Shown here piece after piece: positions 1 through 45,694 of a stretch of 45,694 nucleotides of DNA. The notes under the pieces were generated by a model, which was not told where the DNA came from, searched no databases, and saw nothing but the letters and a program-made list of their open reading frames with translations. How positions within the stretch are numbered: position 1 is the first letter of the stretch; every line of letters starts with the position of its first letter. The position numbers and the translations under genes were made by a program. Source of the stretch: a virus; IMG/VR virus record IMGVR_UViG_3300022890_000041, positions 1 to 45,694 of that record; one strand, written 5' to 3'.

Positions 1-18
1 CTTTTTTATCTCTAACAT
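1..18 (-). CDS. 5' end of an unidentified gene running off the left edge
   Basis: Only the first six codons are present (M-L-E-I-K-K), starting with ATG at 18-16 and continuing past the window edge. The start is supported by a TATA box at 46-53, whose centre is about 31 bases upstream, so the mRNA probably begins a few bases before the ATG or is leaderless. Nothing can be said about function. Confidence 0.5.
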
Positions 19-45
19 CTTCAAAATATAATATGTGCGAACTTA

Positions 46-53
46 TTTATAAA
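46..53 (-). promoter_or_regulatory. TATA box of a leftward promoter
   Basis: On the minus strand TTTATAAA is preceded by a purine-rich BRE-like GGAAAAC and followed about 31 bases later by the ATG at 18. This is the spacing expected of an archaeal promoter with a leaderless or very short leader. It would start a new transcript after the gene ending at 64. Confidence 0.5.
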
Positions 54-63
54 GTTTTCCACC

Positions 64-684
64 TTAATTACCTCCGTAAAATTGTTTAAAGTCTTTCAAA
101 CTGAACACTGCCTTATTCCCATACCATGGTATAACCCTCTTCAGGTTATTACATTTGAAATCATCACGATGGTCAAACTCGTACAATATCGGTAACAGTT
201 GTTCTAACCGTTTATCAGTCAGGAAAGCTATCCAGACCATACTGAACGATTTCTTCCAATAGATGATATTATGTCCAACCTCATACTTATGTTTCATGAT
301 TTTATCCCTTAACCGTATCAAGTTGTACCATACCGTCTCAGAGATTGTTGTGTCAGCCAATTCACCAGCATAATTCCTCAGGTACCAATATTGTATCTCG
401 ATCGTGAACGGAATTAACTTATACTTCATCTTCTTCATCTCCCAACCATTAACACCTTTAACGTACTGTTTACTGGCAAAGGAGTAATTGTTGTTGACTG
501 TTTGTTGTTCATGTTTCTTAATAATCTTGAACACTTTAACCCCTAACTGTTTAAGGTATAACCTCTTCGGCCTCCGTTTGAATGATTTCTCTTTAGTGAT
601 ATCGAATGGTACTGCCTTCTCAATACCTCTTGTCTTGTATGCCTTTGACACTTTATCATTGTAACATCCTTTCTTAGTAGCAAT
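64..684 (-). CDS. Hypothetical basic protein, probable ATT start
   Basis: I do not recognise this protein of about 206 residues. It is basic in the first half (KRRPKRLYLKQ) and aromatic-rich in the second half, with no clear motif. No ATG occurs before codon 87 or so. The GTG at 693-691 is part of the Shine-Dalgarno sequence GAGGTGAT itself and so is an unlikely initiator. The ATT at 684-682 lies 7 bases after GAGGT, like the ATG of the gene upstream, whose leader is almost identical (GAGGTGATAGATAATG). The upstream gene stops at 692-690, so translation is probably coupled. It is the last gene before the promoter at 46-53. Confidence 0.6.
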   Translation of the reverse strand: MATKKGCYNDKVSKAYKTRGIEKAVPFDITKEKSFKRRPKRLYLKQLGVKVFKIIKKHEQQTVNNNYSFASKQYVKGVNGWEMKKMKYKLIPFTIEIQYWYLRNYAGELADTTISETVWYNLIRLRDKIMKHKYEVGHNIIYWKKSFSMVWIAFLTDKRLEQLLPILYEFDHRDDFKCNNLKRVIPWYGNKAVFSLKDFKQFYGGN

Positions 685-689
685 ATCTA

Positions 690-1145
690 TCACCTCAATT
701 CATTATATATTCCTAATGATTCTTTTAAAAGTTTATATTTTTTAAAAGTTAATAATATTATTTGAAACAATGATAATCTCTTATATATGAATCCATCAAA
801 CAATATCTCACGTTGACAACTTAAACAAAAGTCCCATTTCAAAAACATTAAAGTACCATAATGTTTAATTCTTTCATATCTCCAAACATTATCTGCCATT
901 CGTATTCGTTTATGGTATGTATTCTTGCTTTTACAATGTGGACATATATCGTAAGGATATATTATCATATCTACAACATATAATATCTTATACCATTTAC
1001 TAGAAAATATAACTCCTGGCGTTAATTTATATCTACCACTGTTATCATCATCTGGATCATACATTTGATTTAATTCTTTAACTGTGTATGGTCGTTTTTC
1101 TTTTACTGCTTTCTTCCAAAATCCTAACTTCTTTTCATTTGCCAT
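690..1145 (-). CDS. Zinc-ribbon hypothetical protein
   Basis: 151 residues. Two CxxC pairs (CPHC near residue 70 and CLSC near residue 106) probably bind one zinc ion. The remainder is basic with a hydrophobic C-terminal helix. The start has a good Shine-Dalgarno (GAGGT, 8 bases before ATG). The family is not recognised. The gene is AT-rich and uses mostly AGA for arginine, unlike the gene after it, so it may be a later acquisition. A nucleic-acid-binding role is possible only by analogy with other viral zinc ribbons. Confidence 0.65.
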   Translation of the reverse strand: MANEKKLGFWKKAVKEKRPYTVKELNQMYDPDDDNSGRYKLTPGVIFSSKWYKILYVVDMIIYPYDICPHCKSKNTYHKRIRMADNVWRYERIKHYGTLMFLKWDFCLSCQREILFDGFIYKRLSLFQIILLTFKKYKLLKESLGIYNELR

Positions 1146-1151
1146 TATCTA

Positions 1152-1541
1152 TCACCTCAATGTTCTTGCGTTAATCTTACAATTAATTAATCTGTTATAC
1201 GACCTATCATCAAACAATACATCCATCTCAAACTGTAACTTAGCCTCATAATAATTCATCTCAGACTTAGTTTTACATAATCTAACTATTTCTCTGGAAA
1301 AGTTCCAATCACCGAACAATTTAACATCATTAGTTAACTCTTCACAAGAACCATAATACGTCTGCCAGTCAGATTCCTTCTTAACCCATCTTCTTCTTTT
1401 CTTACCTTTCAATGGTTTCTTTTTCTCAATCTTCCAAAACTTCTTCTGACCAATGTAATATCTCTGATTAGATATGTTTGTTATGATATAAACGAACCCA
1501 GTATACTTGTCTATGTCTTTAATAACTCCTTCCCATATCAT
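1152..1541 (-). CDS. GIY-YIG endonuclease, SegE-like
   Basis: 129 residues covering one GIY-YIG nuclease domain with no separate DNA-binding domain. The N-terminal FVYIITN and the following YYIGQKKFW form the GIY-YIG core. ESDWQTYYGS, YYEAKLQFE and a final YN(R) match the arrangement in the phage SegE-type family, in which a glutamate binds the metal ion and an asparagine completes the site. Such proteins cut DNA and are often free-standing homing or host-DNA-degrading nucleases. The gene is preceded by GGAGG 10 bases before ATG. There is no interrupted host gene next to it, so a mobile role is not shown. Confidence 0.75.
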   Translation of the reverse strand: MIWEGVIKDIDKYTGFVYIITNISNQRYYIGQKKFWKIEKKKPLKGKKRRRWVKKESDWQTYYGSCEELTNDVKLFGDWNFSREIVRLCKTKSEMNYYEAKLQFEMDVLFDDRSYNRLINCKINARTLR

Positions 1542-1544
1542 AGT

Positions 1545-1637
1545 TCATACTCCTCCTCTTATCTTACAATAACCATCATCACCTTTATGACAATAGCTAT
1601 CCCAATAATACACACACCCATCACAGTCATTGTTCAC
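1545..1637 (-). CDS. Cys-rich miniprotein (candidate)
   Basis: A 30-residue reading frame with the pattern CDGC-x7-C-x6-C, typical of small zinc-binding miniproteins. It would start at GTG 1637-1635, just inside the end of the preceding gene, and has no separate Shine-Dalgarno, so it would depend on translational coupling. The pattern resembles the 42-residue Cys protein at 9580-9708. The cysteine spacing supports it as real, but the length and GTG start leave doubt. Confidence 0.4.
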   Translation of the reverse strand: MNNDCDGCVYYWDSYCHKGDDGYCKIRGGV

Positions 1638-1782
1638 TATCATCGTTAAAGTCACACTTAGGACAAATCTTCTTAGCGATAGTCTTAGCTTGGAACCGTT
1701 GCCTACACATGATACAATCCCTTAATATCTTAATCTTATCCACTGTGGGCCAGATTGATTTACTTCTATGCTTATTTCCCAT
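1627..1782 (-). CDS. Small two-CxxC zinc protein
   Basis: 51 residues from the ATG at 1782 (M-G-N-K-H-R-S-K). An ATG further upstream at 1824 is open in the same frame, but it lies inside the 31-residue acidic gene and has no Shine-Dalgarno. CIMC and CPKC pairs with basic spacers suggest a zinc-stabilised fold, probably nucleic-acid binding. It overlaps the gene upstream by 11 bases, as many genes of this arm do. Confidence 0.6.
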   Translation of the reverse strand: MGNKHRSKSIWPTVDKIKILRDCIMCRQRFQAKTIAKKICPKCDFNDDSEQ

Positions 1783-1867
1783 CTTCTTCCTTCTCCTCTT
1801 CATCATCATCCAAAAGCCATTCATCTAACGGTTTATTCTTCATCTTATCCTTATACAAGTCATTCAT
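1772..1867 (-). CDS. Acidic 31-residue protein
   Basis: A short frame with a clear Shine-Dalgarno (GAGGT, 7 bases before ATG). The product is mostly charged, with a run of aspartate and glutamate at the C-terminus. It follows the primase-like gene directly and overlaps the start of the zinc protein at 1782. The good ribosome-binding site and close packing are the main support. Function unknown. Confidence 0.5.
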   Translation of the reverse strand: MNDLYKDKMKNKPLDEWLLDDDEEEKEEDGK

Positions 1868-1872
1868 TTAAA

Positions 1873-2397
1873 TTACCTCTCTCGTATTAATGTCTTAAGG
1901 TTACCTGTTTTCCAATGTGGTGCATCTTCTAAAGCTATCATACATTTATCATTATACTTCTGCATATCACACCCGAACTCATCAATAACAGTCTCCCTTA
2001 ACTGTTCCCTGGTTCGTCTCCTTAAATAAGCCAGTTTCCGTATAAACACATGCACATGGTACCCTCTGGATCCTGTACTGTATGACTTATATGGTAATCC
2101 AGTCTTATCCAGAGCAGTATATATCTGATCCAGTTTAAACCCATAATAATGGTTAGGAGGGAATATTGTATCTGCAAACTCATATTCAATGTCAAATATC
2201 AGTTCACATTTCATTATTGATCTATGGTTAACATGTTTAAGTAACCATAGGCCATCCTCAGTTGACCATAAGTCTATCACTTTACTATGTCGTGTCCAGA
2301 TATGATCTCCTACCTTATTCTTGAACGATTTAGCCACCTTAATAGTGCTATCGTACTTGTTACAGATATACTGTAAATATGCTTGTTTATCTTTCAT
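1873..2397 (-). CDS. Archaeo-eukaryotic primase (PriS-like) catalytic domain protein
   Basis: 174 residues. LIFDIE near residue 66 matches the metal-binding DxD/E motif of archaeo-eukaryotic primases, and STGSRGYHVHVF near residue 107 matches the second motif (sxH) that contacts the nucleotide. ALEDAPHWKTGNLK near the C-terminus resembles the conserved tail of archaeal small-primase-like proteins. It is much shorter than full PriS, so it is a minimal catalytic core. It would synthesise primers at viral forks, consistent with the nearby ATPase and SSB-like genes. Its codon use is of the richer-GC class. The family assignment is from motifs; activity is inferred. Confidence 0.65.
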   Translation of the reverse strand: MKDKQAYLQYICNKYDSTIKVAKSFKNKVGDHIWTRHSKVIDLWSTEDGLWLLKHVNHRSIMKCELIFDIEYEFADTIFPPNHYYGFKLDQIYTALDKTGLPYKSYSTGSRGYHVHVFIRKLAYLRRRTREQLRETVIDEFGCDMQKYNDKCMIALEDAPHWKTGNLKTLIRER

Positions 2398-2603
2398 TTT
2401 AATTTTTCCTTAATATACTTTTTAACATCGTTCCAATATAATAATATAAATCTTAAAACATATAATATGCTTGATACAATCAACAAAATTAAACTTGCTT
2501 TGTAATGAAAATAATCTATCAAGATTACTTGAATTGTGTATGATATAACAAATATTAAAAAACCCACTTTATTATATTGAATAACTAAATCCCATATAGT
2601 CAT
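2394..2603 (-). CDS. Small membrane protein, two helices
   Basis: 69 residues with two hydrophobic segments (about 13-30 and 36-56) and a short lysine-rich end. It overlaps the start of the primase-like gene by four bases and its own start overlaps the stop of the zinc protein upstream. It is AT-rich compared with the primase gene. Family and role unknown; small membrane proteins in early viral arms sometimes alter host envelope functions, but nothing here shows that. Confidence 0.55.
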   Translation of the reverse strand: MTIWDLVIQYNKVGFLIFVISYTIQVILIDYFHYKASLILLIVSSILYVLRFILLYWNDVKKYIKEKLK

Positions 2604-2737
2604 TTTAGATCTTTATATATTGTGTATGATGATGCAGTGAAATTATCTATTGAACTAAGATAACCACATTCACCATTATCACAATAATGACTAAACTTAT
2701 TCTCTTTCATTCGTTTTTTACAATAACCACAGATCAT
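2600..2737 (-). CDS. Zinc-ribbon miniprotein
   Basis: 45 residues with CGYC near the start and C-x4-C (CDNGEC) after about 13 residues, a compact zinc-binding pattern. ATGA overlaps join it to the genes on both sides (start with the stop at 2734-2736; stop with the next start at 2601-2603), showing it is part of a coupled string. Function unknown. Confidence 0.55.
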   Translation of the reverse strand: MICGYCKKRMKENKFSHYCDNGECGYLSSIDNFTASSYTIYKDLK

Positions 2738-2895
2738 TTTCTAAACCTGGGATCATACGATTTAACATATTCTCCAGTATTAGTCATAAACTCATCTTCA
2801 AAAGATAAATTCAATTTTCTTAAAAATAATCTAAGTATATTTTGATTATATTTACTTAACTGTTCAATATTTTTAATCATTATTCTTTGTTTCAT
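2734..2895 (-). CDS. Hypothetical small basic protein
   Basis: 53 residues from ATG 2895 (M-K-Q-R-I-M), chosen because AAGGTGGTGG lies just upstream and the start overlaps the stop of the membrane protein gene. A longer in-frame start at 2946 falls within that gene and has no ribosome-binding site. No motif recognised. Confidence 0.5.
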   Translation of the reverse strand: MKQRIMIKNIEQLSKYNQNILRLFLRKLNLSFEDEFMTNTGEYVKSYDPRFRK

Positions 2896-3026
2896 ATTAA
2901 CCACCACCTTATTATTATTACCACTAAATATATAACTATAAAACATAATATGTACTGGATTATTGGAATATATTTTAACAATCCTCTTGGATCTTTAGCA
3001 AATATATGTCCTTTCTTTTCAGTCAT
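2892..3026 (-). CDS. Single-pass membrane miniprotein
   Basis: 44 residues: a short polar N-terminus (H-I-F-A-K-D-P-R-G) followed by one long hydrophobic stretch from about residue 20 to 38 and an R-W-W end. It sits between the PAPS-reductase-like gene and the 53-residue gene, with a four-base overlap to the latter. Only a weak Shine-Dalgarno is visible. Function unknown. Confidence 0.45.
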   Translation of the reverse strand: MTEKKGHIFAKDPRGLLKYIPIIQYILCFIVIYLVVIIIRWWLI

Positions 3027-3046
3027 TTTAAATAACCACTTCTTTT

Positions 3047-4003
3047 TTACTCGTTATATACATTGATCTTACATTCCCTTAATAATTCACCGATTATAGT
3101 TTTATTGATATATAAATCGTATAACTTTGGGTGAGTCGAATGCATAATTTGAAATCTATTCATCCCTTTTTCTAAATGTACGCCAAACGGACATCCAACA
3201 CAACCAGTTCTTTTATAACCTGTTGTTTCTAATTTTCTTGCTCTATGTAATTCTTCAAATCCCATAGAAGGAATAATTTCTCCATAAGCTTTACTCAAAT
3301 CTAATTTATATTTTAAAGTATATTGCAAAATATCTTGTTCAGTCCAAAAAGATAAAGGTGTTGATCTAATAAATGAGCCTTCAAAAACATTACATCCTTC
3401 CTTGAGATATTTAAATTTCCTCTGATTAGATTCTTCAACCATTGTGCCTATAAATGGTTTTAATCCTGTTTCTTTCTCAAATTTTTTAAATGGTTTTTTT
3501 TTCAATTCATTACAACATTTATCTGAACATTTAAATTTTGAATCTACAAGCCATTGCCATTTTTTAGATATGCAAAATTGAGTTTTAGTACCATCTTCCA
3601 TATATCCAGTCATCAAACGCTTAATAAGTTTTTTTGACTTCCCCCTTTGTACTTGATGTATGAAGTGAGCTTGTTGTTTTGTAGGAAATGGAATAAAACC
3701 ATCTTTTAATAACTTAAAAAATGTTGTTTTTGGTTTTACAAATTCAATATTATCTATTCTTTTGAGTTGTTCTGTGTTCTCTGGGAAACCTACACCTGTC
3801 AGAACATGCATAGCTTTCACATCAGGATAGATACTTCTAACCAAATGTAATAAAACATTAGAATCTTTTCCATCTATTGCTACATATACTTGTCCATTTA
3901 ACTTCTCATAAAAAGTTGTTATTCTCCTTAATGACATATTAATTTTAGCCTGTAAAGGAAGACTCTGTCTTTGTGCGAGTTGCCAATATTTTATATGTTC
4001 CAT
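3047..4003 (-). CDS. PAPS reductase / adenine nucleotide alpha-hydrolase-like protein
   Basis: 318 residues. VYVAIDGKDSNVLLHLV near residue 40 is the PP-loop of the phosphoadenosine-phosphosulfate reductase family, which binds ATP or PAPS. The usual S-G-G-K-D-S is changed to I-D-G-K-D-S, so the loop is altered. CSDKCCNELKKKP near residue 155 and GCVGCPFG near residue 268 are the cysteine motifs of this family, the latter likely holding iron-sulfur or zinc. Phage members are common and their role is usually unknown; relatives include the DndC-type enzymes that add sulfur to DNA. No other sulfur-modification genes are visible here. AT-rich, AGA-using class. Confidence 0.75.
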   Translation of the reverse strand: MEHIKYWQLAQRQSLPLQAKINMSLRRITTFYEKLNGQVYVAIDGKDSNVLLHLVRSIYPDVKAMHVLTGVGFPENTEQLKRIDNIEFVKPKTTFFKLLKDGFIPFPTKQQAHFIHQVQRGKSKKLIKRLMTGYMEDGTKTQFCISKKWQWLVDSKFKCSDKCCNELKKKPFKKFEKETGLKPFIGTMVEESNQRKFKYLKEGCNVFEGSFIRSTPLSFWTEQDILQYTLKYKLDLSKAYGEIIPSMGFEELHRARKLETTGYKRTGCVGCPFGVHLEKGMNRFQIMHSTHPKLYDLYINKTIIGELLRECKINVYNE

Positions 4004-4015
4004 TTTCTCCCTCAG

Positions 4016-4162
4016 TTAATTTTCACTTCTTTTTTTACTTCTTGCATAAAAACTTGCAACTCCACTTGGATATATTTGATAACCAACAGTATAATCTTTT
4101 GGTGCGATTTCTCGCATTTTAATTAATGTATCCATAATTTCTATTTTTCTTTTATCATCCAT
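4016..4162 (-). CDS. Hypothetical 48-residue protein
   Basis: A short frame starting at ATG 4162 with a good Shine-Dalgarno (GAGGT, 8 bases upstream). The product is basic, contains YTVGYQIYPSGVASFYARS and shows no known motif. It lies directly upstream of the PAPS-reductase-like gene and is likely cotranscribed with it. Confidence 0.5.
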   Translation of the reverse strand: MDDKRKIEIMDTLIKMREIAPKDYTVGYQIYPSGVASFYARSKKRSEN

Positions 4163-4325
4163 ATTCAATTACCTCTTCTTTGTTTTCTTTTGTCTTGATA
4201 TACTATTTTGTATCTTAGTATGTATCAACTAAATTAATCATTTGATGATTGTTTATAACCAACTTTCATCCTCATCCTGTTCAATCTCATCTCCTTCCAG
4301 AGCCATCCAACCCCACACTATCCAA

Positions 4326-4613
4326 TCAATCAACTTCAACACCAATAACTTTGAATTTAAGTGGTGTAAGGGCATGGTTTAAGCTCGCCATTAAAGACTT
4401 CTGGAATTTAATGAGTTCTGTTATGGATTTTACATTACTTCGCCTTAGACTGCTCTCTGCGTAATATTTTATTAACTGTTCTAATGTTGCAAAATAACCA
4501 TCATAATCAATTTTATCATTTTTTCCTTTATATGCTAACATCCATTGTTCACTATCTCCAGTAATAAAATACTTTTCATCTAATTTAATTTTTAATCTAT
4601 CTTTTTCTTTCAT
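4326..4613 (-). CDS. Hypothetical 95-residue protein
   Basis: 95 residues with a strong Shine-Dalgarno (GGAGG, 7 bases before ATG). N-terminal half is mixed beta-like (DEKYFITGDSEQWMLAYKG); the second half is helical (ATLEQLIKYYAESSLRRS). It overlaps the end of the ATPase gene by four bases. The pattern of a short beta-strand domain plus helices with a YF-A-TLEQL element is seen in small phage proteins of unknown function. AT-rich class. Confidence 0.55.
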   Translation of the reverse strand: MKEKDRLKIKLDEKYFITGDSEQWMLAYKGKNDKIDYDGYFATLEQLIKYYAESSLRRSNVKSITELIKFQKSLMASLNHALTPLKFKVIGVEVD

Positions 4614-5788
4614 TTTATTTCCTCCTCCTCAACTGGTTCATGGTCAGTCTCATTGAATACCGAAACCATCTCCTTATAACTTATCACTGCCTGGTCAATC
4701 AATCCCACATACTTATCAAACTCTTTCTGATCTACACAATACATATCCAGTAACCATAGTATCTCATTATATACTGCCTGTTTCCTGTTATCAAGTTTCA
4801 AGATACTACGATTCATGTACCTCAGTTCGTAGTCACCAGTCTGTTTATATTCCTGTAACCATAACAAGGTTTTCATGAAATCTATGTAATACATCTTATT
4901 TTCTATTGCAACAGATTCAATATCGAAATCCCGTGTGAATGATTGCGTTAATTTACCATCCAACTTAAGCTTCAATAATCTATCATCTATCGCTTTATTG
5001 TTACTGAATATCATCTCGAAATAATCTTTCTCAGGATTCTTATAACAATTAATATTATTATATAAATATGTGATAGATTGTAAGATACAATCATAATTGT
5101 TCTGAGTCCGATGACTTTTCATGGCACCGTTAATGTATTCAGGTGACCCGTCGCCTAAACAAAGTGTAAACTCTTCCATGATTTCTTTAACTTCTTTCTT
5201 AGATTTATGTGCCTCGTCAAACACTATAACCCCTGTTGATGTTATCTTATTCAAGACACCAGGGATACTTCTCGGTTTAAAGACAGGCGTTTTACTCGTG
5301 ATAGCGTTCAATACTCTGTATATCCCACTCTTCCCAAACCCTGGTTCAGTCGCAACACAGATGAACGTTCTTCCTGTGTAACTTACCAATGCTACCAGTT
5401 TCATGATGAACCATTGGTCAGGGTGTGTATTCTTGAACGGGACGAAATCATCTATCATCTGTCGTACCTCTAACCGTTGCTCAGGTTCAATCTTGAACGA
5501 ACTTACACTGGTCGGGTTAAATACTACGTCCTCTTTATGTTTTAACTCTTCATACTCTTTAACTCGGATAGGTAACAGACCATAATCTTCTTCCTTAATC
5601 CACCATTTCTCTTTATCTTTCTGAGCGAAGTAACCCCTTAAACTATCAAACCCGTCAAACTCAATCTCTTTCAGGTTACCTGATGTTACATGATGAGGTT
5701 GGATGAGTGAGTTAAACATGGTAGTGTTATGATTATTTAATACATCCATATGATACCTTGCTATTTCTGGCTTTAATATTGCTGTCAT
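4610..5788 (-). CDS. P-loop ATPase, probable replication helicase-like protein
   Basis: 392 residues. ATEPGFGKSGIYR near residue 144 is a Walker A motif (GxxGKS) and GVIVFDEAHKS near residue 186 is a Walker B motif with the DEAH sequence, followed by a probable sensor region. An N-terminal segment of about 120 residues and a C-terminal helical segment flank this core. It lies in the early arm with primase and SSB-like genes, so a helicase or helicase-loading role at the viral fork is the best guess. I cannot place it in a named family with certainty. Richer-GC codon class (CGG, CGA and AGG arginines). Start overlaps the YopX stop. Confidence 0.6.
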   Translation of the reverse strand: MTAILKPEIARYHMDVLNNHNTTMFNSLIQPHHVTSGNLKEIEFDGFDSLRGYFAQKDKEKWWIKEEDYGLLPIRVKEYEELKHKEDVVFNPTSVSSFKIEPEQRLEVRQMIDDFVPFKNTHPDQWFIMKLVALVSYTGRTFICVATEPGFGKSGIYRVLNAITSKTPVFKPRSIPGVLNKITSTGVIVFDEAHKSKKEVKEIMEEFTLCLGDGSPEYINGAMKSHRTQNNYDCILQSITYLYNNINCYKNPEKDYFEMIFSNNKAIDDRLLKLKLDGKLTQSFTRDFDIESVAIENKMYYIDFMKTLLWLQEYKQTGDYELRYMNRSILKLDNRKQAVYNEILWLLDMYCVDQKEFDKYVGLIDQAVISYKEMVSVFNETDHEPVEEEEIK

Positions 5789-6222
5789 CCTTTTATCAAC
5801 TCTGGATTCTTATATATATCCCCTATAACTTCATATATATCAATTTCATTATCTAATGAATAAACTACTTCTTTATCAAATATATACCAACCATAAACTT
5901 GTTCACTATTTGTTCCTCCTCCAGTATTAAATTTACCAAATTTAACTATCATAGGTATTGGTTTTATTTCATCTTCTTCTTCAAAATGTAATAAAGTAAT
6001 ATCTCCTTCATAAATTTCTTTGTTGTTTTTATCTTTAAGTCCTGTGTATTCTCCAATTGTTTCTGAGATTACATCTATTCTTTGAAAACTAAATTCTCCT
6101 GGTTCAACTTCTCTTCTTTCATCAGTACAAATATAAAATTTATTATAATATCTTACTAAATAACCATAAACCCATTCTTTAGTATCTTCTCTTTGTGCTC
6201 TGAATTTAATTTCTCTTGTCAT
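5785..6222 (-). CDS. YopX family protein
   Basis: 145 residues. MTREIKFRAQREDTKEWVYG, IGEYTGLKDKNNKEIYEGDI and the C-terminal VIGDIYKNPELIKG are the hallmark segments of the YopX family, a small beta-rich protein very common in phages and prophages of Firmicutes. Its function is not established. All seven arginine codons are AGA and the gene is clearly more AT-rich than the ATPase gene next to it, which suggests recent acquisition. Start has GGTGA 6 bases upstream and overlaps the stop of the zinc-ribbon gene. Confidence 0.85.
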   Translation of the reverse strand: MTREIKFRAQREDTKEWVYGYLVRYYNKFYICTDERREVEPGEFSFQRIDVISETIGEYTGLKDKNNKEIYEGDITLLHFEEEDEIKPIPMIVKFGKFNTGGGTNSEQVYGWYIFDKEVVYSLDNEIDIYEVIGDIYKNPELIKG

Positions 6223-6398
6223 TCTTCTTCACCAGTATTATCTTGTTGGATATAGTTCCCACACACACCACATTCTATGCTATGTTTCCCTGTTAAAAAC
6301 CCACAATGGTTACATTTAAACATGTTCCCTTTATTTAACCTAATCTCACTCCCTACCTGAATAGTGTTTCTTCTAATTTTCCTTCCTCTTACTCCCAT
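6219..6398 (-). CDS. Zinc-ribbon protein
   Basis: 59 residues. A very basic N-terminus (GVRGRKIRRN) precedes CNHC and CGVC pairs separated by about 11 residues, the standard arrangement of a one-zinc ribbon. It overlaps the YopX start by four bases and has AGGTGA upstream of ATG. Likely nucleic-acid binding; no family recognised. Confidence 0.6.
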   Translation of the reverse strand: MGVRGRKIRRNTIQVGSEIRLNKGNMFKCNHCGFLTGKHSIECGVCGNYIQQDNTGEEE

Positions 6399-6422
6399 AC
6401 TAACTTCACCTACTATTTTTTA

Positions 6423-6785
6423 TTAATAAACTTCTTCCTTTTCAATGACTGAATCTTTAACCTTCTTCTTAGCTTTAACTTTCTTCTTAGTCTTGAACAC
6501 ATCCTTCCTCTTACCTAACATGAACGGTGTACCTAAAGGCCATCTGTCACCGTTCGGATACACTCTCCATTTCTGTGCCCATGTTTCCTCAGTTATCCCA
6601 CGAACATAACCTGGGTTAAGAGGTGATACAGGAGAAGAATGTTCTTGTTGTTGTTTAACATCACTATTACTTCCCCCAACATGTTTCTCTTCAACCACAA
6701 TAGTCTTCTTCTCCTTAGTACTATCATCGTATGTACCTAAGATCTTATCCACTGCATCCTTTAACAACTGTTTCTCATCTGTCAT
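6423..6785 (-). CDS. Hypothetical protein with lysine-rich tail
   Basis: 120 residues. A short helical N-terminus, a Gln/Ser-rich linker around residues 40-60, a small hydrophobic segment (TEETWAQKWRVYPNGDRWPLG) and a strongly basic K-K-K-V-K-A-K-K-K tail. It overlaps the end of the SSB-like gene by 11 bases and shares its codon class, so the two may act together, perhaps with this one binding DNA through its tail. That role is a guess. Confidence 0.55.
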   Translation of the reverse strand: MTDEKQLLKDAVDKILGTYDDSTKEKKTIVVEEKHVGGSNSDVKQQQEHSSPVSPLNPGYVRGITEETWAQKWRVYPNGDRWPLGTPFMLGKRKDVFKTKKKVKAKKKVKDSVIEKEEVY

Positions 6786-7443
6786 TGCTATTAAACACCT
6801 GTTTTAGTTGTTTAACCTTGTCAACATTAATTACTCCTGTCTCAACTAACAGAGTTAACACGAAATGGTCAGCAGTATGTTTCTCCAGAGGTACTTCCCT
6901 GATATACCTAGCCTTGAACTCTTTAATGACTGTTTCTGTACCTTGCATATTTGGAGGTGATACTGTACCTTGTACCTGATTAATGCTTTGTGGAGCATTG
7001 ACAGGGTTAATAGCGTTAGGTGGTGTAAAGGGTTGATTTAAGGCATTATTATTTTCAGAGGGGGTTAGTACCTGTTGTTGAATAACTCCTTGATTTGGTG
7101 CTGTCTGCGTAGTCTGTGATGCACTTGTAGTAGATTGCTGATACCCCATATTCTCTGTTTCTGTGCTTGGGTTAATCTTAACAGCTTTCTTACTTTTCCT
7201 TGCTTCGTTGTTAACTGTGAAATGATCTTCAACATACGTAACCCGATACACATTGTTAGCAATTAAAGATTTAATGTCTAACTTCGGATTATCAAACCAT
7301 GTAAACCGTATTGGTTTAGTCATGTCACCATGATGTAACAATACATCATACGATTTCCATTCTTTACCTTTAGCTGATGTACCTTGACTTTTATCTTGTA
7401 CTCCCATTAAATGCCCTACATAATTCTTAAATTCATCACTCAT
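6775..7443 (-). CDS. Probable OB-fold single-stranded DNA-binding protein
   Basis: 222 residues in three parts. Residues 1-75 look like an OB fold (AKGKEWKSYDVLLHHG, IRFTWFDNPKLDI, NNVYRVTYVEDHF), resembling SSB/RPA-type domains. Residues 90-165 are a Gln/Asn/Pro/Ser-rich linker, as in many single-strand-binding proteins. Residues 175-222 form a compact helical C-terminal domain. It would coat single-stranded DNA at viral forks. Neighbouring ATPase and primase-like genes fit this role. The assignment is from overall design rather than a diagnostic motif. Confidence 0.55.
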   Translation of the reverse strand: MSDEFKNYVGHLMGVQDKSQGTSAKGKEWKSYDVLLHHGDMTKPIRFTWFDNPKLDIKSLIANNVYRVTYVEDHFTVNNEARKSKKAVKINPSTETENMGYQQSTTSASQTTQTAPNQGVIQQQVLTPSENNNALNQPFTPPNAINPVNAPQSINQVQGTVSPPNMQGTETVIKEFKARYIREVPLEKHTADHFVLTLLVETGVINVDKVKQLKQVFNSNDR

Positions 7444-7634
7444 TCTCCTTTATCCTCCATTTTCTGTTTAATAGTTTTAACTTGTTCTAATGTACCTTTA
7501 CATTTATTAAAAAATTGATCTTTTCTTTCCCACCAACAATCATTAAATTCTAAATCTAAATACATATAAGCAGTATGAAACAAATAATATCTTCTTAATG
7601 CATAAGTACCATCTTTAAATTCAACAATCTTCAT
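7440..7634 (-). CDS. Hypothetical 64-residue protein
   Basis: 64 residues, aromatic-rich (YALRRYYLFHTAYMYLDLEF), preceded by a strong GAGGTGAT Shine-Dalgarno and overlapping the SSB-like start by four bases. All three arginines are AGA, unlike the genes on either side. No motif recognised. Confidence 0.5.
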   Translation of the reverse strand: MKIVEFKDGTYALRRYYLFHTAYMYLDLEFNDCWWERKDQFFNKCKGTLEQVKTIKQKMEDKGE

Positions 7635-7636
7635 CT

Positions 7637-7951
7637 TTAAATCACCTCTATGATTGGTTTGTTAGCGTCTGTTCTCGGTGTTTTCTTACTATCAAAACAT
7701 TCCTGTGCCATAGCCTTAGCTTTACGTTCACTGACCTCTCTACCAGATACATCTATCCCGTTCTGTTCATCTTTAAAGTCCCTTAACAGCTTCAAGTACA
7801 TCTTAACCGAGTTCCTAAGTTTAGATTTGAAAGCATTATCCCTGGGGATCGTTGTACCATCTTCATATTGCCTTAATACGAACGAGTTAGCCAGGTTAAA
7901 TGCTTGACCTATCTCAATGTTCTGTTGGATGTTATTTTGTTTATTTATCAT
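7637..7951 (-). CDS. Hypothetical 104-residue protein
   Basis: 104 residues, mostly helical and charged, with AGGAGG upstream of ATG. Segment SKLRNSVKMYLKLLRDFKDEQNG looks like an amphipathic helix. Richer-GC codon class, as for the ATPase and SSB-like genes, so it may belong to the conserved replication set. Family not recognised. Confidence 0.55.
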   Translation of the reverse strand: MINKQNNIQQNIEIGQAFNLANSFVLRQYEDGTTIPRDNAFKSKLRNSVKMYLKLLRDFKDEQNGIDVSGREVSERKAKAMAQECFDSKKTPRTDANKPIIEVI

Positions 7952-7973
7952 CTTATAATCCTCCTATTATATT

Positions 7974-8195
7974 TTATATTAAAAAATATAATAAAAAAAG
8001 TATTAATAAGAATACTCCTAAAAGTATTAATAAGAATACTCCTAAAAGTATTAATAAATCTGATGATTTATAATCAACATCAGATTTTTCTATAATATGA
8101 CAAGATTTACATAAGTAATCTATATCATACAAACAACTTAAAATAATATCTTTCTCTTCAAATATCTTTGAACAACGTCTACATTCAATCCACAT
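7974..8195 (-). CDS. Zinc-finger protein with repetitive hydrophobic tail
   Basis: 73 residues. CRRC near the start and CKSC at about residue 29 form a likely zinc site. The C-terminal third is a Leu/Ile/Val/Phe-rich tail with an eight-residue unit (L-L-I-L-L-G-V-F) repeated almost exactly, encoded by the 24-base tandem repeat beneath. The tail could be a membrane anchor. A good AGGTGAT Shine-Dalgarno supports the start. Copy-number change of the repeat would alter the tail length in frame. Confidence 0.5.
   Translation of the reverse strand: MWIECRRCSKIFEEKDIILSCLYDIDYLCKSCHIIEKSDVDYKSSDLLILLGVFLLILLGVFLLILFLLYFLI
7996..8060. repeat. 24-bp tandem repeat, about 2.7 copies, each with an inner dyad
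   Basis: The unit begins AAAAGTATTAATAAG and repeats with a 24-base period. Each unit contains AGTATT...AATACT, an inverted repeat with a six-base loop. It lies inside the 3' end of the zinc-finger gene at 7974-8195 and encodes its eight-residue hydrophobic repeats. Confidence 0.85.
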
Positions 8196-8513
8196 TTATA
8201 TCACCTTGCCTCCATAGTTTAGTTGACTCTTTAATGGACATCGGAACAGTCTACACCTTGTACCATGTTGCCTGTTATACACATTAACTAAACCCTGTGC
8301 TTCCTTCTTACTTATCAAGACTTTCCGTTTCTTAACACTAACTGTACCATCCTTGTTAACTGATTGATCTATTAGTTCATGTTTACGTGGTAAAAACCTG
8401 AACACGTGATTGTTACCATCTAACACTGTATGATATTGTGTATTATAAGACATATGCCTACGTTTCCGTTTATCCTTAATACTCTGATCGAACGTTTTAT
8501 CGTCTATTGTCAT
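8196..8513 (-). CDS. Hypothetical basic protein
   Basis: 105 residues, strongly basic (KDKRKRRH; VKKRKVLISKK), with three histidine/cysteine-containing stretches near the end (GTRCRLFRCP). Only one of ten arginines is AGA, in contrast with its neighbours at 7974 and 8520. Likely nucleic-acid binding because of charge; no family recognised. Confidence 0.55.
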   Translation of the reverse strand: MTIDDKTFDQSIKDKRKRRHMSYNTQYHTVLDGNNHVFRFLPRKHELIDQSVNKDGTVSVKKRKVLISKKEAQGLVNVYNRQHGTRCRLFRCPLKSQLNYGGKVI

Positions 8514-8519
8514 TCTATC

Positions 8520-8633
8520 TTAATCCTCCTCTTCATCTTCTTTACCATCACAATCGTCCATGTATCTACCACAACATTTACATCCTTGTCCTGAAGGATC
8601 ACAATCCCTTAAATCGTATTCATCGTTAAACAT
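8520..8633 (-). CDS. Cys-rich acidic miniprotein
   Basis: 37 residues with C-x6-C-x1-C-C-x6-C and an Asp/Glu-rich tail, suggesting a small metal-binding knot. The start has AGGTGAT at ideal spacing and the gene is close to its neighbour, so I think it is expressed. Function unknown. Confidence 0.55.
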   Translation of the reverse strand: MFNDEYDLRDCDPSGQGCKCCGRYMDDCDGKEDEEED

Positions 8634-8674
8634 TATCATCACCTTTAATTAGTTCTCTTTTAAATTAACATTTA

Positions 8675-8794
8675 CTATTTAATCTTATTCAAGATATCTT
8701 TCTCTTCCCTGGTTATCAAACCCTGTTTAAAGTATGTATCACCACGAGCCTTAATAATACTCTTGGGTGTATTCATAGTTTCAATCCATGTCAC
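8675..8794 (-). CDS. Paralogous small protein A (KSIIKARGDTYF motif)
   Basis: 39 residues if started at GTG 8794, 33 if at ATG 8776. I prefer GTG because the residues before the ATG (T-W-I-E-T) align with the start of the paralogue at 8870-8983 (M-S-W-T-G-A). Both contain K-S-I/V-I-K-A-R-G-D/E-T/S-Y-F. It overlaps the 30-residue gene upstream, with no Shine-Dalgarno of its own before GTG, so coupled translation is likely. Function unknown. Confidence 0.5.
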   Translation of the reverse strand: MTWIETMNTPKSIIKARGDTYFKQGLITREEKDILNKIK

Positions 8795-8873
8795 CTAACA
8801 TGCTTTCATCCATCTTTGGATAGCTCTTAAAAAAAGCTATTATGTCTTTAATACCTATTTCCTTTGTTTTCAT
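8781..8873 (-). CDS. 30-residue protein between the two paralogues
   Basis: A very short frame with an excellent Shine-Dalgarno (AAAGGTGAT) placed inside the end of the paralogue upstream, and an ATGA overlap with it. The product is helical and begins M-K-T-K-E-I-G. Closely packed starts and stops make it likely to be translated. Function unknown. Confidence 0.5.
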   Translation of the reverse strand: MKTKEIGIKDIIAFFKSYPKMDESMLGDMD

Positions 8874-8983
8874 TCTTTATCACCTTTATTGTTTGCCTTA
8901 ATAGGCTTATCTTTGTTGAAATAAGATTCTCCTCTCGCCTTAATAACTGATTTCTTAGTCTCACTTGCTCCAGTCCAACTCAT
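8870..8983 (-). CDS. Paralogous small protein B (KSVIKARGESYF motif)
   Basis: 37 residues beginning M-S-W-T-G-A and containing the motif shared with 8675-8794. Its start overlaps the stop of the 93-residue gene by ATGA and its stop overlaps the next start. The lysine-rich C-terminus encodes, in its DNA, the Shine-Dalgarno of the next gene. A duplicated miniprotein pair suggests a selected function, not known. Confidence 0.55.
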   Translation of the reverse strand: MSWTGASETKKSVIKARGESYFNKDKPIKANNKGDKE

Positions 8984-9261
8984 TCTAATAACCCTAATTC
9001 TTTTAATATATATTCTTGCATGTTTATTAAATATTGATCATTAGGACATTCTACACCTAACACAGCCGTATATATTGCTTCTTTGATTTTTTTATTATCT
9101 CTGGTAAATTCTTCAACATCTTTTCTTTTAATAAATTTACCAGAATTATCACCTTTTAATGTTTTCCTTTGTCCTAAAATTTCTTTTGTTTTACATTCAA
9201 TTTCTAAACTAATATCCCATGTATGACCATTCAAACTTGGAAATTGTTCCTTAAATTTCAT
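8980..9261 (-). CDS. Hypothetical 93-residue protein
   Basis: 93 residues, predicted mixed alpha/beta (HTWDISLEIECKTKEILGQR; helical C-terminus QYLINMQEYILKELGLLE). AT-rich. Joined by four-base overlaps to genes on both sides. The N-terminal E-C-K-T-K segment is not enough to call it a nuclease. No family recognised. Confidence 0.5.
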   Translation of the reverse strand: MKFKEQFPSLNGHTWDISLEIECKTKEILGQRKTLKGDNSGKFIKRKDVEEFTRDNKKIKEAIYTAVLGVECPNDQYLINMQEYILKELGLLE

Positions 9262-9383
9262 TCGCTATCACCTTTGTTTGTGCTTATTGACTTCATTCGT
9301 TGCCAAAACTTAACCTCGATATCACTCATTAATGCCTTATCACTATCATTTAATAATACATCAATCCTCTTTGTTTGTTCCAT
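9258..9383 (-). CDS. Hypothetical 41-residue protein
   Basis: 41 residues, helical, with AGGTGAT at good spacing before ATG and an ATGA overlap with the 93-residue gene. Contains LNDSDKALMSDIEVKFWQRM. No known motif. Confidence 0.5.
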   Translation of the reverse strand: MEQTKRIDVLLNDSDKALMSDIEVKFWQRMKSISTNKGDSE

Positions 9384-9394
9384 TATTATCACCT

Positions 9395-9577
9395 TTATTT
9401 GTTTTCTTGAAAATAACACTCTTTACAGTATTCATTAAACTTATCAGATTCAAGATCAATAAAATCATTAATAAGAGATTCTTTATTGTCCTCTATCCAA
9501 ACATACATACATTCCTCTCTTTGTTCCTGCATCTCTTCTCGTATGATCTCGTCTTTATGGTCTTGTTCTAAAGTAAT
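9395..9577 (-). CDS. Acidic 60-residue protein, probable ATT start
   Basis: The frame is open from ATT 9577-9575 to the stop at 9395-9397, with no ATG, GTG or TTG before an internal ATG at 9532. GGAGGAGG lies just upstream of the ATT, in the last codons of the preceding gene, whose stop is two bases before the ATT. The product is acidic and helical, with three cysteines (C-M-Y; C-K-E-C) near the middle and end. If ATT is not used the product would be 45 residues from ATG 9532, which has a poor ribosome-binding site. Confidence 0.45.
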   Translation of the reverse strand: MTLEQDHKDEIIREEMQEQREECMYVWIEDNKESLINDFIDLESDKFNEYCKECYFQENK

Positions 9578-9579
9578 TT

Positions 9580-9708
9580 TTAATCCTCCTCCATGTTTTT
9601 ATATGAACTGCACCCGTTATCCGTAATTTTAGGGTAATAATTTTGTTTAATGCATAATCCGTCTATGTTATCAATCCAATAACAATTTTTACATTTCTTT
9701 AATAACAT
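9580..9708 (-). CDS. Cys-containing miniprotein
   Basis: 42 residues with CKNC, then a cysteine after 9 residues and another after 13, a pattern seen in small zinc or disulfide-type viral miniproteins and similar to the frame at 1545-1637. AGAGG lies upstream of ATG. Its last codons form the Shine-Dalgarno of the ATT-started gene that follows. Function unknown. Confidence 0.5.
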   Translation of the reverse strand: MLLKKCKNCYWIDNIDGLCIKQNYYPKITDNGCSSYKNMEED

Positions 9709-9878
9709 CTTAATTCCTCTGTGTAATCATCTAAATATTCAAAACTACCATAATGTAACGTTTTCTTACATCGTTTACAGTAATAATAAGGTACATCTTT
9801 TAATATTCCTATGGGTTCAACACCTTTAAATGTGACAAATAAACCACATTTTATACATCTTGCTTTAGGTATTGTCAT
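9699..9878 (-). CDS. Zinc-ribbon protein, DVPYYYC family copy 1
   Basis: 59 residues from ATG 9878 (M-T-I-P-K-A-R), chosen because GGTG lies 9 bases upstream; an upstream in-frame ATG at 9917 falls inside the previous gene. CIKC and CKRC pairs form a ribbon. The stretch KDVPYYYCK recurs in the protein at 11226-11465, so these are paralogues. Function unknown. Confidence 0.55.
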   Translation of the reverse strand: MTIPKARCIKCGLFVTFKGVEPIGILKDVPYYYCKRCKKTLHYGSFEYLDDYTEELRCY

Positions 9879-9879
9879 T

Positions 9880-10116
9880 TTATAATACACCATAAAACCA
9901 TTCAAACCAATAATCATGGTTTTGTTTTGCAGTTAACCGTATGATGTTATCTTTCTCTAAACTTATTAAAGTTCTCCAGTTACATTTAAAGGCATAACTA
10001 TTATTACTATCAACAACAAAACTATATTGAGTTTCTTTATTTAAATTATCTCTCATGACATATATAGTTTGTACTTTGTTTGTTTTAATGTATTGTTTAA
10101 CTTGTTCTTTATTCAT
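9880..10116 (-). CDS. Hypothetical 78-residue protein
   Basis: 78 residues, basic, beta-like (TQYSFVVDSNNSYAFKCNWRTLI), with AGGT 8 bases before ATG. It overlaps the gene upstream by eight bases. No motif recognised. Confidence 0.5.
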   Translation of the reverse strand: MNKEQVKQYIKTNKVQTIYVMRDNLNKETQYSFVVDSNNSYAFKCNWRTLISLEKDNIIRLTAKQNHDYWFEWFYGVL

Positions 10117-10315
10117 AATATAGCACCTTTTTAGTTAATGTTCCATTCTTAATATTATATCTAAATAAATATACTGTTTTATCTTTTGTGGCTGTTGTGG
10201 TTATTTCATGGGGGATATCCCTTTCGTTTAACTCAAAACAAGTTGAAATATCAGTATAACCTAACTGTTTAAACTTCTGGAAGTTTTTAGTTTGTAAATT
10301 GTTTATATCAATCAT
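10109..10315 (-). CDS. Hypothetical 68-residue protein
   Basis: 68 residues with GGGTGAT before ATG. Short helices followed by a beta hairpin-like end (KTVYLFRYNIKNGTLTKKVLYYE). No known family. Confidence 0.5.
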   Translation of the reverse strand: MIDINNLQTKNFQKFKQLGYTDISTCFELNERDIPHEITTTATKDKTVYLFRYNIKNGTLTKKVLYYE

Positions 10316-10316
10316 T

Positions 10317-10529
10317 TTAAATCACCCCATTAAATTTAAGTTTCATGAGATTACTATAATGTCCTGTTATGTATAGATGTAAGCCAAGGGGTAAATCTAA
10401 ATCCTTTATGACTTGTTCAATCTCTGGATCTTGTAACCCATTATTACGTAATTGTTGTAAACGTTGAACTATCTCTACAACCTCAGGTTTAATGTTCTTA
10501 TACTTCTGATATAATTCTATTGCATTCAT
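10317..10529 (-). CDS. Hypothetical helical 70-residue protein
   Basis: 70 residues with AAGGTGAT before ATG. Nearly all helical (ALELYQKYKNI-type N-terminus; VVEIVQRLQQL; IEQVIKDLDLPLGLHLYITGHY). The helical segments could hold a small DNA-binding fold, but no helix-turn-helix can be called. It is one candidate for the repressor that would bind the dyad operators. Confidence 0.45.
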   Translation of the reverse strand: MNAIELYQKYKNIKPEVVEIVQRLQQLRNNGLQDPEIEQVIKDLDLPLGLHLYITGHYSNLMKLKFNGVI

Positions 10530-10553
10530 TTTGTATCACCTTGTTTTATATTA

Positions 10554-10718
10554 TTATTTACCTAAAAAAATGCTTTTGTTGTCTACATTTAAAAAAGTAT
10601 ATGTATTCCAAAAGTTATTATTTAATTGTTGTTCTGTTAAATAATTATCTCTCTTTTCTTTAGTGTTAAATAAATAATCTTTCCCATTATCCATATTTTT
10701 AATACCATATTTATTCAT
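10554..10718 (-). CDS. Hypothetical 54-residue protein
   Basis: 54 residues, Asn/Lys/Tyr-rich, AT-rich, with AGGTGAT in the end of the gene upstream, which it overlaps by eight bases. No motif. The open frame, start site and packing support it. Confidence 0.45.
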   Translation of the reverse strand: MNKYGIKNMDNGKDYLFNTKEKRDNYLTEQQLNNNFWNTYTFLNVDNKSIFLGK

Positions 10719-10935
10719 GTTTATCACCTTCATTAACTAAATCAAAATGTAAATCTTCAAATAACTTTAAACAATTATACAATTCAGAATAAGTAAATAC
10801 TATCCTACCGTATAATTTTCCATTTTCCATTATTTGTATCCTATTCTTATTATCAGAAACTGATAAATCAAAGTTTCGTGTATATCGTTTATTTAAATTC
10901 GATAACATATTTATACATATTTCTTTATATTTCAT
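10711..10935 (-). CDS. Hypothetical 74-residue protein
   Basis: 74 residues with TAGGTGAT before ATG. Contains RNFDLSVSDNKNRIQIMENG and a helical end. AT-rich, no recognised family. It begins after the A-rich (minus-strand T-rich) tract at 10983-11000, so it may be transcribed from its own promoter or by read-through. Confidence 0.5.
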   Translation of the reverse strand: MKYKEICINMLSNLNKRYTRNFDLSVSDNKNRIQIMENGKLYGRIVFTYSELYNCLKLFEDLHFDLVNEGDKHE

Positions 10936-10982
10936 TTTGTATCACCTACATTAGTTGTTATTAAATCCATAACCTAAACCAT

Positions 10983-11000
10983 AAAAAAGAAAAATAAAAA
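10983..11000 (-). terminator. Possible poly-T terminator on the minus strand
   Basis: Read on the minus strand this is CTTTTTATTTTTCTTTTTT, the T-rich type of archaeal terminator. It follows the 41-residue gene ending at 11056 and lies in a 120-base gap. No stem is needed in archaea. Termination here would be partial. Confidence 0.35.
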
Positions 11001-11055
11001 GAGGTTAAGGCTGATCTCCTACAAGCAAATCTTACCTTATTAGTTACTGCAATGT

Positions 11056-11181
11056 TCATTCTTTAAACCTCTGCTTAAGACATAAAGGTGTCATATTCAT
11101 TAGTTGATAACCTTCACGTATCCTAAACATACCCATTAGCTTGGATATTAATGATCTCTTACCATAAGTTCTTATTGTCAT
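11056..11181 (-). CDS. Basic 41-residue protein
   Basis: 41 residues with a strong GAGGTG Shine-Dalgarno. It is basic (M-T-I-R-T-Y-G-K-R-S) with several methionines in the middle. No family recognised. Confidence 0.45.
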   Translation of the reverse strand: MTIRTYGKRSLISKLMGMFRIREGYQLMNMTPLCLKQRFKE

Positions 11182-11225
11182 CTTATAACACCTCTTTTAT
11201 CGTATCTACTTCCTTAACTACTGTT

Positions 11226-11465
11226 TTAATCCTCCTCAATGAAATCTATTAATTCTTGTAATGATTCAATAGGATTACAAGATTTACAGTAATAATAAGG
11301 TACATCTTTCTCTATTAATTCAATGTCTACACCATCTTCTAATAATTGATTCGTTCTATTTACATTAACTGATCCATCACAAACATACCAACCATCATAA
11401 ACGTATAATATACTCTTTTGATGTTCACTACCATATAAACAATTAATTTCTTTTTCTTCTTTCAT
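11226..11465 (-). CDS. Zinc-binding protein, DVPYYYC family copy 2
   Basis: 79 residues, acidic at both ends. EKDVPYYYCKSC matches KDVPYYYCKRC of the protein at 9699-9878; the other likely metal ligands are C in INCLYG and C in YVCDG. The duplicated motif in two leftward genes suggests a shared partner or role. Preceded by AGGTGAT. Confidence 0.55.
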   Translation of the reverse strand: MKEEKEINCLYGSEHQKSILYVYDGWYVCDGSVNVNRTNQLLEDGVDIELIEKDVPYYYCKSCNPIESLQELIDFIEED

Positions 11466-11471
11466 TTTGTA

Positions 11472-11606
11472 TCACCTTTGCTTTCTTTGATTATTCACTC
11501 CAAATCTAAGGATATTGTTCATACACTCCTCAGAACAATAAGCAATTTGTAAATCTGTTTCCCTTTCAAAAGGAAGTTTCTTACCACAATTATCACATTT
11601 ACTCAT
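11472..11606 (-). CDS. Small zinc-finger protein (MYM/YHS-like pattern)
   Basis: 44 residues. CDNCGKKLPF then YCSEECMNNIL gives C-x2-C ... C-x3-C, the usual pattern of very small treble-clef or MYM-type fingers. It overlaps its neighbours and begins inside the end of the first leftward gene. Function unknown. Confidence 0.55.
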   Translation of the reverse strand: MSKCDNCGKKLPFERETDLQIAYCSEECMNNILRFGVNNQRKQR

Positions 11607-11745
11607 TTGTACCACCTGGCTGTTTTATATAATGTAATGCACAAACAAAACGATCCAATCCTTTGATGTTCATTGTAAACCTTCCTGCAGGAGATAACTC
11701 CATTCTGCAGATGTGACATATAATCTTATGTTGGTTGTTTACCAT
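11599..11745 (-). CDS. First leftward gene, leaderless zinc protein
   Basis: 48 residues. CHIC near residue 10 and a later C-x2-H (CALHY) suggest a zinc fold. Its ATG lies about 27 bases from the centre of the TATA box at 11768-11775, so its mRNA probably starts at the ATG. Being the first product of the left arm and directly controlled by the dyad operator, it is a candidate early regulator, though no known DNA-binding fold is visible. Confidence 0.55.
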   Translation of the reverse strand: MVNNQHKIICHICRMELSPAGRFTMNIKGLDRFVCALHYIKQPGGTNE

Positions 11746-11753
11746 AGGATAAG

Positions 11754-11771
11754 TATAGTAGTACTACTATA
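11754..11771. promoter_or_regulatory. 18-bp perfect palindrome, operator of the leftward promoter
   Basis: TATAGTAGTACTACTATA reads the same on both strands. It lies between the TATA box and the start point of the leftward transcript, the usual place for archaeal repressors that block polymerase loading. A near-copy occupies the same place in the rightward promoter at 12674-12691. Confidence 0.7.
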
Positions 11772-11786
11772 TAAACCTTTCGGTTG
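11768..11786 (-). promoter_or_regulatory. BRE and TATA box of the leftward promoter
   Basis: On the minus strand CAACCGAAAGG (BRE-like) is followed by TTTATATA, whose centre is about 27 bases from the ATG at 11745. A second TATA-like stretch, TTATATATAAG, lies further upstream at 11787-11798 and may serve as an alternative. Confidence 0.65.
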
Positions 11787-11978
11787 CTTATATATAACTC
11801 TATATACATACCATATACTCCTACTACAGACCCCCTACTAACATTACACAATGCATAGTCTTATAAAGTACTATCCTTAGAACGTAACTCCTGAGAAATA
11901 ACAACTTACTAATAGAAGATTATCTATGCTATTACTCTATTACTACGTCATCATTCCTCAGTAAAAACTTCAGAATGA

Positions 11979-12003
11979 TATGATGATATAAGACATCATC
12001 ATA
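11979..12003. repeat. Hairpin, 9-bp stem and 7-base loop
   Basis: TATGATGAT and ATCATCATA form a perfect stem around ATAAGAC. It abuts the larger hairpin starting at 12001. Confidence 0.75.
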
Positions 12004-12040
12004 CAAAGTATGATGTATATACTAATATACTACTTTGTAT
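12001..12040. repeat. Long cruciform-type inverted repeat, 16 paired bases
   Basis: ATACAAAGTA at 12001-12010 pairs with TACTTTGTAT at 12031-12040, and GTATAT at 12015-12020 pairs with ATATAC at 12025-12030, leaving a four-base bulge and a four-base loop. This is the strongest hairpin in the control region and a good candidate for an origin or a protein-binding site. Confidence 0.8.
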
Positions 12041-12158
12041 CGTTCTAATGTAAACATAATAAGGTTTTATACTTGTTGTGTACTACGATTGTATGAGTAT
12101 ACGTTAGTATATGAATACTGAGGAGTACAAGACTATATAACATCATACTATAGTAAAG

Positions 12159-12178
12159 CAATAGCTAACAAGCTATTG
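12159..12178. repeat. Hairpin, 8-bp stem and AACA loop
   Basis: CAATAGCT and AGCTATTG flank AACA. A ten-base palindrome TACTATAGTA at 12146-12155 lies just before it and resembles half of the promoter operators. Confidence 0.75.
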
Positions 12179-12245
12179 ATGTGTTCGTTATGTCATTCGC
12201 TACGCTCATTCCTAACTCACACATGCTGTTGGTAGAAAATAATCA

Positions 12246-12331
12246 CTAAGGCTAAGTGACAACAACACCAACGTTACTATGGGGTAGGGGTGATAACTAA
12301 TAAAGCTGTTGTTGTGAGTCACTGTACTTAG
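12246..12331. repeat. Large imperfect inverted repeat with a competing partner
   Basis: CTAAG, AGTGAC and AACAACA on the left (12246-12267) pair in order with TGTTGTT, GTCACT and CTTAG on the right (12307-12331), with small bulges. The right side also has TTAGGAAT (12328-12335), which pairs perfectly with ATTCCTAA at 12208-12215, so two folds compete. Confidence 0.55.
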
Positions 12332-12474
12332 GAATTATATATTATTTTTGAAGAAGTAATGTATGTGATGTATTATATAGTTTAGTGTTCATAGTTAAAG
12401 TATAGGTGTTATGTGTTGCTTTGTTTTTTTATGTTACGAGATATAGGTTTTAAAAAAGGAGTAAGAATTCGTAT

Positions 12475-12604
12475 CCAGGAACGTCATAAACATCATTACG
12501 TGAGCCATCGCCTGGTACAAGCCTGAATTAGCTGTCTCTCACGTTCAATCTCTGTTTCTAAGCTTAGATTGCGATAAAAGCAAACGATACGACTAATACC
12601 GCAA
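12475..12604. ncRNA. GC-richer structured block, candidate noncoding RNA or origin element
   Basis: In very AT-rich surroundings this block is visibly richer in G and C and holds a series of stems: CCAGG/CCTGG (12475-12479 with 12511-12515), ACGTGAG/CTCACGT (12498-12504 with 12538-12544), CAATCT/AGATTG (12546-12551 with 12566-12571), the palindrome TCTAAGCTTAGA (12557-12568) and TTGCG/CGCAA (12569-12573 with 12600-12604). Some overlap and so are alternatives. Strand is not known. It does not fold as a tRNA by eye. Confidence 0.35.
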
Positions 12605-12662
12605 TACCTTTAGTAATATGATGTTAATTTAAATATTTTTCTAAAAAACCCAATAAAATAAA

Positions 12663-12677
12663 GGAAAGATATATATA
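12663..12677 (+). promoter_or_regulatory. BRE and TATA box of the rightward promoter
   Basis: GGAAAGA (BRE-like) is followed by TATATATA at 12670-12677, centred about 27 bases before the ATG at 12701. The transcript is therefore expected to be leaderless. Confidence 0.7.
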
Positions 12678-12691
12678 GTAGTTATACTATA
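12674..12691. promoter_or_regulatory. Dyad operator of the rightward promoter
   Basis: TATAGTA and TACTATA flank GTTA, giving the same arms and the same total length as the palindrome in the leftward promoter at 11754-11771. It overlaps the end of the TATA box. One protein probably controls both arms. Confidence 0.7.
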
Positions 12692-12700
12692 CTTTCATTT

Positions 12701-12916
12701 ATGTTAACTAAAGAAGATAAGATATTAATAAAGGATGTATTACTTAAATCTGTTAATAATTATGATGTTTATAAGAAGGCTTTAGCTGAGTTAGACATTG
12801 AAGAGATAGATAATAAGGATCGTGTTGAATTATGCATCCCATTGAAAGAAATAGATGATGGATTAGGTCCTGATAGGAAGTTTACTAAAGACGAATTAGG
12901 TAAATATAAAAAATGA
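12701..12916 (+). CDS. First rightward gene, leaderless acidic protein
   Basis: 71 residues, helical and acidic (MLTKEDKILIKDVLLKSV; ALAELDIEEIDNKDRVEL). No Shine-Dalgarno, as expected for a leaderless mRNA from the promoter at 12663-12677. Not recognised. It overlaps the next gene by four bases. Confidence 0.6.
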   Translation: MLTKEDKILIKDVLLKSVNNYDVYKKALAELDIEEIDNKDRVELCIPLKEIDDGLGPDRKFTKDELGKYKK

Positions 12917-13158
12917 CTAAAGAAAAAGAATTAAAGACATTAAAGGATTTAAGATATAGTTCACATTGCCCAAGTTGTCGTATTATAACTATAAGTCCAG
13001 AAGAATTACGTAATGAGGCTATTAAGTGGTTCAAAGAATATAAAGAAGAATCTAAAAAAAGTACAGACCAATTTCAAAGTATGGATTGGGATTCTAAAGC
13101 AGAATTTATTAGGATATTTTTCAATGTAACAGATAAAGAAATAGGGGATTTAAAATGA
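12913..13158 (+). CDS. Hypothetical protein with CxxC
   Basis: 81 residues. HCPSCRIITISPEELRNEAIKWFKEY has one CxxC near residue 19 followed by helices. One CxxC alone is too little for a full ribbon, so it may pair in a dimer. Next to two other small genes that precede the packaging genes. Confidence 0.55.
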   Translation: MTKEKELKTLKDLRYSSHCPSCRIITISPEELRNEAIKWFKEYKEESKKSTDQFQSMDWDSKAEFIRIFFNVTDKEIGDLK

Positions 13159-13310
13159 ATGAAATAATGCTTTATGGTAAATCAGGAGATGATACAAATA
13201 AAGAGATTAAAGGTAAAAGTCCAGTAGAAACATGTTATAAAGAATTACTTGTTTTAATTCAGCTTGAAAAACATATTAAAAATTATTTAAAGAATATAGA
13301 GGTTAAATAG
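13155..13310 (+). CDS. Hypothetical 51-residue protein
   Basis: 51 residues, mostly charged, ending in a helix (ELLVLIQLEKHIKNYLKN). ATGA overlap with the previous stop and GGGG 8 bases before ATG. Unknown. Confidence 0.5.
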   Translation: MNEIMLYGKSGDDTNKEIKGKSPVETCYKELLVLIQLEKHIKNYLKNIEVK

Positions 13311-13311
13311 A

Positions 13312-13479
13312 ATGAAGTATATTAATAAACCGTTAGACGATGATGTTCATGCGTTCATTAAGAAGGCTAAGGATAGTGTGATTGATAAGGATGGTAAAGT
13401 GGGTATGACTTGGGTAGATTGGTGGTTATCGTGTGCAGAACGTGACTTGGGTGAAAAATATGACAAAGATAAAATTTGA
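13312..13479 (+). CDS. Hypothetical 55-residue protein
   Basis: 55 residues with a very good Shine-Dalgarno (GAGGT, 8 bases upstream). Contains a tryptophan-rich stretch (MTWVDWWLSCAERD). It overlaps the start of the membrane protein gene by 20 bases. Unknown function; richer-GC codon class. Confidence 0.5.
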   Translation: MKYINKPLDDDVHAFIKKAKDSVIDKDGKVGMTWVDWWLSCAERDLGEKYDKDKI

Positions 13480-13669
13480 ATCATTTATTAGGTTAGAAGA
13501 TGTTTGGGAATTGATAATATTTCCTTATGAAGATTTTAATGATATGAATTTACTTTTTGCACCAATATTAGGTGTTTTTATGGGTTTGTTTTTAGTTTTA
13601 GCTTTAATTTTCCTAAGTCCATTAGGTATTCTTATCTGGTTAATATTATCAATAAGGTATGAAAGATGA
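13460..13669 (+). CDS. Small membrane protein
   Basis: 69 residues from ATG 13460 (M-T-K-I-K-F), chosen because GGGTGA lies just upstream; a longer frame from 13433 would have no ribosome-binding site. A polar N-terminus of about 28 residues is followed by a long hydrophobic stretch (32-64) broken by S-P-L-G, so two helices. Unknown function; overlaps the next gene by four bases. Confidence 0.55.
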   Translation: MTKIKFESFIRLEDVWELIIFPYEDFNDMNLLFAPILGVFMGLFLVLALIFLSPLGILIWLILSIRYER

Positions 13670-14418
13670 CAGCGAAGAATGAAGAAGATTCATACGAAAT
13701 CATGTTAGATGACATGTACAGTGAGGATAACGCTAAAGCTCATGCTGAACTTAAGATACGTGGTGAGTTACCTAAACCTGTTGACATTGTTGACCAGTTC
13801 ATGTATTACCTTACCCATAAACGTACATATCCTCAGATATCCTCATTATTAACAGAATACGACATAACGCAGATTGAACATTTACCGCAAGGGATTCATA
13901 TCCACGGTTGTTTGAAATGTGCTTGGAAACAGTCAATTAAATGTCCATTCGCATATAAACGTAAGAATACAATGCCCTTTGGCGGTATATGTAAGAAGAG
14001 GAAAGTATGGTTATGTTACGTTGGTGGTTACTGGCCAGAGAAACCTCGGATAGCGCAATGGACAGAACGGTTTTTAAAAAACAAACTTATCTTGGAAGCT
14101 GACTCAGACCTCACTAAACTGGAACTATTGAATGAGAAAGTGAGAGTGATTGAAAGTGACAGAGAATCGACTAAAGAGGATAAACAAGAGATACGGAGAC
14201 ATAGGTCCGAGGCTAAGACTGAATGGTTAGAAGTCATGAAATTGTTGTTACCGAGCGAGAGTAGGCAAGTTGAGAGGGAGATGCCTAAGAAGATTGAGAT
14301 TGAAACTAAGAAAGTGATAGATTTGGGTTCGATACATCAGATCATGCGTGAAGGTCGGAAAGCTAAGGAAGAGATAATAGATGCTAAGTTTACTAAGAAA
14401 GAAGAAAATGAAAATTGA
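13666..14418 (+). CDS. Probable terminase-associated protein with cysteine cluster
   Basis: 250 residues. It lies two genes before the large terminase, where a small terminase subunit is usual, but I see no clear family match. A Cys cluster (GCLKCAWKQSIKCPF, then C near residue 109 and C near residue 116) suggests a metal site, and residues 140-200 are a long charged helix, possibly a coiled coil. A DNA-recognition role in packaging is plausible by position only. It begins M-T-A like many structural proteins here. Confidence 0.45.
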   Translation: MTAKNEEDSYEIMLDDMYSEDNAKAHAELKIRGELPKPVDIVDQFMYYLTHKRTYPQISSLLTEYDITQIEHLPQGIHIHGCLKCAWKQSIKCPFAYKRKNTMPFGGICKKRKVWLCYVGGYWPEKPRIAQWTERFLKNKLILEADSDLTKLELLNEKVRVIESDRESTKEDKQEIRRHRSEAKTEWLEVMKLLLPSESRQVEREMPKKIEIETKKVIDLGSIHQIMREGRKAKEEIIDAKFTKKEENEN

Positions 14419-14746
14419 AGAATTAGATATAACGGAGGATGAGAGAATGTTTAGATGTAAGATATGTGGAATTAAAGGATTAATGTTGGATTTGAATTAT
14501 CATTTCAAGAAAGTTAACCCACAACATCCAGAGGTAAAACCTGATGACTGGGAACAGCATGTTGAACTGATTGATGATAACACTGGTGAACCTGTCAAGG
14601 AATCACGTAGTGTTAAAGAGGCTAAACTTGATCCTGCAGCCGAAGAGTTAATAATTAAAGATGAGAAACCAATTGATGATAAAAAACCTACAACAGAATC
14701 AATCAAGAAAGATATGGATAAACAAATCAAAGATAAAGATAAATAA
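14408..14746 (+). CDS. C2H2-type zinc finger protein
   Basis: 112 residues from ATG 14408 (M-K-I-E-E-L-D); an in-frame codon at 14381 lies deep in the previous gene. CKICGIKGLMLDLNYHF near residue 16 continues to HP, giving C-x2-C ... H-x8-H, a single finger. The rest is disordered and charged (Lys/Asp/Glu-rich). It lies between the cysteine-cluster gene and the large terminase, so it could act with packaging, for example as DNA recognition. Confidence 0.5.
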   Translation: MKIEELDITEDERMFRCKICGIKGLMLDLNYHFKKVNPQHPEVKPDDWEQHVELIDDNTGEPVKESRSVKEAKLDPAAEELIIKDEKPIDDKKPTTESIKKDMDKQIKDKDK

Positions 14747-14776
14747 ATGGGTGAGATAGGATTAAACATGAGTTAG
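14747..14776 (+). other. Nine-codon mini-ORF overlapping the terminase start
   Basis: ATG to TAG, encoding M-G-E-I-G-L-N-M-S. It begins immediately after the previous stop and spans the ATT at 14761 in another frame. It could be a coupling leader, or the true terminase start separated by one lost base. See the terminase entry. Confidence 0.3.
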
Positions 14777-16335
14777 ATTATAATAATGAGATAACCAGGT
14801 CAGACCTTGACTTAGAAATGTATGATAATAAGTTTAAGACTGTTAACGAGTATTATACCATTGATAAACCTGATAAAGTTCAACAATACGAGATATTATC
14901 AGATCCAACCACGTTCGGGTACATGCATCTGACTGACGGTGAAAACACTGCCTTAAAACTATATTCTTATCAAGATTTAATAATAAACGATAGACATCGG
15001 TTCATATACTTCCGAGCAGCGAACCAGATTGGGAAATCGTTCTTATTCAATGTTAAAGCTGTACATAACCTTATCTTGGACCATGGTCATAGTCATAACG
15101 AAGCTATAGTATCGAAATCATTACCACAGTCAATCCATCAGATGCGTAGGATAAAAGGGATGTTAAACTCTATGCGTGACATTGACTGGAAAGCTAGTAA
15201 AGGTGGCAGTGATAGTATGTCGGTTGTTACTGTTGACATTAAAGATGACCAAGGGAAAGTTAAATATACGAACCTCTTAATCTGTGCTCCGTGCACTGAA
15301 GGTCTTCTGGGGTATGATTTACATGAACTTAACCTGGACGAGTTTGAGTTTTGGGAAGTGGACCTTAAATATTTCTTTAACCAGATTGCTCAACCGAGGA
15401 CATATAAGACGAAAGGTCGGATATTTATCATGAGTAACCCGAATGGTCAAGATAACTTCGGTTCAGCCCTGGAGAAACAAGTTACACCGAAAGGCGACAA
15501 GAAATGGCATTTATATGTATACAATTATTTAGACTGTCCAGGGAACACTCAGGACGAATATGATCAATTAAAGGGTGAACTTAGTAGGCAAGAGTTTGAA
15601 TCCACTGTTGACGCTAAGAGATCTATATCGGACAGGAACTATTTCTCACCTGACGAGATTGACCGTAGTAAAGATACTAAATTACGAGAGATAGATATGA
15701 TTGGAAAACAACCGTTCGCATTTTTAGATGTAGGTGCAAAACATGATAGGTCTGTGTTTGGTTGTGGTTTTATTGAACCTGATAAAGATAATCCACAATT
15801 TGTACATTTATATCTTCCGATTATTCATGTATACCCTGAAGGTTATCCATTGACAAGGGTTGTTGGTGTAGAAAATATTGATGATTCTGACGGTTGGCAC
15901 CATGAGAAGTCTGTTAAAGAACATTTAGGGGAATGGTCAAAGAATGGTATATATCCTGTGTTTGGGTATGATATAACAGGCAATGAAGGGATGCGAGCAT
16001 TATTTGAATCTGTTGGAATTGTTAATGCTATTGATGTAGTGTTCAGTGGTCCGTCTAAGTCAGGTTATTATCAAAGATATAAATATTTCATGGAGAAAGG
16101 ACTATTACATCGTATACCACATGAACAATGGGAGAAAGAGGCAGGAACATTGGTAGTTACTAAAGGTATTAGAGGTTATTTACTTATTAACGCTGCGAGT
16201 GCTGTCAGTGTGGCAGGGAAATCCATGGATGCTAAATTAAAGAAGATACCTGATGATTGTATGGATATGACTGCAGGCTTTATACAACTTGCGGATCCTA
16301 AGGATACTATCATTCCTACATTAAAACTATTTTGA
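14761..16335 (+). CDS. terL: Terminase large subunit (ATPase-nuclease), probable ATT start
   Basis: About 524 residues from ATT 14761, or 505 from ATG 14818. It pumps DNA into proheads. FRAANQIGKSFLF is the Walker A region; LNLDEFEFWEVD is Walker B with the catalytic acidic residues; VFGYDITGNEG and PDDCMDMTAGF supply aspartates of the C-terminal RNase H-like nuclease, with FLDVGAKHDRS the first. The frame is open upstream to ATT, which lies 8 bases after GGGT, as for normal starts here; ATG 14818 has no Shine-Dalgarno. The nuclease half (from about 15710) looks more AT-rich than the ATPase half, hinting at mosaic origin. Confidence 0.85.
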   Translation: MKHELDYNNEITRSDLDLEMYDNKFKTVNEYYTIDKPDKVQQYEILSDPTTFGYMHLTDGENTALKLYSYQDLIINDRHRFIYFRAANQIGKSFLFNVKAVHNLILDHGHSHNEAIVSKSLPQSIHQMRRIKGMLNSMRDIDWKASKGGSDSMSVVTVDIKDDQGKVKYTNLLICAPCTEGLLGYDLHELNLDEFEFWEVDLKYFFNQIAQPRTYKTKGRIFIMSNPNGQDNFGSALEKQVTPKGDKKWHLYVYNYLDCPGNTQDEYDQLKGELSRQEFESTVDAKRSISDRNYFSPDEIDRSKDTKLREIDMIGKQPFAFLDVGAKHDRSVFGCGFIEPDKDNPQFVHLYLPIIHVYPEGYPLTRVVGVENIDDSDGWHHEKSVKEHLGEWSKNGIYPVFGYDITGNEGMRALFESVGIVNAIDVVFSGPSKSGYYQRYKYFMEKGLLHRIPHEQWEKEAGTLVVTKGIRGYLLINAASAVSVAGKSMDAKLKKIPDDCMDMTAGFIQLADPKDTIIPTLKLF

Positions 16336-16345
16336 GGTTAATGAA

Positions 16346-16756
16346 ATGAAACATGTAAATATAGTGATTGATAAGAAAGTACGGAACGAAACGTTAGCCA
16401 AAGAAACCCCGTTCATTACTAACCCTGTTTGTAGTAGGTGTAGTTTATGTTGTTTTTATGAAGAACCTTTGACAGGTCGACTTAAGAAATGTAAACACTT
16501 GATACTTAGTAAGATGACTGGTAAATCTATCTGCAGAGTATGGAAACGAAGAAATAACCTTTTAAGGAACGGTCATGCCATGGCCATTGATAAATACTGT
16601 GATCCAGTCGATACACGTATTAAGACTGTGATATGTTTCAATCGTAGGGATAGTCCATATGATTACCCTAAGTGTCAGTTTAACACTGGTAAACCTATGG
16701 CACCATGGTTAAAAGAGAAGTTCGGTGAAAAGGAGGAAGTAGATGATAAGAAATGA
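16346..16756 (+). CDS. Cysteine-cluster protein (CxxCxxCC)
   Basis: 136 residues. CSRCSLCC near residue 28, followed by C at about 46, C near 58, C near 78, C near 91 and C near 107, resembles the YkgJ-type cysteine cluster that holds iron-sulfur or zinc. Good GAGGT Shine-Dalgarno. It lies between terminase and portal, where no standard structural protein has this pattern. A redox or metal-sensing role is possible, not shown. Confidence 0.5.
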   Translation: MKHVNIVIDKKVRNETLAKETPFITNPVCSRCSLCCFYEEPLTGRLKKCKHLILSKMTGKSICRVWKRRNNLLRNGHAMAIDKYCDPVDTRIKTVICFNRRDSPYDYPKCQFNTGKPMAPWLKEKFGEKEEVDDKK

Positions 16757-17100
16757 AGATAATTGAACAATATTGGTTAGCAATAGGAATTGTAATTGGA
16801 CTTTTATTATGTTTAACTATAATGAGTATAATACCTAACGATTCAAGCCATGATCGTATTGATCGTGCAGAATATCTCTTGGAGAATAGTAATTTAATAC
16901 TTAATAACCCATATATGATTATTGATGGTAATGATAGTTTTTATGAACTGAAAGCGTTATATTATGACATGAACGAATATAGTCCACATACAAAACGATT
17001 TGCCATGGAAACAATAGATTATATATGTGATGGTATAGTTCAACAAAACTTGTTAACACGAAGTTTAAGTATGGATAACCAAGATGAAAAAAACAATTAA
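16753..17100 (+). CDS. Membrane-anchored protein
   Basis: 115 residues with an N-terminal hydrophobic helix (about 8-26, WLAIGIVIGLLLCLTIMSI) and a soluble remainder outside or inside the cell. No motif recognised. Overlaps its neighbours in the usual way. Confidence 0.5.
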   Translation: MKIIEQYWLAIGIVIGLLLCLTIMSIIPNDSSHDRIDRAEYLLENSNLILNNPYMIIDGNDSFYELKALYYDMNEYSPHTKRFAMETIDYICDGIVQQNLLTRSLSMDNQDEKNN

Positions 17101-17467
17101 TCCGTTCAATGTTACATATCCAGACCAGATTAAAACATGGAAAGGGCAGTTAGGGTACCAGTACCAGAAACAGATGTATTACCTTGATATAGGTCGTGGC
17201 CAGGTTATTGGGAAGTTTACACAACTGTTTCCAGATGTAGGTTGGTTCATGGCAGGTTTAATATGGGTTAACACTGAATATGATCTGGGCCTGAATATTA
17301 CGGGTCGGTTAATCTTAACAATAATGTCGGTAACGTTATTCGGCACATGGTACGTGGGGTTTTTGTATGCACTCATTAACATGGATAAAGTTAAAAACAT
17401 TGTACATAAAGAACGTGATCCGTATATTTCCGAGATACATGATGAAATAGTTAAGAGGAAGAAATGA
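17084..17467 (+). CDS. Integral membrane protein, two helices
   Basis: 127 residues. Residues 1-45 polar, then two hydrophobic segments (about 47-67 and 74-97) and a charged end (KERDPYISEIHDEIVKRKK). Unknown family. Three neighbouring genes also encode membrane segments, so this block may act at the host membrane. Confidence 0.5.
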   Translation: MKKTINPFNVTYPDQIKTWKGQLGYQYQKQMYYLDIGRGQVIGKFTQLFPDVGWFMAGLIWVNTEYDLGLNITGRLILTIMSVTLFGTWYVGFLYALINMDKVKNIVHKERDPYISEIHDEIVKRKK

Positions 17468-18252
17468 AACAAACAAACAAAAATAAGGAACTGAATTTGA
17501 ATTATAAAGAGATGATATTTAGTATGAAGAACTTAGAAACTGGTAATGTACGTAGTATTAAAAAGAATCTAAGAATGAACATATTTCAACCTACCTCAGT
17601 CACAAAAGAGACGAGGTTACGGACAGTTTTATTATGGTTCTTAAAAATGACTGAACCGTGTCAAAATCGGTATCAACGGATGCATAAGATCTTTAAACCG
17701 TATTTAGCGTATCCTTTATTAAAACTTGTTAAATGGGTGATAGGAAAGAAACATATGATTAAAAATGAAGATATATTAAAAAACTGGTACAATAATTATA
17801 TTCGTATTCATCATCATTGTGCACATGAAGCAGTGGACGGTATTTGGGAACGAATCATATTACATAAATTTAAACCTAAAGAAAGAAATAAAAGATTAAA
17901 AAGTGTTAAAGAACGGTTACCATCAAGTTACATGTTTAGGAAATTTTTCATGGATTTATGGACAACGGAGATGTTAGAAGATACTGCAGATAGACAATGG
18001 TGTAATGAGTATGTATTACGGTTGACACATGAAGTTATGATGTTACACGGGTTAACTGTGGAAGAACGTGAGAAGGTACCGTTACCAGACGTATATCCAG
18101 CATTTACAAGTAAAACAGCGTTTCAACCTAATTTCTTTATTGAGAATGGGTTACGAGCAGTATGGAAAAGTCCAGTTGAACGTAAGAAAGCATTGAAGGA
18201 GGAAAAGAAGAAACAGAAAGAAAATGGTAAAAACAAAACAAAGAAAAGTTAA
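17464..18252 (+). CDS. Hypothetical 262-residue basic protein
   Basis: 262 residues, all helical by appearance, basic, with a lysine-rich end (KKALKEEKKKQKENGKNKTKK). HHHCAHEAVDGIWERI near residue 116 has clustered histidines that might bind metal. Not recognised. It overlaps the next gene by 29 bases. Confidence 0.5.
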   Translation: MKQTNKNKELNLNYKEMIFSMKNLETGNVRSIKKNLRMNIFQPTSVTKETRLRTVLLWFLKMTEPCQNRYQRMHKIFKPYLAYPLLKLVKWVIGKKHMIKNEDILKNWYNNYIRIHHHCAHEAVDGIWERIILHKFKPKERNKRLKSVKERLPSSYMFRKFFMDLWTTEMLEDTADRQWCNEYVLRLTHEVMMLHGLTVEEREKVPLPDVYPAFTSKTAFQPNFFIENGLRAVWKSPVERKKALKEEKKKQKENGKNKTKKS

Positions 18253-18775
18253 AGATGCAATTAAGACAGGGAAAGCTACCAAGATTGAGAAAGCTGGCGG
18301 AGTGATTAACCAGTTTGATGAAGCTAGTGCTGGGGCAGGTGCAGTACAGTATGATGAGAACGAAACTCAAACTCTTATAACAGGGAAAATGGTTGAACGT
18401 ATCCAGGCCCAGTTTAAATTGAGAGAACTGTTCCTTGACACACAATACTATTACCAAGAATTATTCCATTTGGAACAGATTTATAAAAATTATGAAAATA
18501 ATAAAGATGTTTCAAAAGAATATATAGAGATTCCAAAATGGATGGGGATACAAATGCCTAAAAGTATAGTTGCGTGTGAGTTTCAGAATAAACAGCATAG
18601 GTATAAAGGTGGAATAACAAGTATGCAAGCTGTCATTGGTAGATTGAAAGGTGTAGGGTTTACATCGGAGGATATTAAAAATGTTAAACAAGGAACGATT
18701 ATCAAGGATCATAAACAGATGGAAGATATGGAAACAAGATACGAAGATAAGAGTAAAAAATCGGATAAGGGATAA
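18224..18775 (+). CDS. Hypothetical 183-residue protein
   Basis: 183 residues. Basic N-terminus, central helical region (RIQAQFKLRELFLDTQYYYQE), charged end. It lies just before the portal, and its last 95 bases overlap the next gene in another frame. Unknown family. Confidence 0.5.
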   Translation: MVKTKQRKVKDAIKTGKATKIEKAGGVINQFDEASAGAGAVQYDENETQTLITGKMVERIQAQFKLRELFLDTQYYYQELFHLEQIYKNYENNKDVSKEYIEIPKWMGIQMPKSIVACEFQNKQHRYKGGITSMQAVIGRLKGVGFTSEDIKNVKQGTIIKDHKQMEDMETRYEDKSKKSDKG

Positions 18776-19082
18776 CTTTATAAACCAGAAGATACATACA
18801 TTAATAGCAGACATAAGAAATATTCATACAAGACTATTAACAACGACAGAAGATGAAGTTCAAATTAAATGGACTAAAACTACAAAGAACCCTTACCAGA
18901 TGTTTTTCGCTTGGTTGCTTGAATACATTGGTGTGATGGGTATAAGTATAACAATCGTTATGATGATCGTGTTCAAACAACATTACGGATGGAACGTACC
19001 GTTGATGCCTATAGGATATGGGTTACTGGTTTGGATCATACTATTACTCATTAAAAAGATTAAAGAAAGTATAACCGAGTGA
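18681..19082 (+). CDS. Membrane protein overlapping the previous gene by 95 bases
   Basis: 133 residues. Although the overlap is long, the start has a strong GGAGG 9 bases upstream, inside the previous gene. N-terminal 65 residues are basic; two hydrophobic helices follow (about 74-97 and 103-125). Function unknown. Confidence 0.55.
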   Translation: MLNKERLSRIINRWKIWKQDTKIRVKNRIRDNFINQKIHTLIADIRNIHTRLLTTTEDEVQIKWTKTTKNPYQMFFAWLLEYIGVMGISITIVMMIVFKQHYGWNVPLMPIGYGLLVWIILLLIKKIKESITE

Positions 19083-19087
19083 GAAAG

Positions 19088-20878
19088 ATGCCAACACAAT
19101 TTACACAGATATTTACAACGCTTAACATGAAACCAGAATCGGTTATACAGAAACATTTACCGATGATTAATTCTTTAACAACATCCGCTTCAACATACTT
19201 ACATCAAGTGTCTCAGTTAAACCGTAAGAAGGCATTAATGAAATGGTATAAAGGTATACCAGAACTTACAGCTTTTGTTAACAAGGTTGCCAGGGACACA
19301 GTTTCTCAGTATTACTTTGAACCTGTTAAAGATACGTCTTCAGGCCGTAACAAGGTACAGAAAGCTAACAAGTTTGCTCAGGAAGTGTTATTACGTAGTC
19401 AGATGAAGAGTGAGATGGTGGATGAACTTGTAACAGGGGAAGCGTTCGGTTGGATCGGAAAACTTACAAATGAACAAGTATCGAAAGAAGTATCAGCCAT
19501 AGTTAACAAAGATTCTATGTTTGAATCTAAGGAAGAAGTTAAAGAGAAATATGATAGAGTCATGGCTGAGTTAAAGGCTGAAGAAGGGTTAGCTGATATT
19601 GATAAGATTGATGAAGATCTCCTTAGACCAAGGAAATATAGACACCTGGCCAGTAGTACAGTTGAAGTTATCCATGATCGGTATGATATTCTAAAATATA
19701 TTCAAGATATTGGTGGTAGGAAAGAAGTGTTTCAACCTAAAGAAACCATCAGATACGTCTTACAACATGTTGACGGTAGACCGAACGGTTATAGTAGTGT
19801 TGAATCTGTCGTGGTACAGTTAGAATTGTTACGGTTCATGTGGCAAAATATGATTGCTGTGCATAAGAATGGCGGTTCACCTGATAAACTGTTTATACTT
19901 GAAGATATGAAAAATATTAACGATCCATCATATAGACGGATTGAACAACAGTTAGAGAAATATAAACTGGTTGAAAATAAACATGGGAACATGTTATTCA
20001 CTGGGAAAGTTACAGTAGAAGATTTAAACGATATTGATGAGATGCAGTTTAAAGAGTTAGGTCTTTATATAACTGGCCTTATTGCTATGCAATGGGGTAT
20101 AAGTCGTAGTTCGATACCATACATTGTTGGTGGTACGAATACTAAGAATGATGTAGGCGGTGATGCTGAATCTAATTATTGGGAATGTGTACGGGATTTC
20201 CAGTTAACTAAGGCAGAAGTAATGAACACTCAGTTATGGATACCGCATTTCGGTGTAAAGATTGTGTTCAAGAATCCTCATGTACAGTTTAATGTGAGAG
20301 ACGCAACAGCGAAACAGTTAGAATATACTAACATATCTACTATGGATACTATTCTTGCACCTAGTGATAAACAACTTAACCTTTTAACACGGATGAAGAT
20401 GTTAGGTATAAACGAGAAAAACATTGAAAAGAAACGTGAAGATCCTATGCTGATGGCAGAAGGTGCTGTACCAGGTTCACCAGGCACCCAGAATCAACCT
20501 AAACCTACAGGTAGTACTGCCAGTCAACAGAATATAAGTGCTGCTAAACGTACTGAGCAGGCACAGACAGCAGCCAGTAGGGGTACATCCTCAGGCACAG
20601 GTAAAGAATGGGACACAGATGCAGAAGCAGAGTTAAAAGAAACTATAGGTAGTGATGAAGAGGTTGTTAAGTTTCCAGTGTTTGTTAAACTATATTTAGA
20701 AGATAAAGCGTATCAACCAGGGAAACCACCAAGAATCTTTAAACGTACTAATGATAATATTACATCATTCAAATTTAAAAGTTCAGACTTCGTTTATAAG
20801 ACAATAATCAAGAACGATGAACTAATTAATAACCGAGTACTGCTTATGAATTTAGGTGCAGACATATACGAGTTATGA
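19088..20878 (+). CDS. Portal protein
   Basis: 596 residues from ATG 19088, preceded by AGTGAG; an in-frame GTG at 19079 is less likely. It forms the ring through which DNA enters. ELTAFVNKVARDTVSQYYFEPV, then QHVDGRPNGYSSVESVVVQLE and FMWQNMIAVHKNGGSPDKL, are typical of portal proteins of HK97-like and Mu-like phages. Position after terminase and size agree. Residues 465-515 are a Thr/Ser/Gln-rich linker, and the last 80 residues form an extra small domain not usual in the family. Confidence 0.8.
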   Translation: MPTQFTQIFTTLNMKPESVIQKHLPMINSLTTSASTYLHQVSQLNRKKALMKWYKGIPELTAFVNKVARDTVSQYYFEPVKDTSSGRNKVQKANKFAQEVLLRSQMKSEMVDELVTGEAFGWIGKLTNEQVSKEVSAIVNKDSMFESKEEVKEKYDRVMAELKAEEGLADIDKIDEDLLRPRKYRHLASSTVEVIHDRYDILKYIQDIGGRKEVFQPKETIRYVLQHVDGRPNGYSSVESVVVQLELLRFMWQNMIAVHKNGGSPDKLFILEDMKNINDPSYRRIEQQLEKYKLVENKHGNMLFTGKVTVEDLNDIDEMQFKELGLYITGLIAMQWGISRSSIPYIVGGTNTKNDVGGDAESNYWECVRDFQLTKAEVMNTQLWIPHFGVKIVFKNPHVQFNVRDATAKQLEYTNISTMDTILAPSDKQLNLLTRMKMLGINEKNIEKKREDPMLMAEGAVPGSPGTQNQPKPTGSTASQQNISAAKRTEQAQTAASRGTSSGTGKEWDTDAEAELKETIGSDEEVVKFPVFVKLYLEDKAYQPGKPPRIFKRTNDNITSFKFKSSDFVYKTIIKNDELINNRVLLMNLGADIYEL

Positions 20879-20891
20879 GGTAAAATAAAGA

Positions 20892-21173
20892 ATGACAGCC
20901 GTCCCATGGATTCAAGGTGGAAACAACGCTATTGAGAAATTACAGCAAGTGTATAATACTCAGACCTCTCTTACAACATTATACGATTTTGATAGTACAA
21001 ATGCACCAGTGTATATTGGTGAAGCTATCCCTGGTACAGCTACAAGTGCTGCAGGATGGCGTATTCAAAAACGAGGATATACAAGTGGTAGATTAACAAG
21101 TATTAAATGGGCAACAGGAGATGGAAAATTTAACCAAATATGGAATAATAGGGCTAGTTTTAATTATAGCTAG
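20892..21173 (+). CDS. Phage structural-type small protein
   Basis: 93 residues. VYIGEAIPGTATSAAGWRIQ and FNQIWNNRASFNYS are very like a small protein present in many bacterial siphophages and usually annotated as hypothetical or tail-fibre associated. It starts M-T-A with a GAGGT Shine-Dalgarno. The next gene begins within its end. The close match to bacterial-phage proteins suggests shared ancestry across domains. Confidence 0.55.
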   Translation: MTAVPWIQGGNNAIEKLQQVYNTQTSLTTLYDFDSTNAPVYIGEAIPGTATSAAGWRIQKRGYTSGRLTSIKWATGDGKFNQIWNNRASFNYS

Positions 21174-22812
21174 TGTTATGATTACAGTAGGACAGAATAT
21201 AGATTATTCGTACCCTAACGATGCATGGATAGATAGAGTTATAAGTTCTAACCAGACAGGAACAGAGTTCATATTTACTAATATTACTGTTGATAATTTG
21301 AATGGTGGTGCAGTATTAAATAAAACATATGCTGATGCATCATACCTTTTCATTAATACATCTAATGATCCATTAACAGGCAACCTTGACATGGGTAATA
21401 ATGACCTTTTAAATGTAAATCAAACAAAGACAGTCAGAGTTAGATTTTTAAGTGGAGATAATTCAAGTTATATTAAGATTAATGATGGTGAATGGATAGG
21501 TGTAGACGAATCTATGATCTTCGGAAATAATCTTGCAACACCTGGTTTAGGACAAATAGTAGCATTATTTTATACCCAAGAAAACACTACAAATTTATGG
21601 TTACAATCAGGGAAGAATAATAGTTATAGTGCAGTTGGAAACAGTTTTGGTGTTATTCCAAATACTGCTGGGATAAATTATTTCAGTGAAGGTGGAAAAA
21701 TTAATATGAGTTCTCTCAGTAGTTATATAAATTATTGTACATATTTACAAGATAACTTAAGTCTTGTTCCAGACGGTTGTCAATATTTTGCTGATACAAG
21801 CGGTAGAATGGTTCCGTTATTGTTTGGTGGAGATTTAGAGGTACATAGGTCTGCAGCTATCCACGAACTACTTACACTTTTCACAGGTATATTATCAATG
21901 GGTACAGCAGATTTCATTATGGAAGGTAATCATTTTGAAGTTATAAATGGTAGTATACATCAACTTAATCCAGTAACATATGAAACGGGGTTTGTTAAAG
22001 ATGATAAAGTAACATTATTAAATGCAATATTCCCTGGTGCATTAACTCCGTTTGCTAATGAAGTAAACCCTAGTGCAGATTGGTCAGTTACAAGTAGTAT
22101 TTATTGTGATGATGGTACTTGCGGTGTGGCATCAAGTTCACTTGGTATAAACGACGCATATATTAATATGTCAACAAGTTTCAGTACACTTAATTTTAAT
22201 GAGACATATTTAACTTTCGTATTTAGTAATAAGAATTTGAAAGATGCTGATGAAGAAATCATCGCCGAGATTAATAATGGTTCTGGTTGGGTTCAAATAT
22301 TTAGTAATAATACTAAAGAAGTAGTATTGGCAACAGAAAATGTAAGTATTGGTTCTGGTTATTGGAATCAGTCTAATATAGATTTACGGTTTGTTTGTAG
22401 AAGTGGGAAAGATAATCGGTTATGTTATGTTGACACAGTTAAAGTTATTGGGTTTGCAACAGCTACAACACTTGCTAATCAGTCTGGGTTCGATAGTAAT
22501 TATTGTACAAGTGATGGTTCATTAGATGTTAACAATCAATGTAATACAGGAATAGTGTATGACGCAGAATCAGACACACATTTAACTAAAGGTACATGGA
22601 ACATTACAGGTACAGTTGTTGGTGGTGTGACTGGTTCAGGCACAGCTAATACTATATCAAAATGGTCAGGAACAAGTAGTCAAACAAACTCTAACATATT
22701 AGATGATGGTACAACTGTTAAAATAAATTCAAATGTAAATCATACCACATACTCATCATATTATGGTGATAGTAGACTTTATAATAATGGTACACATTTC
22801 ATAATAGACTAA
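21121..22812 (+). CDS. Membrane-anchored fibre-like surface protein
   Basis: 563 residues. An N-terminal hydrophobic segment (about 8-24) looks like a signal anchor. DPLTGNLDMGNNDLLNV near residue 83 is a fibre-type repeat found in tail fibres. Middle residues are Asn/Ser/Thr-rich with many N-glycosylation sequons. GTANTISKWSGTSSQTNSNI near the end is a repeat common in receptor-binding proteins. It may be displayed on virions or on host cells. Its first 53 bases overlap the previous gene; AGGAG abuts the ATG with no spacing. Ends with a short Y/D-rich tail. Confidence 0.6.
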   Translation: MENLTKYGIIGLVLIIASVMITVGQNIDYSYPNDAWIDRVISSNQTGTEFIFTNITVDNLNGGAVLNKTYADASYLFINTSNDPLTGNLDMGNNDLLNVNQTKTVRVRFLSGDNSSYIKINDGEWIGVDESMIFGNNLATPGLGQIVALFYTQENTTNLWLQSGKNNSYSAVGNSFGVIPNTAGINYFSEGGKINMSSLSSYINYCTYLQDNLSLVPDGCQYFADTSGRMVPLLFGGDLEVHRSAAIHELLTLFTGILSMGTADFIMEGNHFEVINGSIHQLNPVTYETGFVKDDKVTLLNAIFPGALTPFANEVNPSADWSVTSSIYCDDGTCGVASSSLGINDAYINMSTSFSTLNFNETYLTFVFSNKNLKDADEEIIAEINNGSGWVQIFSNNTKEVVLATENVSIGSGYWNQSNIDLRFVCRSGKDNRLCYVDTVKVIGFATATTLANQSGFDSNYCTSDGSLDVNNQCNTGIVYDAESDTHLTKGTWNITGTVVGGVTGSGTANTISKWSGTSSQTNSNILDDGTTVKINSNVNHTTYSSYYGDSRLYNNGTHFIID

Positions 22813-22825
22813 AAGAAAATGCAAA

Positions 22826-23473
22826 ATGGTAACAACACGTACAACTGTAATATGTATCTCGATGATACTATTGTTCATTCTTATGGTAGGTTGTAGTTGT
22901 ACCCCTATAGAACCAGACTTAGATCCAGACAATTCCAGTACAGGTGCAGACATACTTAATCCATTAATACTTACTAAAGATGTAGTGTTTACTTCAAAGA
23001 ATACGTATGATGTTTCTGGATTAAATTTTAGATGTAAACAAACCACAAAAACATATAATAGAACAAGTATGGGTAAAGTTAATACCATGATATGTTATGA
23101 CGTGTATACAGTTGTAAAGTGTGATGAACGGGATGCAATATTAAATGTTACCACTAAAGAATGTTATATCATGAAAGAAGAGTGTGGTGAGTTTGAAACA
23201 CTTAAACCTGTGATAGAACAGTATAACATTTCAACATGTGTTAAAGATACTAAAGAGATCTTGTATCATGATACAATCTTAAAGTATGGTCAAAAGAATA
23301 TTGAATGTTCAATGTTAAATAAAGATACAATAATATGTGATGATATGAGAGGTAAAGATGGGAATGGAGATGGTATTTGTCAATCAGGAGAAACGTGTCA
23401 TACTTATAAAATAGAAGAAAATAATATCCAACTTGATAAAATTAAGAATGGTAACGTGGTATTAGCAAAATGA
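22826..23473 (+). CDS. Predicted lipoprotein
   Basis: 215 residues. MVTTRTTVICISMILLFIL followed by MVGCSC is a lipoprotein signal with a lipobox (V-G-C), so the mature protein starts at the cysteine near residue 23 and would be lipid-anchored on the cell surface. The rest has many cysteines (at least ten) and a DGNGDGIC segment resembling an EF-hand-type calcium loop. It lies among other secreted proteins. Function not known; superinfection exclusion or surface display are possibilities. Confidence 0.55.
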   Translation: MVTTRTTVICISMILLFILMVGCSCTPIEPDLDPDNSSTGADILNPLILTKDVVFTSKNTYDVSGLNFRCKQTTKTYNRTSMGKVNTMICYDVYTVVKCDERDAILNVTTKECYIMKEECGEFETLKPVIEQYNISTCVKDTKEILYHDTILKYGQKNIECSMLNKDTIICDDMRGKDGNGDGICQSGETCHTYKIEENNIQLDKIKNGNVVLAK

Positions 23474-26400
23474 ATAAAATAATGGTATTATGTTTATGTA
23501 TTTTCTTATTCATTCCTATTGTATTTTCTGATACTTGCGATACAACATATTTAGATGATAATACTATAGTACATTATTCGTTTGAAGAAACATCTAAACC
23601 GTATATAGATGATACAGAAACAATTAATTTAACCCTTGGTACGGATCCAGAGAGAATAGATGTAAGTGGTAGTTTAAATTATACTTATGGACAGAATTTT
23701 ACAGGGTCAGACGAATCATACAGCACAGCTAACACATTATTAAAATATGATGTATTTAGTTTTTGTTATTGGTATAGAGCTGATGATATAACTGGTTCAA
23801 ATATGGGTTTAGCAAGTTATCAAACAACACAGTATGGGCCTGGTTGGCGAATTAATATGCATAAAAATGACGGATCTATTGTATTTGATGTTTATGATGG
23901 TTCTGCCAATAGAGATGGAAGTTATAATACTGTTGGTTCTATATCTGAAGATGTTTGGTATCATGCCTGTAATGTTTGGGATGGTGATGATGGTTTTACA
24001 TATATTAAAGGATCTTCAAGTATACATTATGGCGATGCTCATGATACAATAGCTTATGCTGCAACTCAAGGGTTATATGTTGGTAACACTGAGGCATTTT
24101 TTAGTACAGCAGATTGGTCAGTGGCAGGTTGGGTTTATTTTGATGTAGCTTTAAATGAAACATGTAGAAGTTATGTACGAAGTAATACTTACCCTTACAG
24201 TGATGTGGTACCACCAGTTATATCTAACATTAATTGTACTTCATGTGACGCAAATAATATAACCGCAGATAGAACACCAACGTTCACGCTTGATACAGAT
24301 GAAAGTTCTAACTGTGGCATATCAAGTCAAAATAGTAGTTACACTAACTGTACAACGACAGGAGTACTTAATCATACTTGTACTATCCCTGTTGTAGATC
24401 AACTTGATTATGGTATTGTTAATGTGTTTTTTAATTGTACTGACGGTTCAAGTAATAGTAGAACAACAAGTGTAGAGATTGAAGTTCTATTAATCAATCT
24501 AACTTTCGTATCACCAACACCAGCTAACAATTCAGTAATATATGTAAATACAACCGAAATAAAGATTAATATTACAAATGCTACCACATTAGAACAATTC
24601 ATTTTTAACTGGAATGGAACAAACGAAACACAAGTTAAGGATATAGAATTTAATTTTACTGAAGAAAGTTTAACAGCATTAAGTTTTTATAATGGAACAG
24701 ATTTAATTGAATTATATAATGAAAGTTTATTAGTGTCATATAATTTTGACAATATTTCTAACTTAGGTGAAAGTGATTCTACTGTTGTTGATGTATCTGG
24801 AAATATGAACGCAACAGTGATAGGTGCATCTTTTACAACTTCTGGAAGATATAATGGTGCTTATAGTTATGACGGAACAGATGATTATATGAGTGCAGCA
24901 CAGACAGATTTAGATTTTAAAGTTGGACAAGAATGGACAATATCAACATGGGTTTATCGTAAAGATGATATAAGTAGTGGAGTGTTAGCTATATGGGGAC
25001 CAATCGGTGTTGTGGATAGAAATTGGTTATTACATTATGATGGCACAGAGTATGTACTTGGAATAAGAGGTGATGCAAATGCTCCTATGGGTAGTACACC
25101 ATTAAATGAATGGCATCATTTATTATCAAGTTATAATGGTACACATTTACATACTTATGTTAATGCTGTTTTTAATTCATCAACAGCTACAACTGTAAAT
25201 GGTTTAGGTGCTAATGAACCTTTAGAGATTGGAAGAAGGGGTGGGAGTAATATTTATGCATTTAATGGTTCTATAGATGAACTTCGTATTTGGAATAGGT
25301 CTTTCACTTCTAATGAAATTCAACAAATATATCTATCTAACTTAAATAAATTTGATACAGATGAATGGACATTTTATACTAATCAAACATTAGATTCTTA
25401 TCAAGTTAATATTAGAGGAAATAATAAAATAGATTTTGATAAGATAAGTTCAAGTAATTATTTATTTTCAACTAATAAGACAGTAGTTGAAGGTAATTAT
25501 ACATTTCAAGGGTTTGCTCAAGATAATTTAAGTAATTGGTTTAATACAGAAGAACGAATATTAAGAGTATTAGATCCTGCACCACAGATTCAGTTTCAGT
25601 CTCCTACACCAACAAACGGTTCAACAGTTATAACTGATGAAGTTACAATAAATGTTTCTATAACAGAATCAACTTTACAACAGTTTGTTTATAATTGGAA
25701 TGGAACAAACTATACTTCACCGATTTATAATTTATATGACAATGATATAGATAATTGTTCAGTTATGGATTATACAGATACTTCATTACACTTAGCATTG
25801 AACTTTGATAATATAAGTTCATTAGGTGAAACAACATCTCACCTTTTTGATTTAAGTCCAGCAGGTAATAATGGAACAATCTCAGGTGGGGTTGTTTATA
25901 ATACGTCAGGTTATTATGGACTTGCAATGGAATTTGATGGTGTAGAAGATTGTATTAATGTTGGGGATGTTATTAATAATCTTTCATTCACAAAGACTGC
26001 ATGGGTTAATAGACAAACAGGTGTGTTTGCTAATAACATTATTTCAGGTGGTGGAAACGGAGATATATTATGGGCTACATCATCTTATAGTTATAGATTA
26101 ACAGCAGGACATGGTTCTTCTTTAAATATTGTTCAAGATCCTATTCCATTAGAAGTTGAAACATGGTATCATGTAGCAGTATCGTATGATGGTGATGGAA
26201 TGTATTTATATAAAGATGGTAAGTTAGTTGATAGTGCAACAGGAGTAACACTTGATAGTGATCCAGGCGTTACATATGTTGGGTGTTTTGCAGGTAATAA
26301 TAGTTGGAATGGGCGTATAGATGAACCAAGAATTTGGAATATATCTTTATCTGAGACAGAGATTAAACAAATATATTTATCAACTCTTAATATGTATGAA

Positions 26401-28113
26401 TCTAATGAATGGGAATTTTCTACTACACAACACAATTTAATAGAAGGCAATTATACGTTTCAAGCATATGCAACTGATTCAAATGATAGATTAAATAGTA
26501 CTGAAGAAAGGCAAGTAACTATACAAGCATTAGACCTTGTTATTGGTTATCCAACAGAATATACGCTTTATCAGAGACATAATGATACGCATGGTGAAAT
26601 AAAGATTCAAGGAATATATGGGACAACAAACAACGCCACATCAATAGATGCAAGATTTAATGGTGGTGATTGGGTAACAATAGATGCATCACCTTCAGGT
26701 AATTCATTCATAGGATATTTAAATGCTACAATAGGAAACGGTACATTAGATATTGCTTATGGAAATAATTATTCAATTAATACATCAGTTTATAATATTT
26801 CTATTGGTGATTTATATGTTGTTGGCGGTCAATCTAATGCATATGGTACAGCATTACATTATCAGAATTTAAGTGATTCAAATAATTATTTATCAACAGT
26901 TTTTATTTATGATAATACTTGGAAAATAAATAATGATCCAACAACAGCACTTGGAGTTACAAATGGTTGGGGTTCAGCATGGCCTAATGTTGCAAACTAT
27001 GTTATACAGAATCAAAGTGTTCCTGTATCGTTTATAGCAGCAGCAACTCCTGGAGCACAATTATTTGAATGGATTAAAGGTGGTGAAGATTATGATAATA
27101 TGATTGAAATGACAGCAAAAGCAACTAATGGCACAATGAAAATTAAATCATATTTATTTTTTCAAGGTGAGAATGATATGTTGAATGGATGGAATGAAGG
27201 AACAGAATATCACGATAATTTAACACAGATGGCAGATGATTTTATTAATGATACTGATTGCATTGCTGATACAATTATAGTAGGTCAGACTAACAGATAT
27301 TCTTATCAAGGAACAAGTGCAACAAGACCTCATCAAGACAACGTTAGACAAGCACAACAGGATGCTTGGGGAGAAACTAATAACATTTCTAAAGGGCCAG
27401 TCACATATGATATAAATTTAAGTATTGATGGATTACATTTCAGAACAAATTCAGAGATGCAGAATTTCAGTTTAAGATGGTATTATTCAATGTTAGATGT
27501 TTTATATAGTGATTCAAGTTTCGATAATCCAATACCTACAATTTTTAATTTGATTGATAATGGTTCGAATTCAATATTAAGAATTACATATGATCAAAAT
27601 ATAGTAAGTAGACATTGGAATGGAAGTACAAATACGTTAGCAAAAGGATGGTTAATATATAATTTAACAGGTAGCACAAATTATTCTGATTCTGATGTTT
27701 TAAAAACAAACATAACAGCGAATGTAATAGATGTTGTGTTTGATTATGATGCAGTTATTCCTTATGGTTCAAGATTGTATTATGGAAGTTTTAATGATGG
27801 ATATAATAAATATGTTGTATCTGGATTAACAACAGAACTTCCTAGTAGATTAATATTTAATGAAACACTTAATGTTACTGTATCAGACACTTGCACATAT
27901 TCAGGTTCAGGTGATTGGACTGTGTTATGTACCGATAACTGTACCATAACAACTAACACAGACACAACAACAAACGCATTAATTATTGATGGTGCTGTTG
28001 GTTACTTTGAACTGTTAGCTAATGTAACATGTGAGATGTTTGCAATAGAGGAAGGGTGTCAGTTCAGGAACAAGATGAACGATAATAAACGGTTAGCGGT
28101 GAAGGAAGATTAA
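23470..28113 (+). CDS. Giant secreted LamG/esterase protein
   Basis: 1547 residues. A signal peptide (1-20, ending VFS-D) is followed by a LamG/ConA-like domain (about 25-235), an Ig-like spacer (about 240-400), a second LamG (about 418-622), another spacer, a third LamG (about 771-977), and a SASA-type carbohydrate esterase domain (about 1110-1340). Its GQSNA has the nucleophile S1122; QGENDM is at about 1232-1237; DGLHF holds D1320 and H1323 of the catalytic site. It would bind and de-acetylate glycans of the host surface layer. The Ig/LamG style (SPTPANNS...NWNGTN) resembles DPANN surface proteins. AT-rich, sequon-rich. C-terminal end is cysteine-rich. Confidence 0.7.
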   Translation: MNKIMVLCLCIFLFIPIVFSDTCDTTYLDDNTIVHYSFEETSKPYIDDTETINLTLGTDPERIDVSGSLNYTYGQNFTGSDESYSTANTLLKYDVFSFCYWYRADDITGSNMGLASYQTTQYGPGWRINMHKNDGSIVFDVYDGSANRDGSYNTVGSISEDVWYHACNVWDGDDGFTYIKGSSSIHYGDAHDTIAYAATQGLYVGNTEAFFSTADWSVAGWVYFDVALNETCRSYVRSNTYPYSDVVPPVISNINCTSCDANNITADRTPTFTLDTDESSNCGISSQNSSYTNCTTTGVLNHTCTIPVVDQLDYGIVNVFFNCTDGSSNSRTTSVEIEVLLINLTFVSPTPANNSVIYVNTTEIKINITNATTLEQFIFNWNGTNETQVKDIEFNFTEESLTALSFYNGTDLIELYNESLLVSYNFDNISNLGESDSTVVDVSGNMNATVIGASFTTSGRYNGAYSYDGTDDYMSAAQTDLDFKVGQEWTISTWVYRKDDISSGVLAIWGPIGVVDRNWLLHYDGTEYVLGIRGDANAPMGSTPLNEWHHLLSSYNGTHLHTYVNAVFNSSTATTVNGLGANEPLEIGRRGGSNIYAFNGSIDELRIWNRSFTSNEIQQIYLSNLNKFDTDEWTFYTNQTLDSYQVNIRGNNKIDFDKISSSNYLFSTNKTVVEGNYTFQGFAQDNLSNWFNTEERILRVLDPAPQIQFQSPTPTNGSTVITDEVTINVSITESTLQQFVYNWNGTNYTSPIYNLYDNDIDNCSVMDYTDTSLHLALNFDNISSLGETTSHLFDLSPAGNNGTISGGVVYNTSGYYGLAMEFDGVEDCINVGDVINNLSFTKTAWVNRQTGVFANNIISGGGNGDILWATSSYSYRLTAGHGSSLNIVQDPIPLEVETWYHVAVSYDGDGMYLYKDGKLVDSATGVTLDSDPGVTYVGCFAGNNSWNGRIDEPRIWNISLSETEIKQIYLSTLNMYESNEWEFSTTQHNLIEGNYTFQAYATDSNDRLNSTEERQVTIQALDLVIGYPTEYTLYQRHNDTHGEIKIQGIYGTTNNATSIDARFNGGDWVTIDASPSGNSFIGYLNATIGNGTLDIAYGNNYSINTSVYNISIGDLYVVGGQSNAYGTALHYQNLSDSNNYLSTVFIYDNTWKINNDPTTALGVTNGWGSAWPNVANYVIQNQSVPVSFIAAATPGAQLFEWIKGGEDYDNMIEMTAKATNGTMKIKSYLFFQGENDMLNGWNEGTEYHDNLTQMADDFINDTDCIADTIIVGQTNRYSYQGTSATRPHQDNVRQAQQDAWGETNNISKGPVTYDINLSIDGLHFRTNSEMQNFSLRWYYSMLDVLYSDSSFDNPIPTIFNLIDNGSNSILRITYDQNIVSRHWNGSTNTLAKGWLIYNLTGSTNYSDSDVLKTNITANVIDVVFDYDAVIPYGSRLYYGSFNDGYNKYVVSGLTTELPSRLIFNETLNVTVSDTCTYSGSGDWTVLCTDNCTITTNTDTTTNALIIDGAVGYFELLANVTCEMFAIEEGCQFRNKMNDNKRLAVKED

Positions 28114-28123
28114 AATAAATAAA

Positions 28124-28131
28124 TTTATAAA
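28124..28131 (+). promoter_or_regulatory. TATA box before the capsid gene
   Basis: TTTATAAA, 105 bases before the preferred capsid-gene ATG, would give a start near 28155 and a leader of about 80 bases containing the two alternative hairpins. A second TATA-like TATAAAAATA at 28171-28180 is closer. Confidence 0.4.
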
Positions 28132-28177
28132 GAAGTTCAGACATAAGTTATTGTGTAGATAATTAATTAATATAAAA

Positions 28178-28211
28178 ATAAACGCCAGAGATTGTGTTTA
28201 CTGGCGTTTAT
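28178..28211 (+). promoter_or_regulatory. Hairpin 1 of the capsid-gene leader
   Basis: ATAAACGCCAG (28178-28188) and CTGGCGTTTAT (28201-28211) form a perfect 11-bp stem with a 12-base loop. Its left arm shares bases with hairpin 2, so the two cannot form together. Confidence 0.75.
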
Positions 28212-28223
28212 ACTTTCTCTGGC
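28184..28223 (+). promoter_or_regulatory. Hairpin 2 of the capsid-gene leader
   Basis: GCCAGAGA (28184-28191) pairs perfectly with TCTCTGGC (28216-28223), spanning hairpin 1's right arm. The alternative fold lies just before the start codon at 28236. Confidence 0.7.
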
Positions 28224-28235
28224 ATTATAATCAAG

Positions 28236-30380
28236 ATGCCTAAAATGACTAAAGAAACAATTAGAAAGGAACAATTCTGTAAGGTTGGTGGATTTGAGTT
28301 TAAAGATTTAGATGATGATAAAATCATTGGTGGATTCATAGCTACCACACACCTTGATAGTGGGTTTGAACATCCAGAGTTAGGTTGGGTTTGTGATAAG
28401 ATTGATAAAGAGTTACTCGGTGAATGGGCAACAGAACTTAACCAAGGTATACCAAGAGCAAACAAAGTTAGTATACATCATGATCGGAAAGATAAGATTG
28501 TGGCTGGTGTAGCACAAAAGAATACTGCATCAATCATAGAATTACCAGACGGTGAGTACGGATTATATGTTGATTCTTTAATAGATAGTACACATCCAGA
28601 TTATAGTACAACAGACCATAGGCTAGGGAATGGAACCCTTGACAGTTTCAGTATTGAGTTTTGTAACTCAGAATTTACAACATACAGTAAAGATGGGTTT
28701 GTTGAACGACATTTACATCCTGGGACGGAGTTGTTAGGTTATACTTTAGCATCCAGGCCAATGAATGAATACGCTGTACGTATTAAAGAAGTTAACATGA
28801 ATCAAAATAAAATAGGCATTAAGGAGGAAAATAAAATGACTGAAGATAAAATTAAAGAGTTAGAAGCAAAAGAGAAAGAATTAACAGAGAAGGCTGATGC
28901 TCTTGCAAAGAAGGAACAGGAACTTAAAGAAGAAGCAGAGAAACCTGCTGAAGAAGAACCTACAGAAGAAGAACCTAAAGAATCTACAATTTCAAAAGAA
29001 GATCTTGCATTACTTAAAGAGATTAAATCAATGAAAGCTTCCGAAGCTAAAGAGAAAGAAATGAAAGAGTTCGTTAAACAAGCTAAAGAAGAATTGAAAG
29101 AATCCCTTGACAAGGTTGATGTTAAGAGTAAGGTCCAAGTTAAAGATACTGAAGATTTATCTGTTGAAGTTAAAGAAATCAAAGAATACGCTGACACAGT
29201 TATTGTTGAAGCTAAAGAACACAAAGATGGTAGAGTAACTTTCGAGAAAGAAGGTAAAATAATCTCTGTTGACAAGATGTGGCATGAAGCTGGTCAGATG
29301 GCTGATAAGTTAGGATTAACTGTTGATGGTCTTAAGATGGATGCACAGAAATGTGAACATAGAAAGTTTGATAACTTTACTACAAACGGTAAGATGCTTG
29401 AAACTAAAGGATTAGGTATTGACACTAACCAAGGTTCAATCAATTATTTAAGTGCTGTTGAACTTGCTGATGTGTTTGATCCTGTTATTCATAACGCACT
29501 TAACCAGGAAACTGTCACATGGAACGTATTATCTAAAGAAGATAAAAGTATGAAAGGTAATAACCAAGTCCAGTTCAAAGTTAAGACTGCAGCTAACACA
29601 ACTACTGGTGCATACTTAGGTAACGCTGTCACAACAGGTAACGTAACAAGAATCAACTGTCAAACCAAGTTTAAGAAGTATCAAGTTGGTGTTGAAGTTG
29701 ACGGTGACATGATTGCTGCTGCACGTGGTGGTCCAATCGGTGACGTATTTTCTAACGAAGTACGAGATTCAACCATTGACTTAATGGCAGATATTAATGT
29801 AGATTTGTATGCTGAAGTTGGTGCTGAAACTGCTGCTGGTGTGATTGGGTTTGAATATATAACTGACAGTGCAGGTAACACTACATTATACAGTTATACA
29901 AGGTCAAGTACCACAGACAGTGCTAACGTGTTCCTTAACCCGTCCAGTGCTGGTGATACATACATTAACCAAGCTAGTGCAGACATTACGTTAAGTAACC
30001 TTAGAGCTGCTAAAAGGCAAGCTTTAAAGAACGGTGCACAGATTGGGAACTTAGTATACTTCACTGACCATATCCAAGGCGATAAGTTTAGAGGAATATA
30101 TGACGCTGCTCAGAGAAACACACCTACATCTACACGATGGGGTTTCGAAGGAAGGCCAGAGTTTGACGGTATACCAATCTTTGAAGATAAAGATTGTAAC
30201 GATGATGACTGGTTCCTTGTTGATCTTACCACACACAAGATTGCTATGTGGGTTCCACCTACATTAGAAATGTTAGGTAAAGATTCTGACAGTGAGAAAG
30301 GGTTCATCAAGACATACTTTGCAACATATAATACATTCATCAGACGTATGGTGCAGATTTATGGTTGTGCAACAACTTAA
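28236..30380 (+). CDS. Prohead protease, scaffold and major capsid fusion protein
   Basis: About 714 residues from ATG 28236; an in-frame GTG at 28194 lies in the hairpin loop and is unlikely. The N-terminal domain (to about 180) is an HK97-type (S78-like) prohead protease, with H in SIHHDRKDK and S in TLDSFSIEF as the probable catalytic pair. About 200-330 is a Lys/Glu-rich coiled coil, the scaffold. The rest is an HK97-fold capsid domain rich in Ala, Thr and Gly. The protease would cut scaffold from capsid during maturation. No Shine-Dalgarno lies before the ATG, but an internal one occurs at 28820 (see next entry). Confidence 0.7.
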   Translation: MPKMTKETIRKEQFCKVGGFEFKDLDDDKIIGGFIATTHLDSGFEHPELGWVCDKIDKELLGEWATELNQGIPRANKVSIHHDRKDKIVAGVAQKNTASIIELPDGEYGLYVDSLIDSTHPDYSTTDHRLGNGTLDSFSIEFCNSEFTTYSKDGFVERHLHPGTELLGYTLASRPMNEYAVRIKEVNMNQNKIGIKEENKMTEDKIKELEAKEKELTEKADALAKKEQELKEEAEKPAEEEPTEEEPKESTISKEDLALLKEIKSMKASEAKEKEMKEFVKQAKEELKESLDKVDVKSKVQVKDTEDLSVEVKEIKEYADTVIVEAKEHKDGRVTFEKEGKIISVDKMWHEAGQMADKLGLTVDGLKMDAQKCEHRKFDNFTTNGKMLETKGLGIDTNQGSINYLSAVELADVFDPVIHNALNQETVTWNVLSKEDKSMKGNNQVQFKVKTAANTTTGAYLGNAVTTGNVTRINCQTKFKKYQVGVEVDGDMIAAARGGPIGDVFSNEVRDSTIDLMADINVDLYAEVGAETAAGVIGFEYITDSAGNTTLYSYTRSSTTDSANVFLNPSSAGDTYINQASADITLSNLRAAKRQALKNGAQIGNLVYFTDHIQGDKFRGIYDAAQRNTPTSTRWGFEGRPEFDGIPIFEDKDCNDDDWFLVDLTTHKIAMWVPPTLEMLGKDSDSEKGFIKTYFATYNTFIRRMVQIYGCATT
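28836..30380 (+). CDS. Nested scaffold-capsid product from an internal start
   Basis: In frame inside the fusion gene, AAGGAGGAAAATAAAATG places a consensus Shine-Dalgarno 8 bases before ATG 28836. Translation here gives 514 residues: scaffold (coiled coil about 5-120) and capsid domain, without protease. This would supply many more capsid than protease copies, like lambda C/Nu3 in principle. Upstream protease codons end with an out-of-frame TAG just before the Shine-Dalgarno, so the fusion may have come from loss of a stop. Confidence 0.6.
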   Translation: MTEDKIKELEAKEKELTEKADALAKKEQELKEEAEKPAEEEPTEEEPKESTISKEDLALLKEIKSMKASEAKEKEMKEFVKQAKEELKESLDKVDVKSKVQVKDTEDLSVEVKEIKEYADTVIVEAKEHKDGRVTFEKEGKIISVDKMWHEAGQMADKLGLTVDGLKMDAQKCEHRKFDNFTTNGKMLETKGLGIDTNQGSINYLSAVELADVFDPVIHNALNQETVTWNVLSKEDKSMKGNNQVQFKVKTAANTTTGAYLGNAVTTGNVTRINCQTKFKKYQVGVEVDGDMIAAARGGPIGDVFSNEVRDSTIDLMADINVDLYAEVGAETAAGVIGFEYITDSAGNTTLYSYTRSSTTDSANVFLNPSSAGDTYINQASADITLSNLRAAKRQALKNGAQIGNLVYFTDHIQGDKFRGIYDAAQRNTPTSTRWGFEGRPEFDGIPIFEDKDCNDDDWFLVDLTTHKIAMWVPPTLEMLGKDSDSEKGFIKTYFATYNTFIRRMVQIYGCATT

Positions 30381-30383
30381 ACC

Positions 30384-30410
30384 TTTTTTTTATTTTTTAC
30401 TTTTTATATT
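30384..30410 (+). terminator. Poly-T terminator after the capsid gene
   Basis: A run of T broken by single A and C (TTTTTTTATTTTTTACTTTT) directly after the capsid stop is the classic archaeal terminator. It probably separates capsid mRNA from the decoration genes, or gives partial termination. Confidence 0.6.
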
Positions 30411-30447
30411 AACTAAAACAAAAAAAATCATGGAGGAATGATATAAA

Positions 30448-30744
30448 ATGACCGCAATTACGGTAACAGAATTTTCACTTGAAGAGTTACCAACAACAGT
30501 AATCTCTGGTACACCAGTACGAAGAGGAAGAGTTTATCTAAGGTTCACATCTGCAACAACAGGAGAAACATTAGACTTATCTTCAATCAATGCAGCAATA
30601 GCAGACATAGAAGGAATACCATACGAAACAGATGACGGTGTTTCTGTTAATACAGCAGGAACAGCATCAACATGGTCAACAGTAACTTTAACAAGTAACA
30701 CTGCTGGTGTAGAAGAGATGTGTATAATGGTAACTTTAACATAG
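30448..30744 (+). CDS. Decoration-type protein 1a
   Basis: 98 residues of beta-rich sequence starting M-T-A-I-T-V. Strongly similar across its length to the next gene (YETDDGVSVNTAGTASTWS vs YETDDGAAVNTSGTAATWS), so a tandem duplication. Preceded by GGAGGAATGATATAAA. Position right after the capsid gene suggests a head decoration or stabilising protein; not proven. Confidence 0.5.
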   Translation: MTAITVTEFSLEELPTTVISGTPVRRGRVYLRFTSATTGETLDLSSINAAIADIEGIPYETDDGVSVNTAGTASTWSTVTLTSNTAGVEEMCIMVTLT

Positions 30745-30757
30745 GAGGAATGATAAT

Positions 30758-31054
30758 ATGACAACTATAACTATAACTGAATTTTCAGTTGAGGAGTTTC
30801 CAACAGATCTACTATCAGGCACATCTAAACGTAGAGCAAGAGTTTATTTAACAGCAACCACATCTGGTGCTGATGAAACTTTAGACCTTGCTACGATATA
30901 TGCACCTATAGCGGATATTGAAGGAGTAAATTATGAGACGGATGATGGTGCTGCTGTTAACACTAGCGGTACTGCTGCTACATGGTCAGGTACAACATTA
31001 ACCAGTAAATCTACTGGAGTAGAAGAACTATGTATTACTGTTACATTAACATAG
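30758..31054 (+). CDS. Decoration-type protein 1b
   Basis: 98 residues, same length as its neighbour with which it shares ITEFS-EE-P, GRVYL/ARVYL, DIEG-YETDDG and VTLT at the end. It has the same Shine-Dalgarno block (AGGAGGAATGATAAT). Divergence of the pair suggests they may form a hetero-oligomer on the capsid. Confidence 0.5.
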   Translation: MTTITITEFSVEEFPTDLLSGTSKRRARVYLTATTSGADETLDLATIYAPIADIEGVNYETDDGAAVNTSGTAATWSGTTLTSKSTGVEELCITVTLT

Positions 31055-31069
31055 GAGGAATGATAAAGA

Positions 31070-31342
31070 ATGACTGCTGCAACAATTACAACTAAACCTG
31101 ATGGAGAATTAGCAAGTGAACATAGAGTTTTAACTGTATCGGACGGTGAAACCTTTGTATCTAACTTGTCTAATCCAATAATGGCTAAGTTAACACAAGC
31201 TGAAACAACCACAACATGGGCTGGATCTGCTGTTAATTTATCGTATGCACTTTCAAGTAAAACATTCACTATCACATATAAAATTGCAGGTAGTGCTGTT
31301 ACTGATAAAAAAGTAGCAATATCTGTATATGGTAGGAAGTGA
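31070..31342 (+). CDS. Decoration-type protein 2a
   Basis: 90 residues. Paired with the next gene: both begin MTAATITTKP, share VLTVSDGET and GSAVNLSYALS-TFTITY and end VYG-K. Beta-rich, probably a small virion surface protein. Not obviously related to pair 1 except for the M-T-A start and Shine-Dalgarno. Confidence 0.5.
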   Translation: MTAATITTKPDGELASEHRVLTVSDGETFVSNLSNPIMAKLTQAETTTTWAGSAVNLSYALSSKTFTITYKIAGSAVTDKKVAISVYGRK

Positions 31343-31348
31343 TAAAGG

Positions 31349-31621
31349 ATGACTGCTGCGACAATTACAACTAAACCTGAAGGTTATGTAAATTCAGACC
31401 GTAAAGTATTAACCGTATCAGATGGTGAAACTTACATCTCTGGATTCTCTAAACCATTAATGGCTCAACTTAGTTTAGCTGAGGCACATGGTGGTGGGGC
31501 TGGATCTGCTGTAAACTTATCATACGCATTATCAGGCAACACATTTACTATCACATATCAGTTAGATGGTACTGGTGTTACTGATAAGAAAGTTGAGATA
31601 GAAGTTTATGGCAAGAAATAA
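31349..31621 (+). CDS. Decoration-type protein 2b
   Basis: 90 residues, second copy of the pair. The variable section is around residue 50 (TTTTWAG vs HGGGAG). It has a GTGAT Shine-Dalgarno at the end of the previous gene. Confidence 0.5.
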   Translation: MTAATITTKPEGYVNSDRKVLTVSDGETYISGFSKPLMAQLSLAEAHGGGAGSAVNLSYALSGNTFTITYQLDGTGVTDKKVEIEVYGKK

Positions 31622-31622
31622 A

Positions 31623-31640
31623 TTTTTTTTATTTTAATTT
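31623..31640 (+). terminator. Poly-T tract after the decoration genes
   Basis: TTTTTTTTATTTTAATTT, directly after the stop of the second pair, fits an archaeal terminator. Confidence 0.5.
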
Positions 31641-31667
31641 AGTAAAGAACAAGATAGGTGAACCAAT

Positions 31668-31916
31668 ATGAAAAAATGTATTAATTGTGTTTGGGTTGGT
31701 GAAAAAACTATTGGCCCTTTAGAACATTGCCCAGTATGCGGCGATAACACTAAAGGCGAAGTTAAACCTGAACCTAAATCAAAGAAAGAAAAGAAAGATG
31801 CTGGTGTTCTTGATATCAATAAAGATGGTAAAGTAGACAGTAAAGATGTATCATCATTGATTGCTAAGATCACAGGTAGAGGAAGAAAGAAATCAAAGAA
31901 AGGTGCTAAGAAATGA
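31668..31916 (+). CDS. Zinc ribbon fused to a dockerin-like calcium loop
   Basis: 82 residues. CINC and CPVC near residues 3-24 form a zinc ribbon. Residues 44-65 contain DINKDGKVDSKD, which fits the dockerin type-I or EF-hand calcium loop (D-x-N-x-D-G-x-V-x-x-x-D), followed by a helix and a basic end (RGRKKSKKGAKK). Such a pairing is unusual for a virion protein. Perhaps it docks fibres or binds DNA; function unknown. Confidence 0.5.
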   Translation: MKKCINCVWVGEKTIGPLEHCPVCGDNTKGEVKPEPKSKKEKKDAGVLDINKDGKVDSKDVSSLIAKITGRGRKKSKKGAKK

Positions 31917-32068
31917 CTGCAACAGTAACAGGTGCTTTTGTTGACGCTAGTGATGAACCAGCCATTGAAGCACAATTATTAAGTTTAGCTGTAACAAGTA
32001 GTGAAGTAATAGTTATCCCTGTTAGCACAGGCGGTAAAGTATACCTCGGTAAAGTAGTAATAACTTAA
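31913..32068 (+). CDS. 51-residue structural-type protein
   Basis: 51 residues beginning M-T-A-T-V and rich in Val, Ser and Thr, ending GGKVYLGKVVIT. It overlaps the previous stop by four bases. Resembles the beta-rich small proteins before it. Unknown role; probably virion. Confidence 0.45.
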   Translation: MTATVTGAFVDASDEPAIEAQLLSLAVTSSEVIVIPVSTGGKVYLGKVVIT

Positions 32069-32082
32069 TTGGTGATACATTT

Positions 32083-32931
32083 ATGACTGCAACATATGCC
32101 ACACAAGCAGAACTGTTAAGTTTTTTAGGGTTTAGTGATTCAGATAAACCAGACTATTTAACTGATACAGTATTACAAGATGCTCTTAATAGATCACAGA
32201 ATGAGATAGATGAAGAGACTAATACACATTTTTCTGATGGAACAGAAGCTACTCCAGATTATACTCAAGTAACCAACGAGAAACATAAGGGTAAAGGACA
32301 ATATAATAGAGACTACTTTTTAGAGCAACTTCCTTTACCTAACGTTTCTTCGGAAGTATCAGGCACAGCGATAACTGCTGATGATACAACCATCTGGGTT
32401 ACGAGCACTAACGGGTTTCCTACTATAGGAACCATAGGTATTGAAAGTGATAAGATTGCGTATACAGGTAAAACTACTACGGCGTTCACAGGTTGTACAG
32501 GTGTTGACAGTGCCCATGGTACAGCTCAACCAGTTAAACCTTATGTGGTAGAGATAAGTTCAACCATCTCAGGTAATGTACCAGTATGGACTGTATTAGA
32601 TGAAGATAGAGAATTTGATATGGATATTGATTCAGCTAGAGTATTTGTATACAGAGACGATTTCATCCTTGACACATATTCAGGATATAATGTAAGAAAA
32701 ATCCCTAACAGGTTCAGAGCAACATATTTAACAGGCCACAGTAATATACCACTTGACATTAAAAGGTTATGCTTAATGATAGCTGCCAAAGAATTAATGC
32801 ATACTGCAGTACGTAAAGCTACCATGTTAGGTCAGAACGAGTTCAACCCAAGCATGATTAATGTTGATGATGACTGGATCCTGGACACTATTAAAGATTA
32901 TAAATCATATCAAGTTAGTAATAATATTTAA
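32083..32931 (+). CDS. Head-tail connector protein (gp6-like) with inserted beta domain
   Basis: 282 residues. ATQAELLSFLGFSDSD at the start and RLCLMIAAKELMHTAVRK with the last helices resemble head completion proteins that form a ring below the portal. Residues about 90-150 are a beta-rich insertion (TTIWVTSTNGFPTIGTIG). Position after head proteins and before tail proteins agrees. GGTGAT Shine-Dalgarno. Confidence 0.55.
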   Translation: MTATYATQAELLSFLGFSDSDKPDYLTDTVLQDALNRSQNEIDEETNTHFSDGTEATPDYTQVTNEKHKGKGQYNRDYFLEQLPLPNVSSEVSGTAITADDTTIWVTSTNGFPTIGTIGIESDKIAYTGKTTTAFTGCTGVDSAHGTAQPVKPYVVEISSTISGNVPVWTVLDEDREFDMDIDSARVFVYRDDFILDTYSGYNVRKIPNRFRATYLTGHSNIPLDIKRLCLMIAAKELMHTAVRKATMLGQNEFNPSMINVDDDWILDTIKDYKSYQVSNNI

Positions 32932-32945
32932 GTATCATAGACGTT

Positions 32946-32965
32946 TAATGTACTGCGGTACATTA
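32946..32965 (+). repeat. Hairpin, 8-bp stem and TGCG loop
   Basis: TAATGTAC and GTACATTA flank TGCG in the 67-base gap before the tail-completion-type gene. With no T-run, it is more likely an RNA structure or binding site than a terminator. Confidence 0.7.
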
Positions 32966-32998
32966 GATGCATAAACTCTGCGGAGGAAAAGAAAGATA

Positions 32999-33508
32999 AT
33001 GACAGCAGTTAACTATTCAAATATAACTTCTTTACCCAATGATACAGTTTATACTATTGTTAATACCAGAGCTAACATAGTTGATCCCAGGGATGCAACA
33101 GGTGCCAGAAAGTTTGTCTACGATTCTGATCCATTCGGTAAAGCTATTGACTTCTCATCATTTCCTTATATCATTGTAGATTTACCTATAATTGAACCTG
33201 TTCAATCATCCAGTAACAATGAACATAAGATGATGGAATACACACAAGTTATAACTGTCCGTACAGCGAAAGATGGTAGTGCAGGTACAAGGACAGATGC
33301 AGGCCATAGTGATATGCAACAGATTAATGATGACATGTTCCAGACATTTAATGCTACAACTACTAAGGCCACATTAAGAGCTGCATGGTTATTCAATAGC
33401 GAACTAAGAATCATTGCTTCAAATAATACACAAACCATTAACCAGAAAAACATATTCGAGACAGTGTTTGAGTTCAGTGCTAATTGGCGTATGAAGGTGA
33501 TAGCATGA
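32999..33508 (+). CDS. Tail-completion or head-closure type protein
   Basis: 169 residues beginning M-T-A-V. A beta-alpha pattern with NEHKMMEYTQVITVRT and FETVFEFSANW matches the style of tail terminator or head-closure proteins of siphophages, and the order (connector, this, HK97 gp10-like, tail tube) agrees. Assigned by position and style rather than motif. Confidence 0.45.
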   Translation: MTAVNYSNITSLPNDTVYTIVNTRANIVDPRDATGARKFVYDSDPFGKAIDFSSFPYIIVDLPIIEPVQSSSNNEHKMMEYTQVITVRTAKDGSAGTRTDAGHSDMQQINDDMFQTFNATTTKATLRAAWLFNSELRIIASNNTQTINQKNIFETVFEFSANWRMKVIA

Positions 33509-33954
33509 GCATGGTCCAGATTACTTTAGTTAAGGATGACTTAACCCCGTTCATGGCAAACATGCGTAAGAAGTCACCCAGAGCATTCAGTGACTTTGTA
33601 TTTAACGTGGCAAAGATGGCTGAGATGAACTTGAAAGAATCTGTTGTAAAAAATAATATCATAGATCAAGGTGACTTATATAGAAAGATTCAAGCCCGTA
33701 GGAAGAGTAAATTTGTTGGTGAAGTGTTCGTTCCTAAGACTGGTGTATACTTAGATAGTATGCGTACACATTGGGTTAGCCTTAAACCAGGTAGAAGTAT
33801 AACGGAATGGGCCAAACGTAACCTCAGAACAAGGAACTTACCCAGTGCAATCCAAGTCCATAAACATCCATGGATAGAAGAACCGTTAATGAAAACCAGA
33901 GTACAAACTCCCAGATTAATGCGTGATGCAATGCGTATGATGATTAAAAGATGA
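33505..33954 (+). CDS. HK97 gp10-like neck protein
   Basis: 149 residues from ATG 33505 (M-S-M-V), with AAGGTGAT just upstream; an in-frame ATG seven codons earlier lies in the previous gene with no Shine-Dalgarno. Basic, with AEMNLKESVVKNNIIDQGDLYRKI near residue 40, typical of HK97 gp10-type proteins at the head-tail joint. Ends in a helical R-M-M-I-K-R tail. Confidence 0.6.
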   Translation: MSMVQITLVKDDLTPFMANMRKKSPRAFSDFVFNVAKMAEMNLKESVVKNNIIDQGDLYRKIQARRKSKFVGEVFVPKTGVYLDSMRTHWVSLKPGRSITEWAKRNLRTRNLPSAIQVHKHPWIEEPLMKTRVQTPRLMRDAMRMMIKR

Positions 33955-33969
33955 TACAGGTGAATTAAT

Positions 33970-34188
33970 ATGAAAGAATACAAATATAAAAATCACAGTG
34001 GTGGCACAACCACCATGTTTGATAAGAAAGGTAAAGGATACGTCTTACTAAAAGGTGCAACAGTCACTATCAGTGAGAAGATAACTAATCTTGAAATGTA
34101 TAATATATCCTGCGAACAGATACAAACCATAGAACAGAAACCACAACTAAAGAAAGATAAAAAAATAAAAGGAGATGATATAAAATGA
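33970..34188 (+). CDS. Small neck- or tail-associated protein
   Basis: 72 residues. Beta-rich (HSGGTTTMFDKKGKGYVLLKGATVTI) with a lysine-rich end (KKDKKIKGDD). It lies between gp10-like and tail tube genes and has AGGTGA before ATG. Family not recognised. Confidence 0.5.
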   Translation: MKEYKYKNHSGGTTTMFDKKGKGYVLLKGATVTISEKITNLEMYNISCEQIQTIEQKPQLKKDKKIKGDDIK

Positions 34189-34775
34189 CAACAGCAGTAG
34201 CACCTGATGCATGGACAGAAATATTTTTAGTCAGTGTACAGATTCAAGATGGTAGCCAAGTTGAGTTCGCTGGAATAACTGAAGAAATTAGTAGCTTTGA
34301 TTTTGGTGATAAAGATGTAGAATCAGTGGCAACAGCTAACGGTGGTAGACTTATTAAACGTATACCACAAGCTGATGAAAGTATTACGCTTAAGATGTAT
34401 CCAGTTGATGCACTTGTTGCTGGTGGTAATGGTATAGTACAATATTACCATCCACAAGATACACCAGACGCAACTGCACCTATCGAGGTACAGAATACAC
34501 GGAACAGGAATAAACATCAAGTAGTAATAAGTTGGGCAGAAGATTTAGAAGATTACACTACAGCAGGTCAAGCTAGTACAGCAGATCAAGCAGCATATAG
34601 AATGACTGCTAAGAATGCTTACATGACCAGTTACAAACCAGGGTTTGATGATAAGACTTTGTTCGTTGAAGCAACCTTTAAATGGGCACCGTTCGCTAAA
34701 GATGGTTCCAGTAATAAGAAGGAAGAATCAACATCAACCACAGCTATCCCTGCCGCAACAGCGTTTACAAGTTAA
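34185..34775 (+). CDS. Probable major tail tube protein
   Basis: 196 residues. Position just before the tail-assembly pair, size and beta-rich sequence (GDKDVESVATANGGRLIKRI; ESITLKMYPVDA; KTLFVEATFKWAP) agree with a tail tube subunit. Starts M-T-T-A with a GGAG Shine-Dalgarno. Ends with a Ser/Thr-rich tail. A poly-T tract follows, as expected for a highly expressed gene. Assigned by context. Confidence 0.55.
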   Translation: MTTAVAPDAWTEIFLVSVQIQDGSQVEFAGITEEISSFDFGDKDVESVATANGGRLIKRIPQADESITLKMYPVDALVAGGNGIVQYYHPQDTPDATAPIEVQNTRNRNKHQVVISWAEDLEDYTTAGQASTADQAAYRMTAKNAYMTSYKPGFDDKTLFVEATFKWAPFAKDGSSNKKEESTSTTAIPAATAFTS

Positions 34776-34789
34776 TTTTTATTTTTTTT
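34776..34789 (+). terminator. Poly-T tract after the tail tube gene
   Basis: TTTTTATTTTTTTT directly after the stop; likely a partial archaeal terminator. Confidence 0.5.
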
Positions 34790-34809
34790 AGTACAAGGAG
34801 TTGAAGAGA

Positions 34810-35118
34810 ATGTTAGAACATGAACAGAAGATAAAGGAATTGATACGGAAAGACACATCAGATTTAGTCATAAGACGTGTCCCTAAGAACCATTTAACAT
34901 GGTTTAAAGAGTATGCCAAGGAAGAGTATGCTGGAGATTATGGGATGTTACTCAGGGAATTGATAGTGTTCTATAGAGGGATGCTTTCTGAGTGTATCCT
35001 TAGCGATTTAACAGACATTAAACAGATGTTAGTGTCTATGACTACACCTGAAGAAAAGCCTAAGGAACAGCCTGCTGAAGTGCGTAGGATGGCAAGTGGT
35101 AGAACCTTTAAGAAATGA
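34810..35118 (+). CDS. Hypothetical tail-region protein
   Basis: 102 residues from ATG 34810, with AAGGAG at good distance; a TTG at 34801 abuts the Shine-Dalgarno and is unlikely. Basic helical protein (DLVIRRVPKNHLTWFKEYAKEEY; LLRELIVFY) with a Pro/Glu-rich linker. The centre resembles ribbon-helix-helix spacing weakly, so a late regulator is possible. Unknown. Confidence 0.45.
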   Translation: MLEHEQKIKELIRKDTSDLVIRRVPKNHLTWFKEYAKEEYAGDYGMLLRELIVFYRGMLSECILSDLTDIKQMLVSMTTPEEKPKEQPAEVRRMASGRTFKK

Positions 35119-35146
35119 ATAGAACTAAAACAAGGAGATGAATAGA

Positions 35147-35563
35147 ATGAGCAGATATGATAAACACATAAACAAAGGAGAATCAATCACCATAGATAAT
35201 GAAGAATGGATTTTGAAAGCAGCAGGCACAGATAAAGTTGCAAAACATTATTTCAATTTAATGAAAGCCTTTAAAGATATGAAAACTGGTGATGATAATG
35301 CTATGAAAATGTTTGATAACTTTGACGATACAACTTCAGACAGTGTACGGTTACTCATTGAAGAAACATTAACAGTATCATACCCTAATGAAGATGAAGC
35401 AAAGATGAAAGTGTTTGCTATGCAACATCTTATGGAACTGTTACCTGTTGTGATTAATCTATATTCACCACCAGTTACAAATGTTGAATCAAAGAAGAAA
35501 CAGATGTTAATGGATAAGATTAAAGGTCAACAAGATGAACTTCATCAACAAGATCCAAAGTAA
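35147..35563 (+). CDS. Tail assembly chaperone, first part (gpG-like)
   Basis: 138 residues from ATG 35147 (M-S-R-Y-D), with AAGGAGATG upstream. Helical protein lying between tail tube and tape measure genes, the place of the gpG/gpGT pair. The next frame overlaps its end by 29 bases and lies +1 (or -2) relative to it. Assignment by context. Confidence 0.5.
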   Translation: MSRYDKHINKGESITIDNEEWILKAAGTDKVAKHYFNLMKAFKDMKTGDDNAMKMFDNFDDTTSDSVRLLIEETLTVSYPNEDEAKMKVFAMQHLMELLPVVINLYSPPVTNVESKKKQMLMDKIKGQQDELHQQDPK

Positions 35564-35771
35564 GATTCATAAGGATGATGGTGGATTAAAGATTGACAAC
35601 CCTGACGCATTGGTTGATGTTCATCATATATTTATGAAAGAGTATGGTTGGATACCGATTAAAGAGTTTGAGGAACTAACCTTACCTCAAATATGGAACT
35701 TGTTAAATTGTATCAAGAAAGAGAAAGAACGTGAGAAGAAAGAAATGGATAAAGCTAAGAGGAAACGATAA
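35535..35771 (+). CDS. Tail assembly chaperone, second part (gpT-like)
   Basis: 78 residues ending in a strongly basic charged helix (KKEKEREKKEMDKAKRKR). It is in the +1 frame of the gpG-like gene and the frame is open back to about 35506, so a +1 or -2 shift in 35506-35560 could fuse the two. The ATG at 35535 has only a weak AAAGGT upstream. Both modes remain possible; no convincing slippery heptamer was seen. Confidence 0.5.
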   Translation: MNFINKIQSKIHKDDGGLKIDNPDALVDVHHIFMKEYGWIPIKEFEELTLPQIWNLLNCIKKEKEREKKEMDKAKRKR

Positions 35772-37231
35772 TGGTTATTAATAAATCTGCTGAAGAAATA
35801 GTGTTTAGAATAGCTTTAACAGGTGCAGCCACGGTTGGTAAACAGTTTAAAAAACTTACAGAACAAGTGAGAAATAATAGAGTAAGCTTTGAACAATCTA
35901 TGGATGGATATTCTAAAAGATATGAAAAATTTCAATCAGATTTAAAACCTATCGGTAAAAAGATTCAAAACCAGTTAGCTAATAGTGTAGTGCAACCATC
36001 GTTAACAGCAGAACAAGCAGCAGAAGGGTTCATAGATAAACAAAGACAAATGGCACAGTTTTCTGCAAACTTTAAAAAAAGATTAGATGATGGTTCAAGT
36101 TCATTACATACATTCAGAAGTAGGTTACATCAAGGAACAGTGGCAATGAAAAATATGACGATGAGTTTCTTAGGTGTAATGTTCTTCGGTATGATGTTAA
36201 CTAGAGTATTCGGTGGTCTATTTAAACCAGCAGCTAAAGTGTTTGGTATGATGGAGTTATGGTCAACAATGTTATTAGTTTTATTCTTACCTATCATGGA
36301 AAAACTTATGCCATTATTTATAGACTTTGTAAATTTTTTCATGAACTTATCTGATAATACTAAACTTGCTATTGGTGCATTAGCTTTAGTAGGACTTGTA
36401 TTGGGTATAATACTTATGGTGGTTGGTCAGTTAGCTTTAGGTATAGTGGGATTAATTATTGGTTTTGAAGCTATGATGTTGGTTGGTGGATTAATTGGTG
36501 GAATATTAACTGCGAGTTTTTTTGCAATATTAGCTGTAGTATTACTTGTGGCAGCAGGAATATGGTTCGCATGGCAAGAGAATTTCCTTAATATAAAAGA
36601 CTGGATGAAGGTTTGGTTCAGTGGTCTTGAAGATATGTTTAATGGAATAAAGAAAGTTGTTAAAGGTGTATTGAAAGTTATTACATCGTTGTTCACTGGA
36701 GATTTTGAAACTTTAATTGAAGGATTAGAACTTATCTGGGATGGGTTTGTACAATATTGGGCAGGGTTCGGTAAAGTGTTACTTAGTTCAATAAGTATTG
36801 TAACTATAGGTATATTAAGAGTATTTAAAGGAGTATTTAATTTAATATTTAGTGCAGGTGAATGGTTATTTCAAAAGTTAGATGAAATGACTAGCGGATG
36901 GTTAATGAAAACAAAAAATCAAGTTGCAAATTTATTATATTTAATTGGTACATCATTACTTGGTACACCTGGCCAAGGTGGAGTTGGAAGAGCAGTATTA
37001 GGATATGCTAATACTGTTAGAAATTTTGCTGTTGATACACCAAACTTTGAAGGTCCTGGGTTTGGAGATTTACCTGAAGATCAAAGACAATCTTCAGCAG
37101 AAATAACTATTGCACCAACGTATAACATTAATGCAATAGATGAAGGTGGAATAAAAAAAATAGTTGATGATTCATTGAATGAATTAACAAATGAAATAAA
37201 TAAATATGCACCAACAAATGTAACTAATTAA
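35771..37231 (+). CDS. Tape measure protein
   Basis: 486 residues, short for the family, implying a tail of about 70 nm if each residue spans 1.5 angstrom. N-terminal 120 residues are a coiled coil-rich helical region (KKLTEQVRNNRVSFEQSM). At least four hydrophobic helices lie between about 125 and 270, then more amphipathic helices and a Gly-rich end. Position after the assembly chaperones and before distal-tail proteins supports the call. The hydrophobic part may insert in the host membrane during infection. AT-rich. Confidence 0.65.
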   Translation: MVINKSAEEIVFRIALTGAATVGKQFKKLTEQVRNNRVSFEQSMDGYSKRYEKFQSDLKPIGKKIQNQLANSVVQPSLTAEQAAEGFIDKQRQMAQFSANFKKRLDDGSSSLHTFRSRLHQGTVAMKNMTMSFLGVMFFGMMLTRVFGGLFKPAAKVFGMMELWSTMLLVLFLPIMEKLMPLFIDFVNFFMNLSDNTKLAIGALALVGLVLGIILMVVGQLALGIVGLIIGFEAMMLVGGLIGGILTASFFAILAVVLLVAAGIWFAWQENFLNIKDWMKVWFSGLEDMFNGIKKVVKGVLKVITSLFTGDFETLIEGLELIWDGFVQYWAGFGKVLLSSISIVTIGILRVFKGVFNLIFSAGEWLFQKLDEMTSGWLMKTKNQVANLLYLIGTSLLGTPGQGGVGRAVLGYANTVRNFAVDTPNFEGPGFGDLPEDQRQSSAEITIAPTYNINAIDEGGIKKIVDDSLNELTNEINKYAPTNVTN

Positions 37232-37246
37232 TGAGGATGATTAAAG

Positions 37247-37687
37247 ATGACTGCAGGATACCCTGATAATATAACATTAACCAAAGAAAGTATACAGGTT
37301 ACAATAGGTACGTTTGGTGTGAAAGAGAATTGGACTAAACTTCTTACACTTATAACATACCCTGTTGCTACATCTAAACAAGACATTAACACAGGATCTA
37401 ACGCGTCAAAGATAGTTGACCTCTTAATGAAAGCTGAGAAACGGTTAACCGTAAGAGGGAAGGTGTCAACAGCTAACGGTTCAGGAGATACTAACTCTGC
37501 AGCATATGATAAGAAGGAAGACCTTAAAAAAATATTCTTTGCTGGTGGTGTTGTTACTATGGTGTGGGCTGGTGTAACATATACAGTTAATATTGAAAAA
37601 TGTGAAGCTGATTGGAACTCAAACGATAATTCACCAATATCATCATATAATGTGATGTTTACTGCAGTGGAAGGAGTGGATTTATAA
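37247..37687 (+). CDS. Distal tail-type protein
   Basis: 146 residues starting M-T-A-G-Y with GAGGATGATT upstream. A beta-rich protein with DLKKIFFAGGVVTMVWAGVTYTVNIEKCE, whose style is like small baseplate or distal-tail proteins. It directly follows the tape measure gene. Assigned from order and style. Confidence 0.45.
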   Translation: MTAGYPDNITLTKESIQVTIGTFGVKENWTKLLTLITYPVATSKQDINTGSNASKIVDLLMKAEKRLTVRGKVSTANGSGDTNSAAYDKKEDLKKIFFAGGVVTMVWAGVTYTVNIEKCEADWNSNDNSPISSYNVMFTAVEGVDL

Positions 37688-40600
37688 TGGTAGAGAAAAA
37701 GTATTATGGTGTATTCTTAATGCTTGTAATACTTAGCACATCATTATATTTTGTGTTTGATGATAAAGCTAAGATCCTGATTGAGAATACCAGAACACAG
37801 TATTTTGTTGATAACAGAGGTAGTTGGGACTTGGCTGCGACTGAATACGTTAACTTGTATGATGGTACTAAGAAGATGCGAGCTAAGTCACGTGACGTCA
37901 TATACTGGAACACTGCTAAGTATGTATATGCTCAACGTACTTCAACATGGAAAGATAATATAACCACCATTCAAACATACACATTCAGTATAGATTCTAA
38001 AGATATAACACAGTTCCCAATAGATAATGAGTTTAATTGTATTAACTGTGAAGGGAAGATTGTACATTACGAGATACGTGACATATTATATATGGGTGTA
38101 ACTAAAACCATTACAAGTTTATTCAAGTTTGGGAATCATATGAGTATTGAATGGAGGCCTGGATATTATTATGCTAAAGTGTTCCAACAGAAGGTTGCCT
38201 CGGATAAAATCATTATTAAGTATAGACCAACAACATCCAACGAAACATATTATGTTAGACTGTTCGATCCACCAGGTGAAGGTACAACTAACTTAGTATC
38301 ATATAATTCGTTCGAGACTGGTACAAGAGATGATTGGGGCAGTTATCCTATTGATGTACAGTTCGGTGCTAAAGGTGCTAATGGATACATCGGTGACAGT
38401 TTTTACTTGGATGGGAATAATGATGCGTTCAATTATACCACACTAAGCCTGGCAAACTTTAACCATTTCACTGTTAATGCTTGGGTTGACCCTGATAATA
38501 ATAATTTTAAGAATATCATGGAAGAAGCTAGTATGTTTAGAATGAGAATAGATAGTGGTGACACTTTTATATGTAGAGTATATAATGCATCAGCTACAGC
38601 GTTCAGTACCTCAGCCATAGCTATCAGTGGTGACTATGAAATGTATAGTTGTGTATATAACGTGACACATATATGTGCTTATATCAACGGTACAGGTGAA
38701 CAGTGTACAGCAGTGAGTGGTGCCTTAGCTACACCTACCACAGAGTTAACAGTGGGTAGACAACCACCATCATCTAACTACCTTGAAGGTGACATTGACG
38801 AGATAAGTTTCTGGAACAGTTCAGCAGTTGACTTAGCTGCAATGTATACAGATTATGAGAATACTATCAGACCGCAAGACACAGGGAACTTCTATTTCAG
38901 TAACACAGGTAGTGACCTGGAACTGTGTAACATACTAACTAAACCATGTGATACACCAGCACGGTTCGATAACTTAACAACCTGGACATCAGGTGATACT
39001 GCATACTGGGCCAGAGGTAGTAGCTGGGTCATGGGTTCTAATCAAGCATTCAGTTTATCAGATGCTACAGCAGGGAACAGGAAAACGTTTGCTGCATACG
39101 GGTCAGGAGATAAACCGTTATTCATTGGTGGACCTACTACAAACTTTACTGCGACAAGTGTAGCGGATGAATATCTTACAACAGTTACATCTTCTCTTGA
39201 CGTTGGTCATATATATTGTACGGATGCTTTAGTCATAGGTAATAAAGAATCAACAGCAGGTGCAGTAACTATTAATGGTGAGTTTTTTTATAATGGTACA
39301 GGGGATGATAAAACTTTAACACATAGTTCAACAGACCTTACTACAGTATATAATTGTAGGATTGCCCAGGAAGATAATTTCATAGAGATATCTAACCTTA
39401 ACCATTGGAACTTTTATAATTTAAGTTTTAAATATGGTGGACAACATGGGTTCGGTGACTCAGGATCAACTGATATTACTCTCGATGGGATAGATATGGC
39501 TTTCATTGGTGGTGCATACCAAGCAACAACGGTAAGGTATGGTAACGGAGTACAGTTTGGGTTGGAACAGAACGATATCTTAGTCCAGAACTGTAACATA
39601 ACGCAAGTATATGATGCTGCGTATACCAGTCAATTATGGAACACTGGAGGACAGCATACATTAAGGAATGTAACATATCGTAATAACATCGGTGCATTAT
39701 CAGCATACCCTTTCGAATACTTTAACTCGTTCAGTACATCCACCACTGCAGACCTTACCATTGACCATAACACGTTCGTTGATGCAGGCCTTGGATGGGC
39801 AGACACATTCGGTAACGATGGAAGAGGTATACGTGCATCAGGCACACCATCAGCCACCACAGGGTTTAACATGACTAATAATATATTTGATAATACTACG
39901 TTATATTTGATAGATTTCAGTAGTGATGCTGACTGGCATACAGATGAAATGAATATAGATAATAACCTTTACTGGGCTAAGGCTACTAACTTCGGTCGAT
40001 GGAACGGATCAACGAAAGTAGCATTCAGTAACTATCAAAGTGATTCAGGGAAAGATGGTAACGGAGATTATGCAGATCCAGAGTTCACTGATAAAGCTAT
40101 AGCTAACTATCAACCGAAAGCAGGTAGTACAGCATGTTTAATGTCATCAACAGGTAGTTATGTCGGTGCGTTACCTTGTGCAGTTACACCTTCTGGTGGT
40201 GCTATTAACCTTACAGTGAACGGTAGTTTAACTGATTTGGATATAGAACTGGCAACACCTGTCACAGTTAATACATCTATTAACGGTGGTGCCACTGTAT
40301 GTATTGACGTTAACCATTCAAGTTACGGTGTAAACTATTCGTGTGGTACAACATCAACATCGTTTAGTTTAGAGATTGATTCGTTCCGTAGAACAACGTT
40401 CAATGATTCAACCACCGCTAAGAATGTTACATATACGACTGGTGCTCTAGCTAACCAGACAGTCTATATTAATGTTCATCAGTATGATGAAATAGATTTT
40501 TTGTTGTTTGATATAACTGGTTTTATTAGTGGTGGTTCATATACTTCAGATGTTAAAATATATATCAATGATACTTTAAGTAATAATCTTGGTGATATAT

Positions 40601-42498
40601 TTGCTGCATCCTTATCGAAATTTAATAATGAAGATACCAGTGATAATACCACGTTCACATCATCAAGCACAACTGAAGCAACCAACATTAAAGTGTTAGA
40701 TGGGACAACGGTAACATCAGCATTACTTAATGTGTCAGGGTATAATTATACAACAGCTAAAGAATATAATCTTGTTAGTACAAGTGGTACATTTGATAGT
40801 GCGGCAATTAATGCTTACGATGGTAGTTGGACTACATATACTACAACTGAGAGTGGTGGAACAGCAAACATATATTTTAATTATACTAAACCAACAGGAT
40901 ATTTAAATCAATCAACATGGGAAGTAAAAGATTTTGATGATAGAGTTAATCTTACAATACCTGGAACATGTTTAGCACAAACAGATTTACAAGTTAAAGT
41001 TAACATGGAATCATTCAGTTCTGAGATTTATACAGATTTAAATAGTGCTGAAAGTCATGAAAATAATTGGACTTTACGTGGAAGGGCTTATTGGGCAACA
41101 AATCAGATTCGTGCAGAAAACCTTCAGTATGTTGGTGACGAATATTATTCGTACATAACAAAATCAATAAATTTAACATCATATGATGATGTAAGTGTAT
41201 CTATTCAAATGAGATATCCACCAGGCACAGTTAAGGGTTCTTTTATGTGTTTTGCATGGTCATGTTTAAGTACAGGGACAGGTTTTACTGCACCATATAG
41301 ATGGGCTACAAATAGTGTTACTGCACAATCTAGATGTATAGAATATGATATACAAGAAAGAGATACATGGTATACAAGAAATCAAGATATATTCGATGCA
41401 ACAATATCTGGAGAGTCTTGTGAAACTCCACCTGAGAATTTTTCAATAGCAGTCTATGGTGATGTACCATTTTCTTATATAATACAATGGAGAAATTTAT
41501 ATATTACAGGTAATGAATTTACTAATGTAACATGGTCATGTAACAATGGTAGTGATTGGATTAATATCAGAGAGAATAGATATAATGGTTCAACATCAAG
41601 TGCGAAAGTGTATGAAGAAACTGTTAACTGGATAAGTTATCCACAAAGTCCGTGGATGGAAGTGGGTACAATAAACGGTACAAGAGATTGGAACTTTACT
41701 GGTGAGTTCAGTGAATCAGATAACCAGTCAAACGATTTCACTGGTAAAATGAATAACTATATCAGTGGTTGTACGTTTGATGATGATGGATTCTGTAGTA
41801 TACCAATAACATTATTCAGTGATGGGATAGGAATACTGGAACTGAAAGATTTACATGTTACATATGATTATGACGTTAATCCAATAACAATAGATAACAC
41901 AGTATTATCAACATATATTACAACATTAAACGGTTTTGGTACTATACCTATTAAGTTTGAAAGTAGTAGCAACGGTACAATACAGATTGATGATTTAAAC
42001 TTTGAATATAAAGGTGGGAATAAGACGTATCAAGTGAAAGCACATAACACTGCATACACCACTAACAAAACATTGAACCTTACATATTATCATAGTAGAT
42101 GGAACTATACTTTACCACCATATATAGATTATCTTGAAGTTATCCCTGATACACCAACAACAGCTAACGTTCAACCGTATGGTCAGAACACAAATTATCC
42201 AATACTAAATTTCACTTCTTTGGCATACGGTGGGAAGACGTTTAACTTTACCATGTTATCTAATGAAACATACAGTTGCGTTAACACGTCATACTCTAAC
42301 ACTACAACTAACCCAAGTAACTTGTTAGGTTCAAGTATATGGCAAGACCTGAAGCTTGATGTGGATTACCTGGAGACAGTCGGTCTTTGGATGTGGTTCG
42401 ATTACGGTTGTAACTTTACATCATGGAACCTCTGGCAACCTGACTGGTACTTTAGAGCTTGTTGTGATGGTTGTGTATGTAGTGAGAGTACGAGTTAA
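37687..42498 (+). CDS. Giant LamG/beta-helix surface or tail-tip protein
   Basis: 1603 residues. An N-terminal hydrophobic helix (about 8-24) may anchor or secrete it. A LamG/ConA-like domain (about 200-393) follows, then a right-handed beta-helix region (about 400-830: FYFSNTGSDLELCNIL, TSGDTAYWARGSSWVMGS), then several beta-sandwich repeats rich in sequons, and a tip with clustered tryptophans and cysteines (residues 1560-1603, CCDGCVCSE). Such architecture suggests glycan binding and possibly cleavage at the host surface. The section encoded by 40495-41590 is more AT-rich than its flanks, suggesting an acquired domain. It lies at the normal place for a tail-tip or fibre gene. Confidence 0.6.
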   Translation: MVEKKYYGVFLMLVILSTSLYFVFDDKAKILIENTRTQYFVDNRGSWDLAATEYVNLYDGTKKMRAKSRDVIYWNTAKYVYAQRTSTWKDNITTIQTYTFSIDSKDITQFPIDNEFNCINCEGKIVHYEIRDILYMGVTKTITSLFKFGNHMSIEWRPGYYYAKVFQQKVASDKIIIKYRPTTSNETYYVRLFDPPGEGTTNLVSYNSFETGTRDDWGSYPIDVQFGAKGANGYIGDSFYLDGNNDAFNYTTLSLANFNHFTVNAWVDPDNNNFKNIMEEASMFRMRIDSGDTFICRVYNASATAFSTSAIAISGDYEMYSCVYNVTHICAYINGTGEQCTAVSGALATPTTELTVGRQPPSSNYLEGDIDEISFWNSSAVDLAAMYTDYENTIRPQDTGNFYFSNTGSDLELCNILTKPCDTPARFDNLTTWTSGDTAYWARGSSWVMGSNQAFSLSDATAGNRKTFAAYGSGDKPLFIGGPTTNFTATSVADEYLTTVTSSLDVGHIYCTDALVIGNKESTAGAVTINGEFFYNGTGDDKTLTHSSTDLTTVYNCRIAQEDNFIEISNLNHWNFYNLSFKYGGQHGFGDSGSTDITLDGIDMAFIGGAYQATTVRYGNGVQFGLEQNDILVQNCNITQVYDAAYTSQLWNTGGQHTLRNVTYRNNIGALSAYPFEYFNSFSTSTTADLTIDHNTFVDAGLGWADTFGNDGRGIRASGTPSATTGFNMTNNIFDNTTLYLIDFSSDADWHTDEMNIDNNLYWAKATNFGRWNGSTKVAFSNYQSDSGKDGNGDYADPEFTDKAIANYQPKAGSTACLMSSTGSYVGALPCAVTPSGGAINLTVNGSLTDLDIELATPVTVNTSINGGATVCIDVNHSSYGVNYSCGTTSTSFSLEIDSFRRTTFNDSTTAKNVTYTTGALANQTVYINVHQYDEIDFLLFDITGFISGGSYTSDVKIYINDTLSNNLGDIFAASLSKFNNEDTSDNTTFTSSSTTEATNIKVLDGTTVTSALLNVSGYNYTTAKEYNLVSTSGTFDSAAINAYDGSWTTYTTTESGGTANIYFNYTKPTGYLNQSTWEVKDFDDRVNLTIPGTCLAQTDLQVKVNMESFSSEIYTDLNSAESHENNWTLRGRAYWATNQIRAENLQYVGDEYYSYITKSINLTSYDDVSVSIQMRYPPGTVKGSFMCFAWSCLSTGTGFTAPYRWATNSVTAQSRCIEYDIQERDTWYTRNQDIFDATISGESCETPPENFSIAVYGDVPFSYIIQWRNLYITGNEFTNVTWSCNNGSDWINIRENRYNGSTSSAKVYEETVNWISYPQSPWMEVGTINGTRDWNFTGEFSESDNQSNDFTGKMNNYISGCTFDDDGFCSIPITLFSDGIGILELKDLHVTYDYDVNPITIDNTVLSTYITTLNGFGTIPIKFESSSNGTIQIDDLNFEYKGGNKTYQVKAHNTAYTTNKTLNLTYYHSRWNYTLPPYIDYLEVIPDTPTTANVQPYGQNTNYPILNFTSLAYGGKTFNFTMLSNETYSCVNTSYSNTTTNPSNLLGSSIWQDLKLDVDYLETVGLWMWFDYGCNFTSWNLWQPDWYFRACCDGCVCSESTS

Positions 42499-42499
42499 A

Positions 42500-42547
42500 A
42501 TGACTTATAACAGATTTAAAAAAGAGGTTTGGTTAAAATTGCTGTAG
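42500..42547 (+). other. 15-codon mini-ORF overlapping the tail-hub start
   Basis: ATG to TAG in another frame, encoding a short basic peptide (M-T-Y-N-R-F-K-K-E-V). It begins just after the previous stop and ends seven bases past the ATT start, so it may couple translation, like the nine-codon frame before terminase. Confidence 0.3.
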
Positions 42548-43998
42548 CAAACATAGGACGAATAAGGCCCAGAGTATGGGTGCCACCAATCTACACTTCT
42601 AATTATAAGATTACTGTAACACGTAGCAACGGAACCATTGACGATATAACTGAAATCTGTCACTTGTTTGAGTATGAAGATGGTGTGACGGATACCATAG
42701 GACAGTTTAAGTTTGAGATTTGGAACCCGAACGAGACATATACTAAAGCATGGACAGGGTTTGAAGTGGTAAAGTTTTATAATGATTATGCTGCAACATC
42801 TACCACGTTACGATTCAGAGGTAGAATAGAAAAACCACTTTATCGTGATAATAAAATTATATGTTCAGGAAGAAGTGAATCCCTTAGACTGATGGAAATA
42901 ACTGTTACCCAAGATTATGATAACATTGAATGTAGTGTGATATTGAAAGATATCCTTGACACATACGGGACAGGGTTTACTTATACTAATGTGGCAGCTA
43001 GCACAGTATCCATTACAACGAAATGGAACCAGAAACCGTTCTGGGAATGTGTGAAAGAGTTAACAACGTCAGCAGGGTTTGATATATATGTTGACTCTGC
43101 ATTAGATTTTCATTTCTTTAAAAGTGGTAGTGTGTCTAACACAGGTGAAGCTATAGTGCATGATTATAATTTGATGGAAGTGGGTGAGTTTGCTAATGAC
43201 CTTACCTTTGTAAAGAATCGGATAATAGTGTATGGTGCTGAACAAGACGGTACACAAGTGTTAGCTACAGCAGAAGATGCCACGTCACAAGATGATAATG
43301 GATTAAGGGAAGAAGTAATACGTGATGATAGTGTAGTATCAGAGACACAGGCTCAGGAACGTGCTGACTATGAATTATCTAACAAGAAAGATCCACCACA
43401 AGTAGGTGACGTGAAAGGTGTAATGTTAGCCACCATTCAACCAGGAGAAAAGATTAGACTTAGTTCACCTGAGAATAACTTACCACCTGCTTTGTATCAG
43501 ATCTTAAGCTTCAAACAATCTGTCAACTTTAATCGTGGGTTCTATACCACAGTTAAAGTTAATAAAGAACCGAGAAAGTTCAGTCATATCATAGCCCAGA
43601 ATATTAATATCCAGAACCAACAAAAGACTGTAAGTTTTAACCCTGAAGAGATGAGGTACAGTTATAACTTTCCGTTTGACACTGACTCAGGCACACATAC
43701 TAACACTGAGATAACTGGTGGAGTACTGAAACCTACTGGGGCCAGTGGTACATGGATAAGTGATACACGTGACCTTACCAGTGACCTTACTGATGCATAC
43801 TTGAAAGTGAACGGTGAAGTGTTAGACGGTGCAGTAGTATCTGTAAGTGGTAACGCTGGCACAGATTATCAAGAGTTAACTAACAAAGGTAAGATCAGTG
43901 TAACGACAGCCACAGGCACTAAACTTAAAGTTAAAGTTGTGTTTGATAATGCTGACACACGTATACAAAGTTTGTCACTATTATACAAAATCTCTTGA
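42538..43998 (+). CDS. Tail hub/baseplate protein, probable ATT start
   Basis: 486 residues from ATT 42538. The GAGGT Shine-Dalgarno ends at 42528 and the ATT is 9 bases later; the TTG at 42529 abuts it and so cannot be placed correctly. The order of domains (N-terminal beta hub, FRGRIEKPLYRDNKIICSGRS; ADYELSNKKDPP; QPGEKIRLSS) matches hub proteins of phage tails (gpD/gp27-like). The C-terminal 120 residues form an extra beta domain. Role: ring at the tail tip carrying the fibre. Confidence 0.6.
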   Translation: MAVANIGRIRPRVWVPPIYTSNYKITVTRSNGTIDDITEICHLFEYEDGVTDTIGQFKFEIWNPNETYTKAWTGFEVVKFYNDYAATSTTLRFRGRIEKPLYRDNKIICSGRSESLRLMEITVTQDYDNIECSVILKDILDTYGTGFTYTNVAASTVSITTKWNQKPFWECVKELTTSAGFDIYVDSALDFHFFKSGSVSNTGEAIVHDYNLMEVGEFANDLTFVKNRIIVYGAEQDGTQVLATAEDATSQDDNGLREEVIRDDSVVSETQAQERADYELSNKKDPPQVGDVKGVMLATIQPGEKIRLSSPENNLPPALYQILSFKQSVNFNRGFYTTVKVNKEPRKFSHIIAQNINIQNQQKTVSFNPEEMRYSYNFPFDTDSGTHTNTEITGGVLKPTGASGTWISDTRDLTSDLTDAYLKVNGEVLDGAVVSVSGNAGTDYQELTNKGKISVTTATGTKLKVKVVFDNADTRIQSLSLLYKIS

Positions 43999-44023
43999 TG
44001 GTTTATCCCAAAAAACAAATAAC

Positions 44024-44031
44024 TTTATAAA
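44024..44031 (+). promoter_or_regulatory. TATA box before the lysis-type genes
   Basis: TTTATAAA centred 39 bases before ATG 44067, giving a start near 44053 and a short leader. It suggests late genes at the right end have their own promoter. Confidence 0.5.
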
Positions 44032-44066
44032 ATAGTTAACACATAATAAATGTAGGTACAAAGAAA

Positions 44067-44525
44067 ATGGGAATGAATAAACTTGTTCAATGGTTCAAGA
44101 ATTTTTTTACTAATTTTGAGAATGTTTATTCTATGCGTGACGATTGTCACATGAATCTTGTTGATATTCGTAGTAACCTTTGTAAACAGTTCCCTGATGC
44201 AATGATCTATGTAACAGATGATACACCATACCTTATCTATAAAGATGACATGATTAAAGTTGCAAACATTCTAAACTTACACAGAGTTAAGAAGTTTATA
44301 GCAGAGAAACGTGACTGTGATGATTATGCCTTCGTATTGAAAGGTAGAATGAGTAGGTTCTATGGTAACTATGCTTTCGGGATAGTGTTCACACATACAG
44401 AGAAAGGGAACCATGCCTTGAACTGTTTCTTAGATCATACAGGTAGATTCAATTACTTGGAACCACAAACTAATCAGATATTTCGTACTAAGAAAGGATA
44501 TAAACCTTATTTAATAGTGATATAA
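44067..44525 (+). CDS. Papain/transglutaminase-like protein, candidate lysin
   Basis: 152 residues. KRDCDDYAFVLKGR near residue 82, GNHALNCFLD near residue 113 and YLEPQTNQIF near residue 131 give Cys, His and a polar third residue, the order of papain- or transglutaminase-like thiol enzymes common in phages. It is followed by a holin-like gene, so it may cut a cell-wall or surface-layer protein at lysis. An archaeal substrate is not known to me. Assigned by motif and context. Confidence 0.5.
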   Translation: MGMNKLVQWFKNFFTNFENVYSMRDDCHMNLVDIRSNLCKQFPDAMIYVTDDTPYLIYKDDMIKVANILNLHRVKKFIAEKRDCDDYAFVLKGRMSRFYGNYAFGIVFTHTEKGNHALNCFLDHTGRFNYLEPQTNQIFRTKKGYKPYLIVI

Positions 44526-44526
44526 A

Positions 44527-44742
44527 ATGGAACATAAATGTAATAAAGAGACAGAGATTGCAGAGATGCATACGATACTGAAACGACTTGATAAATCATT
44601 GAACGGTAACGGTAAAGAAGGTTTAATTAATGAATGGCAACAACATAAAGGTGGAGTTAAAGCTTTAAAATGGGTTTGGACTTCAGTCAGTGCATTAGTT
44701 GCAATTATTATTTCGTTAGCTTTCAAGATATTTAGTGATTAA
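44527..44742 (+). CDS. Holin-like membrane protein (XhlA style)
   Basis: 71 residues. A charged coiled coil (about 8-45) precedes a single C-terminal hydrophobic helix (about 48-68, VWTSVSALVAIIISLAFKI). This is the layout of XhlA-type holin-associated proteins. It directly follows the thiol-enzyme gene and overlaps the possible longer start of the nuclease gene. Confidence 0.5.
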   Translation: MEHKCNKETEIAEMHTILKRLDKSLNGNGKEGLINEWQQHKGGVKALKWVWTSVSALVAIIISLAFKIFSD

Positions 44743-44761
44743 ACACTTTATGTGGTGGTGT

Positions 44762-45091
44762 ATGATGAACCTGAAAGAACGTGTACATGATAAAAGGGTA
44801 TTAAAGATAATCCGTAATCCGAAAGCTATCGGAATAAATTCTAAAGATTTAGTCATGGTAATAAAAGAAGCTACTCTTCTTTATAAGAATAATATCGTAG
44901 CATGTCCTGATATAATAATGATTGATAAATATAATAATATTAATGTTATTGAATATAAATCAACATACAGAGCTAAAGGGTATGAACAACTTGACCGTGA
45001 TGTGTCTGCGTTAAGAGCTATCCCATTAAAAGGTCGTTATCATAAGATTCTTGTCTGGGGTAATGATCTTCGACATGCTTACACTTATTAG
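44762..45091 (+). CDS. PD-(D/E)xK nuclease-like protein
   Basis: 109 residues from ATG 44762 (the next codon is ATG as well; a longer frame starts at 44735). ACPDIIMID, then NVIEYKST, gives the P-D ... E-x-K signature of PD-(D/E)xK nucleases, and KGYEQLDRDV follows as the next helix. The size matches small resolvase-like or host-nuclease-type enzymes. GGTGGTG before the ATG is a usable Shine-Dalgarno. Resolvase activity in packaging or replication is plausible. Confidence 0.55.
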   Translation: MMNLKERVHDKRVLKIIRNPKAIGINSKDLVMVIKEATLLYKNNIVACPDIIMIDKYNNINVIEYKSTYRAKGYEQLDRDVSALRAIPLKGRYHKILVWGNDLRHAYTY

Positions 45092-45117
45092 TTATATATT
45101 AACTAAATGATGTTAAA

Positions 45118-45246
45118 ATGAACCAGAACGATAAAGAATACTGGAGAAAGTATTTATGGTATTGGAACCATGATGACATATTAGACTTAGAAGTGATATG
45201 TAAGAAACTTAGAAATAGTAAGAAATGTAAACTACACAAGGCTTGA
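45118..45246 (+). CDS. Hypothetical 42-residue protein
   Basis: 42 residues, tryptophan-rich start (YWRKYLWYWNHDD) and lysine-rich end. Located between the nuclease-like and 111-residue genes, close to both. No Shine-Dalgarno of note. Unknown. Confidence 0.45.
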   Translation: MNQNDKEYWRKYLWYWNHDDILDLEVICKKLRNSKKCKLHKA

Positions 45247-45248
45247 AT

Positions 45249-45584
45249 ATGGCACACATAAGAACACATAGATATAACTTAGAGTTGATGAGATTGATAT
45301 ATAAAACGATTGAATACGGTCAGAATAAATGTCATACGGAACTTATCTGTGAATATGTTCATCCATTGGACTTGATAGCTGACATAGTTGAAAAGTCTGA
45401 AGTTCATTATCATAGACTGAATAAAGTAATGCATAACAAGAACTTAGGTGACGTTGTTAAACGTATTAAAACAATGGACCTGGAACATCATCTACAATTT
45501 CATGTGAATCATTACATTAGAAAGATTTTAAACAAGTATCAACAACAAGAGGCTGATAAATATGCAAGAAAAAGAAACCATTGA
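45249..45584 (+). CDS. Hypothetical 111-residue histidine-rich protein
   Basis: 111 residues from ATG 45249 (M-A-H-I-R-T-H). Twelve or so histidines occur through the sequence (EYVHPLDL; HYHRLNKVMHNK; DLEHHLQFHVNHY), suggesting metal binding, with helical spacing. Unknown family. It overlaps the next gene by about 23 bases. Confidence 0.5.
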   Translation: MAHIRTHRYNLELMRLIYKTIEYGQNKCHTELICEYVHPLDLIADIVEKSEVHYHRLNKVMHNKNLGDVVKRIKTMDLEHHLQFHVNHYIRKILNKYQQQEADKYARKRNH

Positions 45585-45694
45585 CCACGTTATCCGTCAA
45601 AATATGGGTTTAGTATTTAACGCGTTTAAAGATATGTTCCCAAACATCGGTCAGACTATTATAGAATCTAAAGCTTTAGTATACACTGTCCAAG
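45562..45694 (+). CDS. Partial gene running off the right edge
   Basis: Starts at ATG 45562 with AGAGGCTGAT upstream; 44 complete codons are present (M-Q-E-K-E-T-I-D-H-V ... L-V-Y-T-V-Q), helical in look. The end lies beyond the window. Not identifiable. Confidence 0.5.
   Translation, partial: MQEKETIDHVIRQNMGLVFNAFKDMFPNIGQTIIESKALVYTVQ

Follow-up and report, generated by a model that had tools for sequence, protein, structure and literature searches.

The window analysed here is the whole IMG/VR record IMGVR_UViG_3300022890_000041, which comprises 45,694 bases with a GC content of 33.6%. Its tailed-virus genes include the terminase large subunit, a weak portal match, a tape measure, a Dit-like protein and a tail hub, and the succession of terminase, portal, capsid, tape measure and hub genes that is a trait of archaeal Caudoviricetes is present. 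The usual gene start in the window is ATG preceded by AGGTGAT or AGGAGG at a spacing of 7-11, with a peak at 9. In four genes, an ATT is found behind the Shine-Dalgarno (SD) sequence (Table 1). These genes encode the terminase, the hub and two proteins without assigned function, and all four sites read as an earlier note on this DNA had described them.

Several other genes were observed in the window. The capsid region encodes a 714 aa protein (28236-30380) that is conserved over its full length in two relatives, G011 and G020, and resembles a protease-capsid fusion. The tail-fibre-like protein encoded at 23470-28113 combines a sialic-acid acetylesterase domain (SASA) with repeats of the Laminin_G_3 type, and the C-terminus of a small protein (44067-44525) matches lectins of the agglutinin/ricin type. 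The closest match of a PAPS-reductase-family gene (3047-4003) is a Clostridioides phage gene with 44% identity, which is odd beside the archaeal features of the virus.

Table 1. Features of the four ATT-initiated gene candidates in the window and of amidotransferase genes in other viruses
Feature	Position	Strand	Remark
Gene without assigned function, 206 codons	64..684	-	opens at ATT 684
ATT of the 684 gene	684	-	reads gaggtgatagat followed by ATT
SD GAGGTGAT of the 684 gene	689..696	-	holds the TGA stop of the upstream gene (692-690) and the unusable GTG 693-691
Small gene without assigned function, 60 codons	9395..9577	-	opens at ATT 9577
ATT of the 9577 gene	9577	-	reads ggaggaggattaaaa followed by ATT
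SD GGAGGAGGAT of the 9577 gene	9583..9592	-	at the extreme end of the upstream gene
Terminase large subunit, 524 codons from ATT	14761..16335	+	PF03237, E=2e-5; phrog_2, E=7e-17
ATT of the terminase gene	14761	+	reads gggtgagatagg followed by ATT
SD GGTGA of the terminase gene	14750..14754	+	sequence
Tail hub/baseplate protein, 486 codons	42538..43998	+	phrog_1887 and phrog_400; HHTV-2 gp51
ATT of the hub gene	42538	+	reads agaggtttggttaaa followed by ATT
SD GAGGT of the hub gene, only 5 nt	42524..42528	+	sequence
Class II amidotransferase of G001	L020:1364-2506		PF13522, E=1e-13; adjoins an amidoligase gene
Amidotransferase start ATT-TGT, coliphages of the kuravirus group	O18-011 (L061:286), EP335 (L077:201), Bas92 (L078:201)		
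Amidotransferase start ATT-TGT, Vibrio phage	VPp1 (L062:188)		
Amidotransferase start ATC-TGT	Klebsiella phage Klyazma (L073:201), Pseudomonas phage IME180 (L074:201)		after GGAGGAT
Amidotransferase start TTG-TGT	TC6 (L081:201)		related to IME180

Probable host and relatives

The host is probably an archaeon, to which no lineage is assigned. This is deduced from four features: the hub protein matches gp51 of the archaeal virus HHTV-2 (E = 4e-5; 31% pairwise identity over 177 residues), several leaderless ATG codons with a TATA-like box about 30 nt upstream are found in the window and in the relative G001, sigma-70-like sites are rarer in the window than in shuffles, and one early protein weakly matches the archaeal primase PriS (E = 0.003). 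The infC-like bacterial setting that the earlier note had in mind does not fit this picture. HHTV-2 (Saparoviridae) shares with the window virus a homologous C-terminal half of the hub (31% identity) and the order of tape measure followed by hub. It differs in its GC content of 66% and in a hub N-terminus that is not alignable, and no AUU start is claimed for it. An alignment of the HHTV-2 hub and terminase N-termini to the window proteins was not achieved. No provirus relative was found in 398 genomes of a single archaeal phylum, that of a Pyrodictiaceae archaeon.

Alignment-based scans yielded three useful relatives. G020 (42.5 kb) carries most structural genes in matching order, its hub, terminase and capsid proteins being 43%, 31% and 30% identical to those of the window. 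The corresponding values for G011 (30 kb) are 32%, 29% and 31%, and the hub of G001 (72 kb) is 25% identical. Single-protein scans of IMG/VR with the terminase, the hub, the 684 protein and the portal returned no relatives.

Enrichment of SD-spaced ATT codons in gene frames

SD matches were scored upstream of every possible start of the 64 genes in our own list. On the scale used for the ATG genes, the spacing is 8 at the 684 gene, 7-10 at the 9577 gene, 9 at the terminase and 10 at the hub. In 6 of the 64 genes, the open frame runs for at least 15 codons past the upstream stop before any ATG appears. Two of these are otherwise explained: in the gene 2734-2946 a TATA-like box lies 32 nt upstream of ATG 2946, and the start of the capsid/protease gene, ATG 28236, agrees with that of its homologues. 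The remaining four are exactly the ATT genes. An ATT within the first 10 codons, preceded by an SD of at least 5 nt at a spacing of 8-10, occurs in 4 of the 64 gene frames versus 2 of 563 shadow frames. With this background of about 0.4% per frame, approximately 0.2 such codons are expected by chance in 64 gene frames. The excess is much larger than chance would give, although the test was designed post hoc, after the ATT sites were known. None of the 64 gene frames has a GTG or TTG placed in this way.

Orphan SDs by gene starts also precede ordinary codons, in genes with a usable ATG. An SD followed by ATT is thus not proof in itself, and the single cases need more support. By codon usage, the leaders at 684, at 9577 and in the terminase gene resemble coding sequence; each score is weak individually, being attained by 5%, 16% and 13%, respectively, of the non-coding stretches that are free of stops. 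The hub leader scores like non-coding sequence, although it is conserved. A first coding-potential test, which was apparently strong, was discarded: its null contained stop codons, and a stop-free null gave a much weaker result.

Taken together with the relatives and phages described below, the window sequence makes it likely that the four genes have their real translation starts at AUU. The earlier note had held that no canonical start lies at a sensible distance; this applies to the hub and nearly so to the 684 and 9577 genes, whereas the terminase has ATG 14818 as a less probable alternative.

The genes at 684 and 9577

In the 684 gene, the first in-frame ATG lies about 80 codons inside, and the only near alternatives are GTG 651 and the GTG within the SD, which the earlier note had placed at 691; this codon occupies 693-691 and hence starts at 693. 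The near alternative in the 9577 gene is ATG 9532, which has no SD. No relatives of the 684 protein were found in the IMG/VR scans and fetched loci, and none of the 9577 protein among the fetched loci, with which alone it was compared. The SD and the absence of good alternatives support the AUU initiation proposed for both genes, and we consider it probable that the 684 gene starts at its ATT and equally probable that the 9577 gene does so. At both sites the SD reaches into the last codons of the gene before it. Such overlap is usual for the tightly packed operons of this virus, and by itself it is no demonstration of the coupled re-initiation that had been suggested.

The tail hub gene

The first in-frame ATG of the hub frame lies more than 110 codons inside. 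TTG 42529 abuts the SD and therefore cannot use it. In the syntenic hub of G020, ATG 28909 occupies the exact column of the window ATT 42538, and the N-termini align without gaps (MAATNFKKIKPNVWIPPIYTANYKITV in G020, (I)AVANIGRIRPRVWVPPIYTSNYKITV in the window). The match of the 13 residues between ATT and GTG 42580 to G020 beats all 20,000 shuffles, whereas the six residues upstream of the hub start show no resemblance between the two viruses. GTG 42580 is excluded as the hub start because conserved residues lie upstream of it. The hubs of G011 and G001 also begin with ATG, at a near-equal distance from the conserved WLP/VFVP motif, and have a similar N-terminal length. AUU initiation at the hub is thus borne out by the comparison with G020, and the start of this gene at ATT 42538, the strongest of the four cases, can be regarded as very probable. 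The earlier note had counted a relative with ATG at the ATT column against AUU initiation; the ATG of G020 marks the column as a start site rather than refuting AUU.

The start of the G020 hub is itself not certain, since a second in-frame ATG (28855), located 54 nt upstream of ATG 28909 and after the upstream gene, would add an 18-codon extension. In the window, a 15-codon frame (42500-42547) opens at ATG 42500, one base past the stop of the gene for a 1603-aa protein, and ends shortly after the hub ATT; the corresponding ATG of G020 is in frame with the G020 hub. Both observations would suit a sequencing or assembly error, in which ATT would stand for a misread ATG or an indel within the six A residues at 42518-42523 would separate the hub from ATG 42500, and the window is a single metagenome assembly. 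However, this explanation requires that four of the 64 start codons were hit independently, the G020 extension is unlike the window sequence upstream of the ATT, and the same AUU arrangement recurs in independent records (G001 and several phages from different laboratories). We regard it as very improbable. Frameshifting or read-through from the upstream frames into the downstream ones would account for the closeness of the ATT codons to upstream stops and for the overlap of the short frame from ATG 42500 with the hub start. It is hardly credible, as no slippery heptamer suits the shift needed at the hub, the SD stands at initiation spacing and the relatives show no fusion of the hub with the gene before it.

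The terminase gene

The least clear case is the terminase, which offers ATG 14818, a codon without an SD, as an alternative start. The 18-residue leader that follows the ATT could not be aligned with G020 (p = 0.97), and the N-termini of the G020 and G011 terminases gave no decision between ATT and ATG. An AlphaFold model of the protein was uninformative (mean pLDDT 38). Because this leader does not align and the terminase of G011 begins at an ATG that lacks an SD, ATG 14818 is a plausible if less probable start. AUU initiation of this gene is somewhat likely, less so than in the other cases.

If the genes started elsewhere, at GTG 651, ATG 9532 and ATG 14818, the SD-ATT arrangements would be coincidental. 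SD-less ATG starts exist in the window virus as well as in the G011 terminase, and from ATG 14818 the window terminase would be similar in length to the latter. For the hub such a reading is excluded by the conserved residues upstream of GTG 42580. For the others, three further SD-ATT coincidences at exact spacing would be required, each against the background of about 0.4%, and GTG or TTG with a good SD is used by no other gene in the enrichment test. Starts at these other codons are thus unlikely, and initiation at AUU is the preferred reading.

Possible mechanism of AUU initiation

To our knowledge, IF3 is absent in archaea. Since the host is probably archaeal, the analogy with infC and IF3 does not carry over. 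In bacteria, IF3 selects against starts with such a mismatch; in archaea this role falls to aIF1 (PMC6237735). A strong SD would position the archaeal small subunit with AUU in the P site, where the initiator Met-tRNA would pair with AUU despite the third-position mismatch, and the protein would begin with methionine. Initiation at AUU would be weaker than at AUG and may lower the output of the few-copy proteins hub and terminase.

Class II amidotransferases as a ruler for near-cognate starts

The catalytic residue of class II glutamine amidotransferases is an N-terminal cysteine, exposed on removal of methionine, of which both the thiol and the amino group are used. As the cysteine must become N-terminal, the codon before it must be the start codon, barring a propeptide. 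The amidotransferase gene of G001 opens with GAGGTGAT-TTAA-ATT-TGT, with a stop directly before the ATT, and its next possible start lies 34 codons inside, past the cysteine. Compared with E. coli GlmS, conserved residues are found at a consistent distance from the cysteine. Other SD-spaced candidate starts were observed in G001 at ATA 68854(+), ATA 71026(-) and ACG 67644(+), with no canonical start nearby; the frame at 71026(-) may encode a terminase with the Walker A-like motif GFRESYKSS. A candidate ATT at 11279(+) of locus L030 likewise has no canonical start nearby.

Of about 330 records for this family in annotated phages, 22 were read. Several have ATT or ATC before the cysteine codon (Table 1), and ATG-TGY prevails among the rest; in a Rhizobium phage the codons are ATT-TGC, yet a canonical codon also lies upstream. 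Relatives differ at the codon before the cysteine (ATC in IME180 and TTG in TC6; ATT in VPp1 and ATG in IME234), which shows that this codon is the start. In O18-011, EP335, VPp1, Klyazma and IME180, the deposited start lies 14 to 58 codons late and removes the cysteine, while the Bas92 record starts at the ATT. When 85,000 cellular genomes were scanned for GGTGAT-N3-6-ATT-TGY-GGN-ATH, there were 14 matches and no convincing amidotransferase start among them. The SD pattern was too strict, as the phage genes carry GGTGG, or GGTGA with a different continuation, and the scan is therefore not evidence of absence.

Because common gene callers take only ATG, GTG and TTG, they truncate or overlook genes that start at AUU. 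This limit is apparently the reason why the annotation of several phages lacks the catalytic cysteine of the enzyme. The class II amidotransferase family thus offers a built-in ruler to count near-cognate starts in viral genomes.

Comparison with known near-cognate starts

The literature searched, which includes few of the subscription journals, contained nothing on AUU as a start codon of archaeal viruses or of phage amidotransferases, and the only AUU start in archaea found in it is that of an Asgard tubulin gene (PMC13394414). The earlier note had called the repeated use of AUU in one virus new to its author. Within this literature the statement holds for archaeal viruses; it does not extend to AUU and AUC in general, which also occur in phage amidotransferases and the Asgard tubulin. 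As far as checked, the probable recurrence of AUU starts in a single archaeal virus is new; it would be a variant of the near-cognate initiation already known and not a mechanism of its own. A tentative and wider reading, which we consider possible rather than probable, is that AUU replaces GUG and UUG as the regular second-choice start of the host's archaeal lineage and is part of a wider, mostly unannotated use of AUU, AUC and AUA in bacterial and archaeal viruses.

The classical near-cognate starts are those of infC in E. coli (AUU) and Streptomyces (AUC), which are often misannotated by gene callers (PMC5472188). Like the window genes, infC has a near-cognate AUU start, in a single gene; it is bacterial and autoregulated through IF3, whereas here several genes of one virus with a probable archaeal host are concerned. 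AUG, GUG and UUG are the only start codons given in a review of initiation in archaea (PMC7531240), and a 2026 paper inferred an ATT start for the tubulin gene of Kariarchaeaceae (Asgard) from fold completion, alignment and RBS distance (PMC13394414). This archaeal start was inferred, as here; it belongs to one host gene and not to a virus. The phage amidotransferases differ from the window genes in their bacterial hosts, in the single gene per phage examined and in lying outside the window. They share with the window genes an SD and, in the named cases, the lack of a canonical start, the ATT or ATC standing right before the catalytic cysteine.

Follow-up and report, generated by a model that had tools for sequence, protein, structure and literature searches.

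Directly before its capsid gene, the virus of IMG/VR record IMGVR_UViG_3300022890_000041 carries two overlapping inverted repeats, which raises the question of whether these work in the capsid mRNA, work as DNA, or have no function in the place where they stand. A preliminary description, made from the letters of the sequence, likened them to an RNA switch or a protein-bound operator. The whole stretch that was analysed (45,694 nucleotides) is referred to here as the window, and the coordinates are those of the window unless a relative is named.

The capsid gene and the nature of the virus

The gene downstream of the repeats (28236..30380, + strand; 714 amino acids) had been called the capsid gene, an assignment that relatives bear out. 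The window protein itself has no family match at the usual threshold among curated bacterial, archaeal and phage proteins. Of its aligned relatives, 10/14 match SU10_MCP, 3/14 match Peptidase_S78 and several match PHROG major head proteins. Foldseek agrees, retrieving SU10 capsid proteins and prohead proteases, some of them from archaeal tailed viruses, although the capsid model is of low confidence and its fold matches were used only beside the family matches from the aligned relatives. Judged by these matches, the gene is a protease-scaffold-capsid fusion, comprising a prohead protease, a scaffold-like coiled coil and an HK97/SU10-type major capsid protein. A second in-frame ATG lies at 28245.

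Annotated phage records gave no match to the window by DNA or by protein. The virus is probably a tailed virus of archaea, because of its terminase relatives on archaeal-binned contigs, its ribosome sites of the GGTGAT kind, its TATA boxes and its T-tracts. The terminase relatives (31-32% identity) come from contigs that were assigned to Parvarchaeota and Woesearchaeota bins, and one of these contigs also holds a fragment of a capsid relative. GGTGAT or GGAGG precedes many genes of the window, TATA boxes stand before genes in the virus group (for example AAACATTTAAATAG and AACTTTATAAA), and T-tracts without hairpins end genes in the window and in relatives. The gene upstream of the capsid gene (23470..28113, + strand) encodes a fibre/adhesin-like protein of 1547 amino acids with three laminin-G stretches and a SASA (sialate acetylesterase) domain (Pfam matches PF13385, E 3e-43, and PF03629, E 4e-21); it is a very large gene to find inserted between structural genes. 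A PAPS-reductase-like gene (3047-4003, - strand) is present in the leftward gene block.

Two stems that share one strand

The two perfect stems of the preliminary description are present as reported. The first, H1 (28178..28211, + strand), pairs ATAAACGCCAG at 28178-28188 with CTGGCGTTTAT at 28201-28211 (11/11 pairs) around a 12-nt loop, and the second, H2 (28184..28223, + strand), pairs GCCAGAGA at 28184-28191 with TCTCTGGC at 28216-28223 (8/8 pairs) and is extendable to 28181-28191/28216-28226 with 10/11 pairs. H1 and H2 exclude each other because both use GCCAG at 28184-28188. The site also contains an 8-base word, CTGGCRTT, once inverted (28181-28188, - strand) and twice direct (28201-28208 and 28219-28226, + strand), of which the rest of the window holds one copy only.

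In the whole 45.7 kb of the window, no stem other than H1 reaches 11 bp and includes 5 or more G/C. Dinucleotide shuffling of whole windows leads to an expectation, per window, of 0.82 stems that reach 11 bp and of 0.05 that also have 5 or more G/C, and in 60 whole-window shuffles there was no stem of the latter kind with an overlapping second stem. When the 122-nt intergenic region was shuffled, a stem of 11 bp or more arose in 3/3000 cases and an overlapping stem pair in 0/3000. H1 is clearly non-random. Given H1, the chance of a second stem like H2 (at least 8 bp, using one H1 arm) is P = 0.007 when at least 5 G/C are required and only the leader is considered, and P = 0.09 for any composition over a wider region; H2 is marginal beyond chance. 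The Rfam 15 covariance models gave no match above the gathering score across the whole window.

H1 lies 65 nt past the stop codon of the fibre gene, and phage contigs commonly contain stems of this kind with a T run behind them, so that H1 might mark the 3' end of the fibre transcript, as a terminator, processing or stabilising stem, and not belong to a capsid leader at all. This is considered highly improbable, since the tail of the stem (TATACTTTCTCT) is a poor T run, the window and its relatives use hairpin-less T-tracts, and the terminator scan found none here; an intrinsic terminator was rejected on the same evidence. Also rejected were a repeated or mobile element, since the window holds no other copy, the arm has no exact copy in 13 relatives and the 26-nt 3' block has none in viral contigs, and a three-arm recombinase site, in view of the 12-bp spacer and the absence of a second site.

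A probable structured leader upstream of the start codon

Promoters were predicted with a matrix built from 12 promoters, 11 of relatives and one of the window. A predicted archaeal TATA box outside this training set (TTTATAAA, 28124..28131, + strand; matrix score 14.2) is the single strong promoter match between the fibre gene and the capsid gene, and is among only eight sites in the window, on both strands, that score at least 12. Archaeal promoters have a usual spacing from TATA box to start and, when this is taken together with the relative L002, in which a TATA box lies exactly 30 nt before the capsid ATG, a transcription start at approximately 28152-28156 is inferred. Since the best promoter sits upstream of both stems, H1 and H2 are probably transcribed, as part of a capsid mRNA with a predicted leader of approximately 82 nt. 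According to the preliminary description, transcription starting downstream of 28223 would speak against control at the RNA level; the predicted start lies upstream instead. A weaker match, TTTATAC (28206..28212, + strand), forms part of the 3' arm of H1 and stands 30 nt upstream of the ATG; as a leaderless promoter it was judged weak, in view of its matrix score of 1.6, and rejected. A GTG start at 28194, inside the loop, was rejected as well, as the alignment of relatives favours the ATG at 28236.

On the 3' side of the capsid gene there is an archaeal-type terminator, the T-tract CCTTTTTTTTATTTTTTAC (30384..30405, + strand), and a T-tract directly after the capsid gene is common to five viruses (the window, L002, L005, L006 and L008). 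The capsid gene seems to be its own transcription unit, bounded by a promoter and a T-tract as in relatives. Internal promoters within structural gene blocks are also described for the archaeal tailed virus HFTV1 (PMC12542753). As noted from the outset, no Shine-Dalgarno sequence precedes the ATG at 28236. Its absence is ordinary in the group, as several relatives lack one before the capsid gene and have leaders of 0-17 nt. Nevertheless, the mRNAs of archaea as a rule carry a Shine-Dalgarno sequence unless their leader is very short (PMC7531240), so that a leader of approximately 82 nt lacking this sequence is unusual. The window resembles L002, L004 and L005, with their leaderless or short-leader capsid genes, in having its own TATA box and no Shine-Dalgarno sequence, and L002 and L005 also in the T-tract after the gene, but it differs from all three (leaders of 0-16 nt, no hairpins) in the length of its leader. 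As it stands, the main implication is a capsid gene in a transcription unit of its own with an unusually long, structured leader.

Folding of the leader was computed with a naked-RNA model at 37 C, and the temperature of the host may differ. The leader is more stable than its shuffled counterparts (z -3.5; P = 0.0035 in a second test), with predicted occupancies of 97-99% (0.97-0.995) for H1 and 0.4-3% for H2. A third hairpin, H3 (28221..28240, + strand), which was absent from the preliminary description, pairs GGCAUU at 28221-28226 with GAUGCC at 28235-28240 and thereby the AUG at 28236-28238, with a pair probability of 0.94-0.99. H3 is compatible with H1, but not with H2. The best structure that lacks H1 lies 2.9 kcal/mol above the optimum, and this is also the gap between the H1+H3 state and the H2 state, the start codon being paired in the H1 state only. 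A partial transcript with its end at 28223-28235 folds best as H2, and H1+H3 wins once the start codon has emerged. When H1 was kept and the flanks were shuffled, a gap this small arose in 2.9% of cases (P 0.029) and an AUG this buried in 9.5% (P 0.095), both tests having been chosen after the sequence had been seen. By this model, the burial of the AUG in H3 and the bistability are suggestive, and barely beyond chance.

The preferred reading, to which a probability of about 0.45 is assigned, is that H1 is a stable stem-loop in the approximately 82-nt leader of a separately transcribed capsid mRNA, where it would tune translation or mRNA stability. The TATA box at 28124 would direct transcription from a point shortly past the fibre gene, with a probable end in the T-tract at 30384. 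By holding the GCCAG strand, H1 would leave the CTGGCATT strand free to pair across the start codon as H3, which may lower or delay initiation and give the mRNA a structured 5' end. H3 could be opened by the initiating ribosome, by a bound protein or during ongoing transcription, and opening would be cheap because H2 can form instead. The strong upstream TATA box, the occurrence of H1 beyond chance, the pairing of the AUG and the presence of H2 within 2.9 kcal/mol all argue for such a leader, and the points against it are the lack of conservation, the near-chance values for H3 and bistability, and a leader length that is odd for the group when no Shine-Dalgarno sequence is present. If the leader hairpin works, it would represent control of capsid synthesis by RNA structure in a tailed virus of archaea, viruses in which, to our knowledge, post-transcriptional control has been little studied.

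Stem-loops in 5' leaders that sequester start codons serve as translational operators in phages, as in the MS2 replicase operator and T4 gene 32. The window leader is similar in that a stable stem-loop immediately precedes or covers the start codon of a gene that serves the virion or replication, but differs in its lack of conservation, its probably archaeal host, the placing of the start codon in a separate small hairpin and the lack of a known binding protein. Mutually exclusive stems are found in attenuator- and riboswitch-like leaders of bacteria. The likeness here is that two stems share one strand and that the alternative controls access to the start codon; unlike in those leaders, there is no ligand pocket, covariation or Rfam match, and the alternative reaches at most a few per cent at 37 C.

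The same layout could form a two-state RNA switch, alternating between H1+H3 with the start codon closed and H2 with the start codon open, with the balance shifted by a protein (the capsid precursor, for instance) or by the kinetics of transcription and translation. The three strands, the small energy gap and the location of the AUG in the third hairpin would suit such a switch, but the low occupancy of H2, the near-chance values for bistability (P of 0.03) and AUG burial (0.1) once H1 is given, the lack of conservation and the lack of a ligand candidate all make it quite unlikely. A bistable leader in an archaeal tailed virus that provides feedback or timing control, H1+H3 closing and H2 opening the capsid start codon, is very unlikely. 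Of the switch originally proposed, the two exclusive stems stand, and a switch-like layout of H1+H3 versus H2 can be drawn, but its operation is made doubtful by a barely occupied H2, unconserved stems and near-chance bistability. Control through a ligand or the capsid protein is no more than plausible.

Relatives and DNA-level alternatives

Sixteen capsid relatives were found in viral contigs, at approximately 44-59% protein identity, the closest at 55-59%. No relative closer than approximately 59% capsid identity was found in viral contigs, and a separate terminase scan likewise gave none. This divergence is too great for alignment of the leaders or for covariation analysis. Neither H1 nor H2 stands before the capsid gene in any of the 16, so that the conservation of both stems looked for by the preliminary description is lacking (0/16, at no more than approximately 59% protein identity), a result compatible with a lineage-specific element. 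In one subgroup of relatives the capsid ORF directly follows the previous ORF. Members of the nearer subgroup have a separate TATA box for the capsid gene, predicted leaders of 0-38 nt and start codons that are mostly more open, and they lack the stems. The best reading of these comparisons is that the leader stem-loop is lineage-specific.

The absence of the stems from all relatives would also be expected if they had no leader function, being a palindrome that arose by chance or is drifting, or a small palindromic insert that separates the promoter from the start codon. The gap from the upstream stop codon to the capsid start is 122 nt in the window versus 52-81 nt in L002-L005, and the extra 40-70 nt or so is about the length of the 46-nt hairpin block. 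Moreover, viral contigs of no relation widely carry AAACGCCAG..CTGGCGTTT, often in a terminator-like form, and for this reason the stem alone is no sign of kinship. However, a stem of this strength is expected only 0.05 times per window and yet is found in the one leader of the major virion gene, and a lack of function is regarded as unlikely.

In L006 (4912-4960; the same DNA as L027 7703-7751) a nested concentric dyad, TAGTTCCAC..AGGTATATACCT..GTGGAACTA, is situated between the TATA box and the start codon of the capsid gene. Its 9 bp around a concentric palindrome (4 G/C) were matched in 0/5000 shuffles, and it is unrelated to the window stems. This dyad is a likely operator, which would act as DNA and not as RNA because its 5' arm precedes the predicted start site. 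Only a handful of strong intergenic stems occur in the window and nine relatives, two of them directly before a capsid gene, which hints that this place is under selection, perhaps by different means.

The stems of the window could themselves be a DNA operator, in which a transcription factor would recognise the three CTGGCRTT half-sites beside an ATG-proximal promoter (TTTATAC at 28206) that produces a leaderless mRNA. The centres of the half-sites are 17-18 bp apart, the TATA box of L002 has the corresponding spacing from its ATG, the L006 dyad spans its predicted start site, and other dyads adjoin TATA boxes in the virus group. Nevertheless, this is a distinctly improbable reading, as the presumed promoter scores 1.6 against 14.2 at 28124, the spacing of the half-sites lacks helical phasing, the half-sites recur as a group nowhere else in the window and the arm has no exact counterpart in 13 relatives.

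Several minor observations concern other control-like elements. In L003 (4940-4989) the capsid ORF lacks an ATG start; downstream of a GGTGAT site come an in-frame ATA and then a GTG, and a 4-codon ATG mini-ORF (MNTA) lies just upstream. Elsewhere in the window, two related palindromes, TATAGTAGTACTACTATA (11754-11771) and TATAGTAGTTATACTATA (12674-12691), each lie directly downstream of or overlap a strong TATA box (11775, - strand, and 12670, + strand) of two divergent gene blocks, and probably form a shared operator; a similar palindrome, TATATAGTAGT, follows a promoter in the relative G002. The surrounding region (9300-12900) is poorly coding, coincides with a switch of gene direction and of GC skew, contains many short palindromes and is a candidate replication or control region.

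Follow-up and report, generated by a model that had tools for sequence, protein, structure and literature searches.

Fusions of prohead protease, scaffold and capsid protein in a single gene have been described in several groups of bacterial phages. They are found in Microbacterium phages of clusters EE and EL, Arthrobacter phages of clusters AM, AU and AN, Gordonia phages of clusters CW and DM, and Rhodococcus phage RRH1 (PMC7302621, PMC5513430). In gp5 of Pseudomonas phage MD8, protease, scaffold and capsid likewise share one gene (PMC8508860), and in the Rhodobacter RcC phages the capsid and protease are fused (PMC8601537). A protease-scaffold-capsid fusion is itself already known, and is not new here. 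Such fusions pose a puzzle, namely how a shell of hundreds of subunits is assembled if every subunit has a protease. The accessible sections of the open-access literature on them, including these four papers, do not describe an internal start. Two related arrangements use separate genes. In HK97, gp5 carries the scaffold (delta domain) as an N-terminal extension of the capsid protein, and the gp4 protease is encoded just upstream (PMC8508860, PMC10275583). In phage lambda the protease-scaffold gene (gpC) is overlapped in frame by the scaffold gene Nu3 (Shaw and Murialdo 1980, cited in PMC8508860).

Herein, we describe a fusion gene with a conserved internal start in an uncultivated virus. The sequence analysed is a whole IMG/VR record of 45,694 bases (34% G+C), hereafter the window. 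It contains a terminase large subunit (matches to Pfam Terminase_6N and PHROG 2), and is therefore a tailed virus. A frame open over 714 codons is situated in its head module (Table 1), so that the window has in one gene what HK97 has in two, gp4 and gp5. The first-pass annotation had read this frame as protease, scaffold and capsid, and had pointed to an AAGGAGG lying 8 bases before an in-frame ATG; both motifs are present in the sequence, with the ATG as codon 201.

Table 1. Features of the fusion gene, in coordinates of the window
Feature	Coordinates	Strand	Remarks
Full-length product, protease-scaffold-capsid fusion	28236..30380	+	714 aa, ~79.8 kDa; open frame; ATG without SD
Prohead maturation protease domain	28236..28835	+	Residues 1-200; folded part ~25-185; candidate catalytic His82 and Ser139
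Internal Shine-Dalgarno (SD), AAGGAGG	28821..28827	+	8 bases 5' of the internal ATG; conserved in the linker
Internal in-frame start codon (codon 201)	28836..28838	+	ATG; SD strongest among the gene's in-frame ATGs
Predicted internal product, scaffold-capsid	28836..30380	+	514 aa, ~57 kDa (57.2); predicted from the conserved start
Lys/Glu-rich helical scaffold (delta-domain-like)	28842..29351	+	~codons 203-372; approximate 3' limit
HK97-fold major capsid domain	29352..30377	+	~codons 373-714, ~37.6 kDa; approximate N-terminal boundary

Several neighbouring genes of the window were also recorded. Just 5' of the capsid fusion, within the head module, positions 23470-28113 encode a secreted-looking protein of 1547 aa with repeated LamG-like segments; at the matching position, the related contig L003 has a different-looking protein of ~1500 aa. 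Directly 3' of the capsid gene are two tandem pairs of small similar genes with very strong SDs (30448-31054, 98+98 aa; 31070-31621, 90+90 aa), which are candidate decoration proteins. The protein encoded at 32083-32931, in the position of a head-tail adaptor, has a short segment that matches baseplate wedge and other structural PHROGs, and which is possibly a domain common to unrelated virion proteins. Elsewhere, the minus strand carries a phosphoadenosine phosphosulfate reductase-like gene (3047-4003; PHROG 424, E 1.9e-37).

Four scans of viral contigs yielded ~20 related contigs. The resulting gene set comprised 20 genes, those of the window and 19 relatives; 15 of the relatives were clearly distinct from each other, giving 16 distinct genes with the window. 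Most family genes are 41-62% identical to the window protein. A tblastn search of 50,697 phage records with the window fusion protein gave no match at E 0.01, and the window terminase had no match in the phage records either. Two genome scans aimed at host assignment found no relatives. The gene is one uninterrupted fused ORF in every close relative in which it is complete (19/19 relatives tested). A stop codon lost from the window by sequencing error, which would have made the fusion an artefact, is therefore excluded. A separate capsid gene was found only in L065 and L066, which are very distant relatives by their protease. In L066, a single ORF (3141-4685) runs from protease through a long insert to scaffold, with the capsid-like gene separate and downstream; a strong internal SD and ATG precede the scaffold, an arrangement like that of lambda C/Nu3.

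Next, the domains of the protein were assigned. Single-sequence Pfam and PHROG searches of the 714-aa ORF gave nothing convincing, and PDB sequences searched with profile A1 yielded no credible match. A domain-by-domain alignment of the 16 family sequences was used to assign protease and capsid. Residues 1-200 were modelled with AF2 at a pLDDT of 78. Foldseek alone found no relative of this model at E 0.001; VIA-align then found matches, the best in the PDB being the T4 gp21 prohead protease (Z 11.4, rmsd 3.1, 132 aa), followed by the herpesvirus assemblins (Z 8-8.6). All gp21 and assemblin matches scored above unrelated entries. Two of the 16 members, but not the window protein, matched Peptidase_S78 (Pfam) weakly (best E 0.0022). 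All 16 sequences have His82 and Ser139. At the level of the predicted structure, a prohead protease fold of the gp21/S78/assemblin type with a candidate catalytic His and Ser is confirmed, and the protease that had been placed at the N-terminal end is borne out by the gp21 match and the two invariant residues.

The region past the protease forms long helices (residues 3-33 and 54-93 of the internal product) in an AF2 model of low-to-moderate confidence. It is Lys/Glu-rich, with a pI of 4.8, and weakly conserved in the alignment. Lys/Glu-rich helices between protease and capsid are what a scaffold would be predicted to look like, and the model agrees with the earlier expectation of a scaffold here. 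In several relatives the C-terminal part hits major head protein families of PHROG, with E values down to 2.5e-8. The corresponding model had a pLDDT of only 48. Its best VIA-align matches were encapsulins and capsids of the HK97 fold (Z 8-10.6), and in BFVD it matched phage capsids, among them the capsids of two tailed viruses of haloarchaea. Together, the relatives' PHROG matches and the fold matches of the model give moderate support to an HK97-fold major capsid in the C-terminal part of the frame, as had been claimed.

In the window alone, the internal start motif is too common to mean much: AAGGAGG-N5-9-ATG was observed twice where 0.31 were expected, and GGAGG-N5-9-ATG seven times where 2.9 were expected. 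Since chance is possible in the window alone, the weight rests on conservation in the 19 related genes. SD energies were computed against the common anti-SD, which may not be the host's; on this scale the ATG at the protease/scaffold junction had a mean of -10.1 kcal/mol over the 20 genes, versus -2.2 for 284 other in-frame ATGs. An SD of -9 kcal/mol or lower preceded 17/20 junction ATGs, versus 1/284 of the others. The junction ATG had the strongest SD in 18/20 genes, and in the window gene it ranked top of 15 in-frame ATGs. When the 16 distinct sequences were aligned at the ATG, the successive positions of GGAGG were kept in 13, 15, 16, 15 and 16 of them, in a linker that is otherwise little conserved.

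The coding sequence around the AAGGAGG of the window is rich in Lys and Glu, and codons for these two residues may happen to produce such a motif. Synonymous codons were therefore shuffled within each gene to provide a null distribution. Over the 16 distinct genes, which are related by descent, the Fisher p was 2.9e-5. Single-gene values ranged from 0.002 to 0.6 (0.165 for the window gene), and the strength thus lies only in their combination; these p-values are indicative, since the relatives share ancestry. Codon choice gave the same picture. The Glu codon at -4 was GAG in 15/15 distinct genes, in which the GAG share of Glu codons is 9-47% (usually ~27%); the product of these fractions is 3e-9 if shared ancestry is ignored. 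At -3 the residue varies between Glu, Asp and Val, yet its codon begins with G in nearly all sequences. Judged against the synonymous-codon null, the internal SD is conserved beyond the amino-acid requirement, and it points to translational nesting. The first-pass annotation had predicted two nested products that both include the capsid, and this conservation strongly supports such an arrangement.

A conserved stretch of this kind could instead be a protein motif, for example a protease cleavage site in the linker, of which the SD is a codon by-product. Cleavage between protease and scaffold is to be expected, and the Glu at -4 and the Met at 0 are almost invariant. However, a protein motif would not demand that the Glu be always GAG, nor a G-starting codon for whichever of Glu, Asp or Val follows, and it is at odds with the result of the synonymous null. 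In relative L019 the residues are K-G-D-C-M, but GGTGAT is retained before the ATG. We consider a protein motif very unlikely. The position at a domain boundary would also suit a translational pause, at which the protease folds before the scaffold is synthesised and no initiation takes place. A pause needs no ATG 7-9 nt away, yet an in-frame ATG is present in 16/16 distinct sequences (the position having itself been chosen as the alignment anchor), and we give this explanation very little credence indeed.

A third alternative is that only the full-length fusion is made, and that the internal SD and ATG are a relic of a separate scaffold-capsid gene whose upstream stop was lost. The separate capsid genes of L065 and L066 speak for such a history. 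A relic would decay, however, whereas both the SD and the ATG have been retained in genes as divergent as stated above, and synonymous sites are constrained at the SD in an otherwise non-conserved linker. A relic is thus improbable, and translation from the internal start remains the preferred reading.

The junction varies in detail among the relatives. The SD is weaker in L011 (GAGGT, -7.2) and L057 (GAGGT), and L019 has a stronger SD 15 codons downstream of its GGTGAT. L011 carries an inserted DUF6582 domain between protease and scaffold, just upstream of position 6871, with an SD-like ATG on each side. Six relatives (L013, L014, L016, L018, L020 and L021) have two tandem start-like sites 33-36 nt apart, AAGGAG and then GGAGG, each 8-9 nt 5' of an in-frame ATG, except that the first site of L020 has GTG.

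We then compared the family with the fusions of bacterial phages. The actinophage proteins named 'major capsid and protease fusion protein' (BurtonThePup, Circum, Maggie, RRH1, Camille and Count) resemble the window gene in having protease, scaffold and HK97-type capsid in this order in one ORF (PMC7302621, PMC5513430). They have no detectable sequence similarity to it, and a strong SD is common at their full-length start, unlike in the window family. The MD8 protease is ClpP-like, whereas that of the window has the predicted gp21/assemblin fold. By eye, many actinophages, MD8 and Stenotrophomonas S1 have SD-like junction ATGs, and those of Bing and Camille look good as single cases. The idea of a convergent internal start in bacterial fusions was dropped, as a rule-based synonymous-codon test of 22 such fusions gave a Fisher p of 0.96, with none below 0.05. 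L075 (MT835495), a phage contig from the human gut whose fusion belongs to the Circum-type group, has two strong SD-ATG junction sites, at codons 167 and 267; these are suggestive, and not significant under the synonymous null.

The negative result in the 22 bacterial fusions shows that the synonymous-codon test is not trivially positive, and that a nested start is no general property of protease-capsid fusions. It also means that a working fusion does not need a nested start, a point in favour of a relic. On present evidence, the conserved nested start appears to be a trait of the window's virus family rather than something that fusions generally have.

If both starts are used, the relative strength of the two would decide which protein is the more abundant. 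In the window, the SD energy is -1.5 kcal/mol at the full-length start versus -10.0 at the internal start, and the four genes that follow the fusion have values similar to the latter (-10.2 to -11.1). The full-length starts of 16 genes have a mean of -1.6 kcal/mol and differ from the internal starts with a paired Wilcoxon p of 4e-4; exceptions are L054 and L019, in which the SD of the full-length start is strong and moderate, respectively. In the window RNA, the internal start is open and the full-length ATG is part of a hairpin. Greater mRNA accessibility of the internal start was rejected as an explanation, since no difference was seen across the family. Upstream of the full-length start, positions 28178-28240 can form a strong hairpin (TAAACGCCAG...CTGGCGTTTA) that overlaps a second inverted repeat, and the full-length ATG can fall in a further short hairpin.

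Given a weak full-length SD and a strong internal one, the short, protease-free form is likely to be dominant, as far as SD strength is a guide. Alternatively, both products could be made at similar levels, or with an excess of the long form, if the full-length start is efficient through leaderless or otherwise SD-independent initiation. Starts that lack an SD can be efficient in archaea; the 122-nt gap before the full-length start may mean that a new transcript begins there, and the similar accessibility of the two starts across the family would fit as well. Against such a balance, the internal SD equals those of the following structural genes in strength, and a protease on most shell subunits is structurally implausible. 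We regard a comparable or long-dominant output as rather unlikely, and dominance of the short form remains our preferred reading.

We propose that two nested proteins are probably made from one mRNA, a scarce protease-scaffold-capsid and an abundant scaffold-capsid, which co-assemble and thereby fix the dose of protease. Use of both starts, product ratio, co-assembly and processing are what we infer from the conserved start. Initiation at 28236, which lacks an SD, would give a minority 80-kDa protein, and initiation at the internal SD and ATG (28821/28836) would give the bulk 57-kDa protein. With scaffold and capsid present in each precursor, the two would be expected to co-assemble into one procapsid. 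The protease would be brought in as an N-terminal extension on a minority of shell subunits, facing inward with the scaffold, and its dose would be set by the relative strength of the two starts. After assembly, the protease would remove the scaffold and itself, leaving a single mature form of the capsid. The predicted masses are 79.8 kDa for the full-length product, 57.2 kDa for the internal product and ~38 kDa for the capsid domain.

Such a conserved internal start would answer, for the window's virus family, the puzzle of a protease on every subunit. We think it reasonably likely that a one-gene shell programme, in which dual initiation supplies capsid subunits with and without protease, is a family trait of these uncultivated tailed viruses, one not seen conserved in the known bacterial fusions. 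Assembly would then rest on two products of one gene, which makes the system testable by expressing that gene alone. Annotating this locus as a single 714-aa protein would miss its probable main product.

The arrangement has parallels in other systems. Gag and Gag-Pro are analogous as capsid subunits without and with protease, which here would be produced by nested starts. In lambda, Nu3 is made from an internal start, and at the sequence level the window shares an internal in-frame start, preceded by an SD, where protease and scaffold meet. In protease type lambda differs from the gp21/assemblin fold of the window, and the lambda capsid protein E is a separate gene, whereas in the window the capsid would be part of both nested products of the same ORF. 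The herpesvirus UL26/UL26.5 pair consists of nested protease-scaffold and scaffold-only products, made via an internal promoter. It resembles the window in protease fold and in the logic of nesting, but the herpesvirus capsid protein is separate. By analogy, the division of labour proposed for the window would be that of lambda C/Nu3 and herpesvirus UL26/UL26.5, except that both members would also carry the capsid.
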